Of a DNA stretch of 64,000 bases, positions 1 to 64,000 are shown piece after piece (the stretch's first letter is position 1; each line of letters opens with the position of its first letter). Origin of the DNA: Nonomuraea soli (GTDB lineage: Bacteria > Actinomycetota > Actinomycetes > Streptosporangiales > Streptosporangiaceae); assembly GCF_013761175.1 (NCBI RefSeq), contig NZ_JACDUR010000004.1, positions 558,001 through 622,000 on the forward strand. Reading direction: 5' to 3'. The translations under genes were made by a program, and so were the position numbers. The notes under the pieces were generated by a model, which saw only the letters and a list, made by a program, of their open reading frames with translations, was not told where the DNA came from and ran no database searches.

Positions 1-417
1 TCCGTCTGCGGCTACCTGGCCGACGTGTACTGCCTCGGCGTCAGGAACGCCATGGGGCCGGAGATCATGGACGAGCGCGAGCTCAGCAAGTACCGGCAGT
101 TCTTCTTCGGGGAGTACGCCGGGTGGCAGGCCGTCCCTCTGGAACTGGCCAGGCAGGTCGTGATGGGCTCCGTGGAGTACGCCAGGGGGCTGGGGTTCGA
201 ACCGCTCAGGTTCGACGAGGCCCAGGGGCATCTCGGGGAGTGGGAGATCCCGTCGGCGATCACCTTCGGGCGGAACGGCAGGCCGTTCTACGCGGCCGTG
301 GCGGACGACGAGGCCAGGAAGATCGTCAGAGTGCTGGAGAAGTCGCTAGGGGCCGGGAACTTCGACTACGAGGTCGAGTCGGCGGACGGTGCGTCGCTGT
401 GGGGGCGGGTGGTCTAG
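1..417 (+). CDS. Conserved hypothetical protein, C-terminal part (5' end outside window)
   Basis: The reading frame is open from base 1 and ends at a TAG at 415-417, giving 138 visible residues; the true start lies upstream. The visible part has a Cys-Gly-Tyr-Leu-Ala-Asp-Val-Tyr-Cys motif at the very beginning, a hydrophobic/aromatic helix and a C-terminal alpha/beta stretch. The Leu-Ala-Asp-Val-Tyr-Cys-Leu-Gly-Val start looks like the end of a conserved domain, but I cannot name the family. There is no membrane segment in the visible part. Codon use is normal high-GC, so it is a real gene. The function is unknown. Confidence 0.7.
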   Translation, partial: SVCGYLADVYCLGVRNAMGPEIMDERELSKYRQFFFGEYAGWQAVPLELARQVVMGSVEYARGLGFEPLRFDEAQGHLGEWEIPSAITFGRNGRPFYAAVADDEARKIVRVLEKSLGAGNFDYEVESADGASLWGRVV

Positions 418-429
418 CCTGCCCCCGGG

Positions 430-564
430 TCAGCGGGCGTTGCGGCGGTCGGTGGCCGGGCGGCGGACGATGGCGCGGACGCGGGTCTGGCGGCGCCTGC
501 GGGTGCGCCCGCGGCCGTCGTCGTCGGTGTCGGGTGCGATGATCTCTGCGAACCAGGGGTGCAT
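430..564 (-). CDS. Small arginine-rich protein (44 aa)
   Basis: This is a 44-codon frame on the minus strand, beginning MHPWFAEIIAPDTDDD and ending in a very basic tail (about 15 Arg in the last 30 residues). An AAGGAG ribosome binding site sits about 8 bases upstream of the ATG, which is the main support for translation. It lies 75 bases downstream of another small gene on the same strand, so the two may be co-transcribed. An acidic patch (DTDDD) separates the aromatic N-terminus from the Arg-rich tail. Such a tail could bind nucleic acid, but that is only composition. It may also be a non-coding frame, since Arg-rich shadow frames are common at this GC content. Confidence 0.4.
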   Translation of the reverse strand: MHPWFAEIIAPDTDDDGRGRTRRRRQTRVRAIVRRPATDRRNAR

Positions 565-639
565 GGCGGTTGCTCCTTCGCTGCTCATGCGCGGTGCTCG
601 TGCGCGTGTGCGGTGTGGTGCGAGGGCGGTGTGCGTGGC

Positions 640-888
640 TCAGGCGGCCAGGCGCAGGGCGGGAGCGCCGGCCGGGTAGGCCATGGCGACGGCCCGCAGG
701 GCCCAGCGCATCCGGGTGACGTAGGACTCGGGGTGGTCGCCCGCTTCCTGGGCGACGTAGGCGGCACAGGCCTCGGCGTCGCATGCGCAGGTCTCGATGG
801 CCGCCCGCACCCGCTCGGGGGTCAGGTCGGTCGAGGGCTGCAGCGGCGAGGCGAACAGAACTTGGGCCAGATCGGACGTGGTGCTCAT
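640..888 (-). CDS. Small hypothetical protein (82 aa)
   Basis: The start at 888 is chosen because a perfect AGGAGG lies just upstream of this ATG; a longer reading from 960 has no such site. The product begins MSTTSDLAQVLFASPLQPS, then has a Thr-Pro-Glu-Arg-Val helix and a CACDAEACAAYVAQEAGDHPE segment that looks helical, with two nearby cysteines. There is no signal peptide or membrane segment. Actinomycetes carry many small acidic alpha-helical proteins of this kind, but I cannot assign a family. It is likely the first gene of a two-gene unit with the 44-residue frame downstream. Confidence 0.55.
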   Translation of the reverse strand: MSTTSDLAQVLFASPLQPSTDLTPERVRAAIETCACDAEACAAYVAQEAGDHPESYVTRMRWALRAVAMAYPAGAPALRLAA

Positions 889-1131
889 CGCGGGCCTCCT
901 CGTTGGTTGCTTCACCAGTACAGACCGGTGTGCGCCGACAAACTCATCGTTCGCCGCCAAGGAATTTCCGACATCCGTGCTTGACCCTGATTGTCCACTG
1001 AGCGGACTCCGGGATGACCCCTACAGGTACCCCAGACCTTGCTCCGACATATGTTACGAAACAGCCACCCCGGCGAGGCGATGACTTTTCGCCGCCCCGA
1101 CCGTCTACAAAAGCAGGAAGGGGGTGAGGTG

Positions 1132-1707
1132 ATGACGGGTGGACTGGCGCTGCTTGAGCGCGCCATCTCCTACACGCTGGGCAGCCTGGTCCTGGTGACC
1201 CCGCAGGCGCTCGACCGGCCGACGCCCTGCTCGGCGTGGGACCTGCGGGCCTTGCTGGCGCACATGGACGACTCGCTCGCGGCCTTGTTCGAGGCCGCCG
1301 ACCTGGGCGAGGTGGAGTACGACCCGGCTCCGGTGGGCCGGCACCGGGCTTCGCAGGCCGTGGGCGACCCGGTGGCGAGCCTGCGGTTGCGGGCCTGCCG
1401 CCTGATCGGCGCCTGGACGTGGGCGGGCGAGGAGGGCGTCGTCACGGTCGGCGGGTGCCCGCTGACCGCGATGACCGTGGCGGGAGTCGGGGCGATCGAG
1501 GTCGCGGTGCACGGCTGGGACGTGGCCATGGCCTGCGGCCAGAACCGGCCGATACCGGGACCGCTGGCGACGGAACTGATGGAACTGGCGCCGGTGCTGA
1601 TCGACGACGACGACCGGCCGGTGCGGTTCGCCGCGCGGGTCCCCGTCGGCCCGGCGGCCACGCCGGGCGAGCGGCTGCTGGCCTACCTGGGCCGCGCCGC
1701 CCGCTGA
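1132..1707 (+). CDS. TIGR03086-type DinB/maleylpyruvate-isomerase-N domain protein
   Basis: The 191-residue product matches the TIGR03086 layout in length and motifs: an N-terminal Leu-Leu-Glu-Arg-Ala helix, the DRPTPCSAWDLRALLAHM motif around residues 25-42 (His in the metal-binding pattern) and an EVAVHGWDVAMA motif with the second conserved His near residue 127. The family has a four-helix DinB fold that binds a metal; relatives include mycothiol-dependent maleylpyruvate isomerases, so a mycothiol-linked role is possible, but the substrate is unknown. The start at 1132 is preferred over the ATG at 1039 because a GGAAGGGGGTGAGG purine stretch precedes it and the family begins here. It stands alone, ahead of the PadR operon. 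Confidence 0.75.
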   Translation: MTGGLALLERAISYTLGSLVLVTPQALDRPTPCSAWDLRALLAHMDDSLAALFEAADLGEVEYDPAPVGRHRASQAVGDPVASLRLRACRLIGAWTWAGEEGVVTVGGCPLTAMTVAGVGAIEVAVHGWDVAMACGQNRPIPGPLATELMELAPVLIDDDDRPVRFAARVPVGPAATPGERLLAYLGRAAR

Positions 1708-1758
1708 GCGTCCGCCTCCGGGCGGGCGCTCGTGCACCGGACCGTTGACGGCCCGACT

Positions 1759-1781
1759 ATACTCGGTATTATACCGAGTAT
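1759..1781. promoter_or_regulatory. Perfect inverted repeat overlapping padR start (likely operator)
   Basis: Two 11-bp arms (ATACTCGGTAT and ATACCGAGTAT) flank a single T at 1770. The right arm runs into the ATG at 1780. A TATACT hexamer at 1758-1763 could act as -10. The inverted-repeat sites known for PadR regulators are of this type, so autoregulation with a leaderless or near-leaderless transcript is likely. Confidence 0.75.
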
Positions 1782-2358
1782 GAGCATCCGCCACGCCCTG
1801 CTCGCCCTGCTCAGCGAGGGCCCCAAGTACGGCCTGCAGCTGCGCCAGGAGTTCGAGGCGCGCACGGGCGAGGTGTGGCCGCTCAACGTCGGCCAGGTCT
1901 ACACGACCCTGCAGCGCCTCGACCGCGACGGCCTGGTCGCGTCCGGCCAGGCCGCGGGGGAGGGCCTGCAGAACGTCTACCAGCTCACGGATTCAGGCCG
2001 CGACGAGCTGGCGGCCTGGCTGCGCACGCCGCCGGCCACCACGGCGCCCCCGCGCGACGAGCTGGTCATCAAGGTCCTCGTGGCGACCACGGTGCCGGGC
2101 ATCGACGTACGCGAGCTGCTGCAGATCCACAGGAAGCACGTCGTCCAGGCCATGCAGCAGTACACCCAGCTCAAGGAGGACGAGCCGGACCTGGGGCTGG
2201 CGCTGGTGGTCGACTCCGAACTGTTCCGGCTGGAAGGTGTCATCCGTTGGCTCGACTCGGCCGAGACACGGCTGGGCGGGAGGCTGCACGATGATCGAGT
2301 TACGCGGGGTCACGAAGGTCTACGGCAGCGGCCCGGCCGAGGTGCGGGCGCTCGATGA
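1780..2358 (+). CDS. PadR-family transcriptional regulator
   Basis: The product begins MSIRHALLALLSEGPKYGLQ, the typical PadR winged-helix start, with the wing near GLVASGQ and a C-terminal helical domain (about residues 90-170). Family members bind inverted repeats at their own promoter and often control an adjacent transporter. The start codon lies directly on the palindrome described at 1759. The last 23 codons (after LGGRLH) run into the ABC gene in another frame and look like read-through; related proteins normally stop near 2290 in an ATGA overlap. A one-base change may have extended the frame. The gene controls, or once controlled, the broken ABC operon immediately downstream. Confidence 0.85.
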   Translation: MSIRHALLALLSEGPKYGLQLRQEFEARTGEVWPLNVGQVYTTLQRLDRDGLVASGQAAGEGLQNVYQLTDSGRDELAAWLRTPPATTAPPRDELVIKVLVATTVPGIDVRELLQIHRKHVVQAMQQYTQLKEDEPDLGLALVVDSELFRLEGVIRWLDSAETRLGGRLHDDRVTRGHEGLRQRPGRGAGAR

Positions 2359-2701
2359 GATCGACCTGAGCGTCGCGCCCGGCGAACTGGTCGCCCTCAT
2401 GGGCCCCAGTGGCTCGGGCAAGAGCACCCTGCTGACCATCGCGGGCACGCTGGAGCGCGCGACGGCGGGAACGGTGCTGATCGCCGGCCAGGACGTCTCG
2501 CGGCTGGGCAAGGACGAGCTGGCCAGGCTGCGCAGGCGCTCGATCGGCTACGTCTTCCAGGACTTCAACCTCCTGGCCGGGCTGACCGCCGTGGAGAACG
2601 TGATGGTGCCGCGCGAGCTCGACGGCCTGGGCCACCGGCGGGCGTGCCCGCGCTGGCCACGCTGGGCGGCTGGCTCCTGGCCGGCAAGGAGCCCGCGGTG
2701 A
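2291..2701 (+). pseudogene. Truncated LolD/MacB-type ABC transporter ATPase
   Basis: The frame begins MIELRGVTKVYGSG and contains an intact Walker A (GPSGSGKST) and Q-loop (VFQDFNLLAGLTAVENVMVP), as in lipoprotein or antimicrobial-peptide MacB-like ATPases. After about residue 115 homology stops and the frame runs through an unrelated arginine-rich tail. The signature motif, Walker B and H-loop are all missing, so the protein cannot hydrolyse ATP. The bases that follow (2641-2724) encode, in another frame, the end of an FtsX-like permease. This places a deletion junction near 2630-2640 that removed the rest of the ATPase and almost all of the permease. Confidence 0.8.
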
Positions 2702-2724
2702 TCTCCAGGCGGGTGCTGGAATGA
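2641..2724 (+). pseudogene. Residual C-terminus of FtsX-like ABC permease
   Basis: Read in the frame of 2641, this stretch gives GVPALATLGGWLLAGKEPA and ends RRVLE-stop, the usual last lines of an actinobacterial FtsX-domain permease (a transmembrane segment, then a short basic tail). Its TGA overlaps the ATG of the next gene in the ATGA arrangement expected for an intact operon. There is no start codon or upstream homology in this frame, so it is a remnant. It shows that the original order was padR, ATPase, permease, hydrolase. Confidence 0.65.
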
Positions 2725-3803
2725 GACGGACCCTGCCGGTCGTGCCCGCCCTGCTGCCGGTTCTGCTGCTGGTCGTGGGCTGCGCCGGCTACCAGCGCGG
2801 CGACCTCGACGACGCGGTCAGGCGCGTCAGGAACGCCGGGGCCGTCGGCGCCCAGGCGATGATGGCCGTGGACGGGCGCTTCATCGCCGCCACCAGCGGC
2901 CCCGCCGTACCCGAGAACGGGCACTTCCGCATCGGCAGCACGACCAAGACCTTCGTCGCCACCGTGGTGCTCCAGTTGCGCGCGGAGGGCAGGCTCCGGC
3001 TGGAGGACCCGGTGGCCACGCACCTGCCGGGCGTGATCCCGGAGCAGATCACCGTCACGGACCTGCTGCGGCACACCAGCGGCCTGCCCGACTACAGCCA
3101 GGATCCCGCATGGGACCCGTTCGCTTCGGCCGAGGACTTCGCCGAGCGGCGGTTCCAGCACTACACCGCGCGAGACCTGGTCGAGGTCGCCATGCGCCGC
3201 CCGCCCAGAAGCGAGCCAGGGCTCGCGCACCAGTACTCCAACACCAACTACGTCGTGCTCGGCATGCTGATCGAGGCGGTGACCGGGCGTGGCTGGCAGC
3301 GGGAGGTGCGCGGCCGGATCATCGAGCCGCTCGGCCTGACCGGGACGAGCACGGGGGAGGGCACGCGGGTCCCCGAGCCGCACGCCAGGGGCTTCACCCG
3401 CTTCGAGACCGGAGGCCCGCTGGTGGACACCACGAGGCTCGACCCCAGCGCGGGCGACGCGGGCGGTGCGATCATCAGCACCCCGCGCGACCTGCTGCGC
3501 TTCTTCGCCGCCCTGCTCGGCGGCGAGCTCCTCGCGCCCGCCGAACTGGCCGCCATGAAGAGCACGGTGCCCGCCGAGGGCGGGAGGTACGGCCTGGGCC
3601 TGGCGTGGAGCGAGCTGACGTGCGGCGGGGGTTACTGGAGGCACGGCGGGTCCGTGCCCGGCTACCTGACGTACGAGGGATTCGCCGACGACGGCAGCCG
3701 CGGTGTCGTGCTGTCGGTGTCGAGCATGTCGATGGACGGATTCTCCGACCTGGAGCAGGACGCGGCCGCTCAGGAGCTGATCGATGCGGCGTTGTGCGCT
3801 TGA
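2721..3803 (+). CDS. Beta-lactamase-fold serine hydrolase, lipoprotein
   Basis: The 360-residue product has a lipoprotein signal (hydrophobic stretch, then LVVGC with Cys21 as lipidation site), so it is probably anchored outside the membrane. The serine beta-lactamase/DD-peptidase motifs are present: S73-T-T-K76 (SxxK), Y172-S-N174 (YxN) and an HGGS near residue 310 in place of KTG. This is the class C-like/esterase group (Pfam Beta-lactamase), which includes D-aminopeptidases, carboxypeptidases and esterases; true antibiotic resistance is only one option. Its ATG overlaps the stop of the permease remnant, so it was the last gene of the padR-ABC operon. Confidence 0.85.
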   Translation: MRRTLPVVPALLPVLLLVVGCAGYQRGDLDDAVRRVRNAGAVGAQAMMAVDGRFIAATSGPAVPENGHFRIGSTTKTFVATVVLQLRAEGRLRLEDPVATHLPGVIPEQITVTDLLRHTSGLPDYSQDPAWDPFASAEDFAERRFQHYTARDLVEVAMRRPPRSEPGLAHQYSNTNYVVLGMLIEAVTGRGWQREVRGRIIEPLGLTGTSTGEGTRVPEPHARGFTRFETGGPLVDTTRLDPSAGDAGGAIISTPRDLLRFFAALLGGELLAPAELAAMKSTVPAEGGRYGLGLAWSELTCGGGYWRHGGSVPGYLTYEGFADDGSRGVVLSVSSMSMDGFSDLEQDAAAQELIDAALCA

Positions 3804-3817
3804 CAAATTTTTTTGTC
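3802..3817. promoter_or_regulatory. Inverted repeat upstream of arsR-like gene
   Basis: GACAAA and TTTGTC arms are separated by TTTT, inside a TTGACAAATTTTTTTGTCGC sequence that stands out in this GC-rich DNA. The TTGACA at 3801 resembles a -35 element. The site ends 18 bases before the ATG of the regulator and is probably its operator. Confidence 0.5.
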
Positions 3818-3834
3818 GCGTGCACGCTGGGGAT

Positions 3835-4422
3835 ATGTTCGACGTGGCAGTGATCGAAGATCCCGGTGCGGCGGAGGCGTCGCTGGATCCCATGCGGGCG
3901 CGCCTGCTGGCCGAACTGGCCGAACCCGGCTCCGCCAGCAGCCTGGCGGCGAAGGTGGGCCTGCCCCGGCAGAAGGTCAACTACCACCTGCGCACCCTGG
4001 AGAAGCACGGCCTGGTGGAGCTCGTCGAAGAGCGCAGGAAGGGCAACTTCACCGAGCGTGTCCTGCGGGCGTCGGCGGCTTCCTACGTGATCTCGCCGAG
4101 CGCGCTGGGCGCCGTGCAGCCGGACCCGGGCAAGGCCCCCGACCGGCTGTCGGCCCGCTGGCTGCTGGCGCTCGCGGCCCGCCTGATCAAGGAGGTGGGC
4201 CTGCTGGTCACCGGCGCCACCAAGGCGGGCAAGAAGGTGGCCACCTTCGCCCTGGACGCCGAGGTGCGCTTCGCCAGCGGAGCCGACCGGGCGGCGTTCG
4301 CCGAGGAGCTCGCGCACGCTGTCGCGACTCTTGTCAGCAAATATCACGACGAAAACGCGGAAGGCGGCCGTCCCCACCGGGTCCTGATCGCCGTGCACCC
4401 CGCCGTTAAGGAGCAGCAGTGA
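3835..4422 (+). CDS. ArsR-type winged-helix regulator
   Basis: The 195-residue product has a winged helix at about residues 15-85 with the ArsR-like SLAAKVGLPRQKVNYHLRTLEKHGLVELVEERRKGNF recognition region (given here as helix-turn-helix then wing), followed by a helical C-terminal domain. No metal-binding Cys motif is seen. The start at 3835 fits the family and the short spacing to the inverted repeat. The stop overlaps the next GTG by four bases, so it is translationally coupled to the SRPBCC gene. ArsR/SRPBCC pairs are common in actinomycetes; the regulator usually controls the pair, with an unknown ligand. Confidence 0.8.
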   Translation: MFDVAVIEDPGAAEASLDPMRARLLAELAEPGSASSLAAKVGLPRQKVNYHLRTLEKHGLVELVEERRKGNFTERVLRASAASYVISPSALGAVQPDPGKAPDRLSARWLLALAARLIKEVGLLVTGATKAGKKVATFALDAEVRFASGADRAAFAEELAHAVATLVSKYHDENAEGGRPHRVLIAVHPAVKEQQ

Positions 4423-5156
4423 CCAAGGAATTCGAGATCAGCAAAGAGGTTGAGCTGCCGGCCACGCCCGAGCAGGTCTGGGAGGCCATCGCCACCGGTC
4501 CCGGTCTGGCGTCATGGCTCTTCCCGCATTCGGTGGACCCCGGCGTCGGCGGCAAGCTCCGCCTGGAGGTCGCGGGCTACACCGAGGAGTCGACCATCAC
4601 CGGCTGGGACCCGCCCAGGCGGCTGACCGTCGAGAGCCCTCCCGGCGAGGACGGCACGCTCATGGCCTTCGAGTACCTCATCGAGGGGCGCGACGGCGGC
4701 AGCACGGTGCTGAAGTTCGTGCACAGCGGCCACCTCGGCGAGGGCTGGGGCGACGAGTACGTCATCATGACCGGCCACGGCTGGGACCAGTACCTTCACT
4801 CGCTGTCGGAGTACCTCACCCACTTCCCGGGACGCCACGCCGTCTACGTGCTGGCCGAGGGGCCCAAGGAGCAGACCGAGGTGTGGCCGGCGTTCGCCGC
4901 GGCGCTCGGGCTGTCGGAGATGCCCGCCCCGGGTGACACCGTGCGGCTGCCGAACGGCGCGCAGGGCGTGGTCGACTACACGGTCGAGCCGGCGTTCTAC
5001 GGGTTCTTCCTGGGAGTGCGCACGGAGGACGGGCTCTACCGCTTCCAGGGCAAGCCGGACTCGGTCGACATCGCCCACCACCTGTTCGGCGCCGACGTCG
5101 ACCAGAAGGAGTCCGAGCGTTACTGGCGCGAGTGGATCACCGGCGTCTACGCCTGA
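4419..5156 (+). CDS. SRPBCC (AHSA1-like) domain protein
   Basis: The GTG start overlaps the upstream TGA (GTGA) and is preceded by AAGGAG. The N-terminal 150 residues form an SRPBCC/Aha1-like helix-grip domain: a VELPATPEQVWEAIATGPGLASWLF start, a GWDPPRRLTVE strand pair and a GHGWDQYLHSLSEYL C-terminal helix. A further 95 residues form a second alpha/beta part ending in a YWREWITGVYA helix. The fold binds hydrophobic ligands in a deep cavity. The partner is the ArsR-like regulator upstream; the ligand is not indicated. It is cytoplasmic. Confidence 0.8.
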   Translation: MTKEFEISKEVELPATPEQVWEAIATGPGLASWLFPHSVDPGVGGKLRLEVAGYTEESTITGWDPPRRLTVESPPGEDGTLMAFEYLIEGRDGGSTVLKFVHSGHLGEGWGDEYVIMTGHGWDQYLHSLSEYLTHFPGRHAVYVLAEGPKEQTEVWPAFAAALGLSEMPAPGDTVRLPNGAQGVVDYTVEPAFYGFFLGVRTEDGLYRFQGKPDSVDIAHHLFGADVDQKESERYWREWITGVYA

Positions 5157-5203
5157 GCCGGGGTCGCAGCGTGAACAAAGGGTGCGCCATGAGCCGGGGT
5201 CGC
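5154..5203. repeat. 14-bp direct repeat at the end of the SRPBCC gene
   Basis: TGAGCCGGGGTCGC occurs at 5154-5167 (containing the stop codon) and again at 5190-5203. It lies in the 60-base gap between two convergent genes. It may be the trace of a local duplication. Confidence 0.5.
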
Positions 5204-5216
5204 GCCGCGAGCGGTC

Positions 5217-6389
5217 TCAGTGGGGCTCGCGGGTGATCCACTGGTAGGCCACCAGGGCCGCCCCGCCCGCCGCGCAGGCCGCCGCAACCGCGGTCATCAC
5301 CACCGCGTACCCGGTGACCTGCGCCGCGAAGGCGGCCACCAGCGGCGCCATCGCCTTGGCCGCCAGGATCGGCAGGGCGGTGGCGCCGCTGATCGAGGCG
5401 TAGGCCGCCGTGCCGTACCTTTCGGCCAGCAGCGCGGGGCGGGCGATGGTGGCCACCCCGAAGCCCAGCCCGAACAGGACCACCGAGCCGATCGCCCCCG
5501 GCACGCTCCGCCCGGTCAGGGGCAGCAGCAGCGCGGCCAGCGCCTGCAGGCCGAAGACCGCGGCGGTGACCAGGGCGATCGGCCAGCGGCTCTGCAGGCC
5601 GGTGGTGATCACGCGCCCGGTCACCGACAGCACGCCGAGCAGACCCGCCACGGTGGCGGCGAACAACGGCGGATGGCCCAGCACGATCAGATACGTCACC
5701 AGCAGCATCGCCACCACCGCGACCGCACCGGTCTGGGTGAGGAAGGCGAAGGCCAGCAGCCAGAACGGCCGCTCGCGCAGGGCCGCGCCCACCCCGGCGG
5801 GGGCTCGGGTCAGAGCCCTCACCCGAGGCAGGGTCGCGTGCAGCGGCACCGCGATCACCCCGTAGCCCGCGGCCAGGATCACCAGCGCCGTGCGCCAGCC
5901 GTACTCCTCCACCAGCAGTCCCGTGAGCGGCATGAAGACGGTCGAGGCGAATCCGGCGACGATCGTGACCGACAGGAGCGCTCTGGAGCGCCGTTCCGGG
6001 TCGAACCAGGCGACGATCACGGCGAAGGCGGCCTCGTAGAGCACCATCGCCGCGGCCACGCCCAGCACCAGGCAGACCAGGTAGAGCTGGAGCAGGTTCT
6101 GCACCTGCGACCAGGCGAGCAGGCCGGCGGTGCCGAGCAGCGAGCCCAGGGTCATCATGCCGCGCCCGCCGCGCCGGTCGAGCCGGCGGCCCAGGAGCGG
6201 GGCGGCCAGTCCGGACACCAGGTTCGCGAGCGTGATCGCCACGGTCAGCTGGGCGACGCCGGCGCCCAGGTCGCGGCTCATGGGCGGGATGAAGACCGAA
6301 AAGGCGTAGTACAGGACGCCGAAACCGATGGTCTGGGTGATCGCCAGCGCGGCGACCAATCGGGGTCCCGTCGTCCGTGCGCGGAGCAC
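5217..6389 (-). CDS. Major facilitator superfamily transporter
   Basis: The 390-residue product has about 12 hydrophobic helices and the MFS loop 2-3 motif (LLGRRLDRRGGRGMMTLGS). The pattern resembles monocarboxylate/OFA-type or MucK-like carriers (for example GFGVLYYAFSVFIPPMSRDLG at the N-terminus). The start is a GTG at 6387-6389. It diverges from the SDR gene across 52 bases that contain GTGAC-TAGG-GTCAC, a possible operator. Its substrate cannot be told. It is convergent with the SRPBCC gene. Confidence 0.85.
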   Translation of the reverse strand: MLRARTTGPRLVAALAITQTIGFGVLYYAFSVFIPPMSRDLGAGVAQLTVAITLANLVSGLAAPLLGRRLDRRGGRGMMTLGSLLGTAGLLAWSQVQNLLQLYLVCLVLGVAAAMVLYEAAFAVIVAWFDPERRSRALLSVTIVAGFASTVFMPLTGLLVEEYGWRTALVILAAGYGVIAVPLHATLPRVRALTRAPAGVGAALRERPFWLLAFAFLTQTGAVAVVAMLLVTYLIVLGHPPLFAATVAGLLGVLSVTGRVITTGLQSRWPIALVTAAVFGLQALAALLLPLTGRSVPGAIGSVVLFGLGFGVATIARPALLAERYGTAAYASISGATALPILAAKAMAPLVAAFAAQVTGYAVVMTAVAAACAAGGAALVAYQWITREPH

Positions 6390-6441
6390 GCCTTCGACTC
6401 TCGCACGACTGATCCGGATCTTCAGTGACTAGGGTCACAAT

Positions 6442-7152
6442 ATGGGCGATACATATGTGGTGACCGGAGGAGCACAGGGCATCGGACGCGCGATCGTGGA
6501 GGCGCTGCCCGGCAAGGTCGTTGTGATCGACCGGGCAGGACCCGCCGACGTGGTGGGGGACGCGGGCGACCCGGCCGTGGCGGCGCGGGCCGCCGACCTG
6601 GCCGAGGAGTACGGCACGCTCAGGGGCTGGGTGAACAACGCCGCGATCTTCCAGGACGCGTCGCTGCACTCCTCCCCTGTCGAGGAGGTGCTGGGGCTCA
6701 TCCAGGCCAACCTCGCCCTGGCCGTCGTGGGGTGCGCGGAGGCCGTACGCAGGTTCATGGCGCGCGGGAGCGGGGGAGCGATCGTCAACGTCACCTCCCA
6801 CCAGGCGCAGCGGCCCGTGCCCGGCGCCCTGCCGTACGCCACCGCGAAGGCGGGCGTCGAAGGGCTCACCCGCGCCCTCGCCGTGGAGTACGGCAGGCAC
6901 GGGATCAGGGTCAACGCCGTGGCGCCCGGCACGGTGGCCACCGCCCGCTACCGCGAGATGGTCGCCGAGCGCGGCCCGTCGGTCGAGGCGGAGGTGGCCA
7001 GGCTGCAGCCGCTCGGCCGCGCCGCGGGACCGGAGGAGGTCGCGGCGACCGTGGCCTACCTGCTGTCGGACGCGGCGAGCTTCGTCTCGGGCGTGAGCGT
7101 GCCGGTCGACGGCGGCCGCGCGGCCCTGGGCCTGGACCCCGAGGCGATCTGA
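6442..7152 (+). CDS. Short-chain dehydrogenase/reductase
   Basis: The 236-residue product has the classical SDR motifs in order: TGGAQGIG near residues 8-15 for NAD(P) binding, NNAA near 63-66, a Ser of the VTSHQAQ strand, YATAKAG (catalytic Tyr-xxx-Lys) near 133-139 and the PG motif after NAVAPG. An acidic Asp (VVVIDRAG) after the second strand suggests NAD rather than NADP preference. The C-terminus SGVSVPVDGG is typical of 3-oxoacyl-ACP-reductase-like SDRs. The substrate is unknown. The last codons (Glu-Ala-Ile-stop) belong to the first unit of a 32-bp tandem repeat. Confidence 0.88.
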   Translation: MGDTYVVTGGAQGIGRAIVEALPGKVVVIDRAGPADVVGDAGDPAVAARAADLAEEYGTLRGWVNNAAIFQDASLHSSPVEEVLGLIQANLALAVVGCAEAVRRFMARGSGGAIVNVTSHQAQRPVPGALPYATAKAGVEGLTRALAVEYGRHGIRVNAVAPGTVATARYREMVAERGPSVEAEVARLQPLGRAAGPEEVAATVAYLLSDAASFVSGVSVPVDGGRAALGLDPEAI

Positions 7153-7247
7153 GCGCTGCGTCTCCAGGGCCCGAGGCGATCTGAGCGCTGCGTCTCCAGG
7201 GCCCGAGGCGATCTGAGCGCTGCGTCTCCAGGGCCCGAGGCGATCTG
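7138..7247. repeat. 32-bp tandem repeat, 3.4 copies
   Basis: Units at 7138-7169, 7170-7201 and 7202-7233 are identical, with a 14-base partial copy at 7234-7247. Each begins CCCGAGGCGATCTGAGCGCT. Unit 1 carries the last codons and stop of the SDR gene, so the gene end has been copied twice more. GGGCCC at each junction and AGCGCT within each unit are self-complementary, so the transcript could form several small hairpins. Confidence 0.9.
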
Positions 7248-7303
7248 CGCCCCGCGCGCCCTGCGCCGGGCACACCCGAGCTTCACGGCCTGTGGCCGGG
7301 GGC

Positions 7304-7996
7304 TCAGGCCAGGCAGCGCAGGGCGGAGGCGAGTTCCTGGTCCAGCGGGTGATCGGCGGGCAGCCGCCCCACGGTGGCCTCCACGAACTCGGGGAAGGAC
7401 AGCGTGGCGCCGGCGTCGCCGGCGTGCACCCACATCTGCTCGGCCGTCTGCTCCACCTGGACCTTCGCCCCCGCCTCCTCCAGGGCGAACCGGCCGACGT
7501 CGACGCGCCACCGCGTGCGCGCCTCCGCCTCGTCGTCGCCGACCTCGGCGCCCACGTCGTCGGCATGCGTGGCGTACTCCGAGCAGTAGTGGAAGGTCTG
7601 CAGCCCCACCGGATACGGCCCGGCGGCGGTCGCCAGGGTGGCGTCGCGTCCGAGGGCCCGCATGCGCTCGCGCGTCTGCCCGTTGCGCTCTCGCCACTCG
7701 GCCAGCACGTCGGCGACGGGCAGGTCACGCCGCTGCTCCACGCACCACTGGTTGAAGTCGTCGAATCCGCGTACGCCGACCTCCTCCAGCTTGGCCATCA
7801 GCGCGGGCACGGAGCCGTCGAGGCAGGCGTGGTTGTAGAGCTCCTCGCCGGCCAGGTGGCCCAGCACGTCGCGCACCGACCAGCCTTCGCAGCGGGTGGG
7901 CCTGGCCCAGCCGCGCTCGTCGAGCGTGGCGAAGTGCCGGTCGAGCCGGGCCGCCTCGGTGTCGAAGATGTCGAAGGGATCGTGATTGTCCAGCAT
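7304..7996 (-). CDS. Maleylpyruvate isomerase-N (DinB-like) family protein
   Basis: The 230-residue product has the mycothiol-maleylpyruvate-isomerase N-terminal pattern: RCEGWSVRDVLGHLAGEE near residues 35-52 with the first metal His, and a YCSEYATHADDVGAE motif near 143-157 with the second. The C-terminal 70 residues form an SCP2-like alpha/beta part. The ATG at 7996 is favoured; the in-frame GTG at 8014 would lie in the terminator zone of the upstream gene. Family members bind a divalent metal and use mycothiol or act on small acids; the substrate is unknown. It is convergent with the SDR gene. Confidence 0.75.
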   Translation of the reverse strand: MLDNHDPFDIFDTEAARLDRHFATLDERGWARPTRCEGWSVRDVLGHLAGEELYNHACLDGSVPALMAKLEEVGVRGFDDFNQWCVEQRRDLPVADVLAEWRERNGQTRERMRALGRDATLATAAGPYPVGLQTFHYCSEYATHADDVGAEVGDDEAEARTRWRVDVGRFALEEAGAKVQVEQTAEQMWVHAGDAGATLSFPEFVEATVGRLPADHPLDQELASALRCLA

Positions 7997-8017
7997 GCCT
8001 GCAGCCCTACCCACGAA

Positions 8018-8048
8018 AGAGCCCGGCTCCTCTCCGGAGCCGGGCTCT
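8018..8048 (-). terminator. Hairpin terminator of the secreted-protein gene
   Basis: There is a perfect 13-bp stem (AGAGCCCGGCTCC / GGAGCCGGGCTCT) with a 5-base loop, followed on the minus strand by TTTC. It lies 14 bases beyond the stop of the 8062-8802 gene. Confidence 0.9.
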
Positions 8049-8061
8049 GTTCGCTCACTTC

Positions 8062-8802
8062 TTAGTGGTGGGAGTACCAGGAGCGCTTGACGCGCACGTA
8101 CTCGTAGCCACTGGTCGAGCCGTTGAGCTCGTCGTTACCGGCGAACACGGCCTTGAACGTGCCGGACTTCCACGCCTTGGTGGTGGCGTAGAAGCGGCCG
8201 TGACGGTCGGTCCAGTCGCGGGCGACCCACTTCCAGCCGCTGTGACGGCTCTGGCGGTAGTAGATGTTGACCTTCTCGCCGCTCGCGTTGTGCCAGCCCT
8301 CGTCGTTCACCTGGAGGCGACCGGCGAAGTAGATCTTCTTGCCCTTCTTCACGCTCTCCGGGTTGGCGGAGAAGTGCCTGAAGCGGGTGTCGAGCTTGCC
8401 CGCCGGGGCCTGCTCGACGTAGAAGTAGGCGCGGTCGGAGTCCGTCTTGCTGGTCTGGACGTCCGTGGCGAGCGCGGTGGCCTTCCACTTACCGGCCGGG
8501 TCGTTGCCGTTGAACGAGACGGTGTACACCCACTTCTCGGTGTTGCCGATCTCCTTGGCGACGAACGTGCGGACCTGTCCGTCGGCGGGCTCGACCGCGA
8601 TCTCGACCTTGTCGACATCGGGCGACGCCTCGACGACGATCTTCACCTTGGTCTCGCCGCCGCGCGGCACCTTCACCGGGTTCGGCGAGATGTCGACGAT
8701 GTCCACCGTGGGATCGGTGGTGGTCGCGAACGCCGCGCTCGCGGGAACGAGCATGGTGCTACCGGCTGCGACGGCCAGAAGAGATACTGCGAGTTTCTTC
8801 AT
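8062..8802 (-). CDS. Secreted beta-sandwich protein of unknown function
   Basis: The 246-residue product has a Sec signal peptide (MKKLAVSLLAVAAGSTMLVP, then ASAAFA as cleavage site near residue 26). The mature part looks like two Ig-like beta domains: residues about 30-130 (VDIVDISPNPVKVPRGGETKV, a calcium-type strand pattern) and 135-246, which ends in aromatic/basic repeats (IYYRQSRHSGWKWVARDWTDRHGRFYATT style). The second domain resembles the calcium-binding-like repeats found in other actinomycete secreted proteins. No catalytic motif is visible. Its 5' leader contains a hairpin, and a strong terminator follows, so it is a single-gene unit. Confidence 0.75.
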   Translation of the reverse strand: MKKLAVSLLAVAAGSTMLVPASAAFATTTDPTVDIVDISPNPVKVPRGGETKVKIVVEASPDVDKVEIAVEPADGQVRTFVAKEIGNTEKWVYTVSFNGNDPAGKWKATALATDVQTSKTDSDRAYFYVEQAPAGKLDTRFRHFSANPESVKKGKKIYFAGRLQVNDEGWHNASGEKVNIYYRQSRHSGWKWVARDWTDRHGRFYATTKAWKSGTFKAVFAGNDELNGSTSGYEYVRVKRSWYSHH

Positions 8803-8833
8803 GAGGGTGCTGATTCCTCTCCCCGTTACCAGG

Positions 8834-8857
8834 GGGTCGGCTCGGGACTGCCGACCC
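8834..8857 (-). promoter_or_regulatory. Leader hairpin upstream of secreted-protein gene
   Basis: GGGTCGGC and GCCGACCC pair with an 8-base loop 32 bases before the start codon at 8802. On the minus strand a TAAATAG stretch just upstream may be the -10. The rest of the 184-base gap to 8986 holds AT-richer promoter-like DNA and no gene. Confidence 0.5.
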
Positions 8858-8986
8858 TCTATTTACTTTGAGGCACAAATTGGGGAGAAGGTTGACTCAA
8901 GTTGCGGAAAGTTTGTGATCAAGGTTCTGACCTGGTGGATCATGACAGAATCCGTTTACCTAGTTTTGGGATGACCGAAATACGCG

Positions 8987-11185
8987 TCAGGCGGCCAGGA
9001 CCCGGAGCTCGGCGAGCTGCGCCGCAGGCCAGCCGGTGTTCCCCGTGAACACCAGGCGTACGTAGCGCACGGCCGCCATGTTGAAGCCCACCGCGACGAC
9101 GTTGCCCGCCGCCGGGTCGAAGACGTGCTCGCGCGGGCCGACGATCTTCGAGAACGTCACGCCGTCCGTGCTGCCCTCGACGGAGACGGTCTGGGTGCGG
9201 GCGCCCCAGGCGGGCGGAAGGGCCAGCTCCACCTGGTAGATCCGGCAGCTGCCGCCCAGGTCGACGGTGAGGGTCTGCGGGAAGGCGTGGTTGTGGCTCT
9301 CCCAGTAGGTGGCCGCGTCGCCGTCGACGCTGTTGGCAGGCGCGTAACCCTGCTGCGCGGTGCCCTGGGCCGGGCGGCCGAGGGCGGCGTTCTTGCCCGC
9401 GCCGGAGAAGGCCCGCACCTCGGCGATCTTCACCGTCTGGGGGCCGCCCGTGAAGTGCAAGGACAGGCAGCACCCGTACGCGGGCGGGAAGCTGACGGTC
9501 ACCTGGTTCCCCGTGGCGGGGTCGAAGGTGTAGCTGCGCGCCGGGACGACGTCCTCGTAGTCGGCGAGCCCGGCGTAGGCGGCCCGCACCGCGAACGTGA
9601 GCGACCTGGCCGGCTCGCCCGCGGGGGCCTGGATCACCACCTTGTCGGCGGTACGGCGCCCGCCCTGGAAGGCGTAGTTGATGCCGACCTCGGTGAGACC
9701 GGCGGGGACCTCCCAGTAGGTGGCAGGGTCGCGGTCGACCGAGTGGTAGCCCCAGTGGCCGGGGGTGCCGGGCAGGGTGCGGTTGTAGCCCATCTGCAGT
9801 GGCAGCTCGCTGCCGGGCGGGATCACACCGGATCTGGCGCGGGCCACCGCGGCGTAGGCGTCGAGCTTGCCGTTGCCCCACACGGCGTTGCTGCTGCCGT
9901 CGGCGGCGTAGGCGCAGGTGGTGTCCTGCACGCGGATCGCGGTCGCGTCGAGGATCACGCGCGTGTCGTCGACCATGCCGCGCAGGGACGGCATCGCCGA
10001 CCACATCAGGGCGACCGTCGCCGCGGTGTGCGGTGAGGCCATGGAGGTGCCGCTGTAGCTCGCGTACGCGCCGCCGGGCACCGCGGACCGCACGTCGACG
10101 CCGGGTGCGGAGAGGTCGGGCTTGGTGTAGGAGGTGTCGCCGCCCCGGCTCGAGAACGGCGCGATGACGTCCTCGGCGTCGAAGGCCGCCGAGGCGTAGG
10201 CCTGGCCGTTGCCGCCGGGATAGCCGGTGGTCATGCAGGCGGGACCGTCGTTGCCGACGGAGAAGGCGGGGAAGATGCCTGCCCTCACCCAGGAGTCCAG
10301 GACGTCGATGTACCACTCGCTGTAGCCGATGCTGCCCCAGGAGTTGTTGACGATGTCGGGCGCCAGGTCGGGCCGGGGATCGGCGCCGGACAGGTCGGTC
10401 GGCGCCAGCATCCACTGACCGGCCGCCAGCAGGTGCGCGGCCGAACACGTCGTCTGCTCGCAGGCCTTGGCCGCGATCCACTTCACGTCGGGCGCGACGC
10501 CGATGCCGCCGGATCCCGCCATGGTGCCCATCGTGTGGGTGCCGTGGCCGTCGGTGTCGCAGGGCGCCGCCGCCGGGCAGGCCTGGGCGGGATCGAACCA
10601 GTTGTGGTCGTGGTCGACGCCGGAGCCGGACTGGCCGCGGTACTGCCCGGCGAGAGCGGGATGGTCCCACTGCACGCCCGTGTCGATGTTGGCGACCACG
10701 ATGCCCTGCCCGCGCGCGCCGTGCTCGGTCCACGTCCGGTCCGCGCGGATCTTGCTGACGTTCCACTCGACGCCCTCGGAAGACGCCTGGGCGGGGGAGG
10801 TGGCGACGGGCACGGTCATCGGCACCGGCCGGTCGGCCTCGACCCTGGCGACCTCGGGCAACCTCGCCAGGCGGGCGCGGAGGGCGGCATCGCCCCTGAC
10901 CTGGATCGTGTTGGAGATCCAGAACGAGGTGTACTCGGCGCCGACGTCGTGCAGGAGATCGATGGCCCGCTTCTGGGCGGAGTCCGCCGCGCTCTTCCGC
11001 GCGCGGATCACCTCCGTGCTCTTGGCGGGCTTGGTCTTCTTGCTCTCAAGGCCGCGGAAGTCGGCGTCCTGGGCGAAGCGCAACCAGAAGACCTCTTCCG
11101 CCGTCGCGGAGGCAGACTGGGCAGGCACGAGGCCGCCGATCAGTCCCACCGCGACGGCCGCAACTAACCTCCATTTGATCATCAT
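8987..11185 (-). CDS. Secreted subtilisin-family (S8) peptidase with discoidin-like domains
   Basis: The 732-residue product has a signal peptide (to about residue 28), an I9-like propeptide (about 30-125) and an S8 catalytic domain with Asp168 (NIDTGVQ), His214 (HGTHTMG) and Ser381 (GTSMASPH), plus oxyanion Asn281. After the protease domain come two F5/8 type C (discoidin-like) carbohydrate or surface-binding domains, about 455-590 and 595-732; the last ends like those of the neighbouring glucanase (NTGWPAAQLAELRVL). It is probably self-activating and acts outside the cell. The two Met codons at the start are adjacent; either could be used. It is transcribed in the same direction as the glucanase gene but separated from it by a terminator. 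Confidence 0.88.
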   Translation of the reverse strand: MMIKWRLVAAVAVGLIGGLVPAQSASATAEEVFWLRFAQDADFRGLESKKTKPAKSTEVIRARKSAADSAQKRAIDLLHDVGAEYTSFWISNTIQVRGDAALRARLARLPEVARVEADRPVPMTVPVATSPAQASSEGVEWNVSKIRADRTWTEHGARGQGIVVANIDTGVQWDHPALAGQYRGQSGSGVDHDHNWFDPAQACPAAAPCDTDGHGTHTMGTMAGSGGIGVAPDVKWIAAKACEQTTCSAAHLLAAGQWMLAPTDLSGADPRPDLAPDIVNNSWGSIGYSEWYIDVLDSWVRAGIFPAFSVGNDGPACMTTGYPGGNGQAYASAAFDAEDVIAPFSSRGGDTSYTKPDLSAPGVDVRSAVPGGAYASYSGTSMASPHTAATVALMWSAMPSLRGMVDDTRVILDATAIRVQDTTCAYAADGSSNAVWGNGKLDAYAAVARARSGVIPPGSELPLQMGYNRTLPGTPGHWGYHSVDRDPATYWEVPAGLTEVGINYAFQGGRRTADKVVIQAPAGEPARSLTFAVRAAYAGLADYEDVVPARSYTFDPATGNQVTVSFPPAYGCCLSLHFTGGPQTVKIAEVRAFSGAGKNAALGRPAQGTAQQGYAPANSVDGDAATYWESHNHAFPQTLTVDLGGSCRIYQVELALPPAWGARTQTVSVEGSTDGVTFSKIVGPREHVFDPAAGNVVAVGFNMAAVRYVRLVFTGNTGWPAAQLAELRVLAA

Positions 11186-11224
11186 ATTCTTAGCATAAGC
11201 ATGAAAAAAGACGACAAGATGACA

Positions 11225-11257
11225 AACAGGGGTGCGGCAGATGGCCGCACCCCTGTT
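11225..11257 (-). terminator. Hairpin terminator of the GH87 gene
   Basis: There is a 14-bp perfect stem (AACAGGGGTGCGGC / GCCGCACCCCTGTT) with loop AGATG, followed on the minus strand by TTGTC. It lies 17 bases past the GH87 stop codon and ahead of the peptidase promoter region. Confidence 0.85.
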
Positions 11258-11273
11258 CAGCAGGAGGAATCCG

Positions 11274-14200
11274 TCAGTTGATGTTGATGGTGAAGGTGGT
11301 CGTGGTGTTGCGGATGTTGGTGTGGTTGTTGGTCATGGTGAGGTTGTTGAAGGTGACCGACCCCACCGCCGGACCCTGGCCGGGCTCGGGGAGCTCGTTG
11401 GCCCAGAGGGCGAAGCCCGACTTGGCGTCGAACGCGTCGCCGCTCTTCTTCGCCCCCGAGATGCTGATGTTCGTCAGGACCGTGTCGGTCATGGGGTTCT
11501 CCGGCTGACCGCCGTTGTACTTCGTCTGGAACATGATCCCGTGATACGTGGGATCGACGATGTCCACGTTGGTGACGCGGATGCCGCGGAACTCCTTGGA
11601 GGCCGAGAACAGCCAGATGCCCGGGAAGGTCTGGGCGCCCCAGAAGTGGCCGCCCGCCCGCATGATCGAGATGTTCTCGAACCTCGTCGGCGTGGTGCCG
11701 AACCCGCGGAACGGGTAGCCGAAGTCGAGCGAGCTGATCGTGATGCCCGAGTAGGTCAGCGTGTCGGCGATGTAGATGTTGCGGAAGACGTTGTCGAGAC
11801 CGCCGTAGACCGCCAGGCCCGCGGCACGCCACGACAGCGTGGCCGACAGGTTCTCGAAGACGTTGCCCGTATTGTCGCCCTGGGCGATGTCCTGCGCGTT
11901 GAACAGGGCGAACGCGTCGTCTCCCGACGTTCTGGAGTCGACGTTCCGCACCGTGTTGTTGCGGCTGTTGTTGGTGAAGTTGATCGCGTCCGCGAACAGG
12001 TTGCGCGCACGGCTGTTGGTGACGTTGACGTTCTGGATGTTGGTGCCCCAGACCATGACCACCTGGTGCTCGACCCAGAGGTTGTCGAGGGTGAGGTTGC
12101 TGACGCCGGTCAGGTTGAACACCTTGCCGGGGCCGTCGATGCGCGAGATGTAGTTGCCGAACACGGCGAACCCGGTGAACGACGAGCCGCCGGCGGTCGC
12201 GGCCACGTCGAAGCCGACGTCGGTGTTGGACTGGCCGGTGGGGGCGTAGAACCTGGAGAACCAGGGGCCGGCGCCGACCAGCTTGATCGCCTTGCCGTAC
12301 ACGTTGAACTTCTGGCTGATCTGGTAGGTGCCGGCGGGCAGGTACACGCCCTCCCAGCCGCTCTCCATCCTGGCCTTGTCGAGGGCCGCCTGCACGTCCT
12401 GGTGGCTGGTGCCGTTGGGGACGACGTACTTGGCGGGATCGGGGTTGGCGATCGGCGCGACCTGTTCGGTGTCGATGAAGTCGATCGCGTAGGTGGTGCT
12501 GTTGGCGGCGTCCTTCTGCAGGCGGATCTTGGTGCCCGCCGGGAAGGTGCCGTCGAGCATCACGTTGGCCTCGTCGTAGATGTGGCGCGGTGCGCCGGAG
12601 CCGGGCGACTCGTTGGGTCCGGCCTCGGGCCCGTAGTGCCACATGTGCCGCGAGGTCAGGTTGATCGCCTTGTGGAAGGCGCCGTTGACGTAGACGTTCA
12701 GGGTGGAGTTGATGCCGCCACCGCCCGGCGCGTCGGGGATGGAGAACCGGGTGACCAGCGTGTTCGTACTGGCCTTGGTGGTGAACTCGACGAAGGCGCC
12801 CGTCTGGTTGAGCGTGACGGCCTTGCGGCCCGAGGCCTCGCCGTCCAGCTCGCCGATGTCGCGGCTGGGGCCGACCACGGCGGCGCCTCCGCCGGTGGCG
12901 GCGTCTTCCGCCTCGTAGTGGTCGTAGGGCATGTTGGCGCCGCGTCCCACGAACAGTGACTGGCTGACGGTGTTGTTGGCCCGCTTCACCGGCAGCTCGT
13001 TGGCGTCGTCGGCGACGACCGCGCGCACGGTGAAGCGGCCGTTGGCGGCGGTCCAGGTGCCCATGGTGACCGGCGAGGTGGTGGCGCCGGCCGCGATGGC
13101 CCCGTTGTGGCTGCCCGTCAGCGTCCTGACCGTGGCGCCCGAGTCGTCCAGCACGGTGACCGTGATGGGGTGCGCGCCCGCGGCGGAGGCCACGGTGCCC
13201 TGGTTCTTCAGCGCCACGGAGAAGGTGACCGTGCCGCCGTTCGACGGGTTGCCGGGCGACCAGGTCACCAGCGGCACCAGGTCCGAGCTGTCGACCTGGC
13301 GGACCACCAGGGCGGAGGAGGCGGTGAAGGAGTTGTTGCCCTCGTCCTGCTCGACGACCGTGCCGGCCTCGTCGGCCTTGGCGGTCAGCGCGTAGGAGCC
13401 GGCGTCACGCGGGCCGATCCCGGCGGTGACGGTCGTGGAGGCGCCGGCCGCCAGGGCGCCGACGTTCGCCGTACCGACCTTGGTCTCGCCGAGGTAGAGG
13501 TTGACGTTCGTCGCCGCGGAGGCGGCGGTGCCCTGGTTCCTGACCGTGGCCGACAGGGTGATCGCGTCGGTCTCGACGGGCGAGGCCGGCGTCCACGACG
13601 CGGCGGTGACCACGAGATCGGGGTTGGGGGCGGCGGAGCCGAACACCTGGAACTCGGCGATCTGACCGCCGGGTGCGCCGGTGTTGCTGGAGATCCTCAG
13701 CTGCACGTCGGCGACGGTGGCCGTGAGTGGGATGGTCACGCTGTTGCCGGAGGCGGGGTTGAAGACGTAGTCGGCGGCCGCCTTGAGGCTGGTGTAGGCC
13801 GTGGCGCCCTGGTCGCGGCCCAGGATCTGGATGTTCTGGGTACGGGTGCCCCACGCGGTGGCCGGGTTGAGCTTGAGCACGACCTGGGTGAGGTTGGCGT
13901 TGGCGCCCAGCTTGACGGTGAGGGTGTTGGGGAAGGCGCCCGAGTTGGCCTCCCAGTAGGTGTTCAGGTCGCCGTCGACCGCGTTGGCCGCCACGAAGGT
14001 GTGGACGTGGCCCGACTCGACGACCTCCTTGCCGCTCGCGAGGTTCGTCCCGGTCCCCGTGCCGGTGCGGGTGACCGCGTTGCTCTCGGCGGAGACGTTG
14101 CCCGCGGCGTCCTTGGCCTTGACGTGGTAGGTCACCGTGGCGGTCGCCGGCTGGTTGTCGGTGTGGGTGGTGACGTTCCCGCCCACCGAGGCGCGGAGCG

Positions 14201-15548
14201 CGCCGTTGGCGTAGATGTCGTAGCCGGTGACCCCGACGTTGTCGGTGGAGGCGGTCCAGGTGAGCTGGATCTGGCCGCTCGCCGGCTGGGTGTAGGCCAG
14301 GTTCGAGGGCGCGGTCGGCGCCTGGGTGTCACCGGTGTCGCCCTGGCGGGTGACGGTGTTGCCGGCGGGTGACTGGTTGCCCGCGGCGTCCTTGGCCTTG
14401 ACGTAGTAGGAGACCGTCTCGCTCGCCGGCCGGTTGTCGGTGTAGGTGGTGACGTTGCCCGCGACGCTGGTCAGCAGGGCGTTGTTGGCGTAGACGTCGT
14501 AGCCGGTGACCCCGACGTTGTCGGTGGAGGCGGTCCAGGTGAGCCGGATCTGGCCGCTCGCCGGCTGGGTGTAGGCCAGGTTCGCCGGTGCGGTCGGCGC
14601 CTGGGTGTCACCGGAGTCCGGTCCGTAGACCTCGAGCTCCGACAGCTGCCCCGCGGGCCAGCCGGTGTTGGCGGTGATGTGCACCCTGACGTATCGGACG
14701 ATCGCCGCGTTGAAGGTGATCGTCGCCGTCGGGGTGAAGGCGCGGCCCGCCGACGCCACGAGGTCGGTGAAGGTGGTCCCGTCGGTGCTTCCGCGGACCG
14801 CGAGGGTCTGGGTGCGCGACTCCCACGTGGACGGCAGCTTCAGCACGACCTTGTTGACGCTGACGGCCGAGCCCAGGTCCACCTGGATCCACTGGGGGAA
14901 GGCGTTGTTGGCGCTCTCCCAGTAGGTGGCCTGGTTGCCGTCGTTGGCGTTGCCCGCGACGAAGCCGTTGACGGTCGTGCTGGAGCTCATCGCCCGGCCC
15001 GACGCGAGGTTGCCGGAGGAGGTGGCCGTGCCGTAGATCTCGAACTCCGACAGCTGGCCCGCCTGCCAGCCGGTGTTGGCGGTGATGTTGACGCGGACGT
15101 AGCGGGTGGTGGTGGCCGGGAAGTTGATCGTCACGGTGTTGCCGTTGCCGGGGGAGAACGTGTACGCCGCCGAGCTGACGATGGCGCCGAAGCCGGTGCC
15201 GTCGGTGCTGCCCTGGACGGTCAGCGTCTGTGTCCTCGACTCCCAGCCCGCCGGCAGCTTCAGGACCACCTGGTCGATGCTGGTGCTCGTGCCGAGATCC
15301 ACCCTGGCCCACTGGGGGAAGGCGTTGTTGGCGCTCTCCCAGTAGGTGGCCTGGTTGCCGTCGTTGACGTTGCCGGCCGTGTAGCCCTGGGTGGAGGAGC
15401 TGGTCGTGACGGGTTTGCCGGCTGCGAGGTTGGGGCCGCCCGCTGCCATCGCGGGGGCCGCGGGTAAGCCGACGGCCGCCATCAGGGTCGCGATCATGAC
15501 CGCGACCAGGCGAAGGATCGAGGGGCGTTGTCTCATGGGGGGCCTCAT
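11274..15548 (-). CDS. Secreted GH87-type alpha-1,3-glucanase/mycodextranase, multi-domain
   Basis: The 1424-residue product is secreted (signal peptide to about residue 36, AMAAGG). Domains in order: two F5/8 type C domains (about 38-175 and 178-312), two FN3 domains (315-400, 412-495), a third F5/8 domain (500-635), two CARDB repeats (640-745, 755-870), a CBM6-like domain (880-1040) and a right-handed beta-helix (1045-1424). The helix holds FADAINF and SGDDAFALF, placing Asp1187 and Asp1210-Asp1211 at the 23/24-residue spacing of the GH87 catalytic triad. GH87 enzymes cut alpha-1,3-glucan or nigeran. ATG 15548 is used; ATG 15536 is an alternative. The LacI gene diverges from it, and the sugar uptake operon follows that gene. 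Confidence 0.8.
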   Translation of the reverse strand: MRPPMRQRPSILRLVAVMIATLMAAVGLPAAPAMAAGGPNLAAGKPVTTSSSTQGYTAGNVNDGNQATYWESANNAFPQWARVDLGTSTSIDQVVLKLPAGWESRTQTLTVQGSTDGTGFGAIVSSAAYTFSPGNGNTVTINFPATTTRYVRVNITANTGWQAGQLSEFEIYGTATSSGNLASGRAMSSSTTVNGFVAGNANDGNQATYWESANNAFPQWIQVDLGSAVSVNKVVLKLPSTWESRTQTLAVRGSTDGTTFTDLVASAGRAFTPTATITFNAAIVRYVRVHITANTGWPAGQLSELEVYGPDSGDTQAPTAPANLAYTQPASGQIRLTWTASTDNVGVTGYDVYANNALLTSVAGNVTTYTDNRPASETVSYYVKAKDAAGNQSPAGNTVTRQGDTGDTQAPTAPSNLAYTQPASGQIQLTWTASTDNVGVTGYDIYANGALRASVGGNVTTHTDNQPATATVTYHVKAKDAAGNVSAESNAVTRTGTGTGTNLASGKEVVESGHVHTFVAANAVDGDLNTYWEANSGAFPNTLTVKLGANANLTQVVLKLNPATAWGTRTQNIQILGRDQGATAYTSLKAAADYVFNPASGNSVTIPLTATVADVQLRISSNTGAPGGQIAEFQVFGSAAPNPDLVVTAASWTPASPVETDAITLSATVRNQGTAASAATNVNLYLGETKVGTANVGALAAGASTTVTAGIGPRDAGSYALTAKADEAGTVVEQDEGNNSFTASSALVVRQVDSSDLVPLVTWSPGNPSNGGTVTFSVALKNQGTVASAAGAHPITVTVLDDSGATVRTLTGSHNGAIAAGATTSPVTMGTWTAANGRFTVRAVVADDANELPVKRANNTVSQSLFVGRGANMPYDHYEAEDAATGGGAAVVGPSRDIGELDGEASGRKAVTLNQTGAFVEFTTKASTNTLVTRFSIPDAPGGGGINSTLNVYVNGAFHKAINLTSRHMWHYGPEAGPNESPGSGAPRHIYDEANVMLDGTFPAGTKIRLQKDAANSTTYAIDFIDTEQVAPIANPDPAKYVVPNGTSHQDVQAALDKARMESGWEGVYLPAGTYQISQKFNVYGKAIKLVGAGPWFSRFYAPTGQSNTDVGFDVAATAGGSSFTGFAVFGNYISRIDGPGKVFNLTGVSNLTLDNLWVEHQVVMVWGTNIQNVNVTNSRARNLFADAINFTNNSRNNTVRNVDSRTSGDDAFALFNAQDIAQGDNTGNVFENLSATLSWRAAGLAVYGGLDNVFRNIYIADTLTYSGITISSLDFGYPFRGFGTTPTRFENISIMRAGGHFWGAQTFPGIWLFSASKEFRGIRVTNVDIVDPTYHGIMFQTKYNGGQPENPMTDTVLTNISISGAKKSGDAFDAKSGFALWANELPEPGQGPAVGSVTFNNLTMTNNHTNIRNTTTTFTININ

Positions 15549-15727
15549 GGGGGGTGCGAACCTCTCTTGGGGCGTGCTGAGTTGGCCTCACCATAAGATG
15601 GCCAGCAGAAGGCTGCAATATTTCGACTAGATTTCGCAGATAGTCGACTGACTGCTGAAGTTGATGTGCGCACGACCGGTGTGTCGCCGTTGTGCGCTCG
15701 CCATATGCAGGACCTTCGCCCGAGGGA

Positions 15728-15765
15728 GCGCAAGCTCTTGCGCAAGTGCCGCAGTATGCTTGCGC
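15728..15765. promoter_or_regulatory. Probable LacI operator cluster (CTTGCGC half-sites)
   Basis: GCGCAAG (15728-15734) and CTTGCGC (15737-15743) form a palindrome with a 2-base centre; a third CTTGCGC lies at 15759-15765 over the start of the regulator gene. CTTGC-type elements are known in Streptomyces maltose promoters. The position suggests autoregulation and possibly control of the divergent GH87 gene. Confidence 0.55.
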
Positions 15766-16817
15766 TCGTGACTGAATCCCCGGCGTCCGGCCGCACCGCC
15801 ACCCGTCGGCTCGCCGAGGTCGCCAAGAAGGTCGGCGTCAGCGAGGCCACCGTCAGCCGCGTGCTGAACGGCAAGCCCGGCGTCTCCGAGGCGACCCGCG
15901 CGGCCGTGCTCACAGCGCTCGACGTGCTCGGCTACGAGCGGCCCACCCAGCTGCGCGGCGAACGTGCCCGCCTGGTCGGCCTGGTGCTGCCGGAACTGGC
16001 CAACCCGATCTTCCCCGCGCTGGCCGAGGTGGTCGGCGGCGCGCTGGCCCAGCGCGGCTTCACCCCCGTGCTCTGCACCCGTACGGCAGGCGGCCTGTCC
16101 GAGGCCGACTACGTCGAGATGCTGCTCGACCAGCAGGTCTCCGGCGTCGTCTTCGCCGGCGGCCACTTCGCGGAGGACGACGCACCCCACGACCACTACC
16201 ACCGCCTGCTGGAGCTGCGCCTGCCGGTGGTGCTGGTCAACGCCGCCACCGAGGGCCTGGCCTTCCCGCGTGTGTCGACCGACGACGAGGTCGCCGTGGA
16301 GCAGGCTTTCGGCCACCTGGTCTCGCTGGGCCACGAGCGCATCGGCATGGTGCTCGGCCCCGAGGACCACGTGCCCTCCAACCGCAAGCTCCAGGCCTTC
16401 CGCGCCGAGGCCGCCAGGGCCGGGCTGGAGGTCGGGCCGCAGGACGTGGAACGCAGCCTCTTCGCGCTGGAGGGCGGCCAGGCCGTGACCAATCGCCTGG
16501 TCAAGCGCGGCATCACCGGCATCATCTGCGCCAGCGACGTGCTCGCCCTCGGTGCCATAAGAGCCGTGCGGCGCCTGGGTCTGTCGGTGCCCGAGGACGT
16601 CTCGGTCGTCGGCTACGACGACTCGGCCTTCATGAACTGCACCCACCCGCCGCTCACCACCGTGCGCCAGCCCCTGGAGTCGATCGGGCGCACGGCCGTC
16701 ACGCTCCTGGTGAGCCAGATCGACGGGGCGGTGGCCTCCACGGAGGAGCTGCTGTTCGAGCCCGAGCTGGTCGTGCGCGGGTCCACCGGCCCCGTGCGCG
16801 CGAAGGTCGGCGCCTGA
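15756..16817 (+). CDS. LacI-family regulator of the alpha-glucan locus
   Basis: The 353-residue product has a LacI helix-turn-helix (TRRLAEVAKKVGVSEATVSR, then VLNGKPGVSEATR) and a periplasmic-binding-protein-like effector domain (about 75-350) with the IICASDVLALGAIRAVRRLG and VVGYDDSAFM motifs. It probably represses the divergent GH87 gene and the downstream uptake operon until an alpha-gluco-oligosaccharide binds. The start is uncertain: ATG 15756 or GTG 15768, neither with a clear ribosome binding site. A strong terminator at 16838 separates it from the transporter genes. Confidence 0.88.
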   Translation: MLALVTESPASGRTATRRLAEVAKKVGVSEATVSRVLNGKPGVSEATRAAVLTALDVLGYERPTQLRGERARLVGLVLPELANPIFPALAEVVGGALAQRGFTPVLCTRTAGGLSEADYVEMLLDQQVSGVVFAGGHFAEDDAPHDHYHRLLELRLPVVLVNAATEGLAFPRVSTDDEVAVEQAFGHLVSLGHERIGMVLGPEDHVPSNRKLQAFRAEAARAGLEVGPQDVERSLFALEGGQAVTNRLVKRGITGIICASDVLALGAIRAVRRLGLSVPEDVSVVGYDDSAFMNCTHPPLTTVRQPLESIGRTAVTLLVSQIDGAVASTEELLFEPELVVRGSTGPVRAKVGA

Positions 16818-16837
16818 GCCAGAGCCACCCATCTTCA

Positions 16838-16867
16838 GGGCTTCCGGACTGTCCGGAAGCCCTTTTT
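16838..16867 (+). terminator. Rho-independent terminator after LacI gene
   Basis: GGGCTTCCGGA and TCCGGAAGCCC form an 11-bp stem with a 3-base loop, followed by TTTTT. This is a textbook terminator, rare in such GC-rich DNA. Confidence 0.95.
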
Positions 16868-16891
16868 AGTGCACATACGTCGTCTTGTCAC

Positions 16892-16953
16892 TTTCTTGCA
16901 TCGATCACGTCGATGTCTTGCTGGCTTCTGTAGCGGTTTGTATGTTTCTTGCA
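16892..16953. promoter_or_regulatory. Direct TTTCTTGCA repeats before the sugar-binding-protein gene
   Basis: TTTCTTGCA occurs at 16892-16900 and 16945-16953, 53 bases apart (about five helical turns, hence the same face). A related GTCTTGC lies between them at 16915. They share CTTGC with the element before the LacI gene, so they are the likely operators of the uptake operon. Confidence 0.6.
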
Positions 16954-16997
16954 CCAACGCGCCGTGAAACGGGCTCGTAACCTCAGGAGGAGCCTTA

Positions 16998-18392
16998 ATG
17001 AAGCCCCGTAACCTCGCGATCCTGCTCAGCGCAGGCCTCGCGCTCGCCGCTGCCGGGTGCAGCAGCGAGCAGACCCCGGCAGCACAGTCGCCCTCCGCGC
17101 AGAGCACGGCGGGCGGCACCGCACCGGCGGCCGCTGCCGCACCGGTCACGGTCACGGTGGCCTGCAAGCCGCCCAAGACCGACCCGCGTAACCGCAAGAC
17201 CTGGGAGGAGGACGTCGCCGAATTCCAGAAGATGTATCCGCACATCACGCTCGAGAGCACCGACAACTTCCCGTGCTTCGACCCGCAGACGTTCCCCGCC
17301 CGTCTGGCCGGCGGTCAGCTCGAGGACATGTTCTTCGTACCCGTGACGAACACGTCGCAGATCATCTCCCAGAAGCTCGCCCAGGACATCACGCCCTACG
17401 TCGAGTCGGTGAAGACCTACAAGGACGTCAACAAGGACGTCCTGTCGCTCTTCCAGGCCGACGGCGCGACCTACGGCCTGCCCAGCGCCGGCTACGGCAC
17501 CGGCCTGGTCTACAACCGCAAGCTCTTCGAGCAGGCCGGTCTCGACCCCAACACCCCGCCCAAGACCTGGGCCGAGGTGCGCGAGGCCGCCAAGAAGATC
17601 ACCGCCCTGGGCTCCGGCTACATCGGCTTCGGTGAGTACGCCGGCGGCGCGACCGGCGGCTGGCACTTCATGCAGCACCTGTACGCCCGCGGCGGCGACG
17701 TGGTCAAGGACGGCAAGGCCGCCTTCAACAGCCCCGAGGGCAAGGCCGTCCTGCAGAACCTCAAGGACATGCGCTGGACCGACAAGAGCATGGGCAGCCG
17801 CCTGCTGATCGGCTGGGAGTCGCTCATGCAGCCGATGGGCGCCGGCAAGGTCGGCATGATGCTCGGCGCACCCGACGTGGTGCCCGGCGTCGTCAACGGA
17901 TTCAAGGGCCAGTTCGCCGACTACGGCGTGACCGTGGCCCCCGAGGCCAAGCACGCCCAGATCGGCGGCGGCGGCTTCATGTTCCACCCGCGCGCCACCC
18001 CTGACCAGATCAAGGCCGGTCTGCTCTGGCTCGAGTTCCAGTTCCTGACCCCGGGCAAGGGCCAGTTCAACCTCGAGCGCGGCAAGGCGATCGGCAACGC
18101 GGTCGGCGTGCCCGACAACACCGTCTTCGCCGGCAGCCCCACCGGGCAGGCGATCGAGGACCTGCGCAAGGCCAACGCCACCGTGCCGGTCGACCAGTAC
18201 GCCGGTTACAACCAGGGCATCGCCACCGTGACGCCCAAGCCCGAGCCGCCGATGGCCCAGGAGATCTACGCCGTGCTCGACGTGGCCATGTCGGCCGTGC
18301 TGAGCCGGGAGGACGCCAACGTCGACGAGTTGCTGGCGGAAGCCGAGACCAAGGTCAACGCCCTGCTCAGCAAGGCGGGCGTGGCGGGCTAG
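16998..18392 (+). CDS. Sugar ABC transporter substrate-binding lipoprotein
   Basis: The 464-residue product has a lipoprotein signal with lipobox AAGC (Cys21) and a family 1 solute-binding fold: a TVACKPPKTDPR start, ITLESTDNFPCFDPQTF, AGGQLEDMFFVPV and PSAGYGTGLVYNRKLFEQAGLDP. The protein sits on the outside of the membrane and delivers oligosaccharide to the two permeases. AGGAGG lies 8 bases before the ATG. By context the ligand is an alpha-gluco-oligosaccharide released by the GH87 enzyme; the ATPase is missing here, as usual for actinomycetes that share MsiK. Confidence 0.9.
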   Translation: MKPRNLAILLSAGLALAAAGCSSEQTPAAQSPSAQSTAGGTAPAAAAAPVTVTVACKPPKTDPRNRKTWEEDVAEFQKMYPHITLESTDNFPCFDPQTFPARLAGGQLEDMFFVPVTNTSQIISQKLAQDITPYVESVKTYKDVNKDVLSLFQADGATYGLPSAGYGTGLVYNRKLFEQAGLDPNTPPKTWAEVREAAKKITALGSGYIGFGEYAGGATGGWHFMQHLYARGGDVVKDGKAAFNSPEGKAVLQNLKDMRWTDKSMGSRLLIGWESLMQPMGAGKVGMMLGAPDVVPGVVNGFKGQFADYGVTVAPEAKHAQIGGGGFMFHPRATPDQIKAGLLWLEFQFLTPGKGQFNLERGKAIGNAVGVPDNTVFAGSPTGQAIEDLRKANATVPVDQYAGYNQGIATVTPKPEPPMAQEIYAVLDVAMSAVLSREDANVDELLAEAETKVNALLSKAGVAG

Positions 18393-18399
18393 CCAGTCC

Positions 18400-18433
18400 G
18401 GGGATGCCGGTCCCGCCCAGGGCCGGCATCCCC
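18400..18433 (+). promoter_or_regulatory. Intercistronic hairpin between binding protein and permease
   Basis: GGGGATGCCGG and CCGGCATCCCC form an 11-bp stem with a 12-base loop between the binding-protein stop and the first permease start. Such hairpins are usual here and stabilise or partly terminate the message, so that the binding protein is made in excess. Confidence 0.75.
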
Positions 18434-18454
18434 GCCGATCTCCTGGAGATTCCC

Positions 18455-19318
18455 ATGATCAAGCGCAACCTGACGGCCTACGGCTTCATGTGCGCGGCAC
18501 TGATCTGCTTCACCTTCTTCGCCTGGTACCCGATCGTCCACCAGTTCCTGCTGAGCTTCCAGCAGACCAACTTCGTCACCGAGGCGGAGTGGGTCGGGCT
18601 CGACAACTTCCGGACGGTCATCGAGGACCCGGCGTTCGGGACGGCGTGGCTGAACACGCTGGCCTTCACGGGGCTGGCGCTGCTGTGCGGATACGTGGTG
18701 CCGTTCGTCGTGGCCCTCGTGCTGAACGAGCTGCGGCACTGCCGCGCCTACCTCAGGTTCGTCGTCTACCTGCCGGTCATGCTGCCGCCCATCGTCGGCG
18801 TGCTGCTGTTCCGCTGGTTCTACGACCCGGGACCCGGTCTGTTCAACCAGATCCTCGACCTGTTCGGCATCCCCGGCCTGGCCTGGCTCGACTCCACCAG
18901 CACCGCGCTGATCTCCCTGGTGATCGTCTCGACCTGGATGAACCTCGGCAGCGCCACGCTGATCTACCTGGCGGCCTTGCAGAACATCCCGAGCGATCTG
19001 TACGAGGCCGCCGAGCTCGACGGGGCCGGGCTCTTCAGGCGCATCCGCTTCGTCACCATCCCGCAGACGCGGCTGATCCTGCTGCTCATGCTCATGCTGC
19101 AGATCGTCGCCACCATGCAGGTGTTCCTGGAGCCCTTCCTGCTCACCGGCGGCGGCCCGGAGAACGCCACCGTCACGGTGGCCTACCTGATGTACCAGTA
19201 CGCCTTCGTCTACGGCGGCAACTTCGGCGCCGGCGGCGCGCTCGGGATGATGCTCATGTTCGTCCTGCTGGCGTTCGCGGCCGTGCAGCTGCGGCTCACG
19301 CGCGAGGAGAAGATGTGA
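18455..19318 (+). CDS. Sugar ABC transporter permease, MalF-like
   Basis: The 287-residue product has six membrane segments and the permease EAA motif (YEAAELDGAGLFRRIRFVTIP, about residues 186-206) that docks the ATPase. The start at 18455 (MIKRNLTAYGF) has a CTGGAGA ribosome binding site; the longer frame from 18404 would include the intercistronic hairpin. The stop overlaps the next start (TGATG). It forms the membrane channel with the following permease. Confidence 0.9.
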   Translation: MIKRNLTAYGFMCAALICFTFFAWYPIVHQFLLSFQQTNFVTEAEWVGLDNFRTVIEDPAFGTAWLNTLAFTGLALLCGYVVPFVVALVLNELRHCRAYLRFVVYLPVMLPPIVGVLLFRWFYDPGPGLFNQILDLFGIPGLAWLDSTSTALISLVIVSTWMNLGSATLIYLAALQNIPSDLYEAAELDGAGLFRRIRFVTIPQTRLILLLMLMLQIVATMQVFLEPFLLTGGGPENATVTVAYLMYQYAFVYGGNFGAGGALGMMLMFVLLAFAAVQLRLTREEKM

Positions 19319-20280
19319 TGTCAGACCTCATGACAAAGCCGCGCCACACGTCACCGGCCGGCCACCGCGGCACGCCGCGGCGCAGGCCGAAGAAGCCCAT
19401 CCCCTCGCACCTGCGCACGCTCGTCTCGCCGCACCAGCTCAACTCGCCCTGGGGACGGCGCATCTACTGGGCCGTGCTGGTCACGGTCGTGGTCTCGTTC
19501 ACGCTGATCTTCGTCTTCCCGCTCTACTGGATGGTCACGGGCGCGATGAAGAGCGGCGAGGAGATCGCCCAGATGCCGCCCACGCTGTGGCCGGCCGCAC
19601 CCACCCTCGACGCCTTCGTCGAGGCCTGGGAGCTGTTCGACCTGCCCACGCTGCTGCGCAACACCGGCTTCTACGCGCTCGGCGCCTGGCTGTTCACGAT
19701 GATCGTGGACGTCACCGCCGCCTACGCCCTGTCGAAGCTGCGCCCGGTGCTCGGCAACGTCATCCTGGGCGCGATGCTCGCCACCCTGATGATCCCGCCG
19801 ATGGTGGTGCTCATCCCCACCTACCTGGTCGCTGTCGAGATGCCGGTCTTCGGCTGGGAGCTGCTGAACACCCCCTGGGCCATCTGGTTCCCCGCGGCAG
19901 CCAACGGGTTCAACATCTTCCTGCTCAAGCGCTTCTTCGACTCCATCCCGCGCGAGCTGATCGAGGCCGCGCAGATCGACGGGGCGGGACCGCTGCGCAT
20001 CCTGGTCTCGGTGGTGATCCCCGTCTCGCGGCCGATCCTCGGCGTGGTCTCCATCTTCACCGTGGTCGCCACCTTCCGCGACTTCGTCTGGCCGCTGCTC
20101 GTCCTCACCGAGGACGAGACCATGACGATCAGCGTCGGCCTCTCGCAGGTGTCGAACATGGTCACCCAGAACGCCCTGATGGCGGGCTTGGTCGTGGCGA
20201 GCATCCCCACGATCATTGTTTTCTTCTTCTTCCAACGGCACATCATGGCGGGCCTGACCGCCGGAAGTCTGAAAGGCTGA
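19318..20280 (+). CDS. Sugar ABC transporter permease, MalG-like
   Basis: The 320-residue product starts at the ATG that overlaps the upstream TGA. It has a 45-residue basic cytoplasmic N-terminus (RRRPKKPIPSHLRTL), then six membrane segments and the EAA motif (LIEAAQIDGAGPLRILVSVVIP). The family is the MalG/CUT1 permeases. It pairs with the preceding permease, and the gene ends two bases before the GH13 gene, showing one transcript. Confidence 0.9.
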   Translation: MSDLMTKPRHTSPAGHRGTPRRRPKKPIPSHLRTLVSPHQLNSPWGRRIYWAVLVTVVVSFTLIFVFPLYWMVTGAMKSGEEIAQMPPTLWPAAPTLDAFVEAWELFDLPTLLRNTGFYALGAWLFTMIVDVTAAYALSKLRPVLGNVILGAMLATLMIPPMVVLIPTYLVAVEMPVFGWELLNTPWAIWFPAAANGFNIFLLKRFFDSIPRELIEAAQIDGAGPLRILVSVVIPVSRPILGVVSIFTVVATFRDFVWPLLVLTEDETMTISVGLSQVSNMVTQNALMAGLVVASIPTIIVFFFFQRHIMAGLTAGSLKG

Positions 20281-20282
20281 GC

Positions 20283-21809
20283 ATGCCCGAAACGTGGTGG
20301 CGGGGAGCCGCGGTCTACCAGGTCTACCTGCGTAGCTTCGCCGACGGAAACGGCGACGGGACGGGGGACCTGGCCGGGCTGCGCGCACGCCTGCCGTACA
20401 TCGCAGACCTCGGGATGAACGCCATCTGGCTCAACCCCTGGTATCCCTCGCCCATGGCCGACGGCGGGTACGACGTGGCCGACTACCGCGACATCCACCC
20501 CGACTTCGGCACCCTCACCGAGGCCGAGGAGTTCATCAACGAGGCCCACGCGCTGGGCATCAAGGTGATCATCGATGTGGTGCCCAACCACTCCTCGGTG
20601 GCGTCGGAGTGGTTCCAGGAGGCCCTGCGCGACCCGTCCAAGCGTGACCGGTTCTGGTTCGCCGACGAGCCGGCCAACGAGTGGAAGTCGATCTTCGGCG
20701 GTCCCGCCTGGTCGCAGGTGGACGACGGCCAGTGGTACCTCCACCTGTTCGACCCGGGTCAGCCCGACTTCAACTGGACCAATCCCGAGGTTCACCAGGA
20801 GTTCCACGACGTGCTGCGCTTCTGGTTCGACCGGGGCGTGGACGGCATCCGCATCGACTCGGCGGCGCTGCTGGGCAAGGACTTCGACGGCGGCGACCCC
20901 GACGGCTACACCGACCTGCCCGAGGTGCACGAGATCTACCGCTCGTGGCGGCGGCTGGCCGACGAGTACGACCAGCGCATCCTCATCGGCGAGGTCTGGT
21001 TCGCCGACCAGGAGCGTTTCGCCAGCTACCTGCGTCCCGACGAGATGCACACCGCCTTCAACTTCGACTTTTTGGCGGCACCGTGGGACTGCGCGAAGCT
21101 GCGCGCCTCCATCGAGCAGACCCTCACCACGCACACCCCGCTCGGCGCCCCGCCCACCTGGGTGCTGTCGAACCACGACGTGGCCCGCGTGGTCACCAGG
21201 TACGGCAGGGCCGAGACGTCGTGGGACCACGGCGAGCGGCGTGACGGCGTGCCGTCCGACCTCGAACTCGGCTACCGCCGATCCCGCGCGGCCGCGCTGC
21301 TCGCCATGGCGCTGCCCGGCTCCATCTACGTCTACCAGGGCGAGGAGCTCGGACTGCCGGAGGTCGACGCCATCCCCGACGAGCTGCGGCAGGACCCCAT
21401 GTTCACCCGCTCGGGCGGCACGGTTCCTGGCCGCGACGGCTGCCGGGTGCCGATGCCGTGGTCGGGGGAGGAGCCGCCGTTCGGCTTCGGTGCGGGCGAC
21501 ACCTGGATGCCCCAGCCGGCCGACTGGCGCAAGCTCACCGTCGAGACGCAGGAGGCCGACCTCGGCTCCATGCTCAACCTGTACAGGACCGCGCTGGCGA
21601 TCCGGCGCGAGCACCTCGGCGACGGCTCGCTGACCTGGCTGGACCTCGGCCCCCAGGTGCTGGCCTTCACCCGGGAGTCCGGCCTGACCTGCGTGGTCAA
21701 CTTCGGCCCCGACCCGGTGCGGCTCCCGGCGCACGGCAGGCTCCTGCTGGCGAGCGGCTCGCTCGACGGCGACGCGCTGCCGGCCGAGACCGCGGTGTGG
21801 CTCGTCTGA
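20283..21809 (+). CDS. GH13 alpha-glucosidase (oligo-glucosidase type)
   Basis: The 508-residue product is a cytoplasmic GH13 enzyme with the (beta/alpha)8 motifs: DVVPNHSS (region I), GIRIDSAALL with nucleophile Asp192 (region II), LIGEVWF with acid/base Glu237 (region III) and LSNHDVARV with Asp299 (region IV). It begins WWRGAAVYQVYLRSFADGNGDGTGDLAGL, typical of alpha-glucosidases and oligo-1,6-glucosidases. It has no signal peptide, so it acts on imported oligosaccharides. It closes the uptake operon; a hairpin terminator follows. Confidence 0.92.
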   Translation: MPETWWRGAAVYQVYLRSFADGNGDGTGDLAGLRARLPYIADLGMNAIWLNPWYPSPMADGGYDVADYRDIHPDFGTLTEAEEFINEAHALGIKVIIDVVPNHSSVASEWFQEALRDPSKRDRFWFADEPANEWKSIFGGPAWSQVDDGQWYLHLFDPGQPDFNWTNPEVHQEFHDVLRFWFDRGVDGIRIDSAALLGKDFDGGDPDGYTDLPEVHEIYRSWRRLADEYDQRILIGEVWFADQERFASYLRPDEMHTAFNFDFLAAPWDCAKLRASIEQTLTTHTPLGAPPTWVLSNHDVARVVTRYGRAETSWDHGERRDGVPSDLELGYRRSRAAALLAMALPGSIYVYQGEELGLPEVDAIPDELRQDPMFTRSGGTVPGRDGCRVPMPWSGEEPPFGFGAGDTWMPQPADWRKLTVETQEADLGSMLNLYRTALAIRREHLGDGSLTWLDLGPQVLAFTRESGLTCVVNFGPDPVRLPAHGRLLLASGSLDGDALPAETAVWLV

Positions 21810-21827
21810 GGCCACGATCCACCCCGC

Positions 21828-21860
21828 GTACGGCGGGCAGCCCCGAGCCGCCCGCCGTAC
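21828..21860 (+). terminator. Hairpin terminator after GH13 gene
   Basis: GTACGGCGGGC and GCCCGCCGTAC form an 11-bp perfect stem with an 11-base loop, 18 bases past the stop. There is no T-tract, which is common for actinomycete terminators. Confidence 0.75.
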
Positions 21861-21921
21861 CCGAAACTGCCCGGCGCAACACGACAGGCGGCTTGCGAGG
21901 AGCCGCGTCGGAGGTACCGGC

Positions 21922-23502
21922 GTGAAGTTCCGGATCCTGGGATCACTCACCGTCGACGCAGAGGCCGGCCCGGTCGATCTGGGCCCGGCCAAACAACGCA
22001 CGGTCCTGGCGGCGCTGCTGCTGGAGGCCAACCGCATCGTCCCGGTCGACCGCCTGGTGGCGGCGGCCTGGGAAGGTGAGCCGCCACGGTCGGCGGTCGC
22101 CAACGTCCGCACCTACGCCTCCCGATTACGCAAGACGCTCAGGGAGCGCGTCGAGAGCCGCCCGCCCGGCTTCGTCCTCCACGTGGGCGACGACGAGCTG
22201 GACCTGGCCGCCTTCCGCGAGCTGGCCGGACGGGGGCGGGCCGCGCTGGCGGCGGGGCACGACGGCGAGGCGGTCGCCACCCTGGGCGAGGCGCTGTCGT
22301 TGTGGCGGGGCGCCGCCGCCGAGGACCTGAGCCGCTCGGCCGGACTGGAGGCGCCGCTGGCGGCGCTGGACGAGCAGCGGCTGGCGGTGCTGGAGGACTG
22401 GATCGCCGCCAGGCAGCGGCTCGGGCACGACGGGCAGCTGATCGACGAGCTGCGGCGGCTGACCGACACGCATCCGCTGCGCGAGCGGCTGTGGTCGCAG
22501 CTCATCCTGGCCCGCTATCGCGGCGGGGACATCGGGGGCGCACTGGCGGGGTACGCGCAGGCCAGGAACGTGCTGGCGGAGAACCTGGGCGTGGATCCCG
22601 GGCCCGAGCTGGTGCGCATGCACCAGGCGGTGCTCACCCGCGATCCCGCGCTCGACCTGCTCGACACCCACCCGCCGGGACCGCGCCACCCCACTGACTC
22701 CTTCCCCCGCCCCGCCGACGCGCTGGGGCGCTTCGTGGCGCCCGATCGGGCCGCCCCCGACCCCGGTACACGCCAGCACGCGGTGCCGAGGGAACTGCCC
22801 GCCGACACCTCCGTCCTGGTCGGCCGCGACAAGGAGCTCCACCTCCTGCTCGACTCCGTCATCGGCGGCCCCGAGCACGCCCACGGACCCACCGTCCTGG
22901 TCCTGCACGGCCCCGCGGGCATCGGCAAGTCCGTCCTGGCCGTCCGCGCGGCGAGCCTGCTGGCCGAGCACTTCCCCGACGGCCAGCTCTTCGCCGACCT
23001 GCGTGGCACCGCGACGTCCAGGAAACAGCCCCGCAAGGTCCTGGCCGGCTTCCTGCGCTCGCTGGGCGTGCCCGACCGGCGCATCCCCGACGACGAGGAC
23101 GAGACCGCCGCCCGCTACCGCTCCATCACCGCCGACCGCCGGCTGCTCATCCTGCTGGAGGACGCGGCCGACGAGGCACAGGTCAGGCCGCTGGTGCCCG
23201 CCGCTCCCGGCAGCATCGTCGTCATCACCGCCCGCCGCCCGCTGGCCGCCCTCGACGGCGCCGCCCACCTGCACCTGGAGCGCCTGTCGCCGGACGCGGC
23301 CGAGGAACTCCTGGTACGGCTGTGCGGCCCGGAACGGGTGGAGGCCGAGCGCGAGGAGACGCACCGCCTGGCCGCCCGATGCCGCGGGCTGCCGCTGGCG
23401 CTGCGCATCGCCGCCGCCCGTCTCGTCGCCGACCCCCTGCTTCCCGTTTCCGCACTCGGCGACCATCTCGAATACGGAGACCTGACCATTCATCTCTCCT
23501 GA
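21922..23502 (+). CDS. SARP-family (AfsR/DnrI-like) pathway activator with NB-ARC domain
   Basis: The 526-residue product has an OmpR-type winged helix (about 1-90; MKFRILGSLTVDAEAGPVDL start), a bacterial transcriptional activation domain (about 95-240; DLAAFREL, LGVDPGPELVRMHQAVL) and an NB-ARC ATPase with P-loop GPAGIGKS near residues 328-335 and a RCRGLPLALRIAAARL end. It lacks the TPR part of full AfsR. SARPs activate antibiotic gene clusters by binding 11-bp-spaced direct repeats. Such repeats begin at its own stop codon, ahead of the peptide gene. It is the likely pathway-specific activator of the biosynthetic operon. Confidence 0.88.
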   Translation: MKFRILGSLTVDAEAGPVDLGPAKQRTVLAALLLEANRIVPVDRLVAAAWEGEPPRSAVANVRTYASRLRKTLRERVESRPPGFVLHVGDDELDLAAFRELAGRGRAALAAGHDGEAVATLGEALSLWRGAAAEDLSRSAGLEAPLAALDEQRLAVLEDWIAARQRLGHDGQLIDELRRLTDTHPLRERLWSQLILARYRGGDIGGALAGYAQARNVLAENLGVDPGPELVRMHQAVLTRDPALDLLDTHPPGPRHPTDSFPRPADALGRFVAPDRAAPDPGTRQHAVPRELPADTSVLVGRDKELHLLLDSVIGGPEHAHGPTVLVLHGPAGIGKSVLAVRAASLLAEHFPDGQLFADLRGTATSRKQPRKVLAGFLRSLGVPDRRIPDDEDETAARYRSITADRRLLILLEDAADEAQVRPLVPAAPGSIVVITARRPLAALDGAAHLHLERLSPDAAEELLVRLCGPERVEAEREETHRLAARCRGLPLALRIAAARLVADPLLPVSALGDHLEYGDLTIHLS

Positions 23503-23533
23503 TACATCAGCCATACATCGGCGAATGTATGAG
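23502..23533 (+). promoter_or_regulatory. SARP-type direct repeats and -10 of the biosynthetic operon
   Basis: ATACATC at 23502-23508 and ATACATC at 23513-23519 are separated by AGCC, giving the 11-bp period of SARP boxes. Eight bases later TATGAG (23528-23533) fits a -10. This is the box-to-minus-10 spacing described for SARP promoters. The second box also forms an inverted pair with ATGTAT at 23525-23530. A start near 23540 would leave a leader of about 60 bases. Confidence 0.7.
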
Positions 23534-23599
23534 AAATAACGGCCCCCTCGTTAGTGTCGTTTCCGGTTCGGCAGGAACCTGATCGAGAGGAAATCGGAA

Positions 23600-23761
23600 A
23601 TGGCACTGTTGGAAAAGGCGGCCGACCGCCTGCTCTCCGTGGTGGCGCCGAGGAAGGAAGCGGCCGCCGCCTGCAGCCCGTACTGCTGGTGGCAGCAGAT
23701 CTGGGACGGCTGGTACCAGTACTGCTGCAAGTACCCGAACTGCGACGTCGTCTGCCGCTGA
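23600..23761 (+). CDS. Candidate ribosomal precursor peptide with six-cysteine core (53 aa)
   Basis: The 53-residue product begins MALLEKAADRLLSVVAPRKE, an amphipathic leader, followed by AAAAC and a 30-residue core. The core has Cys25, Cys29, Cys42, Cys43, Cys48 and Cys52 and Trp30, Trp31, Trp35 and Trp38, with four Tyr; it has one Ser and no Thr, so lanthionine chemistry is not possible on any scale. Even cysteine number suggests three disulfides. The AAAA stretch suits signal-peptidase cleavage. AGAGG lies 9 bases before the ATG. It is followed by MauE, TlpA, ABC and S26 genes, which suits oxidation, export and cleavage. No homologue is known to me. Confidence 0.8.
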   Translation: MALLEKAADRLLSVVAPRKEAAAACSPYCWWQQIWDGWYQYCCKYPNCDVVCR

Positions 23762-23766
23762 CGTGA

Positions 23767-23806
23767 GGGTTCCGGGGGCGGGCGGCCGGTCCGCCCCCGG
23801 AAACCC
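23767..23806 (+). promoter_or_regulatory. Hairpin between precursor and mauE-like gene
   Basis: GGGTTCCGGGGGCGG pairs with CCGCCCCCGGAAACCC with one bulged base and a 9-base loop. It begins 5 bases after the precursor stop. This is a very stable partial terminator, as often seen after RiPP precursor genes, and should keep precursor mRNA in excess. Confidence 0.8.
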
Positions 23807-23816
23807 GAGGGATGCC

Positions 23817-24323
23817 ATGAATGGTGTAGCAGCGGGTTGTCAATGGGCGCTCGGAATTGTTTTCCTGACGGCCGTGGCCGGTAAGGCGCGCGATTTTCCC
23901 GGATTTCGCGCGTCCCTCTCCTCCATGGCTCCTGGAATGGCGGGCTGGGCTGTTCCCGTCGTCGTGGCGGAAATGTTCACCGCTTTGTCACTGCTGATTC
24001 CCGCGACCAGCCGATGGGGCTTCGCGGCGGCCGTGGCGCTGTCGGCCGGGTTCGCCGTGGTCGTGCTGCGCGCACTGGCCGGGGGGCACCACGAGCCGTG
24101 CCCGTGCTTCGGCGTCAGCGCCAGGCCGCTGGGCCGCAGGCACGTCGTGCGCAACGGGTTGCTGACAGCGCTTGCCCTGGCCGGGCTGGCCGCCGGCGAT
24201 CCAGCGGGACCGGGTGCCGAGGTCTGGCCGGTGGCGGTGCTCGCCGGCGGGTGCGCGGCGGTCCTGCTGATCTTCTTCGACGACCTCGTCGAGCTGTTCC
24301 TCCCTGTCTCCAGGAGTGTGTGA
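23817..24323 (+). CDS. MauE/DoxX-like redox membrane protein
   Basis: The 168-residue product has about four hydrophobic helices and a GGHHEPCPCFG motif near residues 93-103, the paired-Cys motif of MauE-type DoxX proteins. MauE is needed in methylotrophs for the disulfide-rich small subunit of methylamine dehydrogenase, together with MauD. The start at 23817 is preferred over GTG 23763 because it follows a GAGGGATGCC stretch and avoids the hairpin. Its stop overlaps the next ATG (TGATG). By context it passes oxidising or reducing equivalents to the following TlpA-like protein for folding of the six-Cys peptide. Confidence 0.8.
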   Translation: MNGVAAGCQWALGIVFLTAVAGKARDFPGFRASLSSMAPGMAGWAVPVVVAEMFTALSLLIPATSRWGFAAAVALSAGFAVVVLRALAGGHHEPCPCFGVSARPLGRRHVVRNGLLTALALAGLAAGDPAGPGAEVWPVAVLAGGCAAVLLIFFDDLVELFLPVSRSV

Positions 24324-24823
24324 TGGTCTATCTCGTCGTCGTGCTTACCGTGTTGTGCCTGGTCAACCTGCTGCTCACCGTGGGAGTCGTCCGGCGGTTG
24401 CGCGAGCACACCGAGCTGCTGGCCGAGCAGGCGGCCGCGCCGCCACCGCCGTTGCGCCCCGGCACCCGGGTACCGGGCTACGCCGAGCTGACCGGCGCGA
24501 CGGAGGAGAGCGTGATCGGCTTCCTGTCGCCCGGCTGCGAGCCGTGCCGCACCCTGTTGCCCGGCTTCCTGGAGCGCGCGGGCGCCGCCCGCTCCTCCCT
24601 GGCCGTCGTGGTCGGCGGCGCCGATCGCGCCAAGGAGTACACCGACCGGATCACCGGGCCCGTCGAGGTGGCCGTCGAGGAGATGGGCGGCCCCCTGACC
24701 TCGGCCTTCCAGGTCACCGTCTTCCCGACCTTCTTCGTGGTCGCCCCCGACGGCACCGTCCTGGGCAGCGGCAACGGCCTCACCGCGCTGGAGCGGCCCG
24801 CAGAGGCAGGCGCCAGGCCGTGA
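24323..24823 (+). CDS. Membrane-anchored TlpA/MauD-like thioredoxin
   Basis: The 166-residue product has one N-terminal membrane helix (residues 3-23), a proline-rich spacer (PPPP near 40) and a thioredoxin domain with active site C72-E-P-C75 (SPGCEPCR) and the cis-Pro region VFPTFFVVAPDG. It faces outside the membrane. MauE plus MauD pairs help form disulfides, so its likely substrate is the six-Cys peptide. It overlaps the exporter gene by four bases (GTGA). Confidence 0.85.
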   Translation: MVYLVVVLTVLCLVNLLLTVGVVRRLREHTELLAEQAAAPPPPLRPGTRVPGYAELTGATEESVIGFLSPGCEPCRTLLPGFLERAGAARSSLAVVVGGADRAKEYTDRITGPVEVAVEEMGGPLTSAFQVTVFPTFFVVAPDGTVLGSGNGLTALERPAEAGARP

Positions 24824-26619
24824 CCGGGCGCGGGGGGACGAGGCACGCAGCCGCCGAGGCGGCGCGGCTGATCTGGGTGGCGGCGCCCGGCGGGGTGGCG
24901 GCCTTCCTGCTGGTGACGCTGGCGGAGGCGGCGGCTCCGGTGGTCGCCGCGTGGATGCTGAAGCTGACGCTCGACACGCTGGCGGCCGGGGGCGACATCC
25001 TGTGGCCCGCGCTCGCCATGGCCGTCACCGGCCTGGCCTCGGCGACGGCGCCGCAGCTGACCCGCTACCTGTCGGCCGAGCTGGGCAGGCGGGTGGGGGT
25101 GCGCGCCCTCGACCGGCTGTTCACCGCGCTCGACCGGTTCGTGGGGCTGGCACCCTTCGAGGATCCCGCCTTCCTGGACCGGCTGCGGCTGGCCCAGCAG
25201 GGGGCGAGCACGTCGGGGCAGTTCGTGTCGGGCGTGTTCGGCATGGCCAGGGCGGCGGTGTCACTCGTCGGCTTCCTCGCCGCCCTGCTGGTGATCAGCC
25301 CGCTGCTGGCGCTGGTCGTGGCCGTCACGGCGGCACCGGCGTGGTGGGCGGAGCTGACCTTGTCGCGCGGGCGCGCGGCGATGCTCTGGCGCATCACGCC
25401 CAACCAGCGCAAGGAGATCTTCTACAGCCAGCTCCTCGGCAGCGTGGAGGCCGCCAAGGAGATCAGGCTGTTCGGCCTGGGACCGTTCCTGCGCGGGCGC
25501 ATGCTCGGCGAGCGGGACCTGGCGAACGCGGGACAGCGGGCGATGGACCGCAAGGAGCTGGCCGCCCAGGGCGGCCTGGGCCTGCTCGGCGCGTTGGCCG
25601 CGGGCGCCGGGCTGGTCTGGGCGGTCCTCGCCGCGCGGCGCGGCGAGCTGACCGTGGGCGACGTCTCGCTCCTGCTGGCAGCCGTGGCCAGCACCCAGGC
25701 GGCGGCGGGCACCCTGGTGCGCTCGGCCGCCGACACCCACCAGCAGCTGATCATCTTCGGTCACCACACCGCCGTCGTCACGACGGAGCCCGACCTGCCG
25801 CTGCCCGCGCTCCCCACCACGGTCCCGGCCGGAGGGCAGGGCATCGAGCTGCGCGACGTCTGGTTCCGCTACAGCGACGAGCACCCCTGGGTGCTGCGCG
25901 GGGTGAACCTCACCGTCCCGACCGGCCGCGCCGTGGCCCTGGTCGGGCTGAACGGCGCGGGCAAGTCGACGCTGGTCAAGCTGCTGTGCAGGCTCTACGA
26001 CCCGACCAGGGGCACGATCCTGTGGAACGGCGTCGACGTGCGAGAGCTGGACCCGGCCGAACTGCGCGGGCGCATCAGCGCCGTCTTCCAGGACCACATG
26101 GGCTACGACTTCAGCGCCTCCGACAACATCGCGGTCGGGGACCTCACCGCCCACGGCGACCCGGCCAGGATCGGCGCCGCCGCACAACGCGCGGGCGTCC
26201 ACGACCAGCTGATGGCTCTGCCCCAGGGCTACGACACCCCGCTCACCCGCACCTTCGCCGACGGCACGGGCGCCGGGGTGACGCTCTCGGGCGGCCAGTG
26301 GCAGCGGGTCGCCCTGGCCAGAGCCATCCTGCGAGGCGACCGCGACCTCATGATCCTCGACGAGCCCAGCTCCGGGCTCGACCCGCAGGCCGAGCACGAC
26401 GTGCACGAGCGCATGCTGCGCTACCGCGCCGGGCGTACCAGCCTGCTCATCTCCCACCGGCTCAACGCCGTACGGCACGCGGACACGATCGCGGTTCTGG
26501 ACGAGGGGGTCATCGTGGAATCAGGACACCACGACGAGCTGATGGAAGCGGGCGGCGGCTACGCCCGGCTCTTCCACCTGCAGGCGCAGGGCTACCGCGA
26601 CGAGCTGGTGACGCCGTGA
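24820..26619 (+). CDS. ABC exporter, fused membrane and ATPase domains
   Basis: The 599-residue product starts at a GTG overlapping the TlpA stop. It has a six-helix membrane domain (about 1-310) and an ATPase with Walker A GLNGAGKST near 374-382, signature LSGGQWQRV near 489, Walker B LMILDEP near 510 and H-loop SHR. It has no C39 peptidase domain at the N-terminus, unlike class II bacteriocin exporters, so leader removal is done by another protease. The neighbour is an S26 peptidase. It resembles lasso- and lanthipeptide-type exporters (NisT-like). The likely cargo is the precursor peptide or the final product. Confidence 0.88.
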   Translation: MTGRGGTRHAAAEAARLIWVAAPGGVAAFLLVTLAEAAAPVVAAWMLKLTLDTLAAGGDILWPALAMAVTGLASATAPQLTRYLSAELGRRVGVRALDRLFTALDRFVGLAPFEDPAFLDRLRLAQQGASTSGQFVSGVFGMARAAVSLVGFLAALLVISPLLALVVAVTAAPAWWAELTLSRGRAAMLWRITPNQRKEIFYSQLLGSVEAAKEIRLFGLGPFLRGRMLGERDLANAGQRAMDRKELAAQGGLGLLGALAAGAGLVWAVLAARRGELTVGDVSLLLAAVASTQAAAGTLVRSAADTHQQLIIFGHHTAVVTTEPDLPLPALPTTVPAGGQGIELRDVWFRYSDEHPWVLRGVNLTVPTGRAVALVGLNGAGKSTLVKLLCRLYDPTRGTILWNGVDVRELDPAELRGRISAVFQDHMGYDFSASDNIAVGDLTAHGDPARIGAAAQRAGVHDQLMALPQGYDTPLTRTFADGTGAGVTLSGGQWQRVALARAILRGDRDLMILDEPSSGLDPQAEHDVHERMLRYRAGRTSLLISHRLNAVRHADTIAVLDEGVIVESGHHDELMEAGGGYARLFHLQAQGYRDELVTP

Positions 26620-27044
26620 CCGCGGCGTGGATCGCCCTGGCCGCGGCCCTGCCCGCGGGGCTGGTGTGGTGGATCAGGAGCCGCTTCGTCGTCGTCACCG
26701 TCAACGGTGGCAGCATGCGGCCCACCTACGAGCCGGGCGACCGGGTGCTGGTGCGCCGGGTGGCGGCCGAGCGGGTCAAGGCGGGCGACGTGGTGCTGAT
26801 GGCCAGCGCCGCCCCGGTGCTGCGCGGCGGTGAGGGGCTCGGGCTGGTCAAGCGCGCGCTGGCCGTACCGGGGGATCCGGTGCCGCGCGAGCGGGTGCCC
26901 GCGCTGGCCGGCGCCCGCGAGCACACCGTGCCGCCGGGACGGGTGGTGCTGGTCGGCGACCATCCGGGCAGCGACGACTCGCGTCAGTACGGCTACTTCC
27001 CGCTGGCCGACCTGCTCGGCGTCGTCGTCAGGAAGTTGCCGTGA
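26616..27044 (+). CDS. S26-family signal peptidase
   Basis: The 142-residue product has one N-terminal membrane helix (about 2-20), the box B serine motif NGGSMRP (Ser33) and the lysine of box D in GLVKRALAVPGD (Lys79), then VPPGRVVLVGDHPGSDDSRQYGYFP (boxes E). Ser/Lys dyad is intact. It is shorter than housekeeping LepB (about 250 or more residues) and lacks the C-terminal catalytic extension region of Gram-negative forms. It lies between the exporter and NRPS genes with GTGA overlaps on both sides, so its likely substrate is the peptide leader. Confidence 0.85.
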   Translation: MTAAWIALAAALPAGLVWWIRSRFVVVTVNGGSMRPTYEPGDRVLVRRVAAERVKAGDVVLMASAAPVLRGGEGLGLVKRALAVPGDPVPRERVPALAGAREHTVPPGRVVLVGDHPGSDDSRQYGYFPLADLLGVVVRKLP

Positions 27045-28357
27045 GCGGGCGCAGCGGCGGGCTGACCTGGGCGCAGCGCGAGTGGTTCATGTGGGTGCCT
27101 CCCGGTTCGCCCAACGCCTTCGAGGCCAACCAGACGTGCGTGTCGCCCGGCTACGGCGCGGGGCTCGACCACGTGATCACCGCCGTGCGCGACGTGCTCG
27201 CCCGGCACGAAGGCCTGCGCACACTCGTCAGCCGCGAGCCCGGTCACGCGTCAGGGGAACTGCGCCAGCACGTGCAGGAGGTCGACGAGCGGCTGGCCGA
27301 CGTCATCCGCGTCCACCGCGACGGCGGCGAGCTCGGCCAGGCCGCGTGGCACCCCTTCGACCTGACGGCCGAGTGGCCCGTCAGGGTGCACGTGTTCACC
27401 GCCGGGCGCCGGGTGCGCAGGATCGCCCTGGTGCTCGACCACTCGGCCGTGGACGCCTGGGCGATCCGGGTGCTCTGCTCCGACCTGGCCGCCGCGATCA
27501 GGGCGCGGTCCTCCGGGCTCGAGCCGTACGGCCCGCGCGAGGTGGAGCAGCCGATCGACGCCGCCGGCTGGGAGGCCTCGCCGCAGGGCCGCGCGCACCA
27601 GGCGCGGGCGGAGCGGTTCTGGCACGCCAGGCTCACCGACCTGCGCGGACGGCTCGACGGCCACCGGGCCAGGCCCAGGGCGAGCCGGAGCCTGTCCGCC
27701 GAGCCGTACCACTCGTGCAGGCTGGCCTCCGGACGGCTGGCCGGGGCGGCGACGGCGCTCTCGGCGGCGAGCGGGTTGCCCGTCGCCTCCGTCTACCTGG
27801 CGGCGTTCGGCGTGAGCGTGCGGCGGGCCGAGGAGGCGCCGGCCGCCGGAGTCTTCGCCTTCACCGCCAACCGGCTGAGCCCGGGCGCCAAGGCCTCGGT
27901 ACGCAAGGCCGTCATGCACGCGCCCGTCGTCGTCGGCGACGGCGGCCTGAGCGACGAGCTGCACGGATGCGCGGCGCAGCAGCTGCACGGGCACCGCTTC
28001 GCCAACCTCGACCCGCGCGAGTCGACCCGGATGTGCGACGAGCTGCTCGGCGGCCACCACAGGACCGGGGTGGCGTACGCGCGCTTCAACTACATCGACG
28101 ACACGGTGGTGGGGCCGCTGGCCAACAGCCGGTCGCTCGACGAGGAGGCGATCCGCTACCAGGACCCGGCCGAGCAGGAGCGCCTGTTCCACCGCCGGCC
28201 GCGCGGGGACGGCGCGGAGTACCAGCTGACCGTGCAGCACAGCACGGCGGGCGCGCTGCTGACGCTGGCCTGGCGCGAGGACACCGGCTGGGGCGAGCAG
28301 GCCGAGGACATGCTGCGCGGCCTGGCCGAGCTGGTGGTGGGGGAGGCGTCGCGATGA
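27041..28357 (+). CDS. Stand-alone condensation-domain protein with altered active site
   Basis: The 438-residue product is a single NRPS condensation fold. The HHxxxDG motif reads D133-H134-S-A-V-D138-A139: the catalytic second His and the Asp remain, the first His is Asp and the Gly is Ala. The N-terminal LTWAQREWFMW motif matches C1 loosely. It may be an active, divergent C domain or a structural partner. Its GTG overlaps the signal peptidase stop, and its stop overlaps the adenylation gene; this ties the ribosomal and nonribosomal halves of the operon. Confidence 0.7.
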   Translation: MSGRSGGLTWAQREWFMWVPPGSPNAFEANQTCVSPGYGAGLDHVITAVRDVLARHEGLRTLVSREPGHASGELRQHVQEVDERLADVIRVHRDGGELGQAAWHPFDLTAEWPVRVHVFTAGRRVRRIALVLDHSAVDAWAIRVLCSDLAAAIRARSSGLEPYGPREVEQPIDAAGWEASPQGRAHQARAERFWHARLTDLRGRLDGHRARPRASRSLSAEPYHSCRLASGRLAGAATALSAASGLPVASVYLAAFGVSVRRAEEAPAAGVFAFTANRLSPGAKASVRKAVMHAPVVVGDGGLSDELHGCAAQQLHGHRFANLDPRESTRMCDELLGGHHRTGVAYARFNYIDDTVVGPLANSRSLDEEAIRYQDPAEQERLFHRRPRGDGAEYQLTVQHSTAGALLTLAWREDTGWGEQAEDMLRGLAELVVGEASR

Positions 28358-29829
28358 GCACCACGACGCGGCTGCTCGCGGCCCGCGCCGCCGAGAATCC
28401 CGACGGCCCGGCGCTCGTGCTGCACGGGGTCGGCGAGCTCACCCACGGCGGGTGGCAGGAACGCGCGCTGGCCGCCGCTCGCGGCCTCGTGGCGCGGGGG
28501 CTGCGGCCGGGCGAGCGGGTCGGCCTGCGGTACGGCGGGGCGGGATGGCTCGACTACGCGGTCGCCTTCCTGGCGGTCCACCACGCGGGCGGCGTGGCGG
28601 TGCCGCTGCCCGCCCACCTGAGAGAAGCCGAGCTCACCCGCCTCCTGGAGGACTGCGGCGCCACCGCGCTCCTCCACGACAGCCCAGCCATTGCGCTCCC
28701 GCACGACACTTCGGCCATCGCCACTCTTGGACCGCTCCGATGGCAGGCGGAGCTGGCCGAACTCGACGGGACCTGCGCCGCGCTGCCTCGCCCGCCGTCG
28801 CCCGGTGACCTGGCGCAGATCCTCTACACCTCGGGCACCACCGGCAGGCCCAAGGGCGTGGCGGCCACCCACGCCAACCTCGCCTGGGGCAGGGGCGGCC
28901 GCAGGCGGCCCTTCGCCCACTCCAGGCACCTCGTCCACGCCTTCCCGATCGGCACCAACGCCGGCCAGATCATGCTCATGAACGCCCTCGACGCCCACCC
29001 GGCGGTGGTCACGCTGCCCGCCTTCACGCCGGTGCGCTTCGCCAGGCTCATCGAGCGCTACGCGGCGGGCACCGTCTTCGTCGTGCCCGCGATGGCCGTC
29101 GAGTTGCTCGACTCCGGCGCGCACCAGCGCTTCGACCTGACGAGCGTCCTGCTGCTCGGCTCGGCCGCGGCCCCGCTGCCCGAGGCGGTCTGCGCCCGGC
29201 TGGCCAGGGCGCTGCCGCGGGCGACGATCACCAACTACTACACCTCGACCGAGGCCGCGCCCGCCCAGACCGTCATGATGTACGACCCGGGCAGGCCGGG
29301 CAGCGTCGGCCGGGCCGTCGCGGGCGGCCAGGTCAGGATCGCCACCGCCGACGGCGAGCCGCTGCCCGCGGGCGAGACGGGCGAGGTGTGGCTGCGCTCG
29401 CCCGCCGTTCCGCGCGCCTACTACGGCGATCCGGAGTCGACACGCGGCGTCTTCCGCGACGGCTGGATCCGCATGGGCGACCTGGGCCGCATCGACGCCG
29501 ACGGCTACCTCTACCTCGCCGACCGGGCGGGCGACGTGGTCAAGTCGGGCGGCTTCAAGGTCTCCACGCTCCACGTCGAGGAGGCCGTCTACCAGCACGC
29601 CGACGTCGTCGAGGCGGCGGTGGTCGGGGTGCCGCACCCGGTTCTGGGCACGCAGCTGGCCGCCGCGGTGGTGCTGCGCGCCCCGCTGCCGCCCGAGGAT
29701 CTGCGGGCCTTCCTGGCAGGACGGCTGGCCCCGCACGAGTTGCCGGCACGCGTGGTGGAGCTGGAACGCCTGCCACGCAACGCCGGCGGCAAGGTCGACA
29801 AGCACGCGCTCCGCAGGAGGCTGGGATGA
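28354..29829 (+). CDS. Free-standing acyl-adenylating enzyme (AMP-binding)
   Basis: The 491-residue product has A-domain core motifs: ILYTSGTTGRPKGVAATH (A3), NYYTSTEAA (A5), GEVWLRSPAVPRAYYGDPEST (A6), GWIRMGDLGRIDADGYLYLADR (A7-A8) and NAGGKVDKHAL with the A10 Lys. The position of the amino-acid-binding Asp (A4) reads FPIGTNAGQ and lacks Asp, so a carboxylic acid without an alpha-amino group is more likely than an amino acid. No carrier domain is fused. It probably loads the PCP at 29826 or the ACP at 34191. It overlaps its neighbours by 4 bases. Confidence 0.85.
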   Translation: MSTTTRLLAARAAENPDGPALVLHGVGELTHGGWQERALAAARGLVARGLRPGERVGLRYGGAGWLDYAVAFLAVHHAGGVAVPLPAHLREAELTRLLEDCGATALLHDSPAIALPHDTSAIATLGPLRWQAELAELDGTCAALPRPPSPGDLAQILYTSGTTGRPKGVAATHANLAWGRGGRRRPFAHSRHLVHAFPIGTNAGQIMLMNALDAHPAVVTLPAFTPVRFARLIERYAAGTVFVVPAMAVELLDSGAHQRFDLTSVLLLGSAAAPLPEAVCARLARALPRATITNYYTSTEAAPAQTVMMYDPGRPGSVGRAVAGGQVRIATADGEPLPAGETGEVWLRSPAVPRAYYGDPESTRGVFRDGWIRMGDLGRIDADGYLYLADRAGDVVKSGGFKVSTLHVEEAVYQHADVVEAAVVGVPHPVLGTQLAAAVVLRAPLPPEDLRAFLAGRLAPHELPARVVELERLPRNAGGKVDKHALRRRLG

Positions 29830-31265
29830 GTCAGGCATCGTTCGTGCAGCACGGGATGTGGGTCATGCGAGGCGCCGGTGCCGCCTACCACATGCCGATG
29901 CTCGTGGAGTTACCCGGCGAGGCCGACCCCGGCGTGCTGGCCAAGGCGTGCGCCGCGGTGGCCGAGCGCCACCCGCTGCTGTCCAGCGCGCTGCGCGAGC
30001 AGGACGGCGTGGCCGTGATCGTCCCCGCGGCCCGGCCGTCCGAGCTGCGCGTGGCCGGTCCGGGCGACAGCGTGGAGGACGACATCGCCCGCCCGTTCGA
30101 CCTCGGCACCGGGCCGCTGGTGCGCTTCACCCTGTTCGCGCCGCGCACCCTGCTGGTGACCGCCCACCACGTCGCCTTCGACGGGCACTCCAAGGACCTG
30201 CTGCTGCGCGACCTGCTGTCCGCCTACGACGGCGTGGTCCAGGATCCGCCCGCCACCGGATTCTCCGAGCTCGCCGAGGCGGAACGCGAGCGGGTGGCGC
30301 GAGCCCTGCCCGAGGCCCGCGCCTTCTGGCGGCCGCGCTGGAGCGAGCCGGTGCCGGTGATGGTCGCCGGGCACCTGCTGAGCTCGCGCGCGTCAGGGCC
30401 GGGACAGGTCCTGGCCTTCGAGCTGCCCAGGGTCGAGCTCGACGGGCTCACCGTCTTCGAGACCACGCTCGCCGCGCTGCACGCGCTGCTGTTCCTGTAC
30501 GGCAACAGCCGGGTCGGCACCGCCGTGGACCTGTCCACCCGGCGCCCCGAGAGCGCCGAGGTGATCGGCCCGTTCGTCAATGAGCTCCCCGTGGAGTCAC
30601 GCCCGTCGGCCGACCTGCCCTTTCACCGCTTCGCCGGATCGTTGCGCGCCGAGTGCCGGGCGATCTACCGGCATCGGGAGGTGCCGCTGGCCCGCGCGCT
30701 GCCGGGGCTGCGCCCGCACGCCGCGCTCGCGCCCGTCTCGCTCAGCTACCGCAGGCGGCAGCCGTACCACGGGACCGCCGCGGTGGACTGGCTGGTGCAC
30801 AACGGCGCGGTGCGGGGAGAGCTGCAGCTGCAGCTCGTCGACGACGGCGCCTCCCTGACGGCGAGCCTGCGCTGCTCGGCTCGTGCCGCCGCCGTGGCGG
30901 GCGAGCTGGCCGCGCACCTGCGTGCCGTACTGGAGCAGGTCGCGGCCACGCCGCAGGTGGCGCTCGGCGAGCTGGCCGAACCCGCCACGGAACACCTCAC
31001 GCAGGCCGCCGCGCCCGAGCCGCGGGCTCCGGCCGGACCCGTCGACGAGGAACTGGCCGGGCGGCTGCGCGCGATCTGGGAGGAGGTCCTGCAGATCTCG
31101 CCGATCGGCCTGCACGACGACCTGTTCGACCTGGGCGGCCACTCGCTGACCGTCACCCAGATCATCGCCCGCATGCACGGGCAGCTCGGCATCGAGGTAC
31201 CGCTCGACCTGTTCTTCGACAACCCCACCATCGCCGGAGTGCTCGATGAACTGCGCACCCGCTGA
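29826..31265 (+). CDS. Condensation-peptidyl carrier (C-PCP) didomain protein
   Basis: The 479-residue product has an intact condensation motif H114-H115-V-A-F-D119-G120 and a C-terminal carrier domain with the phosphopantetheine Ser440 in LGGHSLTV. The middle has the usual VDLSTRRPESAEVIGPFVNELPV latch-like region. It may be loaded in trans by the free A enzyme upstream and condense its unit with another carrier-bound acyl group. The next gene starts 20 bases before its stop. Confidence 0.85.
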   Translation: MSQASFVQHGMWVMRGAGAAYHMPMLVELPGEADPGVLAKACAAVAERHPLLSSALREQDGVAVIVPAARPSELRVAGPGDSVEDDIARPFDLGTGPLVRFTLFAPRTLLVTAHHVAFDGHSKDLLLRDLLSAYDGVVQDPPATGFSELAEAERERVARALPEARAFWRPRWSEPVPVMVAGHLLSSRASGPGQVLAFELPRVELDGLTVFETTLAALHALLFLYGNSRVGTAVDLSTRRPESAEVIGPFVNELPVESRPSADLPFHRFAGSLRAECRAIYRHREVPLARALPGLRPHAALAPVSLSYRRRQPYHGTAAVDWLVHNGAVRGELQLQLVDDGASLTASLRCSARAAAVAGELAAHLRAVLEQVAATPQVALGELAEPATEHLTQAAAPEPRAPAGPVDEELAGRLRAIWEEVLQISPIGLHDDLFDLGGHSLTVTQIIARMHGQLGIEVPLDLFFDNPTIAGVLDELRTR

Positions 31266-32121
31266 CCTGGAGGCGATGCTGATGATCAGGCACTTCGAGC
31301 TGGCGCTGCTCGACCTGTTCGCGCGGGGCGAGCTGGGCGGCACCACGCACACCTGCCTGGGCCAGGAGTACGTGCCCGTCGCCATGACGCCCCTGCTCGG
31401 CCCCCACGACCACGTCTTCAGCAACCACCGCGGGCATGGCCACTACCTGGCCAGGTTCGGCGACCCCCACGGCCTGCTGGCCGAGATCATGGGCCGCGAG
31501 GGCGCGATCTGCGGCGGCGTCGGCGGTAGCCAGCACATCCGCCGCGAGGGCTACCTGTCAACCGGCGTGCAGGGCGAGAGCCTGCCGCTGGCGGCGGGCA
31601 GCGCCCTGCACCTCAAGCGCACCTGGCCCGGCGCTCTCGCCTGCGCCTACATCGGCGACGGCACCTGGGGGCAGGGTGCCGTCTACGAGACGCTGAACAT
31701 CGCCGCCCTCTGGAAGCTGCCGCTGCTGGTCGTGGTCGAGCACAACGGCATCGCCCAGTCCACACCCGCCTCCGCGCACCTGGCGGGCGACATCGCCGGA
31801 CGCGCCGCCGCCTTCGGCGTGCGTCACGTGAGCGTCGGCTCGCTGGAGGTCGGCGAGATCAGGCGGGCCCTGGAGCCGCTCGTCGCCGGGGTCCGGCTCG
31901 GTGAGCCGCTGGTGGCCGAGTTCGTCACCCATCGGCTCGGGCCGCACAGCAAGGGCGACGACACCCGCGACCCCGCCGACGTGGCCCGCATCCCCGACTG
32001 GCACGCCCGCTACGAGACGCTGGACGGCTTCGCGGCGATGGACAGCGCGGCGCGCGAGCTGGTGGCGACCGTCGTCGCGGACGTCGCCGCCCGGCCGCCC
32101 GTCCGCCGGGAGGAGGCATGA
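31246..32121 (+). CDS. 2-oxoacid dehydrogenase E1 alpha subunit
   Basis: The 291-residue product is a thiamine-diphosphate enzyme: TPP motif GDGTWGQGAVYETLNIAALW ending in HN, plus GHGHYLA and GQEYVPVAMTPLL. It pairs with the E1 beta gene. Together they decarboxylate a 2-oxo acid. The ATG at 31246 overlaps the carrier gene by 20 bases; ATG 31276 is an alternative. It lies inside an NRPS-type operon with its own E2 and ACP, which argues for a special acyl supply role and not central metabolism. Confidence 0.85.
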   Translation: MNCAPADLEAMLMIRHFELALLDLFARGELGGTTHTCLGQEYVPVAMTPLLGPHDHVFSNHRGHGHYLARFGDPHGLLAEIMGREGAICGGVGGSQHIRREGYLSTGVQGESLPLAAGSALHLKRTWPGALACAYIGDGTWGQGAVYETLNIAALWKLPLLVVVEHNGIAQSTPASAHLAGDIAGRAAAFGVRHVSVGSLEVGEIRRALEPLVAGVRLGEPLVAEFVTHRLGPHSKGDDTRDPADVARIPDWHARYETLDGFAAMDSAARELVATVVADVAARPPVRREEA

Positions 32122-33083
32122 GAGTGGCGGACAACCTCAACGCCGCCCTGCACGGCGTGCTCGGCGACGACCCGCGCGCCTACCTGCTCGGTGAGGACAT
32201 CCTCGACCCGTACGGCGGAGCCTTCAAGATCACGCGCGGTCTGTCCGGGCGCTTCCCCGGCCGGGTGCTCGGCACCCCGATCAGCGAGAACGCCATCACC
32301 GGCCTCGCCACCGGGCTGGCCCTGGCCGGTGACACCGCGATCGTCGAGATCATGTTCGCCGACTTCGTGGCGCTCGCGTTCGACCAGATCTACAACTGCG
32401 CCAGCAAGTCGGTCACCATGTTCGGCTCGCGGCTGCCGATGCGCCTGGTCGTGCGCTGCCCGTCGGGAGGCGGACGCGGTTACGGCCCCACCCACAGCCA
32501 GAGCCCGATGAAGCACTTCATCGGCATGCCGGGCCTGGCGTTGTACGAGATGTCGCCGCTGCACGACAACCGGGCGGTCTTCGCCGAGATGCTGGAGCGG
32601 GCGCAGCCGTGCCTGTTCTTCGAGGACAAGGTGCTCTACACGCGGCGCATGTACGACGTGCCCTCGCCCTTCCGCTGGGAGGCGGACGGCGGGGTGGCCA
32701 GGGTGTGGCTGGACGAGCGGCCGGACTGCGTGATCGTCGCGCCGGGCGGCATGGTGCCCAGGGCGCTGGAGGCGATGCGCTCGCTGCTGCTGGAGTCGGA
32801 GATCAGCTGCGCTCTGGTGGTGCCGTCACGGCTGTACCCCTTCACCGCCGAGGTGCCCGCCGCGCGGGCGGTCGTCGTGGCCGAGGAGAGCACCGCCGGC
32901 GGCACCTGGGGATCCGAGGTCGCGCAGGTGCTGCACCGGCGGTTGTGGGGCTCGCTGCGGCGGCCGGTCACCCAGGTCAGCTCCCGCGACAGCGTCATCC
33001 CCGCCGCCGCGCACCTGGAGCGCGACGTGATCGTGGACGCCGACGACATCCGCAGGGCCGTGAAGGAGGCGCTTCGTGACTGA
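32118..33083 (+). CDS. 2-oxoacid dehydrogenase E1 beta subunit
   Basis: The 321-residue product has the E1 beta pattern: LLGEDILDPYGGAFKITRGL, GTPISENAITGLATGLAL, VEIMFADFVALAFDQIYN and RCPSGGGRGYGPTHSQS. It forms the alpha2beta2 active site with the preceding product. ATGA overlap joins it to E1 alpha and an 8-base overlap to E2. Confidence 0.88.
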   Translation: MRVADNLNAALHGVLGDDPRAYLLGEDILDPYGGAFKITRGLSGRFPGRVLGTPISENAITGLATGLALAGDTAIVEIMFADFVALAFDQIYNCASKSVTMFGSRLPMRLVVRCPSGGGRGYGPTHSQSPMKHFIGMPGLALYEMSPLHDNRAVFAEMLERAQPCLFFEDKVLYTRRMYDVPSPFRWEADGGVARVWLDERPDCVIVAPGGMVPRALEAMRSLLLESEISCALVVPSRLYPFTAEVPAARAVVVAEESTAGGTWGSEVAQVLHRRLWGSLRRPVTQVSSRDSVIPAAAHLERDVIVDADDIRRAVKEALRD

Positions 33084-34194
33084 CATCAGGGTGCCAAGGC
33101 TCAACTCCAACGACGCCGACTACCTGCTCGTGGAGTGGCTGGCGGGCGACGGCCGCGAGGTGAAGGAGGGCGAGCCGCTCGTCGTGGTCGAGACGTCCAA
33201 GACCGCCGAGGAGCTGGAGAGCCCCGCCTCGGGTTTCGTGCGGCACGCGGTCGCGGCCGGGACGACGGTGACACCCGGACAGGTGATCGCCGACGTGACG
33301 GCCCTGCCGCACGCCGCGTCAGCGGGCGTCGCCGCACCCGCCCGCGCCTTCGCGGAGGCCCCGGCCGCCGACGGCCCGGTGATCACCGAGCCGGCCCGCG
33401 CGCTCATGGCCGAGCACGGCCTCACCGACGAGCAGGTGCGCGGGCTCGACGTGCCCGTCGTGCGCCGCGCCGACATCGAAGGCCTGCTCACCGCCGCCCC
33501 CGCCCCCGCCTTGTCCGCCGCCCCCGCCCCTGCCGCCGCCGCGTCCGGCGCGGTCACGCTGTCGCGCGTGCAGCAGGCCGTCGGCAGGGCCGTCGCCCTC
33601 TCCCACGCCACCATCCCCGCCGCGTACGCCGTCGTCCGCATGGACCTCGGCGCCGCGCTCCAGCGTGCCGCCCGCCTCACCCGCGAGGTGCGCCGCCCCG
33701 TCGGCCTGGCCGAGCTGTTCGTCCACGCCGTCGCGGGCCTGCATCCCGCCTTCCCGCTGTTCTTCGCCACCCTCGACGGCGACAGAGCCCTCCTCGCACC
33801 GGCGCCCAGGGTCGGCGTCACCCTGGACCTCGGCCACGGCCTGTTCGTGCCCGTCGTCCACGACACCTCCGACCTGGCCCGCATCGCCGTACGCCTGACC
33901 GAGCTCAGGCTCGCCGCCGCGAGCGGGACCTTCCGCGCTGCGGACCTCGACGGCGCCACCATCGCCGTCACCCTGCACACCGAGGCCGAGGTGATGCTCG
34001 CCATCCCCTTCGTCTTCCCCGGCCACGCCTGCGCGCTGGCGGTCACCGCTCCCCGGCCGGAGGCCGTCGTCCTGCCGGACGGCACCATCGCGGCCCGCAC
34101 CATCGCGCACATCGGGCTGGCCTACGACCACCGATTGATCAACGGACGAGAGGCCGCGTCGTTCCTCGGCGCGCTCAAGGAGGCTCTGACGTGA
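33076..34194 (+). CDS. 2-oxoacid dehydrogenase E2 (lipoyl acyltransferase)
   Basis: The 372-residue product has a lipoyl domain (1-78, lipoyl Lys42 in ETSKTAEELE), an Ala/Pro linker, a peripheral-subunit-binding domain (about 95-137) and a catalytic core with YDHRLINGREA near the end (His of the acyltransferase site). The core is short but has the VGLAELFVHAVAG and HGLFVPVVHD motifs. It would carry an acyl group from E1 and hand it to CoA or, here, perhaps to the carrier protein whose gene overlaps it by four bases (GTGA). No E3 is present; a housekeeping lipoamide dehydrogenase would serve. Confidence 0.85.
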   Translation: MTDIRVPRLNSNDADYLLVEWLAGDGREVKEGEPLVVVETSKTAEELESPASGFVRHAVAAGTTVTPGQVIADVTALPHAASAGVAAPARAFAEAPAADGPVITEPARALMAEHGLTDEQVRGLDVPVVRRADIEGLLTAAPAPALSAAPAPAAAASGAVTLSRVQQAVGRAVALSHATIPAAYAVVRMDLGAALQRAARLTREVRRPVGLAELFVHAVAGLHPAFPLFFATLDGDRALLAPAPRVGVTLDLGHGLFVPVVHDTSDLARIAVRLTELRLAAASGTFRAADLDGATIAVTLHTEAEVMLAIPFVFPGHACALAVTAPRPEAVVLPDGTIAARTIAHIGLAYDHRLINGREAASFLGALKEALT

Positions 34195-34451
34195 CGACTA
34201 CCGACCACGTGATGCGCCAGTGGCTGGCCCAAGCCCTGTCGCGATGTTGCGAAGGACGGCTGAGCGCCGACGACATCATGGCGGCGGACTGCTCGTTCCT
34301 GGCGATGGGCGTCGACTCGATCGCCATGGTCAGGCTGGTAGACGCCGTGGAGTGCGAGTTCGACGTGATCCTCGACGGCCGCTTCCCCGAGGACCTCGAC
34401 GCGCTGGCCGCCCTCCTGGAGCTCGAGACCTCGGGGGCCGGCCGTGGCTGA
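34191..34451 (+). CDS. Free-standing acyl carrier protein
   Basis: The 86-residue product starts at GTG 34191 and has a four-helix carrier fold with Ser43 in GVDSIAMVRL for the phosphopantetheine arm. It is a discrete protein between the E2 gene and the flavin monooxygenase gene. It may accept the acyl group made by the E1/E2 system or carry the substrate of the monooxygenase. Confidence 0.85.
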   Translation: MTTTDHVMRQWLAQALSRCCEGRLSADDIMAADCSFLAMGVDSIAMVRLVDAVECEFDVILDGRFPEDLDALAALLELETSGAGRG

Positions 34452-35721
34452 CCGGGCGGCGATCGTGGGCGCGGGCCTGGCGGGCTCGCTGCTGGCGCTG
34501 TTCCTGGCCCGTCGCGGCCACCGGGTGGAGGTCTTCGAGCGGCGGGGCGACCCGCGCGCGATCGGATGCGAGGAGGGCCGCTCGATCAATCTGGGACTGT
34601 CGGCGCGCGGCATCCGCGCGTTGCGGCTGGCAGGGTTGTGGGAGCGCGTCAGGGCCGTGTCGGTGCCCATGCGCGGGCGTATGGTGCACCCGCCCTCCGG
34701 CCCGCCCTTCTTTCAGCCCTACGGACGTGACCCCGGCCAGATCCTCTACTCGATCCGCCGCGACGCTCTCAGCTCGATCCTCATCGACCAGGCCGAGAAG
34801 CAGCCCGACGTGCGCTTCTTCTTCGACGCCCAGGTCAGCGGCATCGACAGGGAGTCGCCCGCGCTCACCGTCTCCGGCCGGGGCCGCGTCGAGGCCGACT
34901 TCGTCGTCGGCGCGGACGGCGTCTCCTCCCTGGTACGGCGGGCCGTGCCCGGCGGCGTGCGCACCGACGTGCTCGAATGGGGGTACAAGGAGCTGCACCT
35001 GCCGGAGACCGACCGGCCGCAGGCGCTGCACGTGTGGCCGGGCGAGGGCGCGCTCATGGTCGCCCACCCCAACCTCGACGGCTCGCTGACCTGCACGGCC
35101 TTCCTGCCCCATGACGTCATCGCCGCACTGCCGGGCTGCCGCGCGATCGAGGCCTTCTTCGACCGGGTCCTGCCCGGCGCGAGGGAGCTCGTCCCCGACC
35201 TGGCCGGCCAGTTCGCCGCCGCGCCCGCAGGACAGCTCACCACCGTCAGGGCCACGAGCTGGCACCACGCCGACCGCCTGGTCCTCGTCGGCGACGCCTG
35301 CCACGCCGTCTACCCCTTCTACGGCCAGGGCATGAACTCCTCGCTGGAGGACTGCGTCGTCCTGGAGGAGTGCCTGGCCCGCCATCCAGGCGACCGCCTG
35401 GCCGCCTTCGCCGACTACCAGCGGCTGCGCAAACCGCACACCGACGTGCTCGCCGACCTGTCGGCCGACAACTTCCTGGAGCTGCGCGACCGGCTGCGCT
35501 CACCGCTGCACCTGGCGCGCAAGCACGCCGACGTGGTGCTCAACCGGCTCTTCCCCCGGCACTGGCAGCCGCTCTACACGATGATCTCGCACACCACCAT
35601 GCCGTACGGCCAGGCGCTGCGCCGGGCCCGCCGCCAGGACGCCGTGCTGCGTGCCGCCGCCGGGGCGGGACTCCTGGCGGGCGCCGCCCTGGTCATGCGC
35701 GGAAGGGCGGCCAGGACGTGA
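34444..35721 (+). CDS. Kynurenine 3-monooxygenase-like flavoprotein
   Basis: The 425-residue product has the KMO family motifs: IVGAGLAGSLLALFLARRG for FAD, GRSINLGLSARG, ILYSIRRDALSSIL, FVVGADGVSS, WGYKELHLP, FYGQGMNSSLEDC and, near the C-terminus, TMISHTTMPYGQA. A hydrophobic C-terminal tail near 400-420 matches the membrane-associated end of KMO. Known KMOs hydroxylate L-kynurenine with NADPH and O2; here no other kynurenine pathway gene is seen, so the substrate may be different or carrier-bound. GTG start, 8-base overlap with ACP. Confidence 0.85.
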   Translation: MADRAAIVGAGLAGSLLALFLARRGHRVEVFERRGDPRAIGCEEGRSINLGLSARGIRALRLAGLWERVRAVSVPMRGRMVHPPSGPPFFQPYGRDPGQILYSIRRDALSSILIDQAEKQPDVRFFFDAQVSGIDRESPALTVSGRGRVEADFVVGADGVSSLVRRAVPGGVRTDVLEWGYKELHLPETDRPQALHVWPGEGALMVAHPNLDGSLTCTAFLPHDVIAALPGCRAIEAFFDRVLPGARELVPDLAGQFAAAPAGQLTTVRATSWHHADRLVLVGDACHAVYPFYGQGMNSSLEDCVVLEECLARHPGDRLAAFADYQRLRKPHTDVLADLSADNFLELRDRLRSPLHLARKHADVVLNRLFPRHWQPLYTMISHTTMPYGQALRRARRQDAVLRAAAGAGLLAGAALVMRGRAART

Positions 35722-36362
35722 TCATCCATCCTGACGACCCCGCCCTGCGCCTGGTCGAGGTGGGCACGCTGGAAGAGCTGGCCGAGCCGTACAGGGACGC
35801 CGCCGCGCGGGTGGCCGCGTGGGCGCGCGAGTTCCTGTGCCGCCCGCACCCCGAGCTGGGCCGCCGCGGGCCCGTCTGCCCGTACGCGCAGGGCTCCATC
35901 GACCGGGGCCGGTTCTACCTGGCGGTACGGCCCGGCGTTCCGTCGTCGGCCGCCGAGGTGGTGCGCGCGCTGGAGCCGTACCGGGCCTGGTTCGCCGACC
36001 TCGCCCCGCGCGAGAAACCCGACTCCCTGCACACGGCGGTGCTGGTGCTCTTCCCCGACGCCGGCGACCGGCTCGACCTCATCGACGGCGCGCAGCAGGA
36101 GCTGAAGGACGCCTACGTGCCCGACGGGCTGATGATCGGCGAGTTCCACCCGGGGCCGCCGGACAAGGGCGGCCTGTGGAACCCCGACCTGCGCCCGCTG
36201 GCCGCCCCCGTGCCGATGCTGGTCATCAGGCACATGGTCGCCACCGACCTGCCCTTCCTGGCGGGGGACGCCGCCCACCTGCGCGCCTACCGGCGGCTGC
36301 ACGGCGAAGCGGGGCAGCGGCGCGTTCCGGAACATCTGCGAGAGGCGGTGGCCGAGCGGTGA
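35718..36362 (+). CDS. DUF6875-like protein of unknown function
   Basis: The 214-residue product has a conserved LCRPHPELGRRGPVCPYAQ motif at about 38-56 with two cysteines and a His, and a PVPMLVIRHMVATDLPFL stretch toward the end. It is probably the DUF6875 family, named from memory. Such proteins occur in actinomycete secondary metabolism. The Cys/His motif may bind a metal or a cofactor. It lies between the flavoenzyme and the NRPS with GTGA overlaps on both sides, so it is part of the pathway. The function is not known. Confidence 0.6.
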   Translation: MIIHPDDPALRLVEVGTLEELAEPYRDAAARVAAWAREFLCRPHPELGRRGPVCPYAQGSIDRGRFYLAVRPGVPSSAAEVVRALEPYRAWFADLAPREKPDSLHTAVLVLFPDAGDRLDLIDGAQQELKDAYVPDGLMIGEFHPGPPDKGGLWNPDLRPLAAPVPMLVIRHMVATDLPFLAGDAAHLRAYRRLHGEAGQRRVPEHLREAVAER

Positions 36363-39300
36363 CGACCGTCGTTCTGAGCCCCGAGCAGGAACGGTTGTGG
36401 TTCCTGCAGCAGGCAGGGCTGGGCGGGGAGGCCTACCTGGTGTGGGCGGCGCACCGGCTGTCGGGCGCGCTCGACGTGCCGCTCCTCGGGCAGGCCGTGG
36501 GCGCGCTGGTCGAACGCCATCCGGCGCTGCGCACGGCCGTGGCCGCCGGGGCGGACGGCAGGCCGGAAGGCAGGGTGTGCCCCGCCGTGGACGTGCCCTT
36601 CGAGGTCGCGCCGCCAGCCACGGAGGAAGAGGCCAGGCAGCTGGTCGACGCCTTCGTGGCCGAGCCGTTCTCGCTCGCCAGGGCGCCCCTGGTGCGGGTG
36701 CTGCTCGTGCCGCTGGGCGAGGGCGAGCACATCCTGGCGCTGGCCGCCCATCACCTCGCGTGCGACGGGCCGTCGCTGGAGGTGCTGGTCGACGAGCTGT
36801 ACCGGCTGTACGGGGGCGAGACGTTGCCCCCGCCGCCCGCAGTGTCGCCCCAGCCCGGCGACCCGGAGGCGGAACGTGCCTACTGGCGGGAGCGGCTCGC
36901 CGGGGCGCCCGCCGTCCTCGACCTGCCGCTCGACCGCCCCCGCCAGGACCGGCCGGGCTCGCGCGGCGCCCGCCACGTCCTCCCGCTTCCGCAGGAACTC
37001 GTCGACGGCCTGGCCGTGGCCGCCAAGGAGACCAGGACCAGCGCGTTCATGCTGGTGCTCGCCGCCGTGGCGGTCGTGCTCGGGCGCTTCGCCGACGAGG
37101 AGGACGTGGTCGTCGGCAGCCCGGTCAGCAACCGCGAGCATCCCGGCGCGGTCGGCATGTTCGTCAACACCCTCGCCCTCCGCGCCGACCTCGGCGGCGA
37201 CCCCACGCTCGGCGAGCTGGTCAGGCAGGTGCGGCGCACCGTGCTGGGCGCGCTGACACACCGGCGGCTGCCGTTCGACGAGGTCGTGGAGCTGTCGGGA
37301 GTGGCCAGGGACCTGCGGCACAACCCGCTGTTCCAGGTGATGCTCGTCGTCGACCTGCCGGGAGAGGGCGTCCGCGACGTGCCAGGGCTGGAGGTCGCTC
37401 CGTACGCCCTGCCCGCGCCCGCCGCCCGGTTCGACCTGACCGTGGTGGCCTCGCTGGGCGCTACGGGCACGCTGGCCTTCGACTACGCGGCCGAGCTGTT
37501 CGACGAGGCGACGGTGGCCAGGATGGCCGAGCACCTGGTGAGCGTGCTCGGGGCGCTGGCGGGGGAGCGGGACAGGCGGCTGGGTGAGCTCACCTTCCCG
37601 GGCTCCGCGCCATCCACGTGGCCTCATGGCGCCTTCGCCGCGGTCGAGCCCGTCCACGAGCAGTTCGCCCGGCGTGCCGCCGCCGATCCCCTGGCGCCCG
37701 CGCTGATCGGCGACGGCCCGCCGCTCGCCTACGGGACGCTGGAGCGGCGCGCCAACCACCTGGCCCACCGGCTGCGGGCGCTCGGGGTCACTGCGGGCGA
37801 GACGGTCGCTGTCCTCCTGCCCGCCGGCGCCGACGCGCTGGTCGCCATCCTGGGCGTGCTCAGGGCGGGCGGCGCCTACGTGCCGCTGGACCCCGGGCAA
37901 CCGGCGGCGCGGCTGGCCGACCTCATCGCCGACGCCGGATGCCGCGCCGTCATCGAGGCCGAGATCGGGGCGGCGATCGGGGCCGAGATCGGGGGTGACA
38001 ACGGGGCCGAGATCGGGGCGGCGATCGGGGGTGAGGCCGGGACCGCGATCACCGTTGACGATCGCGAGGCCGCGCACCCGCCACCCCCCGCGGCAGCCGA
38101 CCTCGCCTACGTGATCTACACCTCGGGCTCCACCGGCCGTCCCAAGGGCGTCGCGGTGACCCACGACAGCCTCGCCCGCCTGACCGAGGCGTTCCGGGAC
38201 GTGCACGACTGCTTCGCCCCCGGACAGCGCGTGCTCATGATCCCCCCGCTGACCTTCGACGCCTCGGCGGGCGACCTGTTCCCCGCGCTCACCGGCGGCG
38301 CGGCCCTCGTCGTGCACCCCGACCCCGCCGAGCTCGACGGCCCCGGCCTGGTCGACTTCTGCGCCCGGCACGGCGTCACCGCGGTCGACACCGCCTCGGC
38401 GTTGTGGCGGAAGTGGACCGAGGAGCTCGGCCCCGTCCCCGCCGACTGGCCGGTGACCACCATGATGGTCGGCGGCGAGCGAGTCCCGGCCGACTCCCTG
38501 CGCGCCTGGGCACGCAAGACCGGCGGGAAGATCGCGTTCTACAACCACTACGGCCCCACCGAGGCGACGGTCTGCGCGACCGTGCACCGCACCGTCGACG
38601 GCGGCGACACGGCCGTGTCCCTGCCCATCGGCCGGCCGCTGCCGCACGTGCGCGCCCACGTCCTCGACCGCCACGGCAGGCGCGTGCCCACCGGGGTACG
38701 CGGCGAGCTGCACCTGGGCGGGCCGTGCCTGGCCAGAGGCTACGTCGGCAGCCCCGAGCTCACGCGCGCCGCCTTCGTGCCCGACCCCTTCTCCGGCGGG
38801 CTCATGTACCGCACCGGCGACCTGGTCAGGCAGGACGCCGACGGCGTGCTGCACTTCCTGGGCCGCGCCGACCGGCAGATCAAGCTGCGCGGGCGGCGCA
38901 TCGAACCCGGAGAGGTCGAGTCAGCCCTCGCCGCCCACCCCGCCGTGCGGGACTCGGCGGTCGTCGCCCGCGACGAGCTGCTGATCGCCTACGTCACCGG
39001 GCACCGCACCGGCGACCTGCGCGACTTCCTGCGCGAGCGGTTGCCGGGCCACCTGGTGCCCGCGGCGTTCGTGTGGATGGACACGATCCCGCTGACCGCC
39101 CACGGCAAGGTCGACGAGGCTGCGCTGCCCGCCCCCGTGCTGGGCGCGGCCGTCTACGAGCCGCCGTCCGGGCGGATCGAGCGGGTGCTCGCCGGGATCT
39201 GGGAGCGGCGGCTCGGAGCGGAGCGGGTGGGCAGGCACGACGGGTTCTTCGAGGCGGGCGGTCACTCGCTGCTGGCGGCCTCGGTGGTGGCCGACATCGA

Positions 39301-40513
39301 AAGGGAGCTGGGGGCGCGGCTGCCGATCGCGGCCCTGTTCGCCGCCCGCGACCTGGCGACCCTGGCGGCCTCCCTGACTTCGAACGGACCCGCCTCGACC
39401 CGGGTTGGACCCGACTCGGACCGGGTCGGACCCGACTCGGACCGGGCCGAGCTCGCCGCCGACCTGGTGGTGCCCGCCGACATCCGGCCGGGCCCGAGCC
39501 GTACGGGACCTCCGCGCCGGATCCTGCTCACCGGCGCCACCGGCTTCCTCGGCCCGCACGTCCTGGAGGAGCTGTCGCGCCACGACGGCCTCCGCGTGCG
39601 ATGCCTCACCCTCGACGGAACCGCACCCGGCGGCACCGAGGCGGTGCGCGGCGACCTGACCCGCCCGCTGCTCGGCCTGCCGCCCTCGGCGTTCGAGGAA
39701 CTGGCCGAGGAGACGGACCTCGTCGTCCATCTGGCCAGGCAGGTCAGCTTCGTCCTGCCGTACGGGCGGCTGCGCGCGGTGAACGTCACGGGCATGGCCG
39801 GGATCCTGCGCCTGGCCGCGACGGGACCGGTCACCCCCGTGCACACCGTCTCGACCCTCGGCGTGTTCCTCGGCCACCCCGGCACCGTCACCGAGCGCAG
39901 CGTTCCCGGCGAACCCCGGTCGGGCGGCTACTACCTGAGCCGGTGGGCGGGCGAGCGGCTGGCGATCACCGCCGGGGAGCGGGGGCTGCCCGTCACCCTG
40001 CACCGGCCCGCCCGCGTGGGGCCGCACAGCCGCACCGGCCGGTGGAGTCCCGGCGACCACCTGGCCCGCATGATCATCGCGTCGGCCCAACTGGGTCTCG
40101 TCCCCGACCTGGCACACGAGGAGGACCTGTTGCCCGCCGACCACCTGGCCCAGGCCGTCGTACGGCACGCGCTGGCCGGCTCTACGGCCACGTTGCACCA
40201 CTTCAACGGGCTGACGGTCGGCTACCCGCAGATCGCCGCCGTCCTCACCCAGGCGGGCGCGCCCGTCGACCTCGTCCCCTGGCACACCTGGCTGGCAGCC
40301 GCCCGTGGCCGTACCGACCTGGCCGTCACCCCGCTGCTGCCGTCGTTCACCGACGAGCCGCCGCCGGCACGACGCCCCCGGTTCGACTGCCGCGCCACCC
40401 TGGCGGCCACCGGCCTGCCCGGCCCGCCGTCCGCCCGCGACCTGCTCGCCCTCGCGGTCGAGCGGTTCGCCGCGGACGGCCTCCTGGAGCGGGTCCCGTC
40501 ATGCCGGGGCTGA
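36359..40513 (+). CDS. Nonribosomal peptide synthetase, C-A-PCP-reductase
   Basis: The 1384-residue product has a condensation domain (about 1-430; H131-H132-L-A-C-D136-G137), an adenylation domain (about 450-925; YTSGSTGRPKG at 587-597, NHYGPTEATVCA), a carrier domain (Ser970 in GGHSLLAAS) and a terminal SDR-type reductase (from about 1050; TGATGFLG at 1058-1065). The reductase YxxxK site reads Y1191-Y-L-S-R1195, so the usual Lys is Arg. By-eye A-domain code is D-A-G-D-M-G-H-V-C; the leading Asp fits an amino acid, but I cannot name it. C-A-PCP-R proteins release aldehydes or alcohols, as in pyrrolobenzodiazepine NRPSs. The start is GTG 36359. Confidence 0.9.
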   Translation: MTTVVLSPEQERLWFLQQAGLGGEAYLVWAAHRLSGALDVPLLGQAVGALVERHPALRTAVAAGADGRPEGRVCPAVDVPFEVAPPATEEEARQLVDAFVAEPFSLARAPLVRVLLVPLGEGEHILALAAHHLACDGPSLEVLVDELYRLYGGETLPPPPAVSPQPGDPEAERAYWRERLAGAPAVLDLPLDRPRQDRPGSRGARHVLPLPQELVDGLAVAAKETRTSAFMLVLAAVAVVLGRFADEEDVVVGSPVSNREHPGAVGMFVNTLALRADLGGDPTLGELVRQVRRTVLGALTHRRLPFDEVVELSGVARDLRHNPLFQVMLVVDLPGEGVRDVPGLEVAPYALPAPAARFDLTVVASLGATGTLAFDYAAELFDEATVARMAEHLVSVLGALAGERDRRLGELTFPGSAPSTWPHGAFAAVEPVHEQFARRAAADPLAPALIGDGPPLAYGTLERRANHLAHRLRALGVTAGETVAVLLPAGADALVAILGVLRAGGAYVPLDPGQPAARLADLIADAGCRAVIEAEIGAAIGAEIGGDNGAEIGAAIGGEAGTAITVDDREAAHPPPPAAADLAYVIYTSGSTGRPKGVAVTHDSLARLTEAFRDVHDCFAPGQRVLMIPPLTFDASAGDLFPALTGGAALVVHPDPAELDGPGLVDFCARHGVTAVDTASALWRKWTEELGPVPADWPVTTMMVGGERVPADSLRAWARKTGGKIAFYNHYGPTEATVCATVHRTVDGGDTAVSLPIGRPLPHVRAHVLDRHGRRVPTGVRGELHLGGPCLARGYVGSPELTRAAFVPDPFSGGLMYRTGDLVRQDADGVLHFLGRADRQIKLRGRRIEPGEVESALAAHPAVRDSAVVARDELLIAYVTGHRTGDLRDFLRERLPGHLVPAAFVWMDTIPLTAHGKVDEAALPAPVLGAAVYEPPSGRIERVLAGIWERRLGAERVGRHDGFFEAGGHSLLAASVVADIERELGARLPIAALFAARDLATLAASLTSNGPASTRVGPDSDRVGPDSDRAELAADLVVPADIRPGPSRTGPPRRILLTGATGFLGPHVLEELSRHDGLRVRCLTLDGTAPGGTEAVRGDLTRPLLGLPPSAFEELAEETDLVVHLARQVSFVLPYGRLRAVNVTGMAGILRLAATGPVTPVHTVSTLGVFLGHPGTVTERSVPGEPRSGGYYLSRWAGERLAITAGERGLPVTLHRPARVGPHSRTGRWSPGDHLARMIIASAQLGLVPDLAHEEDLLPADHLAQAVVRHALAGSTATLHHFNGLTVGYPQIAAVLTQAGAPVDLVPWHTWLAAARGRTDLAVTPLLPSFTDEPPPARRPRFDCRATLAATGLPGPPSARDLLALAVERFAADGLLERVPSCRG
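37958..38029 (+). repeat. 24-bp in-frame repeat in NRPS adenylation domain, 3 units
   Basis: Units at 37958, 37982 and 38006 begin GCCGAGATCGGG and encode 8-residue blocks (AEIGAAIG, AEIGGDNG, AEIGAAIG). They fall between motifs A2 and A3, probably a loop before the ATP-binding motif. The reading frame stays open. Confidence 0.85.
39401..39442 (+). repeat. 21-bp in-frame repeat in carrier-to-reductase linker
   Basis: Two units (39401-39421, 39422-39442), differing by one base, each encode RVGPDSD. They lengthen the flexible linker between the PCP and the terminal reductase. Confidence 0.85.
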
Positions 40514-41814
40514 GCGTGCGGCGCTTCGCCGGGATCTGGACGGCCGAGCTGGTGTCGGTGATCGGCTCCAGCCTGACCGCGTTCGTGCTGAGCGTCTGGG
40601 TCTACCAGGAGTCGGGCTCGGAGACGCAGTTCGCCCTGAACATGCTCTGCGCCACCCTGCCCGGCCTGCTGATCACCCCGTTCGCCGGGGTGATCGTCGA
40701 CCGTTTCGACCGCCGCGCCGTGCTGCTCCTGGCCGACGCCGGGGCGGCGGCCGTCACCCTGGTGCTGGCCGTCCTGGCGCACACCGGGCACCTGCAGGTC
40801 TGGCACGTCTACCCGGCCACCGTGGTCGCCGCCGTCTGCGGCACCTTCCACCTGACCGTCTACCAGGCGATGACGCCCCTGCTCGTGCCGGAACGCCACC
40901 TCGGCCGGGCCAACGGGCTGCTGCAGACCACGTTCGCGCTGCAGATCGCCGCCCCCGTCCTCGCCGGGACGCTGATGGAGGCGGTGGGACTGCGCGGGGT
41001 GTTCCTGCTCGACCTGCTGTCGTTCGCCGTCGTCGCGTGCGTGGTGGCGTCGACCCGGCTGCCGCGGTCGATCCTGCGTCCCGCCGAGCACGCCGTGCCG
41101 CCCTCGTTCGGGGCCGACCTGACCTTCGGGTTCGCCCGGCTGCGAGCAGGCGGGCTGCTGCCGCTGGTGGCCGCCTTCGCGGCCTTCAACTTCGTGTTCG
41201 CCGTCGCCGGGGTGCTGATCAGGCCGCTCATCCTGTCGTTCGCCACGCCCGCGACGCTCGGTCTGCTGGTGTTCGCCGGCGGAGCCGGGCTGTTCGCGGG
41301 CAGCCTGGTCATGGGCGCGTGGGGCGGGCCGCGGCGCAAGGTCGCCGGGGCGGGGGTCTTCATGCTGCTGGGCTCCGTCGCCCTGGCCGGGCACGCACTG
41401 CGGCCCTCCGTGCTGCTGATCGCGGTGGTGGCGCCCGCGTTCCTGTTCACGATCCCGATCGTGAACGCCTGCCTCACCACCGTGCTGCAGAGCCGTACGG
41501 AGGCCGCGGCGCAGGGGAGGGTGCTGGCCTCCGCCCGCACCGTCAGCCAGCTCGCCGTGCCGCTCGCGTACCTGATCGCGGCGCCGCTGGCCGAGCACGT
41601 GATGGCGCCCGCGCTTCTGCCCGGCGGGGCGCTGGCCGGGGTGCTCGGCGGGGTGCTGGGCACCGGGGAGGGACGGGGCATCGCGCTGGTCTTCCTCGCC
41701 GACGGGGTGCTGCTGCTCGTGGCCGGGGCGGCGACGCTGCTGCTGCCCAGGCTGCGCCGCCTCGACACCACCGCGCCCCCCACCGGCCACCCCGCCCCCG
41801 CCCTCAACCGCTGA
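40501..41814 (+). CDS. MFS exporter (EntS-like)
   Basis: The 437-residue product has about 12 membrane helices and the MFS_3 pattern (FAGIWTAELVSVIGSSLTAFVLSVWVYQESGSETQF; VIVDRFDRRAVLLLAD in the second loop) known from enterobactin exporter EntS and related product exporters. It starts 13 bases inside the NRPS end, so it is the last of the overlapping genes. It is a likely efflux pump for the nonribosomal product. Confidence 0.85.
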   Translation: MPGLSVRRFAGIWTAELVSVIGSSLTAFVLSVWVYQESGSETQFALNMLCATLPGLLITPFAGVIVDRFDRRAVLLLADAGAAAVTLVLAVLAHTGHLQVWHVYPATVVAAVCGTFHLTVYQAMTPLLVPERHLGRANGLLQTTFALQIAAPVLAGTLMEAVGLRGVFLLDLLSFAVVACVVASTRLPRSILRPAEHAVPPSFGADLTFGFARLRAGGLLPLVAAFAAFNFVFAVAGVLIRPLILSFATPATLGLLVFAGGAGLFAGSLVMGAWGGPRRKVAGAGVFMLLGSVALAGHALRPSVLLIAVVAPAFLFTIPIVNACLTTVLQSRTEAAAQGRVLASARTVSQLAVPLAYLIAAPLAEHVMAPALLPGGALAGVLGGVLGTGEGRGIALVFLADGVLLLVAGAATLLLPRLRRLDTTAPPTGHPAPALNR

Positions 41815-41866
41815 CCACCCGCCCGCAGCCTCCTGCGGCGCCCAGATCTGTCTCGTTCCCCCGTCC

Positions 41867-41950
41867 CGAGAGCGCACGACGCCATGCCCCTGCACCTGAC
41901 CCCCGAATCTCGAGAGCGCACGACGCCATGCCCCTGCACCTGACCCCCGA
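41867..41950 (+). repeat. 40-bp direct repeat duplicating the methyltransferase start
   Basis: Copies at 41867-41906 and 41911-41950 (44-base period) both contain CGAGAGCGCACGACGCC, then ATG and the first codons. Only the second ATG (41928) leads into the gene. The first (41884) opens a 19-codon frame that ends within the second copy. Confidence 0.9.
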
Positions 41951-42968
41951 CGACGCCGCGCCGTACCTCGACGGACGCGCGCCCGGCGCGCACCTCGACG
42001 TGATCGGCGCCATGACCGTGCACGCCGTCGCCGCGGCGCTGCGCCTGGGCGTCTTCGCCGCCCTGGGCGCCCCGGCCGACGCGCCCACCCTCGCGCGCAC
42101 CCTCGACGCCGACCCCGCCGCCCTCACCGTCCTGCTCGACGTGCTGGTCGCGACCGGCTACCTCGCCCGCGAAGGCCCCCGCTACCGGCTCACGCCGCTC
42201 GCCGGAACCCTGGACTGGTACGGCGACAGCCTGCTGTTCTGGCACGAGGTGACCGGCGAGCTGTGGAGCGGCCTGACCGAGTCGATCCGCGGCGGCGGCC
42301 GCGGCGCCGACTTCTACACCTGGCTCGGCGACCGCCCCGAGGCCCGCTCCCGCTTCGAGACCATCCTGTACGGCCAGGCCGACTGGCTCAGCACCGAGAT
42401 CGTCACCCTGGCGCCCCCGCCACCCGGCGCCACGCGGCTGCTCGACCTCGGCGGCGGCCATGCCCGCTACAGCCTCGCCTACTGCGCCGCCCACCCCCGC
42501 CTGCACGCCACCGTCGCCGACCTGCCCGCCGCCCTGGATGCGGGGATGTCCGCCGCCAAGCAGGCCGGGCTCGACGAGCGTGTCACCTTCGACGGCCGCG
42601 ACCTCACGGCCGCACTGCCGTACCGGGACCAGGACTGCGTCCTGCTCTTCAACCTCCTGCACGGCTTCCCGGCCGCCCGGGCCCGCGCCCTGGTGGCCGC
42701 CGCCGCCGGGACGTTGCGCCCCGGCGGCCGCCTGATCATCCTGGAACGCGACCCCGACCGCGCGGCCGACCCGGTGACCGGCGCGTTCAGCCGCCTGTTC
42801 GCGCTCAACCTGCACCACACCCAGGGCGGAACCCTGCACACCCTCGCCGACCTGGCGGCCTGGGCGCGGGAGTGCGGCCTGACGGAGCCGGGCGTCGCCG
42901 ACCTCACCCGGTCGCCGGCCCACCGGCTCCTGATCGCCGATCTGCCGCCCGGAACTCCTCGGCCGTGA
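41928..42968 (+). CDS. SAM-dependent methyltransferase, O-methyltransferase family 2 type
   Basis: The 346-residue product has an N-terminal winged-helix dimerisation region (HAVAAALRLGVFAALG; DVLVATGYLAREGPRYRLTPLA) and a SAM fold with motif I LLDLGGGHARYS and FNLLHGFPAARAR, LRPGGRLIILERD. Family members methylate phenolic oxygens or sometimes carbon. With the KMO-like enzyme upstream, an aromatic substrate is likely. The gap to the exporter gene is 113 bases and includes the duplicated start region, so coupling to the operon is less certain. The end overlaps the convergent GNAT gene by 65 bases. Confidence 0.85.
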   Translation: MPLHLTPDDAAPYLDGRAPGAHLDVIGAMTVHAVAAALRLGVFAALGAPADAPTLARTLDADPAALTVLLDVLVATGYLAREGPRYRLTPLAGTLDWYGDSLLFWHEVTGELWSGLTESIRGGGRGADFYTWLGDRPEARSRFETILYGQADWLSTEIVTLAPPPPGATRLLDLGGGHARYSLAYCAAHPRLHATVADLPAALDAGMSAAKQAGLDERVTFDGRDLTAALPYRDQDCVLLFNLLHGFPAARARALVAAAAGTLRPGGRLIILERDPDRAADPVTGAFSRLFALNLHHTQGGTLHTLADLAAWARECGLTEPGVADLTRSPAHRLLIADLPPGTPRP

Positions 42969-43485
42969 TCCCCAGCAACACCACGTCCTCGTAGCGGCCC
43001 GCCGCGTACCGGCTGCGCCTTCGGCGGCCCTCGGTGACGAATCCCAGCGCGCCGTGAAGCTCCAGCGAGCCCTCGTTCGAGGCGTAGACCTCGATGTCGC
43101 ACTTCTGGAAGCGCCGCTCGCCGAACATGTAGCGCAGGAGCAGGGCGACGGCCTCGCTCGCGTAGCCCCTGCGCTGGTGCGGGTTGCCGACAGCGACGCC
43201 GTACGAGAACGTGCCGTGCAGGCGGTCGGCGTGATGCGTGTTGATCATGCCGACCGGTGCGTCGTCACGCACATCGGCGATGACCAGCCGGAACTCGTCG
43301 AAGTCCGGATCCTGCTCAGCCAGTTCCCTGGCCCACGCCCGCGCACGCTCGGCCGAGCGCGGCGGGGTGACCAGCCAGCCGTTGCGCTGATCGTCGGAGA
43401 AGCTGTCGAAGGCGGCGAACGCCTCCCAGTCGCCGGGTTCCGCGCCCCGCAACCGCACCCGCTCGCCCACCCATGCCGAAGTCAT
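42904..43485 (-). CDS. GNAT-family N-acetyltransferase (RimJ/RimL-like)
   Basis: The 193-residue product has the acetyl-CoA motif NPHQRRGYASEAVALLLRYMF and the beta-bulge motif VYASNEGSLELHGALGFVTEGRRR, as in RimJ/RimL ribosomal-protein acetyltransferases or small-molecule acetyltransferases. ATG 43485 (MTSAWVGERVRL) is preferred over 43494. Its 3' end overlaps the methyltransferase gene on the other strand, so it is outside the biosynthetic operon. The substrate is unknown. Confidence 0.82.
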   Translation of the reverse strand: MTSAWVGERVRLRGAEPGDWEAFAAFDSFSDDQRNGWLVTPPRSAERARAWARELAEQDPDFDEFRLVIADVRDDAPVGMINTHHADRLHGTFSYGVAVGNPHQRRGYASEAVALLLRYMFGERRFQKCDIEVYASNEGSLELHGALGFVTEGRRRRSRYAAGRYEDVVLLGITAEEFRAADRRSGAGGPATG

Positions 43486-43503
43486 GCTTCCCATGATCGC
43501 CGG

Positions 43504-43935
43504 TCAGCGGATCCTGGCTCCGTAGGCGTGCTCGACCTTCATCGTCATGAGCACCCGCCGGTCCGAGACCATGACCTCGCGGTACTCCTCCCAGTCCGGA
43601 TGCTCGCCCGCGGCCTTGCGGTAATAGTCGACCAGCGCCTCCACCTCCGGCCCCCGCGGATCGGAACCCGGGCCCGTGAGGGTGGCCACGCCTTCGACGG
43701 TCGCCCACTCCCACCCGTCGGAGCTGGTCACGGTGAGGGTGGCGCGCGGGTCGCGGCGCAGGTTGGCCGTCTTGGCCCGGCCCTCCGTCATCGACACGTG
43801 CACGATGCCGGACTCCGGGTCGTAGTAGGGCGTGACCGGCGACAGCTGGGGCCGCCCGTCCGACTTGATCGTCGCCAGGATGCCCAGGCGGCTGCGGGCG
43901 AGCAGCGCGAGCGGGTCAAACGAGTGTTCAGTCAT
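43504..43935 (-). CDS. PPOX-class F420/FMN-dependent flavoprotein
   Basis: The 143-residue product is a split-barrel protein (PNPOx-like) with SRLGILATIKSDGRPQLSPVTPYYD and a C-terminal ATVEGVATL strand, as in TIGR03618-type F420-binding oxidoreductases. Its ATG overlaps the stop of the upstream dehydrogenase gene (TCA/CAT at 43932-43935), so the two are co-transcribed. It is cytoplasmic, with no known substrate. Confidence 0.8.
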   Translation of the reverse strand: MTEHSFDPLALLARSRLGILATIKSDGRPQLSPVTPYYDPESGIVHVSMTEGRAKTANLRRDPRATLTVTSSDGWEWATVEGVATLTGPGSDPRGPEVEALVDYYRKAAGEHPDWEEYREVMVSDRRVLMTMKVEHAYGARIR

Positions 43936-44801
43936 GATCGTGCTCCCGATGGTGTGCGGAACTGATCGATCAGGGCAGCGTAACTCTCGCCCTCCCGACC
44001 GGCCGCGACCGCCCGCCTCGCGATTTCCCTGACGGACCCCGGCAGACCTGGGTCGACCCCGAGGACCTCGCTCTCCTCCACGAGGTGGTCCATCGCGGCC
44101 AGGTGCGTGGCGATGGTCGCGTCGGTCGCCGTGAAGTCCTTCTTGTCGATCTGCTCGGCGTAGCCGGGAAGCCACCCGGCGACGGTCCCGATGGTCGGCC
44201 CCGCGAGCGACGCGAACGCCGAGGCCTCCACGCCCGCCGCGGTCAGCATCGCGGCGCCGTGCAGGAAACCGTTCAGGACGCTCCACATCACGCCCAGCAG
44301 GGCCACGTCGTAGAGCGAGGCGAGCCCGTGGTCCTCGCCGAGGTGGAGGCTCTGCCCGCCCAAGGCGCTCAGGGCGGCCTGGTGGCGGTCGAACACCTCG
44401 CCCGGCCCGCTGTACAGCACGACGGCCTCGTCGGTGGCGATGGCCTGCGGGATCGCCATGATCGCGCCGTCCAGGTAGGCGGCCCCACGCGACGCCGCCC
44501 ACTCGGCGGTGCTCCTGGCCTGCTCGGCCGTCCCCGACGTCAGGTTCACCACCGCCCGTCCCGTCAGCTCCAGCGGGTCGAGCAACTCGCGCGCCGCCGC
44601 GTAGTCGGTCACGCACAGGACGACGAGCTCGCTCGCCGCGACCGCCTCCGCCACCGATCCGGCGGCCTTCGCGCCCTGGGCGACGAGGGGCTCGGCCTTG
44701 CTCGCCGTACGGTTCCACACGGTCGTCTCATGCCCGGCGGTCAGGAACGCGCCGGCGAGTGCCTGGCCCATGAGGCCCAGGCCGATTACGGAGATCTGCA
44801 T
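43932..44801 (-). CDS. NAD(P)-binding 6PGDH/imine-reductase-like protein
   Basis: The 289-residue product begins MQISVIGLGLMGQALAGAFL, a Rossmann start of the 3-hydroxyisobutyrate dehydrogenase/imine reductase family, with TVWNRTASKAEPL after the second strand (Arg suggests NADP). The middle helix has LYDVALLGVMWSVLNGFLHGAA in place of the usual catalytic Lys, as in imine-reductase-like members. ATG 44801 is used since it matches the family start and lies at the divergent promoter. A MerR regulator diverges from it and probably controls it. Confidence 0.82.
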   Translation of the reverse strand: MQISVIGLGLMGQALAGAFLTAGHETTVWNRTASKAEPLVAQGAKAAGSVAEAVAASELVVLCVTDYAAARELLDPLELTGRAVVNLTSGTAEQARSTAEWAASRGAAYLDGAIMAIPQAIATDEAVVLYSGPGEVFDRHQAALSALGGQSLHLGEDHGLASLYDVALLGVMWSVLNGFLHGAAMLTAAGVEASAFASLAGPTIGTVAGWLPGYAEQIDKKDFTATDATIATHLAAMDHLVEESEVLGVDPGLPGSVREIARRAVAAGREGESYAALIDQFRTPSGARS

Positions 44802-44805
44802 GGCA

Positions 44806-44824
44806 GTATCAAAAACGTTGATAC
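44806..44824. promoter_or_regulatory. Inverted repeat in the divergent merR region
   Basis: GTATCAA (44806-44812) and TTGATAC (44818-44824) form a perfect 7-bp inverted repeat with a 5-base spacer, followed by TACCGGTA. The site lies between the divergent starts at 44801 and 44854, so it is the likely MerR operator. Confidence 0.65.
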
Positions 44825-44853
44825 CGGTATGAAGGTCAAGCAGGGGAGCGATC

Positions 44854-45216
44854 ATGCTGATCGGGGAGCTGAGCCGCCGCACCAGAGTCCACACCCACCA
44901 GCTGCGCTACTACGAGGCGCAAGGGCTGCTCGAACCTCGCCGCGGCGGCAACGGGTACCGGGAGTACGGCGAGGACGCGGTGCTGACCGTCACCCAGATC
45001 AGGCGCCTGCTCGCGGCCGGGCTCTCGACGCAGGAGATCGCGTACATCCTGCCCTGCGCCACCGGCCCCGAGCCGGAGCTGTACGCGTGTGAGGAGCTGC
45101 TGGAGCTGCTCAGGACGCGGATGAGCGGGCTGGACGAGCACATCGGCACGCTCGTGCAGTCGCGGCAGGCGCTCAGCGACTTCATCGCCGCCACGGAGGA
45201 ACGGGTGGCGGTCTGA
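44854..45216 (+). CDS. MerR-family regulator
   Basis: The 120-residue product begins MLIGELSRRTRVHTHQLRYYEAQGLLEP, the MerR winged helix, with a coiled-coil C-terminal helix (ELLELLRTRMSGLDEHIGTL). Two Cys (CATGPEPELYACEE) lie in the linker; a metal- or redox-sensing role is possible but the Cys pattern does not match known metal sensors. It diverges from the imine-reductase-like gene across 52 bases with a perfect inverted repeat. Confidence 0.88.
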   Translation: MLIGELSRRTRVHTHQLRYYEAQGLLEPRRGGNGYREYGEDAVLTVTQIRRLLAAGLSTQEIAYILPCATGPEPELYACEELLELLRTRMSGLDEHIGTLVQSRQALSDFIAATEERVAV

Positions 45217-45219
45217 GCC

Positions 45220-45576
45220 CTACTCGACGCACAGGCAGAACGGATGCCCCGCCGGGTCGAGGAAGACCCGGAAGGTCGTGCCCGGCTGGTGTTCGTGCTT
45301 GGTGGCCCCCAGCTCCAGCACCGCCGCCTCGGCCGTGTCGAGGTCGTCGACCATCAGGTCGAGGTGCATCTGCTGCGGCACCTCCTGGGCGGGCCACTCC
45401 GGCGGGGTGTAGCCGTCGACCTGCTGGAAGGAGATGCAGGCGCCGTAGTCGGCCTTGATGTCGGCCCAGCCGGGCGAGGTCTCGACCTTCCAGCCGAGCA
45501 TCCCGGCGTAGAAGGCGGCCAGCGCCTCGGCGTCGGGGCAGTCGAGGACGGTGGTCGGGAAGGATGCGATAGCCAT
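45220..45576 (-). CDS. VOC (glyoxalase/bleomycin-resistance fold) protein
   Basis: The 118-residue product has the two-module VOC pattern: PTTVLDCPDAEALAAFYAGMLGWKVE, then HLDLMVDDLDTAEAAVLELGATKHEHQ and FRVFLDPAGHPFCLCVE. Metal-ligand positions are partly present (His of HLDLMV and Glu at the end). The start at 45576 fits the family; the upstream part of the open frame has no homology. It may be an enzyme or a binding protein; the substrate is unknown. Confidence 0.8.
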   Translation of the reverse strand: MAIASFPTTVLDCPDAEALAAFYAGMLGWKVETSPGWADIKADYGACISFQQVDGYTPPEWPAQEVPQQMHLDLMVDDLDTAEAAVLELGATKHEHQPGTTFRVFLDPAGHPFCLCVE

Positions 45577-45736
45577 GGGGAGCACACTAGGCGGGGTGAC
45601 GGACGTTTTCCGTCCGGAATGAACCCCAAATCCGGTGGCCGGATCTGGACAGGGCAATTCAGTTGCCGAAAAAGCCACCTAAGATCCGGATGGGGGCATG
45701 GAGTGCCAGTCCGTTGTCTCCCGAAGGATGCGCCGA

Positions 45737-46570
45737 GTGTCAGATTCTCCACCGCGACCGCCAGGGGCAGACCAGACGACCGCGGCCCTGACGGTGACCA
45801 TTCTGATCGGGCTCGGCCAGATACTCGCGGTATGGACGGCCGAGGCCCGGCTCGTCGTCGGGTTGCTCTTTCTGGTCATATGCATCTATCTGCTACAGAA
45901 GTTCTGGGACGGCACGTCGCGGTTGTACAGGGTGCTCGGCATCGCGAGCATCGCCGTCGCCCTCGTCGTCACGTCTCTCGCGGCCGCCGGCCTCGTCTCC
46001 GGCCGGGCCAAACCCCCCGCCGCCAAGCCCGCGACCAGCTCGCCCTCGCCGACCGCCGGCGCCTCCCTCCCGGCCAGCCCGTCGCCCTCGGTGTACACCG
46101 TCAGTTCGAGCACCGACAAGCCCGAAGGGGCGATGTTCCTGGCCGACCTGGGAGAAAGCGCCGAGTCGTCGGACAACGTGAGTTCACTCGGAGAGTTCGA
46201 CCTCAACGGCATCGCCTACGAGAAGAGCGTGAGAGTGGACGCGGGATGCATGAGCGAGCAATTCTCCGCGACCGGGCGGGGCAAATGGGTGGACTTCACT
46301 TTCGATCCTTCCTACTCGTCCTTTCAGGCCATCATCGGCTTGGACGATTCGAGCAGCAGAAGGGTCGAAAGCCTGTCCTATCGGATCTTTGTCGGCGGCT
46401 TCGAGGTCGACTCTGGAACGATCTACGCCGACGGGCAGGAACGGCTCAACATCCCCATCGCCGGTGCCCGGCAACTGCGCCTCCTGGTCGACCCGTCGGA
46501 GTACGTGAGCTGCTCGTCCATCAGCAGGGACGGCGACATCATCTGGGGCAACGCGATCCTCGTCCCCTGA
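45737..46570 (+). CDS. Membrane protein with extracytoplasmic NPCBM-like domain
   Basis: The 277-residue product (GTG start with GAAGGA 8 bases upstream; ATG 45728 is an alternative) has two or three membrane helices near residues 16-85, a Pro/Ser/Ala-rich linker (about 90-120) and a beta-rich C-terminal domain resembling NPCBM/NEW2 (LGEFDLNGIAYEKSVRV; KWVDFTFDPSYSSFQAIIGLDDSS; DSGTIYADGQERLNIPIAGARQLRL). The domain is common in sugar-binding surface proteins. It is probably displayed outside the cell, but no function is known. Confidence 0.75.
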   Translation: MSDSPPRPPGADQTTAALTVTILIGLGQILAVWTAEARLVVGLLFLVICIYLLQKFWDGTSRLYRVLGIASIAVALVVTSLAAAGLVSGRAKPPAAKPATSSPSPTAGASLPASPSPSVYTVSSSTDKPEGAMFLADLGESAESSDNVSSLGEFDLNGIAYEKSVRVDAGCMSEQFSATGRGKWVDFTFDPSYSSFQAIIGLDDSSSRRVESLSYRIFVGGFEVDSGTIYADGQERLNIPIAGARQLRLLVDPSEYVSCSSISRDGDIIWGNAILVP

Positions 46571-46632
46571 TACCGGGGCGTTTCCACGACCACTAGGCTG
46601 ATCGTTCGCCGGTGGAAGGGGGGCGGTTGACG

Positions 46633-46950
46633 ATGGCCGCGGAAGAGGACTTCAAGCAGGTCGGCGACGAACTGGCCGACCTGGGGGTGAGGGTCTCCAG
46701 GATGATGGGGCGGCCCGCGCTCAAGGACCGGGCGGGCAAGGTGTTCGCGAGCCTGCAGCGGGACGGGGCGATGGTGTTCCGGCTGGTGAGGGATACGCCG
46801 GAGCACGCGGCCGCGCTCGACCTGCCGGGGGCGTCGTTGTTCGACCCGATGGGGCAGGGGAAGGTCGTCAAGGACTGGGTAGCGGTGCCCCACTCGTCGG
46901 TGGACAGGTGGACGGACCTGGCCGAGGCGGCGCTCAGCCGGCCGCGTTGA
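46633..46950 (+). CDS. MmcQ/YjbR or TfoX-N-like small protein
   Basis: The 105-residue product has the SRMMGRPALKDRAGKVFASLQRDGAMVFRL core found in YjbR/TfoX-N-like domains, which are small alpha/beta proteins with DNA-binding-like or unknown roles. A GGAAGGGGGGCGG stretch lies upstream. The start at 46633 is preferred over 46612. The C-terminus has VAVPHSSVDRWTDLAEAA, also typical. It is not linked to a clear neighbour. Confidence 0.7.
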   Translation: MAAEEDFKQVGDELADLGVRVSRMMGRPALKDRAGKVFASLQRDGAMVFRLVRDTPEHAAALDLPGASLFDPMGQGKVVKDWVAVPHSSVDRWTDLAEAALSRPR

Positions 46951-46971
46951 GCGACGAGGCCCTGGATACCA

Positions 46972-47544
46972 GTGGCAACCCTTGCTGAACTACGAGCCAT
47001 CATCGGACCTCCCCTCAGGCGGCCGGTTCCGGCGAACTGGCCCGCGGTCGAGGAGAACCTGAACACTCCGCTCCCGGCCGACTACAAGGAATTCCTCGAC
47101 CACTACGGGACCGTCGCCTTCGATCTGTCTCTGGGGCTCCTGGTGGCCAACTTGGGCGGGACCTCCGCAAGCACCCCTCGTGAGGGCTGGATGGAGTTCC
47201 TCGAGCCGCTGGACCCGATCTCCGGCTACGGCGAACCCATGGAAATCGTGGACGACTCGAACAACGTCCTTGGGGAGCGATTGTTCGACGTCTATCCCCG
47301 GCAGGGAGGACTGGCTCCTTGGGGGTCGACGCAGTTCGGGCACGTCTGCCTCTGGGAGATGACCGGGGAGCCGGACGAGTGGGTCGTCTGGGTCACCGAT
47401 GAAGACGCGATGTCCATCTGGCGGCATGACGGCGGATTCGTCGACTTTCTCATCAAGGCCAACAAGGGCACGCTCCGGTGTCCCGTTATCCATGAGAACG
47501 GGCACCTCGACGGGGTCATCTGGGACCCCTTCGACGGTCAGTGA
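46972..47544 (+). CDS. SMI1/KNR4 (SUKH) family protein
   Basis: The 190-residue product starts at GTG 46972 and has the SUKH pattern: WPAVEENLNTPLPADYKEFLDHYGTVAFD near residues 23-50 and a FGHVCLWEMTGEPDEWVVWV strand set later. SUKH proteins are often immunity proteins against nuclease or other toxins, but solitary copies without a toxin are also frequent, and no toxin gene is seen nearby. The function is unknown. Confidence 0.8.
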   Translation: MATLAELRAIIGPPLRRPVPANWPAVEENLNTPLPADYKEFLDHYGTVAFDLSLGLLVANLGGTSASTPREGWMEFLEPLDPISGYGEPMEIVDDSNNVLGERLFDVYPRQGGLAPWGSTQFGHVCLWEMTGEPDEWVVWVTDEDAMSIWRHDGGFVDFLIKANKGTLRCPVIHENGHLDGVIWDPFDGQ

Positions 47545-47620
47545 GAGATCGCCGCCCAACCCGGTCGGCAATGGCGGCCATGCGGGGTCCCAGGCGGCAG
47601 CCCCAACGGGGCCCCTGCTG

Positions 47621-48616
47621 TCAGGCGGAGTCGCGGATGACCAGTTCCGTGGGAAGGATGACCGGGTCCGACGGCCCGCCCTGGAAGAGGCCGAGCAGTA
47701 GCTGCACCATCGCCGACGCCTGGTCGGCGACCGGGTGCCGCATGGTGGTGAGCGGCGGGTCGGTGTACTTGGCCGCCTCGATGTCGTCGAACCCGACCAG
47801 CGCCACATCGCCCGGCACGCTGCGTCCCGCCTGGCGGAGCGCCTGCAGGGCGCCCACGGCCATCAGGTCGTTGGCGACGAACACGGCGTCGAGCGACGGG
47901 TCGTCGCGCAGGAGCTGGCGCATGGCGATGGCGCCCGACTCGCGGGTGAAGTCGCCGACGGCGACGATGGAGCGGCGGTCGGAGTCGCGCAGGACGTTGC
48001 GGTAGCCGGCGAGCCGGTCCTGGCCGGCGATCATGTCGAGCGGTCCCGCGATGGTCGCGATGCGCGTGCGCCCGCTGTCGAGGAGGTGGCGCACCGCCTT
48101 CTCGGCGCCGCCGACGTTGTCGTTGTCGACGAAGGGGATGTCGATGGGTACGGCGGGCCTGCCGTACGACACGACGGGGACGCGCATGCGGGCGATGGCC
48201 GAGGGCAGCGGGTCGGCGCCGTGCATGGAGATGAGCATGACGCCGTCGACGTGGCCGCTGGCGATGTAGCGCTCCACGCGGGCGTGTGACTTGGCCGTGG
48301 AGGCCAGCATGAGGACGACCTGCTTGTCGGCCGCCTCCAGCTCCAGGGAGGCCGAGCGGATGACGGTGGCGAACAGGGGGTCGTCGGAGAAGACGCGGGT
48401 GGGGGGTTCCGACACCACGAGGGCGACGGAGTCGGTGCGCTGGGTGACGAGGCTGCGGGCGGCGGAGTTGGGCACGTAGCCGAGCTCGTCGATGGCACGG
48501 AGCACGACGTCGCGGATGTGGGGTGCGACGGTGGTCTGGCCGTTGACGACTCGGGAGACGGTGGCGCGGGAGACGCCCGCTCGCGCCGCCACCGCCTCCA
48601 GGGTCGGACGCTTCAT
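47621..48616 (-). CDS. LacI-family regulator, CebR-like
   Basis: The 331-residue product begins MKRPTLEAVAARAGVSRATV, then SRVVNGQTTVAPHIRDVVLRA, the LacI helix-turn-helix, followed by a sugar-binding domain (about 60-331; SVALVVSEPPTRVFSDDPLF, VANDLMAVGALQALR, VGFDDIEAAKYTDPPLTT). It resembles CebR, the cellobiose-responsive repressor of Streptomyces. The gene is the last of the operon 51831-47621, with ATGA-type overlaps. Matching operators lie before its own operon and the ceb operon, so it probably represses both. Confidence 0.88.
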   Translation of the reverse strand: MKRPTLEAVAARAGVSRATVSRVVNGQTTVAPHIRDVVLRAIDELGYVPNSAARSLVTQRTDSVALVVSEPPTRVFSDDPLFATVIRSASLELEAADKQVVLMLASTAKSHARVERYIASGHVDGVMLISMHGADPLPSAIARMRVPVVSYGRPAVPIDIPFVDNDNVGGAEKAVRHLLDSGRTRIATIAGPLDMIAGQDRLAGYRNVLRDSDRRSIVAVGDFTRESGAIAMRQLLRDDPSLDAVFVANDLMAVGALQALRQAGRSVPGDVALVGFDDIEAAKYTDPPLTTMRHPVADQASAMVQLLLGLFQGGPSDPVILPTELVIRDSA

Positions 48617-49524
48617 CCCTTGATCCCGCCGGCGAGCAGGCCGCGGACGAAGTATCGCTGCATTGAGAGGAACACCACGAGAGGAATGATGACAGAGACG
48701 AAGGCTCCTGCGGTCAGCCGCTGCCATTCGTCGCCGCGGGTGCCGGCCATCTGCGCGAGCCGTACGGTCATCGGCGCGGATTCGGCGGTGCCGCCCGCGA
48801 AGATGAGGCCGACGAGCAGGTCGTTCCAGACCCAGAGGAACTGGAAGATCGCGAAGGTGGCGAGGGCGGGTGCGACGAGGGGCAGGATGATGCGCCGGAT
48901 GATCTGGCCGTGGGTGGCGCCGTCGACGCGGGCGGCCTCGATGAGGTCGCCGGGCAGTTCGGCCATGAAGTTGTGGAGCAGGAAGATGGCGAAGGACAGG
49001 GCGAAGCAGGTGTGGGCGAACCAGACCTGGACGAATGGTTGCATCTCGCCCAGTTCCCAGGCGGGCAGCAGCGTGACCCCGAAGACCGTGACGCCCTGGG
49101 AGAAGAACGACAGCAGCGGGACCAGGGCCATCTGCAGCGGCACGATCTGCAGGGCGAAGATGCCGAGGTAGATCCAGTCGCGCCCGGGGAACTTCAGCCA
49201 GGCCAGCGCGTAGGCCGCTAGGGCGGCGAAGGCCAGGGGGAAGAGCACCGAGGGCACGGTGATGACGATGGAGTTGATCAGGAAGCGGAACAGCTGCCCC
49301 GAGGACGAGGAGGAGCCGAAGAGCACCTCCTGGTAGTTCTCCAGGGTCAGGTTCGGCGTGCCGAAGAAGGTCCACCAGCCGGTCGACTTGATCTCGTCCT
49401 CTGGACGGAACGATGACAGCAGCAGGCCGAAGGTGGGTGTGGTCCACAGCAGCGCGATGATCAGCGCGATCAGCGAGGCCGTACGGGTGGCGAGCTTGCT
49501 CCGCACGCGAGAGGCAGCGTTCAT
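48613..49524 (-). CDS. Sugar ABC permease, MalG-like
   Basis: The 303-residue product has six membrane segments and an EAA motif (LIEAARVDGATHGQIIRRIILP). It overlaps both neighbours by four bases. The CUT1 family fits. It is the second permease of the system whose binding protein is at 50485. Confidence 0.88.
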   Translation of the reverse strand: MNAASRVRSKLATRTASLIALIIALLWTTPTFGLLLSSFRPEDEIKSTGWWTFFGTPNLTLENYQEVLFGSSSSSGQLFRFLINSIVITVPSVLFPLAFAALAAYALAWLKFPGRDWIYLGIFALQIVPLQMALVPLLSFFSQGVTVFGVTLLPAWELGEMQPFVQVWFAHTCFALSFAIFLLHNFMAELPGDLIEAARVDGATHGQIIRRIILPLVAPALATFAIFQFLWVWNDLLVGLIFAGGTAESAPMTVRLAQMAGTRGDEWQRLTAGAFVSVIIPLVVFLSMQRYFVRGLLAGGIKG

Positions 49525-50480
49525 CGGGCCTTCTGCACCTTTCGCTGGTACCAGACGATCGGCATGACCAGCACGAACAGGAAGACCGCCAGTGCGGCGC
49601 CCTTGCCTGTCTCGCCGAAGCGGAAGGCGTTGTTGTACATGTCGACCGCGATGACGCTGGTGTCGAAGTTGCCGTTGGTCATGGTCCTGACGATGTCGAA
49701 GAGCTTCAGGGTGCCGATGGCCTGGGTGACACCGACGACGATCACGGCGTTCCTGATGGAGGGCAGCGTGACGCGGAAGAACATGGAGAACGGTCCCGCG
49801 CCGTCGAGCCTGGCGGCCTCGACGATCTCGGCGGGGATGCCCTTGATCGCCGCTGAGAGCACGACGGTGGCGAAGCCCGCCTGGATCCAGACCAGGACCA
49901 GGATCAGGAAGAACGTGTTGTACGGCGCTTCCAGCAGCCACTGGCGGGGCTCTCCGCCGAGCCAGACGACGATCTGGTTGAGCAGGCCGATCTGGTCGGC
50001 CTCCTCGGGGCGGTAGGCGTAGACGAACTTCCAGATGATGCCCGCGCCGACGAAGGAGATCGCCATGGGCAGGAAGACCAGCGCCTTGGCCAGCCGCTCG
50101 AAGCGGGTGCGGTCGACGAGCACCGCGTAGACCAGGCCGATCGAGGTGACCAGGAGCGGGGTCAGCACCAGCCAGATGAGCGTGTTGCGCAACGTCAGCA
50201 GGGCCTCGGGCTGGGTGAACATCCACACGTAGTTGTCGAGCCCGACGAAACGCTGGGAGTCGCCGCTCATGAAGGACAGCAGCGCGGTCCTGATGGTCGG
50301 GACCAGGAGGCCGATGGTCATCAGGATGAGGGCCGGGGCCAGCATGATCGTCGCGGTGAACCGCGACGTGCGGTCGAGCACCAGGATGATCAGGCCGACC
50401 ACGGCGAGGAAGGCGACGACGCCGAGCAGCAGCATGACAAGCTTGGGCTGCTCGGCGCCGAAGTCGAAATCGAGATCCAT
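49521..50480 (-). CDS. Sugar ABC permease, MalF-like
   Basis: The 319-residue product has an N-terminal membrane helix plus six more and an EAA motif (IVEAARLDGAGPFSMFFRVTLP). The extra N-terminal region (residues 1-40, beginning MDLDFDFGAEQPKL) is unusual for the family but is seen in alpha-glucoside AglF-like permeases. It follows the binding-protein gene by four bases. Confidence 0.88.
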   Translation of the reverse strand: MDLDFDFGAEQPKLVMLLLGVVAFLAVVGLIILVLDRTSRFTATIMLAPALILMTIGLLVPTIRTALLSFMSGDSQRFVGLDNYVWMFTQPEALLTLRNTLIWLVLTPLLVTSIGLVYAVLVDRTRFERLAKALVFLPMAISFVGAGIIWKFVYAYRPEEADQIGLLNQIVVWLGGEPRQWLLEAPYNTFFLILVLVWIQAGFATVVLSAAIKGIPAEIVEAARLDGAGPFSMFFRVTLPSIRNAVIVVGVTQAIGTLKLFDIVRTMTNGNFDTSVIAVDMYNNAFRFGETGKGAALAVFLFVLVMPIVWYQRKVQKAR

Positions 50481-50484
50481 ATGA

Positions 50485-51831
50485 TCAGTTGGTGGGCCAG
50501 GACTTGTCGATGGCGTCGAGCGCCTCCTGGGTGCTCTTGCCGTTGATCCAGGCGGTCATCTCCTTCCAGAAGGTGCCCGCGCCCACGGCGGCCGGCATCA
50601 GGTCGGATCCGTCGAAGCGGAAGACCGTGGCCGGGTCGCGCAGGATCTCCATCGACAGCTTGTCGATCGGGTTCTGGGCCAGGGAGATGTCGACGCCCTT
50701 GTTGGCCGAGACGTACGTGGCCAGCTTCATGCGGGCGTTGGCGAAGTCAGGGCTGGTCAAGTACAGCTGCATGGCCTTGACCTCGGGCTTGTCGGTGAAG
50801 GCCGCGACGAACTCGCCGGCGCCGAGCACCGGCTTGGAGGAAGTGTCGTTACCCGGCAGGTAGAAGGCGAAGACGTCGCCGTCCTCGGCCACCTTGGTGC
50901 CCTCGGGCCAGAAGTTGGCGTAGAACGAGGCCTGGCGGTGCAGGCCGCACTTGCCGGTGGTGATCGGGACGCCGCCCTCCTGGAAGGCGGTGGAGGAGAT
51001 GGACTTGACCGGTCCGTATCCGCCGTTGACGTACTTGTCGTTCTTGAGGATCGCGCCGACCTTGTCGACCGCCGAGACGACCTTCGGGTCGTTGAACTTC
51101 AGCGTGTGGTCGACCCACTGGTCGTAGCCCTCGGGCCCGACGTCGCGCAGGATGATGTCCTCGATCCAGTCGGTGGCCGGCCAGCCGGTGGCGTCGCCCG
51201 ATTCGATGCCCGCGCACCAGGGCTTGATGCCCTTTGCGGCGATGGTGTCGGTGAGGGTCATCAGCTCGGCCCAGGTGGTGGGGATCTTCCACCCGTTCTC
51301 GGCGAACATCTTGGGTGAGTACCAGACGAACGACTTCACGCTGGCGCCCAGCGGGGCGGCGTAGAAGGTGCCGTCAACGGTGCCGTACTTCTTCCAGTCG
51401 GCCGACCAGTTCTGGTCGGTCGCCGCGGTCACCTCGGGGGAGGCGGGCTTGAGCTTGCCGGCCTTGGCGAAGCGGGCCAGGAGGCCGGGCTGCGGGAAGA
51501 AGGCCAGGTCGGGCGGGTTGCCGCCGTCGACGCGCACCTGGATCTGCGCCTCGAACTCGCCGGTGCCCTCGTAGGTGACCTGGACTCCTGTGCACTCGGA
51601 GAACTGCTTCCAGGTCTGCTCGAAGAGCTCGGCTTCCTTGTCGCGGATCGGCGAGTAGATGGAGATCTTGGTGCCTTCGAACTTGCCGTACTTGGCGAAC
51701 GGCTGGCACTCGGCCGAGACGGGCGCGGGAGCGCCGCCGGTGGCCTGGGGGGTTTGTTCCTGACTGGTTCCACAGGCCGAGGCAAGGAGGGCGAGGCCTA
51801 TGGATCCAACCAGCAGCGGGCGACGAGACAT
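50485..51831 (-). CDS. Sugar ABC substrate-binding lipoprotein
   Basis: The 448-residue product has lipobox LASAC (Cys20) and a family 1 solute-binding fold with FAKYGKFEGTKISIYSPIRD and a GTVDGTFYAAPLGASVKSFVWYSPKMF hinge. It is related to AglE-type alpha-glucoside binding proteins by its permease set. The start is ATG 51831. A TGGGAGCGCTCTCT operator lies 21 bases upstream. The ligand is uncertain: AglE-like proteins bind alpha-glucosides, but operator and neighbours point to beta-glucosides. Confidence 0.88.
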   Translation of the reverse strand: MSRRPLLVGSIGLALLASACGTSQEQTPQATGGAPAPVSAECQPFAKYGKFEGTKISIYSPIRDKEAELFEQTWKQFSECTGVQVTYEGTGEFEAQIQVRVDGGNPPDLAFFPQPGLLARFAKAGKLKPASPEVTAATDQNWSADWKKYGTVDGTFYAAPLGASVKSFVWYSPKMFAENGWKIPTTWAELMTLTDTIAAKGIKPWCAGIESGDATGWPATDWIEDIILRDVGPEGYDQWVDHTLKFNDPKVVSAVDKVGAILKNDKYVNGGYGPVKSISSTAFQEGGVPITTGKCGLHRQASFYANFWPEGTKVAEDGDVFAFYLPGNDTSSKPVLGAGEFVAAFTDKPEVKAMQLYLTSPDFANARMKLATYVSANKGVDISLAQNPIDKLSMEILRDPATVFRFDGSDLMPAAVGAGTFWKEMTAWINGKSTQEALDAIDKSWPTN

Positions 51832-51851
51832 GGGGTGAGCCTCCAGTGAAG

Positions 51852-51865
51852 TGGGAGCGCTCTCT
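51852..51865. promoter_or_regulatory. CebR-type operator upstream of binding-protein gene
   Basis: TGGGAGCGCTCTCT differs from the CebR consensus TGGGAGCGCTCCCA at two positions. On the minus strand a TTGACT at about 51890-51895 may be the -35. A second near-palindrome GTTAAACCGGTGTAAC lies at 51871-51886. Confidence 0.8.
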
Positions 51866-51993
51866 AAGCTGTTAAACCGGTGTAACAAAGTCAATACCAG
51901 GATGATTACGGAGAGCGTTCGCCGTTCCACAGCGATCTCATACGGATAACAATCGCCTCGGCAGATCATAGGTGACCCGTTCCACGACCCCGA

Positions 51994-52019
51994 GCGGGGT
52001 GGCCGCGCGGCCACCCCGC
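51994..52019 (-). terminator. Hairpin terminator after the GH1 gene
   Basis: GCGGGGTGGCCGC is followed at once by GCGGCCACCCCGC, a 26-base perfect palindrome just past the stop of the beta-glucosidase gene. It separates the two sugar operons. A few loop bases must stay unpaired. Confidence 0.8.
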
Positions 52020-52025
52020 CCCTGC

Positions 52026-53429
52026 TCACCAGCCGTTGGCGCCGATGACCTGCTTGTACCAGAGGGCGCTGTCCTTCGGCGTGCGCACCAGCGACTCGTA
52101 GTCGACGTGCACGATGCCGAAGCGCTTGTCGTAGCCGAAGGCCCACTCGAAGTTGTCGAGCAGCGACCACACCAGATAGCCGCGCACGTCGGCCCCCTGC
52201 TGGATGGCGTTGTGCACCGCCCCCAGGTGGCCCTCCAGGTACGACTGCCTGCCCGGGTCGTGCACGCGGCCGTCGACCACGACGTCGTCGAACGCCGCGC
52301 CGTTCTCGGTGATCATCAGGCCGACCTCGGGATAGTCCTGCGAGAGCCGTACCAGCAGCCTCGACAGCCCGCTCGGCACGATGGGCCAGCCCATCGCGGT
52401 GGTCGGCGCGTCGGCGGGGCTGAAGCGCACGTCCTGCGAGCCCGGCCAGGCGGCGTCGGCGGGGATGCCGGGCCCGGCCTCGACCACGGTCGGGTTGTAG
52501 TAGTTGATCCCGATCAGGTCGATCGGCTGGTTGATGGTCTCCAGGTCGCCGTCCAGGATGTGGTCCAGGCCGCCCTCCGCCGAGCGGGCCCGCAGCACCT
52601 CCTCCGGGTAGCGGCCGCGCAGCGCCGGCTCCAGGAACTGGCCCTGCAGGAGGGCGTCGATCCTGCGCACGGCCTCGGCGTCGGCCTCGGAGGCCTCGGC
52701 GGCCGGGTCGTGCACCTGTGCGGGTGTCATGACCGGCGAGGCGTTGACCACCAGCATGATCTGCTCGGCGCCCTGGGCGCGCAGTGCCTGCGCGGCCAGG
52801 CCGTGGGCGAGCAGCAGGTGGTGGCTCGCCCTGAAGGAGTCGGAGGCGGCGGTACGGCCCGGCGCGTGCACGCCGTTGCCGTAGCCGAGGAAGGCGCTGA
52901 CCCACGGCTCGTTGAGCGTGGCCCAGTTGCGCACCCGGTCACCGAGCTTGTCGTACACGGCGCGCGCGTAGTCGGCGAACCGGTAGGCGGTGTCGCGGTC
53001 GGTCCACCCGCCCCGGTCCTCCAGGGCCTGCGGCAGGTCCCAGTGGTAGAGCGTCACATACGGGTCAATCTCATGCTCAAGCAGTTCGTCAACAAGCCTG
53101 TCGTAGAAAGCCAGCCCCGCCGGGTTGACCGCGCCCTGGCCGTCGGGCTGCACCCGGGGCCAGGCCACGGAGAACCGGTAGGCGCCGAGGTTCAGCTCCT
53201 TCATCAGCGCCACATCGTCGCGGTAGCGGTGATAGTGGTCGCAGGCCACGTCACCGGTGTGGCCCTCGAAGACCTTGCCGGGCGTGTGCGAGAAGGTGTC
53301 CCAGATGGACTGGCCGCGGCCCTCCTCCTTGACCGCTCCCTCGATCTGGTAGGACGCCGTCGCGGCGCCCCAGATGAAGTTCTCAGGGAAGACCACGGTC
53401 CCCCGAGCTGCCATGGTCGTGATCGTCAT
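52026..53429 (-). CDS. bglC: GH1 beta-glucosidase
   Basis: The 467-residue product is a cytoplasmic GH1 enzyme: FIWGAATASYQIEGA at the N-terminus, acid/base Glu174 in ATLNEPW and nucleophile Glu375 in LMITENGAAF, with WSLLDNFEWAFGY near the end. It would hydrolyse cellobiose or other beta-glucosides after uptake. The start at 53429 (MTITTMAARG) overlaps the permease stop by four bases. It is the last gene of the ceb-like operon, as in Streptomyces cebEFG-bglC. Confidence 0.92.
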   Translation of the reverse strand: MTITTMAARGTVVFPENFIWGAATASYQIEGAVKEEGRGQSIWDTFSHTPGKVFEGHTGDVACDHYHRYRDDVALMKELNLGAYRFSVAWPRVQPDGQGAVNPAGLAFYDRLVDELLEHEIDPYVTLYHWDLPQALEDRGGWTDRDTAYRFADYARAVYDKLGDRVRNWATLNEPWVSAFLGYGNGVHAPGRTAASDSFRASHHLLLAHGLAAQALRAQGAEQIMLVVNASPVMTPAQVHDPAAEASEADAEAVRRIDALLQGQFLEPALRGRYPEEVLRARSAEGGLDHILDGDLETINQPIDLIGINYYNPTVVEAGPGIPADAAWPGSQDVRFSPADAPTTAMGWPIVPSGLSRLLVRLSQDYPEVGLMITENGAAFDDVVVDGRVHDPGRQSYLEGHLGAVHNAIQQGADVRGYLVWSLLDNFEWAFGYDKRFGIVHVDYESLVRTPKDSALWYKQVIGANGW

Positions 53430-54238
53430 CCCTTGACGGCTCCTTGCATGATTCCTCCGATGATCTGCTTGCCGAGCAGTGTGAAGATCAGGACCAGCGG
53501 CAGGGTTCCCACCGCGGTCCCGGCCAGCCCGAGCACGTAGTCGTTGGTGTAGCCGCTGGCCAGCGTGGACAGGGCGACCTGGACCGTCGGGTTCTCCGGG
53601 GTCAGGACCACCAGCGGCCAGAAGTAGTCGTTCCAGGCCGTCATGAACGTGAGCATGCCGAGCACCGCGGCCGCGGGCCGCGCCGTCGGGATCACCACGT
53701 GCCAGAACAGGCCCCAGGTGGTGGCGCCGTCGACCCGGCCGGCTTCGAGCAGCTCGGTCGGCAGCGCGCGGGACAGGAACTGCGTCATGAAGAAGACGCC
53801 GAAGGCGTTGACGAGCGAGGGCACGATGAGCGCGTAGAGCGACCCGGTCCACTCGATCTTCACCATGAGCATGTAGAGAGGGATGATGCCGAGCTGAGCA
53901 GGGACCATCATGGTGCCCACCGTGATCAGAAGCATGGCGTTCCTGCCCCTGAACCGTAGCTTGGCGAAGGCGAACCCGGCCAGGGTCGACAGGAACATCA
54001 CCGACAGCGCGATCCCGCCGGCCACGATGACGGAGTTGGCCAGCGCCAGCCAGAACGGCACGGTGTCGAAGACGCGGGAGACGTTCTCGAAGAAGTTGCC
54101 GCCGGGCAGCAGCGGCGGCGGCACCTCGGCCAGCGCCGAGTTGTGACGGCTGGCCACCACGATGCTGTAGTACAGCGGGAAGGCGGAGAAGAACGCCACC
54201 GCCGTCAGGCACAGGTAGGCGAAACCCTTGCGGCTCAT
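53426..54238 (-). CDS. cebG: Cellobiose-type ABC permease, CebG-like
   Basis: The 270-residue product has six membrane helices and an EAA motif (LLEAGRVDGATTWGLFWHVVIP; here Ala-Gly at the second position). Both neighbours overlap by four bases. By order (binding protein, F, G, GH1) and operators it corresponds to CebG. Confidence 0.85.
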   Translation of the reverse strand: MSRKGFAYLCLTAVAFFSAFPLYYSIVVASRHNSALAEVPPPLLPGGNFFENVSRVFDTVPFWLALANSVIVAGGIALSVMFLSTLAGFAFAKLRFRGRNAMLLITVGTMMVPAQLGIIPLYMLMVKIEWTGSLYALIVPSLVNAFGVFFMTQFLSRALPTELLEAGRVDGATTWGLFWHVVIPTARPAAAVLGMLTFMTAWNDYFWPLVVLTPENPTVQVALSTLASGYTNDYVLGLAGTAVGTLPLVLIFTLLGKQIIGGIMQGAVKG

Positions 54239-55212
54239 TTCAGCGCCCCTCCCATCCGGCGGGTGAGCAGGTAGTTGATCCCGGCAGCGATCAGGACGAA
54301 CAGGAACATCACCCAGGAGGCGGCCGAGGCGTAGCCGAAGTCGAAGCTGGTGAAGCCGACCTCGTAGACGTAGAGCGAGAGCGTCTGGAACTGCCGGTCG
54401 GGCCCGCCGCTCGCCACGCCGCCGCCGCTGGTCTGGCCGAACAGCAGGGGCTCGGCCATGATCTGCATCGCGCCGATCGTGGAGACGATGACCACGAAGA
54501 TGATGGTCGGCTTGATCATCGGAATGGTGATCTTGCGGAGCTGCTTGAAGCTGGAGGCGCCGTCGATCGTGGCGGCCTCGTAGAGCTCCTTCGGCACGGC
54601 CTGCATCGCGGCCAGGAAGATCAGCGCGTTGTACCCGGTCCACCGCCACATGATCATCACCGAGATGGCCACATGGCTGCTGGCCGTACCCTCGTGCCAC
54701 GCGATCGGCTCCACCCCCACCAGGCCGATCACCCAGTTGATCACGCCGTAGTCGCGGCCGAACAGCTGGCTGAAGATGACCACGACGGCGACCACGCTGG
54801 TGACGTTCGGGACCAGCATCGTGATGCGGAAGAACGTCTGCGCCTTCAGCGGCCTGTTCAGCAGGTGCGCCAGCCAGATCGCCAGCACCAGCTGCGGCAC
54901 CGTGGAGATGATGCCGATCGAGAGGGTGTTGAAGGTGGCGTTCCAGAAGTAGTCGTCGCCGAACAGCGTGGAGAAGTTGTCCAGGCCGATGAAGGTGTGC
55001 TCGTCGGAGGTCAGCGTCCACTCGTGCAGGCTGACCCAGGCCGTGTAAATGAGCGGGAACAGGCCGAAGGCGCAGAACAGCAGGAAGAAGGGGGCGACAT
55101 AGGCGTACGGCGATGCCTTCATGTCGAGTGAGTGGGACAGGCGTCCCTTGGGACGGTGCCGCCCCGGTTCCGATTTCACCGCCCTCATGACCTCGGGCGC
55201 GCGCGTGGTCAT
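54235..55212 (-). CDS. cebF: Cellobiose-type ABC permease, CebF-like
   Basis: The 325-residue product has a basic N-terminus and six membrane helices with the EAA motif (LYEAATIDGASSFKQLRKITIP). It forms the channel with the CebG-like protein. The gap to the binding protein gene is 84 bases and contains no clear terminator. Confidence 0.85.
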   Translation of the reverse strand: MTTRAPEVMRAVKSEPGRHRPKGRLSHSLDMKASPYAYVAPFFLLFCAFGLFPLIYTAWVSLHEWTLTSDEHTFIGLDNFSTLFGDDYFWNATFNTLSIGIISTVPQLVLAIWLAHLLNRPLKAQTFFRITMLVPNVTSVVAVVVIFSQLFGRDYGVINWVIGLVGVEPIAWHEGTASSHVAISVMIMWRWTGYNALIFLAAMQAVPKELYEAATIDGASSFKQLRKITIPMIKPTIIFVVIVSTIGAMQIMAEPLLFGQTSGGGVASGGPDRQFQTLSLYVYEVGFTSFDFGYASAASWVMFLFVLIAAGINYLLTRRMGGALK

Positions 55213-55296
55213 CGTTACTCCTTCAGAGGTGGATTCGCGGGCATGGAATCGCGGCGCGGGCCCGGCTCTGCGCCGGTCCCGCGCCGCACCCCCGAG

Positions 55297-56616
55297 CTAC
55301 TTGATCTTCTTGACGTCCTCGAGCACCTGGGCCCAGGACTCGTCAGGGGACTGCTTGCCCTGCTCCACGCGGCCGAGGCCGTTGCCGATGGCGGTGCGCA
55401 CGTCGGCCTCCTTCGGGCCGAGGTGCTGCGGCTTGAGCGCCTTGGCGGCGTCGGAGTAGATCTTGCCGATCGGGGCGTCACCGAAGAACGGCTTGGTGAA
55501 CGACTGGATCGACGGGTCGTCGTAGAGCGCCGGGATCGAGGGGAAGGTGCCCTCCTCCTTGAAGACCTTGGCCTGGTTCTCCTTGGAGGTCAGGAAGTCG
55601 ATCAGCTCGGCGGCCTCCTTCGGGTGCTTGCCCATCTTGGGCAGCATCAGGTGCGAGCCGCCGCTGTTGCCGGAGCCGCCGGGCACCGTGGCGATGTCCC
55701 ACTTGCCGGTGGCGTCCTTGGCCTGCTCCTGGATGAAGCCGGTCATCCAGGCCGGGCAGATGATCGTGGCGAACGAGCCCTTGGCGAAGCCGGTGTTCCA
55801 CGGCGGCGAGAAGGCGGCGAGCTTGGCGCTCAGGTTGTTCTGGGAGATGGCGTTGGACAGGTCCCAGGCCTTCTTCACGTCGGGGTTGCTGTCGACGATG
55901 ATGGTGTCGTTGGCGTCGTACAGGCCGGTCGGGGCCTGGTTGACCATGGCGCGGAAGATCTCACCGGGGGAGTCGACGAACTTGGCTCCCGCCACGTTGG
56001 CGGCGGAGAACTTCTTGCCCGTCTCGATGTACTGCTCCCAGGTCGGCCACAGGGCCGCGACCTCGTCGCGGTTGGTGGGCAGGCCGGCCTTCTCGAACAG
56101 GTCCTTGCGGTAGCACATGGCCAGGCCGCCGACGTCGGTGCCCAGGCCCATGATGGTGGAGCCGTCCTTGCTGACGCCCTGCGCCCACTTCCACTCGAGG
56201 TAGTCGGCCTGGCGCTTGTCGAGCCCGAACTCCTTGAGGTTGTGGAACTTGGCGGGCTGGGAGGTGAAGGTGCTGATGTAGCCCACCTCGACGGCCTCGA
56301 CGTCGGCCGCGCCCGCGTTGGTGGCCAGGCGCTTGATCAGGTTGTTGTGGTGGTCGTTGAACTGCGTGACGCGCTCGACGATCTCCACGTTGGGGTGGGT
56401 CTTCTTGAACTCCTCGTACAGCGGCTTGAAGCCGAAGTCACCGAACAGGCCGATGGTGAGGGTGATCTTCTCCGCGGGCTTGGCGGGGTCCGCCGTCGAA
56501 CCGGTGCCCGTGCTGGTGCCCGTGGTGCCACCGCCGCAGGCGGCGAGGCCGAGGACCAGCAGCGACGCGGCGACAGCCCGCCGGGCCGTGGAGTACGGAC
56601 TGGCCATGGAAACCAT
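55297..56616 (-). CDS. cebE: Cellobiose-type binding lipoprotein, CebE-like
   Basis: The 439-residue product has lipobox LAAC (Cys27) and a family 1 solute-binding fold: TLTIGLFGDFGFKPLYEEFKK, VEAVEVGYISTFTSQ, GTDVGGLAMCYRKDLFEKAGLP. Start 56616 or 56607 (MASPYS). In Streptomyces CebE binds cellobiose and cellotriose. Three GAGCGCTC-type operator sites precede the gene. The ATPase is not encoded here. Confidence 0.85.
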   Translation of the reverse strand: MVSMASPYSTARRAVAASLLVLGLAACGGGTTGTSTGTGSTADPAKPAEKITLTIGLFGDFGFKPLYEEFKKTHPNVEIVERVTQFNDHHNNLIKRLATNAGAADVEAVEVGYISTFTSQPAKFHNLKEFGLDKRQADYLEWKWAQGVSKDGSTIMGLGTDVGGLAMCYRKDLFEKAGLPTNRDEVAALWPTWEQYIETGKKFSAANVAGAKFVDSPGEIFRAMVNQAPTGLYDANDTIIVDSNPDVKKAWDLSNAISQNNLSAKLAAFSPPWNTGFAKGSFATIICPAWMTGFIQEQAKDATGKWDIATVPGGSGNSGGSHLMLPKMGKHPKEAAELIDFLTSKENQAKVFKEEGTFPSIPALYDDPSIQSFTKPFFGDAPIGKIYSDAAKALKPQHLGPKEADVRTAIGNGLGRVEQGKQSPDESWAQVLEDVKKIK

Positions 56617-56640
56617 CCCTGGGTTGCTAAATGATCATGA

Positions 56641-56654
56641 AGAGAGCGCTCCCT
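56641..56654. promoter_or_regulatory. CebR-type operator, site 1 of ceb promoter
   Basis: AGAGAGCGCTCCCT has a GAGCGCTC palindromic core, 24 bases upstream of the cebE start and probably downstream of the -10. Confidence 0.8.
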
Positions 56655-56716
56655 CAGAGGGTGACGCAGGCTTAACCTGGCCGTCAACGCCCGGAAACGT
56701 AACAATCTGTGATACG

Positions 56717-56730
56717 AGAGAACGCTCTCT
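56717..56730. promoter_or_regulatory. CebR-type operator, site 2
   Basis: AGAGAACGCTCTCT is a near-palindrome with one mismatch. It lies 76 bases from the first site. Confidence 0.7.
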
Positions 56731-56770
56731 CGATCATTTGGCGTCTTTGCAGGTAGCAGCGCAAAAGGAA

Positions 56771-56783
56771 GGGAGCGCTCTCC
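56771..56783. promoter_or_regulatory. CebR-type operator, site 3
   Basis: GGGAGCGCTCTCC lies near the 3' end of the kinase gene, 20 bases from its stop. Three sites over about 140 bases would permit looping by a LacI tetramer or two dimers. The rest of the 187-base gap holds no gene. Confidence 0.75.
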
Positions 56784-56803
56784 GAAGTTTCTGGCGGAAG
56801 GTC

Positions 56804-57730
56804 TCAGCCGCGGGTGGCCGAGCGGGTCCTGACCCCGTCGCCGCCCGACAACACCTGACCCAGCACCCGGGCGTACATGCGCCCGGGGCTCGGCTCCGTC
56901 GTGAGGAAGCCGGGAAGCATCGGCAGGTCCACCGCGAAGGGCTGCAGCAAGGAGTAGAGCTCGTTGACGTCGGAGGGCCGGTCCTCCGGGCGCTTCTCCA
57001 GCAGGGCCGCCAGGACCCTGCCCAGCTTGGGCGGCAGGCCCGCGATGGCGGGAGCCGGCTCCTTGACCTGCTTCTCGAAGACCGCGTAATCGGTGGGGCC
57101 GGTGAACAGCGGCTGCCCGGTGAGCATCTCGTGCAGCACGCAGCCCAGGGAGTACAGGTCGCTGCGGGCGTCGGAGACGCCCCGCTGGATCTGCTCGGGA
57201 GCCATGTAGGCCGGAGTGCCGAGGATCTGGCCGATGCGGGTGAACTGGGCGACGTCGGCCTCGCGGAGCATCGCCAGGCCGAAGTCGAGCACCTTGACGC
57301 TGCCGTCGGGGCAGAGCATGAGGTTGGTGGGCTTCAGGTCGCGGTGGCAGATCGACAGGGCGTGGGCGGCCGACAGGACCGCGCAGGACTGGGCGGCGAT
57401 GGCCGCCGCCCAGGGCACCGGCAGCGGGCCGTGCTCGCTGACCACGTCGCCCACGGTGACACCCTGGATGAACTGCATCACCTGGAAGAGCCGCTGCTCG
57501 TGGGTGCCGAAGTCGTACAGGACGGGGGCGCCCGGATGCTCCAGCCTCGCCAGGATGCGCGCCTCACGGATGAAGCGGCGTTCGAGCTCCTCGTCGGGGA
57601 CGCTGGTGAAGCGCAGCAGCTTGACCGCCACCTGCCGGTCGAGATGCAGGTCGTGGCCCGCGTAGACGGCGCCCATGCCACCCTGGCCGAGAGGGAGGTC
57701 GTCGAGAACGTAACGGTCGCCGATGACCAT
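56804..57730 (-). CDS. Serine/threonine protein kinase (soluble)
   Basis: The 308-residue product is a PknB-type kinase: GQGGMGAVYAG P-loop (15-25), Lys37 (VAVK), HRDLKPTN with Asp131, DFG with Asp149 and a GTPAYMAPEQ activation segment. It has no membrane helix or external sensor domain after the kinase fold, only a 50-residue tail. So it is a cytoplasmic kinase. The PP2C phosphatase at 59560 is the possible partner, with a methylase-like gene between them. Substrate unknown. Confidence 0.9.
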   Translation of the reverse strand: MVIGDRYVLDDLPLGQGGMGAVYAGHDLHLDRQVAVKLLRFTSVPDEELERRFIREARILARLEHPGAPVLYDFGTHEQRLFQVMQFIQGVTVGDVVSEHGPLPVPWAAAIAAQSCAVLSAAHALSICHRDLKPTNLMLCPDGSVKVLDFGLAMLREADVAQFTRIGQILGTPAYMAPEQIQRGVSDARSDLYSLGCVLHEMLTGQPLFTGPTDYAVFEKQVKEPAPAIAGLPPKLGRVLAALLEKRPEDRPSDVNELYSLLQPFAVDLPMLPGFLTTEPSPGRMYARVLGQVLSGGDGVRTRSATRG

Positions 57731-57768
57731 GAACCCCCCTCCCTGTCCTACCGGAAAAAGCTACACCT

Positions 57769-59511
57769 TTACGGCGTGGCAGGGCTTTCCGGAGAAGGGA
57801 GCAGATGCCCGTCGGCCAGACCCTCGAAACCCAGCCGGATCAACGACTGGCCGAGCGCGGCGCTCTCGCGCAGGGTGGCCTCCAGCAGGACCAGGGAGCG
57901 GAACGACCTGCCGTACTCGCGCTGATCGGCCAGCGGGAGGCGCGGCAGCCGGGTGCGGCGGGCGTCGAACCTGCTGGATCCCGCGGTGGGCCTGCTGGAT
58001 CCGGCCGCCCGCAGGAAGCCGGCGAGGAAGTCGGGGTCGAGCCGCTCGGGGTCGGCCCGGTAGAGCGTCAGGTGCGGGCCCAGCGCCACCCCGGAGAAGC
58101 CGACGACCCTGACGCTGGAGTAGGAGGCCACGACGTCGCCCGGCTCGACCATGACCAGCTCCTGGCCGGCGTCGGCCCGTCCCGAGGGCGCGGCCCCGTG
58201 GAGCATGTCGTCGCCGGTGAGCACGGGCACCTCGCCGCCGTCGAGCACCATGCGGGCGGGCGCCTGCAGGATCGTGAGCAGCCCCGCCCTGGCCAGGTCG
58301 CCGACGGTCGTGGCGGGATGCCCGGCCGGCTGGTCGAGCACCTTGAGGTCGGGAGGCGAGGCGGCGACGGCCAGGAAACGTTCGCGGGTCTCGGCGAAGA
58401 GCCTGCCCAGGTCGTCGCGGCGCTGGTGGAGCGCGGGCGTCAGGTCGACGTCGTCGGTCAGCAGGTCGATGATGCGCACCCCGGGACCGCCGAGGCTCAC
58501 CTGCGCCAGGTCGGGGCCCGCCTCGACCAGGGCGACTTCCGACGGCGGGCGTTCCCCGGGCAGGGGCCTGCGCAGGATCCACAGATCGGAGGCGCCCACG
58601 TTGACCACGGCCCGGATCGCTCCAGCGCGCAGCAGGTTGGCCCGGATGCGGCGCCCGGCCTTGCGGCCGGCCGCGGCGGGGGGCATGACGATGGCGACCG
58701 AGCCGCCCGGCCTGACGCGGGCCAGGCAGTGCTGCACCCAGGCCAGCTCCGGCTCGCCGCGCGGCGGCAGGCCGTACTCCCAGCGGGTGTCGGCGGTCAG
58801 CTCCTCGTGGCCCCAGGACCGCTCGCCGAACGGCGGCTCGCACACGACCGCGTCGGCCTGCTCGCCGGGGAAAGCGTCGTGGCGCAGCGAGTCGCCCGCC
58901 ACGACGCGCGCCGGGGTGCCGGCCAGCGCGAGGCGCGCGGCGGTGATCGCGGCCGACGGCTCGCTGAGCTCCTGTCCGAGCGCCCGGGACGGCGAGGCCG
59001 CCAGCAGGAGCGTGCCCACCCCGCAGGCGGGGTCGAGCACCGTGCCCGTCGTGGCGCCGGCCAGCCGCACCATCAGCGCGGCCAGGTCGCCGCGCGTGAC
59101 CGACAGCTGGCGCGAGTGCGCCTCCAGGTAACGCTCGCAGAGCAGCTCGTAGGCGGCGCCCGGCCCCAGCTCGGCGGCCATTTCGGTGACGAGCGCGGCC
59201 ACGTCCGGCTCCAGAGAGTGATCTTCACCGGTCAGCAGGGCGCCGGTCTGCGCGACCAGTTCGGCCAGACGCAAATCTCCTGCCGCTTTCAGGCGTTGCC
59301 ACACCCGATCAGCGGTCGATACCTGGTAGGACTTGCCGTAGCGGCGTAGCCACGCCTCCACCTGGCGCAGCGAGAAGAGGGGCTGGCTGGTCGTGCCGTC
59401 GACGGGCTGGGGAAAATCGTCATGACGACGACGCCAGTTGCTGACCGCGGCCCGCCCGACGCCGGCGAGCCGGGCGATGTCGCCGGCGTTGACGGTCGGG
59501 TCGTGGCTCAT
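57769..59511 (-). CDS. HTH plus N6-adenine-methylase-like protein with altered catalytic motif
   Basis: The 580-residue product has an N-terminal HTH (NAGDIARLAGVGRAAVSNWRRR) and a HsdM-type SAM fold: motif I DPACGVGTLLLAA at 160-172, but the catalytic motif reads EPPF at 225-228 in place of NPPF/DPPY. A target-recognition-like part (about 390-550) resembles HsdS (SLTILQAP, VVGFSGVALGPHLTLY). So it may have lost methylation activity and act as a DNA-binding or regulatory protein. Similar proteins occur widely in actinomycetes. It diverges from the phosphatase gene over 48 bases. Confidence 0.8.
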   Translation of the reverse strand: MSHDPTVNAGDIARLAGVGRAAVSNWRRRHDDFPQPVDGTTSQPLFSLRQVEAWLRRYGKSYQVSTADRVWQRLKAAGDLRLAELVAQTGALLTGEDHSLEPDVAALVTEMAAELGPGAAYELLCERYLEAHSRQLSVTRGDLAALMVRLAGATTGTVLDPACGVGTLLLAASPSRALGQELSEPSAAITAARLALAGTPARVVAGDSLRHDAFPGEQADAVVCEPPFGERSWGHEELTADTRWEYGLPPRGEPELAWVQHCLARVRPGGSVAIVMPPAAAGRKAGRRIRANLLRAGAIRAVVNVGASDLWILRRPLPGERPPSEVALVEAGPDLAQVSLGGPGVRIIDLLTDDVDLTPALHQRRDDLGRLFAETRERFLAVAASPPDLKVLDQPAGHPATTVGDLARAGLLTILQAPARMVLDGGEVPVLTGDDMLHGAAPSGRADAGQELVMVEPGDVVASYSSVRVVGFSGVALGPHLTLYRADPERLDPDFLAGFLRAAGSSRPTAGSSRFDARRTRLPRLPLADQREYGRSFRSLVLLEATLRESAALGQSLIRLGFEGLADGHLLPSPESPATP

Positions 59512-59559
59512 GGAAGTACGGTAGCACGCTTGTGAAGTCTTTCAACCAATGATTTACTG

Positions 59560-60336
59560 GTGTCTATGAAGCACAACATCCGCTATGCCGCGGGATCAGA
59601 CGTCGGCCGCCGCAGAGAGCAGAACGAGGACGCGGGCTACGCGAGCGCGCGCCTGCTCGCGGTGGCGGATGGCATGGGTGGACACGCGGCGGGTGAGCTG
59701 GCCAGCTCGGCCGCGATCGCGGTGATGCGCGAGCTCGACACGAAGCTGCCCGAGACCGGCGCCGACCTGGAGGCCGCGCTGGAGGGCGCGGTGGCCGAGG
59801 CGGGGCGCCGCCTGGTCGAGCTGGCGGAGATCGACCCGGCCCGCAGGGGCATGGGAACGACCGTGACCGCCATGTTGTGGGACGGGTACGCCTTCTCGCT
59901 GGCGCACCTCGGCGACTCGCGCGGCTACCTGCTGCGCGACGGCGCGCTCTACCAGATGACCAAGGATCACACGCTGGTCCAGTCGATGGTCGACGAGGGG
60001 CGGATCACCGAGGATCAGGCCGCGGTGCACCCACGCCGCTCGATGGTGCTCCGCGTGCTCGGCAGCGAGGGCAGGGCGGATCCCGACATGGCGCTGCGCG
60101 AAGCCCAGCTCGGCGATCGTTACCTCCTGTGTTCCGACGGCCTCACCAACGTGCTCGGTCCCGAGACCCTGCACGAGGTGCTGACCACGCTGGCAGACCC
60201 GGCCGCCGCCGTCCAGCGGTTGATCGATCTGGCGAACGAGGGAGGTTCGCCCGACAACGTCACCGTGGTCGTCGCCGATGTGGTCAGCCCCGGTGAAGGG
60301 GATGAGATGGTCTACCGCGTAGGGGCGGGGGCCTAA
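59560..60336 (+). CDS. PP2C-family protein phosphatase
   Basis: The 258-residue product (GTG 59560; ATG 59566 is an alternative) has the PP2C motifs in order: SDVGRRREQNEDA, VADGMGGHAAGE with Asp37, GMGTTVTAMLW, LAHLGDSRGYLLRDGAL and SPDNVTVVVADV with Asp near 231. These metal-dependent phosphatases reverse Ser/Thr phosphorylation. It is probably the counterpart of the kinase nearby. Confidence 0.9.
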   Translation: MSMKHNIRYAAGSDVGRRREQNEDAGYASARLLAVADGMGGHAAGELASSAAIAVMRELDTKLPETGADLEAALEGAVAEAGRRLVELAEIDPARRGMGTTVTAMLWDGYAFSLAHLGDSRGYLLRDGALYQMTKDHTLVQSMVDEGRITEDQAAVHPRRSMVLRVLGSEGRADPDMALREAQLGDRYLLCSDGLTNVLGPETLHEVLTTLADPAAAVQRLIDLANEGGSPDNVTVVVADVVSPGEGDEMVYRVGAGA

Positions 60337-60398
60337 CCTCTGGAGTGCTATTTCACCTCATAGGTTGACAACTTGCGGATGTCCGGCGCGGTCCGCCG

Positions 60399-61178
60399 AT
60401 GCGGCAATTACAGTCCATCGGTAGCCGCCTCGTTCTCTGTGGAGGAGTCGTCCTGGATCCGATCGGTGAAGATCTCCTGGAAGCGGTACGCCCTGAACTC
60501 GGCTATCGGGAGAAGGGCGGCCAGTACACGAAATACGGTGAGTGGTACGCGGATCGGCTCAACGACTCCCAGTACCGCAACGCGCCCTGGTGTGACATGT
60601 TCCTCGCCTGGGCGGCGGAGAAGGCAGGCGTCGAGGACTTCGTGGGCCAGTTCGCCTGGACCCCGTCTCATGCCGCCTGGTTCATCAAGCACGGCGCGTG
60701 GTCGGCGACACCCGAGCCGGGAGCCCTGGTCTTCTTCGACTGGAGCGGCGGCAAGAGCTACAAGGGCATCGACCACGTGGGCATCGTCGAACGCGTCGAC
60801 GGCAAGAAGATCCACACCATCGAGGCCAACGTCGACCGCGTCTGGCTCAAGCGCAAGGTCCGCACGGGCGACAAGATCGTCGGATACGGCTTACCGAGCA
60901 AGGTGCAGTCCGCGCTGAAGGTCACCCCGGAGCCGATGCAGGGCAAGCCCGAGACCGTGACGGTCCTGGCCGAGCGCGAGGAACCCGACGACCGCCCCTT
61001 CGACGGCCCGATCATCCCGATCACCATCCTGCTGGGCATGGTGCTGAGCATCGTGGTTGGAGCGCTCCACCTCACCGGACGCCGCCGCGGCACCCACCGG
61101 CTCCTGGCCCGCGAGGCCCCGCAGCCGGTTCGATTGCACCCCTATTCGAAGCGTGAGAAGGCCGGAGCTGGGAAATAG
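60399..61178 (+). CDS. CHAP-domain protein with C-terminal membrane helix
   Basis: The 259-residue product has a CHAP amidase-like fold with Cys65 (APWCDMFLAWAAEKAG), an IDHVGIVERV motif with the catalytic His near residue 125 and a downstream VDRVWLKRKV strand. After a Pro-rich linker, one membrane helix follows (IIPITILLGMVLSIVVGALHL, then RRRGTHRLL). It has no signal peptide, so topology is unsure: if the CHAP part is outside, export may use the C-terminal helix. A CTG with a perfect GGAGGAG upstream lies at residue 19, which raises doubt about the ATG start. It may be a peptidoglycan amidase or endopeptidase. Confidence 0.75.
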   Translation: MRQLQSIGSRLVLCGGVVLDPIGEDLLEAVRPELGYREKGGQYTKYGEWYADRLNDSQYRNAPWCDMFLAWAAEKAGVEDFVGQFAWTPSHAAWFIKHGAWSATPEPGALVFFDWSGGKSYKGIDHVGIVERVDGKKIHTIEANVDRVWLKRKVRTGDKIVGYGLPSKVQSALKVTPEPMQGKPETVTVLAEREEPDDRPFDGPIIPITILLGMVLSIVVGALHLTGRRRGTHRLLAREAPQPVRLHPYSKREKAGAGK

Positions 61179-61180
61179 TA

Positions 61181-61196
61181 GGACGTCCTAGTATCT
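61181..61196 (+). promoter_or_regulatory. Perfect palindrome and -10-like TAGTAT before icmF
   Basis: TAGGACGTCCTA (61181-61192) is a 12-bp perfect palindrome immediately joined to TAGTAT (61191-61196). It lies 39 bases before the icmF GTG. It probably is the operator of the mutase gene. Confidence 0.65.
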
Positions 61197-61230
61197 TTCG
61201 TCTTGGCACCTCACGAAGGAGTGACAGGAC

Positions 61231-64000
61231 GTGCACGTACCGGCCCACCCCGTACGGTTCGTGACCGCAGCGGCTTTGTTCGACGGCCACGACGCCGCGA
61301 TCAACATCATGCGGCGCATCCTCCAGACCCAAGGCGCCGAGGTCGTGCACCTCGGCCACAACCGATCCGTCGACGAGATCGTCACCGCCGCCATCCAGGA
61401 GGACGTGCAGGGTGTGGCGATCAGCTCCTACCAGGGCGGGCACGTCGAGTTCTTCAAGTACCTCGTCGACCTGCTGCGCGAGCGCGGGGCCGGGCACGTC
61501 AAGGTGTACGGCGGAGGCGGCGGGGTCATCGTGCCCGACGAGATCGCCGACCTGCAGGGCTACGGCGTGACCCGGATCTTCTCGCCCGAGGACGGGCAGA
61601 AGCTGGGGCTGCCAGGGATGATCAACCAGCTGATCGCCGAGTGCGACCAGGAGCTGGGTGAGGCACCCTCGGTGGAGGCCGTGCTCTCGGGCGACCAGCC
61701 GGCGCTGGCGCGGGCGATCACGCTCATCGAGTCGGGGCGCGCGCCGCAGGAGCTCCTGGCGGGCATCCGCGCGGCCGGAACCGGGGCCGCCCACGATGAG
61801 ACCCCCCGCCACCTGGCTCCCATCCTCGGTATCACCGGCACCGGCGGCTCGGGCAAGTCCTCCCTCACCGACGAACTGCTGCGCCGCTTCCGCCTCGACC
61901 ACGACGACAAGCTGCGCATCGCCGTCATCGCCATCGACCCCACCCGCCGCAAGGGCGGCGGCGCGCTGCTCGGCGACCGCATCCGCATGAACGCCCTCGG
62001 CGCGCAGACCTACTTCCGTTCCCTGGCCACCAGGGGGGCCGCGGCCGAGGTGCCGGCCCATCTCGACGACGTGATCGCCGCCTGCCGGGCCGCCGGCTAC
62101 GACCTGATCATCGTCGAGACCCCCGGCATCGGCCAGGGCGACGCCGGGATCGTGCCGCACGTCGACGTCCCGATCTACGTCATGACGCCCGAGTTCGGCG
62201 CGGCCTCCCAGCTGGAGAAGATCGACATGCTCGACTTCGCCGAGGCCGTGGTCATCAACAAGTACGAGCGCCGGGGGGCCGAGGACGCCCTGCGCGACGT
62301 GCGCCGCCAGCTCGTGCGCAACCGGGCCGCCTTCGGCGTCTCACCCGACGACATGCCCGTCTTCGGCACCATCGCCGCCCGCTACAACGACGCCGGCGTC
62401 ACCGCGCTCTACCAGCACCTGCGCGGCCTGCTCACCGACAAGGGCCTGACCTCGGGTCCCGGCCTGCTGCCGAAGGTCTCCGGCCGCACCTCGCAGACGG
62501 CCGCCGCGATCGTCCCGCCCAAGCGGGTGCGCTATCTGGCCGAGATCGCCGAGACGGTCCGCGAATACCACGCCGAGACCGAGCGCCAGGTCGAGATCGC
62601 CCGCCGCCGCCAGCAACTGACCGCCGTCCGCGCCCTCCTCGACGCGCCCGAGGGCCAGCTCGACGAGCTCCTGCACCGGGCCGAGGACGAGCTGAGCGAG
62701 GAGAGCAGGGGCCTGCTGGAGGAGTGGCCGAGCCTGCGCGAGCAGTACACGGCCGACGAGCTGGTCGTGAAGGTGCGCGACAAGGAGATCCACACCCCGC
62801 TGTGGCGCGAGACGCTGAGCGGCAACCGCATCCCGCGCGTCGCCGTCCCCCGGTACCAGGACCACGGCGAGCTGCTGAGCTTCCTGCGGCGTGAGAACCT
62901 TCCCGGGCGTTTCCCCTTCACCGCGGGCGTCTTCCCCTTCAAGCGCGACGACGAGGACCCCACCCGCATGTTCGCGGGCGAGGGCGACCCGTTCCGCACC
63001 AACCGCCGTTTCAAGCTCCTGTCGGAGGGCCAGCCGGCCACGCGCCTCTCGACCGCCTTCGACTCGGTGACGCTGTACGGCAACGACCCGGCGCTGCGGC
63101 CCGACATCTACGGCAAGGTCGGCACCTCGGGCGTCTCCATCGCCACGCTCGACGACATGAAGGTGCTCTACGACGGCTTCGACCTGAGCGCTCCGAACAC
63201 GTCGGTGTCGATGACGATCAACGGTCCCGCCCCGACGATCCTGGCGTTCTACCTCAACGCCGCGATCGACCAGGCGGTCGAGCGCTTCGCCGCCGAGCAC
63301 GGCCGCGAGCCGTCCGCCGAGGAGCACCAGGAGCTGAGGGCCAGGACCCTCGCCACCGTGCGGGGCACGGTCCAGGCCGACATCCTGAAGGAGGACCAGG
63401 GCCAGAACACCTGCATCTTCTCCACGGAGTTCAGCCTGCGCATGATGGCCGACATCCAGGAGTGGTTCGTCAGGCAGCGGGTGCGCAACTTCTACTCCGT
63501 CTCGATCTCCGGCTACCACATCGCCGAGGCCGGGGCCAACCCCATCAGCCAGCTGGCCTTCACGCTGGCCAACGGCTTCACCTACGTCGAGGCCTACCTG
63601 GCCAGGCAGATGAAGGTCGACGACTTCGCGCCGAACCTGTCGTTCTTCTTCTCCAACGGCATGGACCCCGAATACAGCGTGCTGGGCCGGGTGGCCAGGC
63701 GTATCTGGGCCGTCGCGATGCGCGAGAGGTACGGCGCGGGCGAGCGGTCGCAGAAGCTGAAGTACCACATCCAGACCAGCGGCCGGTCGCTGCACGCCCA
63801 GGAGATGAACTTCAACGACATCAGGACCACTCTCCAGGCCCTGATCGCGATCTACGACAACTGCAACAGCCTGCACACCAACGCCTACGACGAGGCGGTG
63901 ACGACCCCGAGCGCCGAGTCGGTACGGCGGGCCATGGCGATCCAGCTGATCATCAACCGCGAGTGGGGCCTGGCGCGCAACGAGAACCCGCTCCAGGGCG
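61231..64000 (+). CDS. icmF: Fused isobutyryl-CoA mutase/GTPase, 3' end outside window
   Basis: The visible 923 residues begin at GTG 61231 with GAAGGAG about 9 bases upstream. Domains: B12-binding (about 1-140; [43 protein letters not shown]), a MeaB/MeaI-like GTPase (P-loop [12 protein letters not shown] near 199-210; [13 protein letters not shown]) and the mutase barrel (from about 430; [37 protein letters not shown]). The gene runs off the window. IcmF interconverts isobutyryl-CoA and butyryl-CoA with adenosylcobalamin, and the GTPase part protects or loads the cofactor. The family's length is about 1080 residues, so about 150 are missing. Confidence 0.93.

Follow-up and report, generated by a model that had tools for sequence, protein, structure and literature searches.

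A continuous gene string in Nonomuraea soli that joins a Cys-rich peptide cassette to a nonribosomal peptide pathway, probably a composite operon with two products

Background

Candidate families of ribosomally synthesized and posttranslationally modified peptides (RiPPs) carrying mauE/mauD genes were found in Streptomyces by decRiPPter, and MauE was proposed to modify the precursor (PMC7794033). As in the Nonomuraea locus described here, MauE, and in one family also MauD, is encoded beside a Cys-rich precursor. In that study, the precursors contain at least 8 Cys residues, a number that our precursor with 6 Cys does not reach, and a filter removed clusters that overlap non-RiPP pathways (PMC7794033).

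The DUF6875 family is cited as heme tryptophan oxidases ('cytochrome P422') in a 2026 paper (PMC13307353), in which the zig cluster also contains a methyltransferase gene. Our DUF6875 gene differs from this system, in a comparison of genes alone, by its association with a nonribosomal peptide synthetase (NRPS) of the reductive-release type and a partner resembling kynurenine 3-monooxygenase (KMO). The predicted model of the DUF6875 protein appears to resemble AglA of the YqcI/YcgG heme N-hydroxylases (PMC12866846). Short NRPSs ending in C-A-PCP-RE, as found here, are known from the pyrrolobenzodiazepine and tetrahydroisoquinoline pathways (PMC9570651). In contrast to these pathways, a Pfam scan of 18 cluster proteins revealed no kynureninase, and an E1/E2/ACP set and DUF6875 are present. 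Within titles and the beginnings of abstracts, literature on the cassette, the NRPS gene set, RiPP-NRPS hybrids and DUF6875/P422 yielded the decRiPPter and zigralone papers and named the operon in no title, and for acyl supply by E1/E2-ACP only a review turned up, with nothing on the topic in the part seen.

Gene organization

The window, i.e. the whole stretch of 64,000 nucleotides analysed, contains the features listed in Table 1. The string of 15 genes that opens with MauE (23817) and closes with the MFS exporter (41814) has 14 junctions, all of which overlap by 1 to 20 bp with the chosen start codons. The overlaps comprise 1 bp (MauE/TlpA), 4 bp (TlpA/ABC, ABC/S26, S26/C, C/A, A/C-PCP, E1a/E1b, E2/ACP, KMO/DUF6875, DUF6875/C-A-PCP-R), 8 bp (E1b/E2, ACP/KMO), 13 bp (C-A-PCP-R/MFS), and 20 bp (C-PCP/E1a). 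In the rest of the window, overlaps occur in 6 of 29 pairs of same-strand neighbours. Coordinates, frames and overlaps given in the initial annotation were thus reproduced on the sequence, with two adjustments. Its fifteen genes starting at 24323 are fourteen, and become fifteen only if MauE is included; the absence of internal gaps holds for the chosen starts, but a simple gene caller proposed alternative starts for MauE (23973) and for E1b (32124), the latter leaving a possible gap of 2 bp. The named domains were supported by Pfam except for the TlpA-like protein and the precursor, neither of which had a Pfam match. The O-methyltransferase gene begins 113 bp 3' of the MFS end and probably is a further member of the operon block; it follows MFS in relatives too.

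Table 1. Features of the gene string and the evidence for their assignment
Feature	Position	Strand	Basis
BTAD/NB-ARC transcriptional regulator (SARP/AfsR-like, 526 aa)	21922..23502	+	Pfam BTAD 133 bits, NB-ARC 44 bits
Precursor peptide, 53 aa	23600..23761	+	Leader ..ADRLLSVVAP..AAA, then six-Cys, four-Trp core
Strong G+C hairpin between precursor and MauE	23767..23806	+	-39.8 kcal/mol, z -3.3
MauE-like membrane protein	23817..24323	+	Pfam MauE PF07291, 78.9 bits
TlpA/MauD-like membrane-anchored thioredoxin-like protein, CEPC motif	24323..24823	+	Motif in sequence
ABC exporter	24820..26619	+	Pfam ABC_tran 102 bits
Signal peptidase S26, presumed leader peptidase	26616..27044	+	Pfam Peptidase_S26 66 bits
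Stand-alone condensation-domain (C) protein	27041..28357	+	Pfam Condensation 43 bits
Stand-alone adenylation (A)/acyl-CoA-ligase-like enzyme	28354..29829	+	Pfam AMP-binding 214 bits
C-PCP didomain	29826..31265	+	Pfam Condensation, PP-binding
2-oxoacid dehydrogenase E1 alpha (E1a)	31246..32121	+	Pfam E1_dh 127 bits
2-oxoacid dehydrogenase E1 beta (E1b)	32118..33083, alternative start 32124	+	Pfam Transket_pyr, Transketolase_C
E2 with lipoyl lysine	33076..34194	+	Pfam 2-oxoacid_dh, Biotin_lipoyl
Acyl carrier protein (ACP)	34191..34451	+	Pfam PP-binding 28 bits
Kynurenine 3-monooxygenase-like FAD enzyme	34444..35721	+	PDB sequence matches
DUF6875 heme-oxygenase-like protein	35718..36362	+	Pfam PF21780
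NRPS C-A-PCP-R, 1384 aa	36359..40513	+	Pfam; near-invariant adenylation pocket
MFS exporter	40501..41814	+	Pfam MFS_1 85 bits
O-methyltransferase (OMT), last gene of NRPS block	41928..42968	+	Pfam Methyltransf_2, Dimerisation

The GTGA overlap between the S26 and C genes had been regarded as the strongest evidence for a link between the two halves. This argument lost weight because dense overlap is normal in comparable operons: in a paralogous cluster on the genome's own contig C2 all 10 junctions from C-PCP to MFS overlap, nine of them by 4 bp, and overlapping genes also occur within peptide cassettes at other loci. The overlap is therefore ruled out as proof of a functional link. Since no intergenic space separates S26 and C, co-expression is likely.

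If the two halves were plain neighbours, the NRPS genes would mainly be transcribed from a promoter inside the string, and their overlap with S26 would be a coincidence. The frequency of overlaps in such operons and a chromosomal site that varies between Nonomuraea genomes agree with this explanation, which we nevertheless regard as unlikely, since from TlpA to MFS intergenic space is lacking save for the possible gap before E1b. Furthermore, about 240 bp precede the related C gene in G250:C20 and none precede it in the window. A consensus scan of 26616-27041 revealed neither a promoter-like nor a terminator-like site, which carries little weight here as it covered sigma-70 consensus promoters only.

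The peptide cassette

With its leader ending in AxA, a Cys-rich core and adjacent TlpA, ABC and S26 genes, the front half represents a Streptosporangiaceae Cys-rich peptide cassette as defined here. Including our own, 32 leader-bearing Cys-rich precursors were gathered from TlpA and precursor loci, a count that is not independent of the leader as the collecting pattern favoured AxA leaders. The AxA-ending leader is common to the window precursor and those of other Nonomuraea cassettes. Relatives of the BTAD regulator are located directly 5' of precursor genes at several other loci, and homologues of the TlpA-like protein were found in 166 of 297 genomes of the order. No C39 peptidase domain was detected in the ABC exporter by the Pfam scan.

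A search of 5.8 billion proteins with the precursor yielded one relative, 94% identical, on a 60,745-bp contig of Nonomuraea sp. NPDC050663. For both the C and the DUF6875 protein of this genome, the respective protein cluster comprises two contigs, as would be expected if that strain had the same fusion.

The hairpin described after the 53-codon peptide gene was confirmed, its fold being stronger than that of 199 out of 200 shuffled sequences. By strength alone it is not unusual: the region is G+C-rich, and the stretches following 7 other precursors gave folding z values of -0.9 to -4.5, compared to -3.3 here.

The nonribosomal half

In the stand-alone C protein, DHxxxD replaces HHxxxDG, as in all 69 aligned proteins, our own included. 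The E2 component reads DHRxxNG in 5 out of 5 proteins and thus deviates from DHRxxDG, the catalytic motif of E2 acyltransferases. The adenylation pocket of the C-A-PCP-R protein reads DAGDxxHVC in 22 of 22 distinct proteins, L135 among them, whereas the other NRPS proteins of the same loci that yielded a code read otherwise (11 of 11 after removal of duplicates); pocket positions were placed by hand from motif rules.

The ten best PDB sequence matches of the KMO-like enzyme were all KMOs, with 5y66 as the best one (E 4.5e-83). The FAD motif is present, and R, Y, N and Y align at substrate positions which we take to be the kynurenine contacts of KMO. By sequence, the enzyme thus qualifies as a KMO with putative kynurenine hydroxylation activity. 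KMO-type hydroxylation occurs in pyrrolobenzodiazepine pathways. The DUF6875 protein matched PF21780 with 212.5 bits (curated cut-off 24.5), and Cys54, a candidate heme-ligand residue, is invariant in 38 of 38 proteins. Searching PDB sequences with the DUF6875 profile gave a single match at chance level. Taken as a whole, the back half seems to produce a nonribosomal compound derived from tryptophan.

Occurrence of the two modules in relatives

The front half, consisting of regulator, Cys-rich precursor, hairpin, MauE/TlpA, ABC and S26, recurs alone in other Nonomuraea. At all other precursor matches in the genus, 15 of 17 stretches had at least one match to precursor, MauE, TlpA or S26, and 13 had TlpA; genes of the NRPS half were found in none of these 17 stretches, which are of limited length and partly redundant. 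Conversely, none of 38 NRPS stretches contained precursor, MauE, TlpA or S26 matches, again at limited length and with overlapping pieces and duplicates counted; three of the loci in this comparison come from the genome studied here.

The recurring NRPS core is [KMO]-DUF6875-(C-A-PCP-R)-MFS-OMT. Among 20 DUF6875 loci, hand-picked from 69 rows, mostly high-ranked rather than random and three of them from this genome, 19 carried C-A-PCP-R and MFS, 18 OMT and 18 KMO, L150 being the exception. Genes in relatives were called by our own simple caller, which missed the DUF6875 gene of L146 and some small genes. The full NRPS half without the peptide was found in G231:C3 and on the own contig C2, where the C protein is 28-32% alike, and this one genome harbours four paralogous DUF6875 clusters. 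Searching the whole class with the C protein at E 1e-40 retrieved only this genome (1 of 394), and a protein search with it found relatives in Dactylosporangium and Hamadaea.

In the relatives examined, the two modules therefore occur separately as far as can be judged by sequence; such separation, together with two unrelated products, had been named beforehand as evidence against a joined pathway. Two possibilities had been left side by side, either one hybrid product or a peptide made separately under shared regulation. Since each half occurs alone in relatives, two products under one switch are favoured, and relatives lend no support to the hybrid. In a single ribosomal-nonribosomal product, the NRPS half would acylate or decorate the peptide via the stand-alone C protein or a released aldehyde. 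This is very unlikely, even though the genes form a single overlapping string with the module boundary exactly at S26/C, and a four-Trp core shares one operon with tryptophan/kynurenine-type oxidases. Each gene's module is found elsewhere without the other, each half has a separate exporter, and no recognised peptide ligase occurs among the 18 Pfam-scanned cluster proteins. Every operon gene can be assigned to one of the two modules, which leaves none that would serve solely to join the two parts. In addition, the precursor of L007 likewise has four core Trp, and no NRPS gene was detected there in a stretch of only 3.5 kb. Equally improbable is a true conjugate, in which an acyl group or a tryptophan-derived aldehyde would be attached to the six-Cys peptide by the DHxxxD C protein or by an aldehyde-amine reaction.

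Alternatively, the peptide could be the substrate of the tryptophan-oxidising enzymes, KMO-like and DUF6875, as with QhpG, which acts on tryptophan of a peptide subunit. The Trp-rich core would suit such a role, and the QhpG model gives a weak match to the KMO-like enzyme (E 6e-15, far below the cut-off). However, the best matches of this enzyme are true KMOs, with residues aligned at the presumed kynurenine contacts, and 18 of 20 DUF6875 loci combine KMO with DUF6875 but lack peptide-cassette matches (L146 counted despite its missed DUF6875 gene), which makes this explanation extremely improbable. A Trp-rich core was discarded as a sign of oxidase modification, given the core of L007.

Chromosomal site

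Most of the C-gene relatives checked share one common chromosomal neighbourhood. The amylase operon, whose end lies at 21809 in the window, also occurs in G188 and G172, where C on the minus strand and A on the plus strand come two genes after it. Of 10 Nonomuraea loci, 7 have 1-5 called genes between the amylase gene and a counterpart homologous to the gene at 47621 in the window, so that the region of 21.9-47.6 kb has the appearance of an island at a site that varies. The loci L158 and L159 deviate from this pattern (2 of 10), and L165 matches it via a different window gene. The NRPS genes beside the amylase operon in G188 and G172 are 45% (C) and 56% (A) alike, percentages that cover only caller-found genes, and no DUF6875 match was found there; hence the site is conserved for C and A rather than for the whole pathway. 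G160 and G170 were left out of the window-flank comparison. The closest C relative, G250:C20, was not found at the amylase site. Because most C relatives checked share one neighbourhood, the peptide cassette appears to be the later arrival.

Proposed model and implications

We consider a composite operon likely, with two pathways, probably one transcript, and two products. A disulfide-rich secreted peptide cassette may have come to sit directly 5' of a nonribosomal pathway, and the BTAD regulator would turn on one transcript. The ABC protein would export the 53-aa precursor, S26 would cut the leader after AxA, and MauE together with the TlpA-like protein would oxidise the six Cys residues, while the hairpin may favour the precursor mRNA over the remaining mRNA. 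In the second pathway, a building block of the tryptophan or kynurenine type would be oxidised and methylated through the action of DUF6875 (heme), the KMO-like flavoenzyme and the O-methyltransferase; C-A-PCP-R would load this unit and release it as an aldehyde or imine. The acyl partner may be provided by E1/E2/ACP, A and C-PCP, and the MFS protein would export the nonribosomal product.

If this holds true, two antibiotic-like pathways behind one switch would represent a natural pathway fusion, possibly with co-delivery of cooperating compounds. Both halves are little known: the front half represents a family of secreted, disulfide-rich peptides that recurs together with proteins for export and cleavage, and the back half an NRPS core, likewise recurring, which combines an adenylation pocket that hardly varies with heme enzymes newly linked to tryptophan oxidation. 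The four paralogous DUF6875 clusters make a common building block testable within one genome. Should distant species carry the fusion, the two halves may be linked by more than their position.

Organization of the gene string

Pfam matches on the peptide side were a BTAD/NB-ARC regulator, MauE, an ABC exporter and an S26 peptidase. The NRPS side begins with a condensation protein (C), an adenylating enzyme (A), C-PCP, E1 alpha, E1 beta, E2 and ACP and ends with an FAD monooxygenase (KMO-like), DUF6875, C-A-PCP-R, MFS and an O-methyltransferase. The TlpA-like protein had no Pfam match; among 297 genomes of the order, 166 have a homologue of it. The unbroken overlapping string described in the initial annotation proved real: given the start codons used, all 14 junctions between MauE and MFS are overlaps of 1-20 bp, and a later E1 beta start would open a 2 bp gap at one junction. 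Same-strand neighbours in the rest of the window overlap in 6 of 29 pairs. The string is unusual and is most simply read from a shared upstream promoter.

Coordinates of features at the locus and at one related cassette (window positions unless stated otherwise)
Position	Feature	Observation
21922-42968	All cluster genes	+ strand
21922-23502	Regulator	526 aa, stops after NB-ARC
37952-38034	12-bp tandem array	Within adenylation domain of C-A-PCP-R gene
39385-39446	21-bp tandem array	In PCP-R linker
39926-39943	Reductase-domain YxxxK motif	YYLSR in window, AYYLSR in genome G250; K in most relatives
41867-41950	Perfect 44-bp tandem duplication	Across O-methyltransferase start codon
21809-47621	Amylase operon to genes from 47621 on	Island-like; site variable among Nonomuraea genomes
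3610-12450 (stretch L085)	Peptide cassette	Between two glycogen-metabolism-like genes

The two halves in related genomes

At a cut-off of E 0.01, the precursor search of 54 Nonomuraea genomes gave matches, mostly weak, in 13 including the own genome, and the sole relative in the protein search also comes from Nonomuraea. Stretches were fetched around all 17 other precursor matches; 15 matched the precursor, MauE, TlpA or S26, 13 matched TlpA, and none matched the NRPS half. In six (L084, L087, L088, L093, L096, L098) regulator, precursor, TlpA, ABC exporter and S26 follow on a single strand, and the genes 3' of S26 are unrelated to the window operon. MauE lies within the string in L085 and near or apart in other stretches. 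At L085 the cassette flanks, judged from their N-termini, are presumably glycogen-metabolism genes, which is a further hint of cassette mobility. Full-length regulators adjoining cassettes in the stretches seen have about 870-930 aa; shorter matches are fragments or cut at stretch ends.

Scanning the precursor stretches and 30 TlpA loci yielded 32 precursors of leader form DRLL..(V/A)P...AxA and a core with 6-12 Cys; the pattern favoured DRLL...AxA leaders, and three or four chance ORFs and near-duplicates were dropped, the former by eye. The hairpin 3' of the window precursor scores z -3.3, the corresponding stretch after seven others z -0.9 to -4.5. For Streptomyces, decRiPPter lists three families with mauE, one of them also with mauD, among its candidate RiPPs, their precursors having at least 8 Cys (PMC7794033). 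The peptide half is a cassette in its own right.

DUF6875 matched in 53 of 297 genomes, in 51 of them above the cut-off, and in 0 of 14 control genomes; the own genome has four copies. Among 20 loci fetched from 69 matches, three of them own, C-A-PCP-R and MFS occur in 19 and O-methyltransferase and KMO in 18 each; L150 has none of the four. The set E2, E1 beta, E1 alpha, A, C-PCP, ACP, C, KMO, DUF6875, C-A-PCP-R, MFS and O-methyltransferase recurs in G231 (contig C3) and, with an MbtH-like small protein and three extra NRPS proteins, in a fuller cluster on own contig C2. Neither carries peptide genes, and the window C is only 28-32% like its counterparts there. E1 alpha relatives are common (92/297 at E 1e-60). 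No precursor, MauE, TlpA or S26 was found in 38 NRPS stretches, overlapping pieces and duplicates counted. By gene content the NRPS half is a predicted pathway in its own right.

In 22 of 22 distinct C-A-PCP-R proteins, own included, the adenylation pocket, at positions assigned by motif rules, reads DAGD(M/V/L)(V/I/A)HVC, which suggests one common substrate; elsewhere at these loci, adenylation domains have different pockets, e.g. DILQ... or DMPQ....

The initial annotation weighed one hybrid product against a separate, co-regulated peptide, and pointed to the occurrence of the modules in relatives; in those examined they lie apart. Co-reading stands as the simplest reading; a shared molecule is not indicated, since each half seems complete alone with its own exporter, and no operon gene falls outside the two modules as a candidate joining enzyme. 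A peptide-NRPS conjugate is a bold and very improbable reading.

Chromosomal site and history

Strong C relatives occur in ten other genomes among the 297. In two of these, G188 and G172, the amylase operon, whose homologue ends at window position 21809, is followed two genes on by C and A; the same two genes adjoin C in G182, G084 and G155. The neighbour of C in G148 and G060 is homologous to the gene at window position 11274, and C has no such neighbour in G250 (contig C20); the comparison covered all but G160 and G170. Of 10 other Nonomuraea loci, 7 have 1-5 called genes after the amylase gene and then a homologue of the gene at 47621; one has a homologue of the gene at 56804 instead, and two are outside the pattern. 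The simplest reading of these few genomes makes an NRPS locus the long-standing resident of the amylase neighbourhood and the peptide cassette a probable later arrival in front of it.
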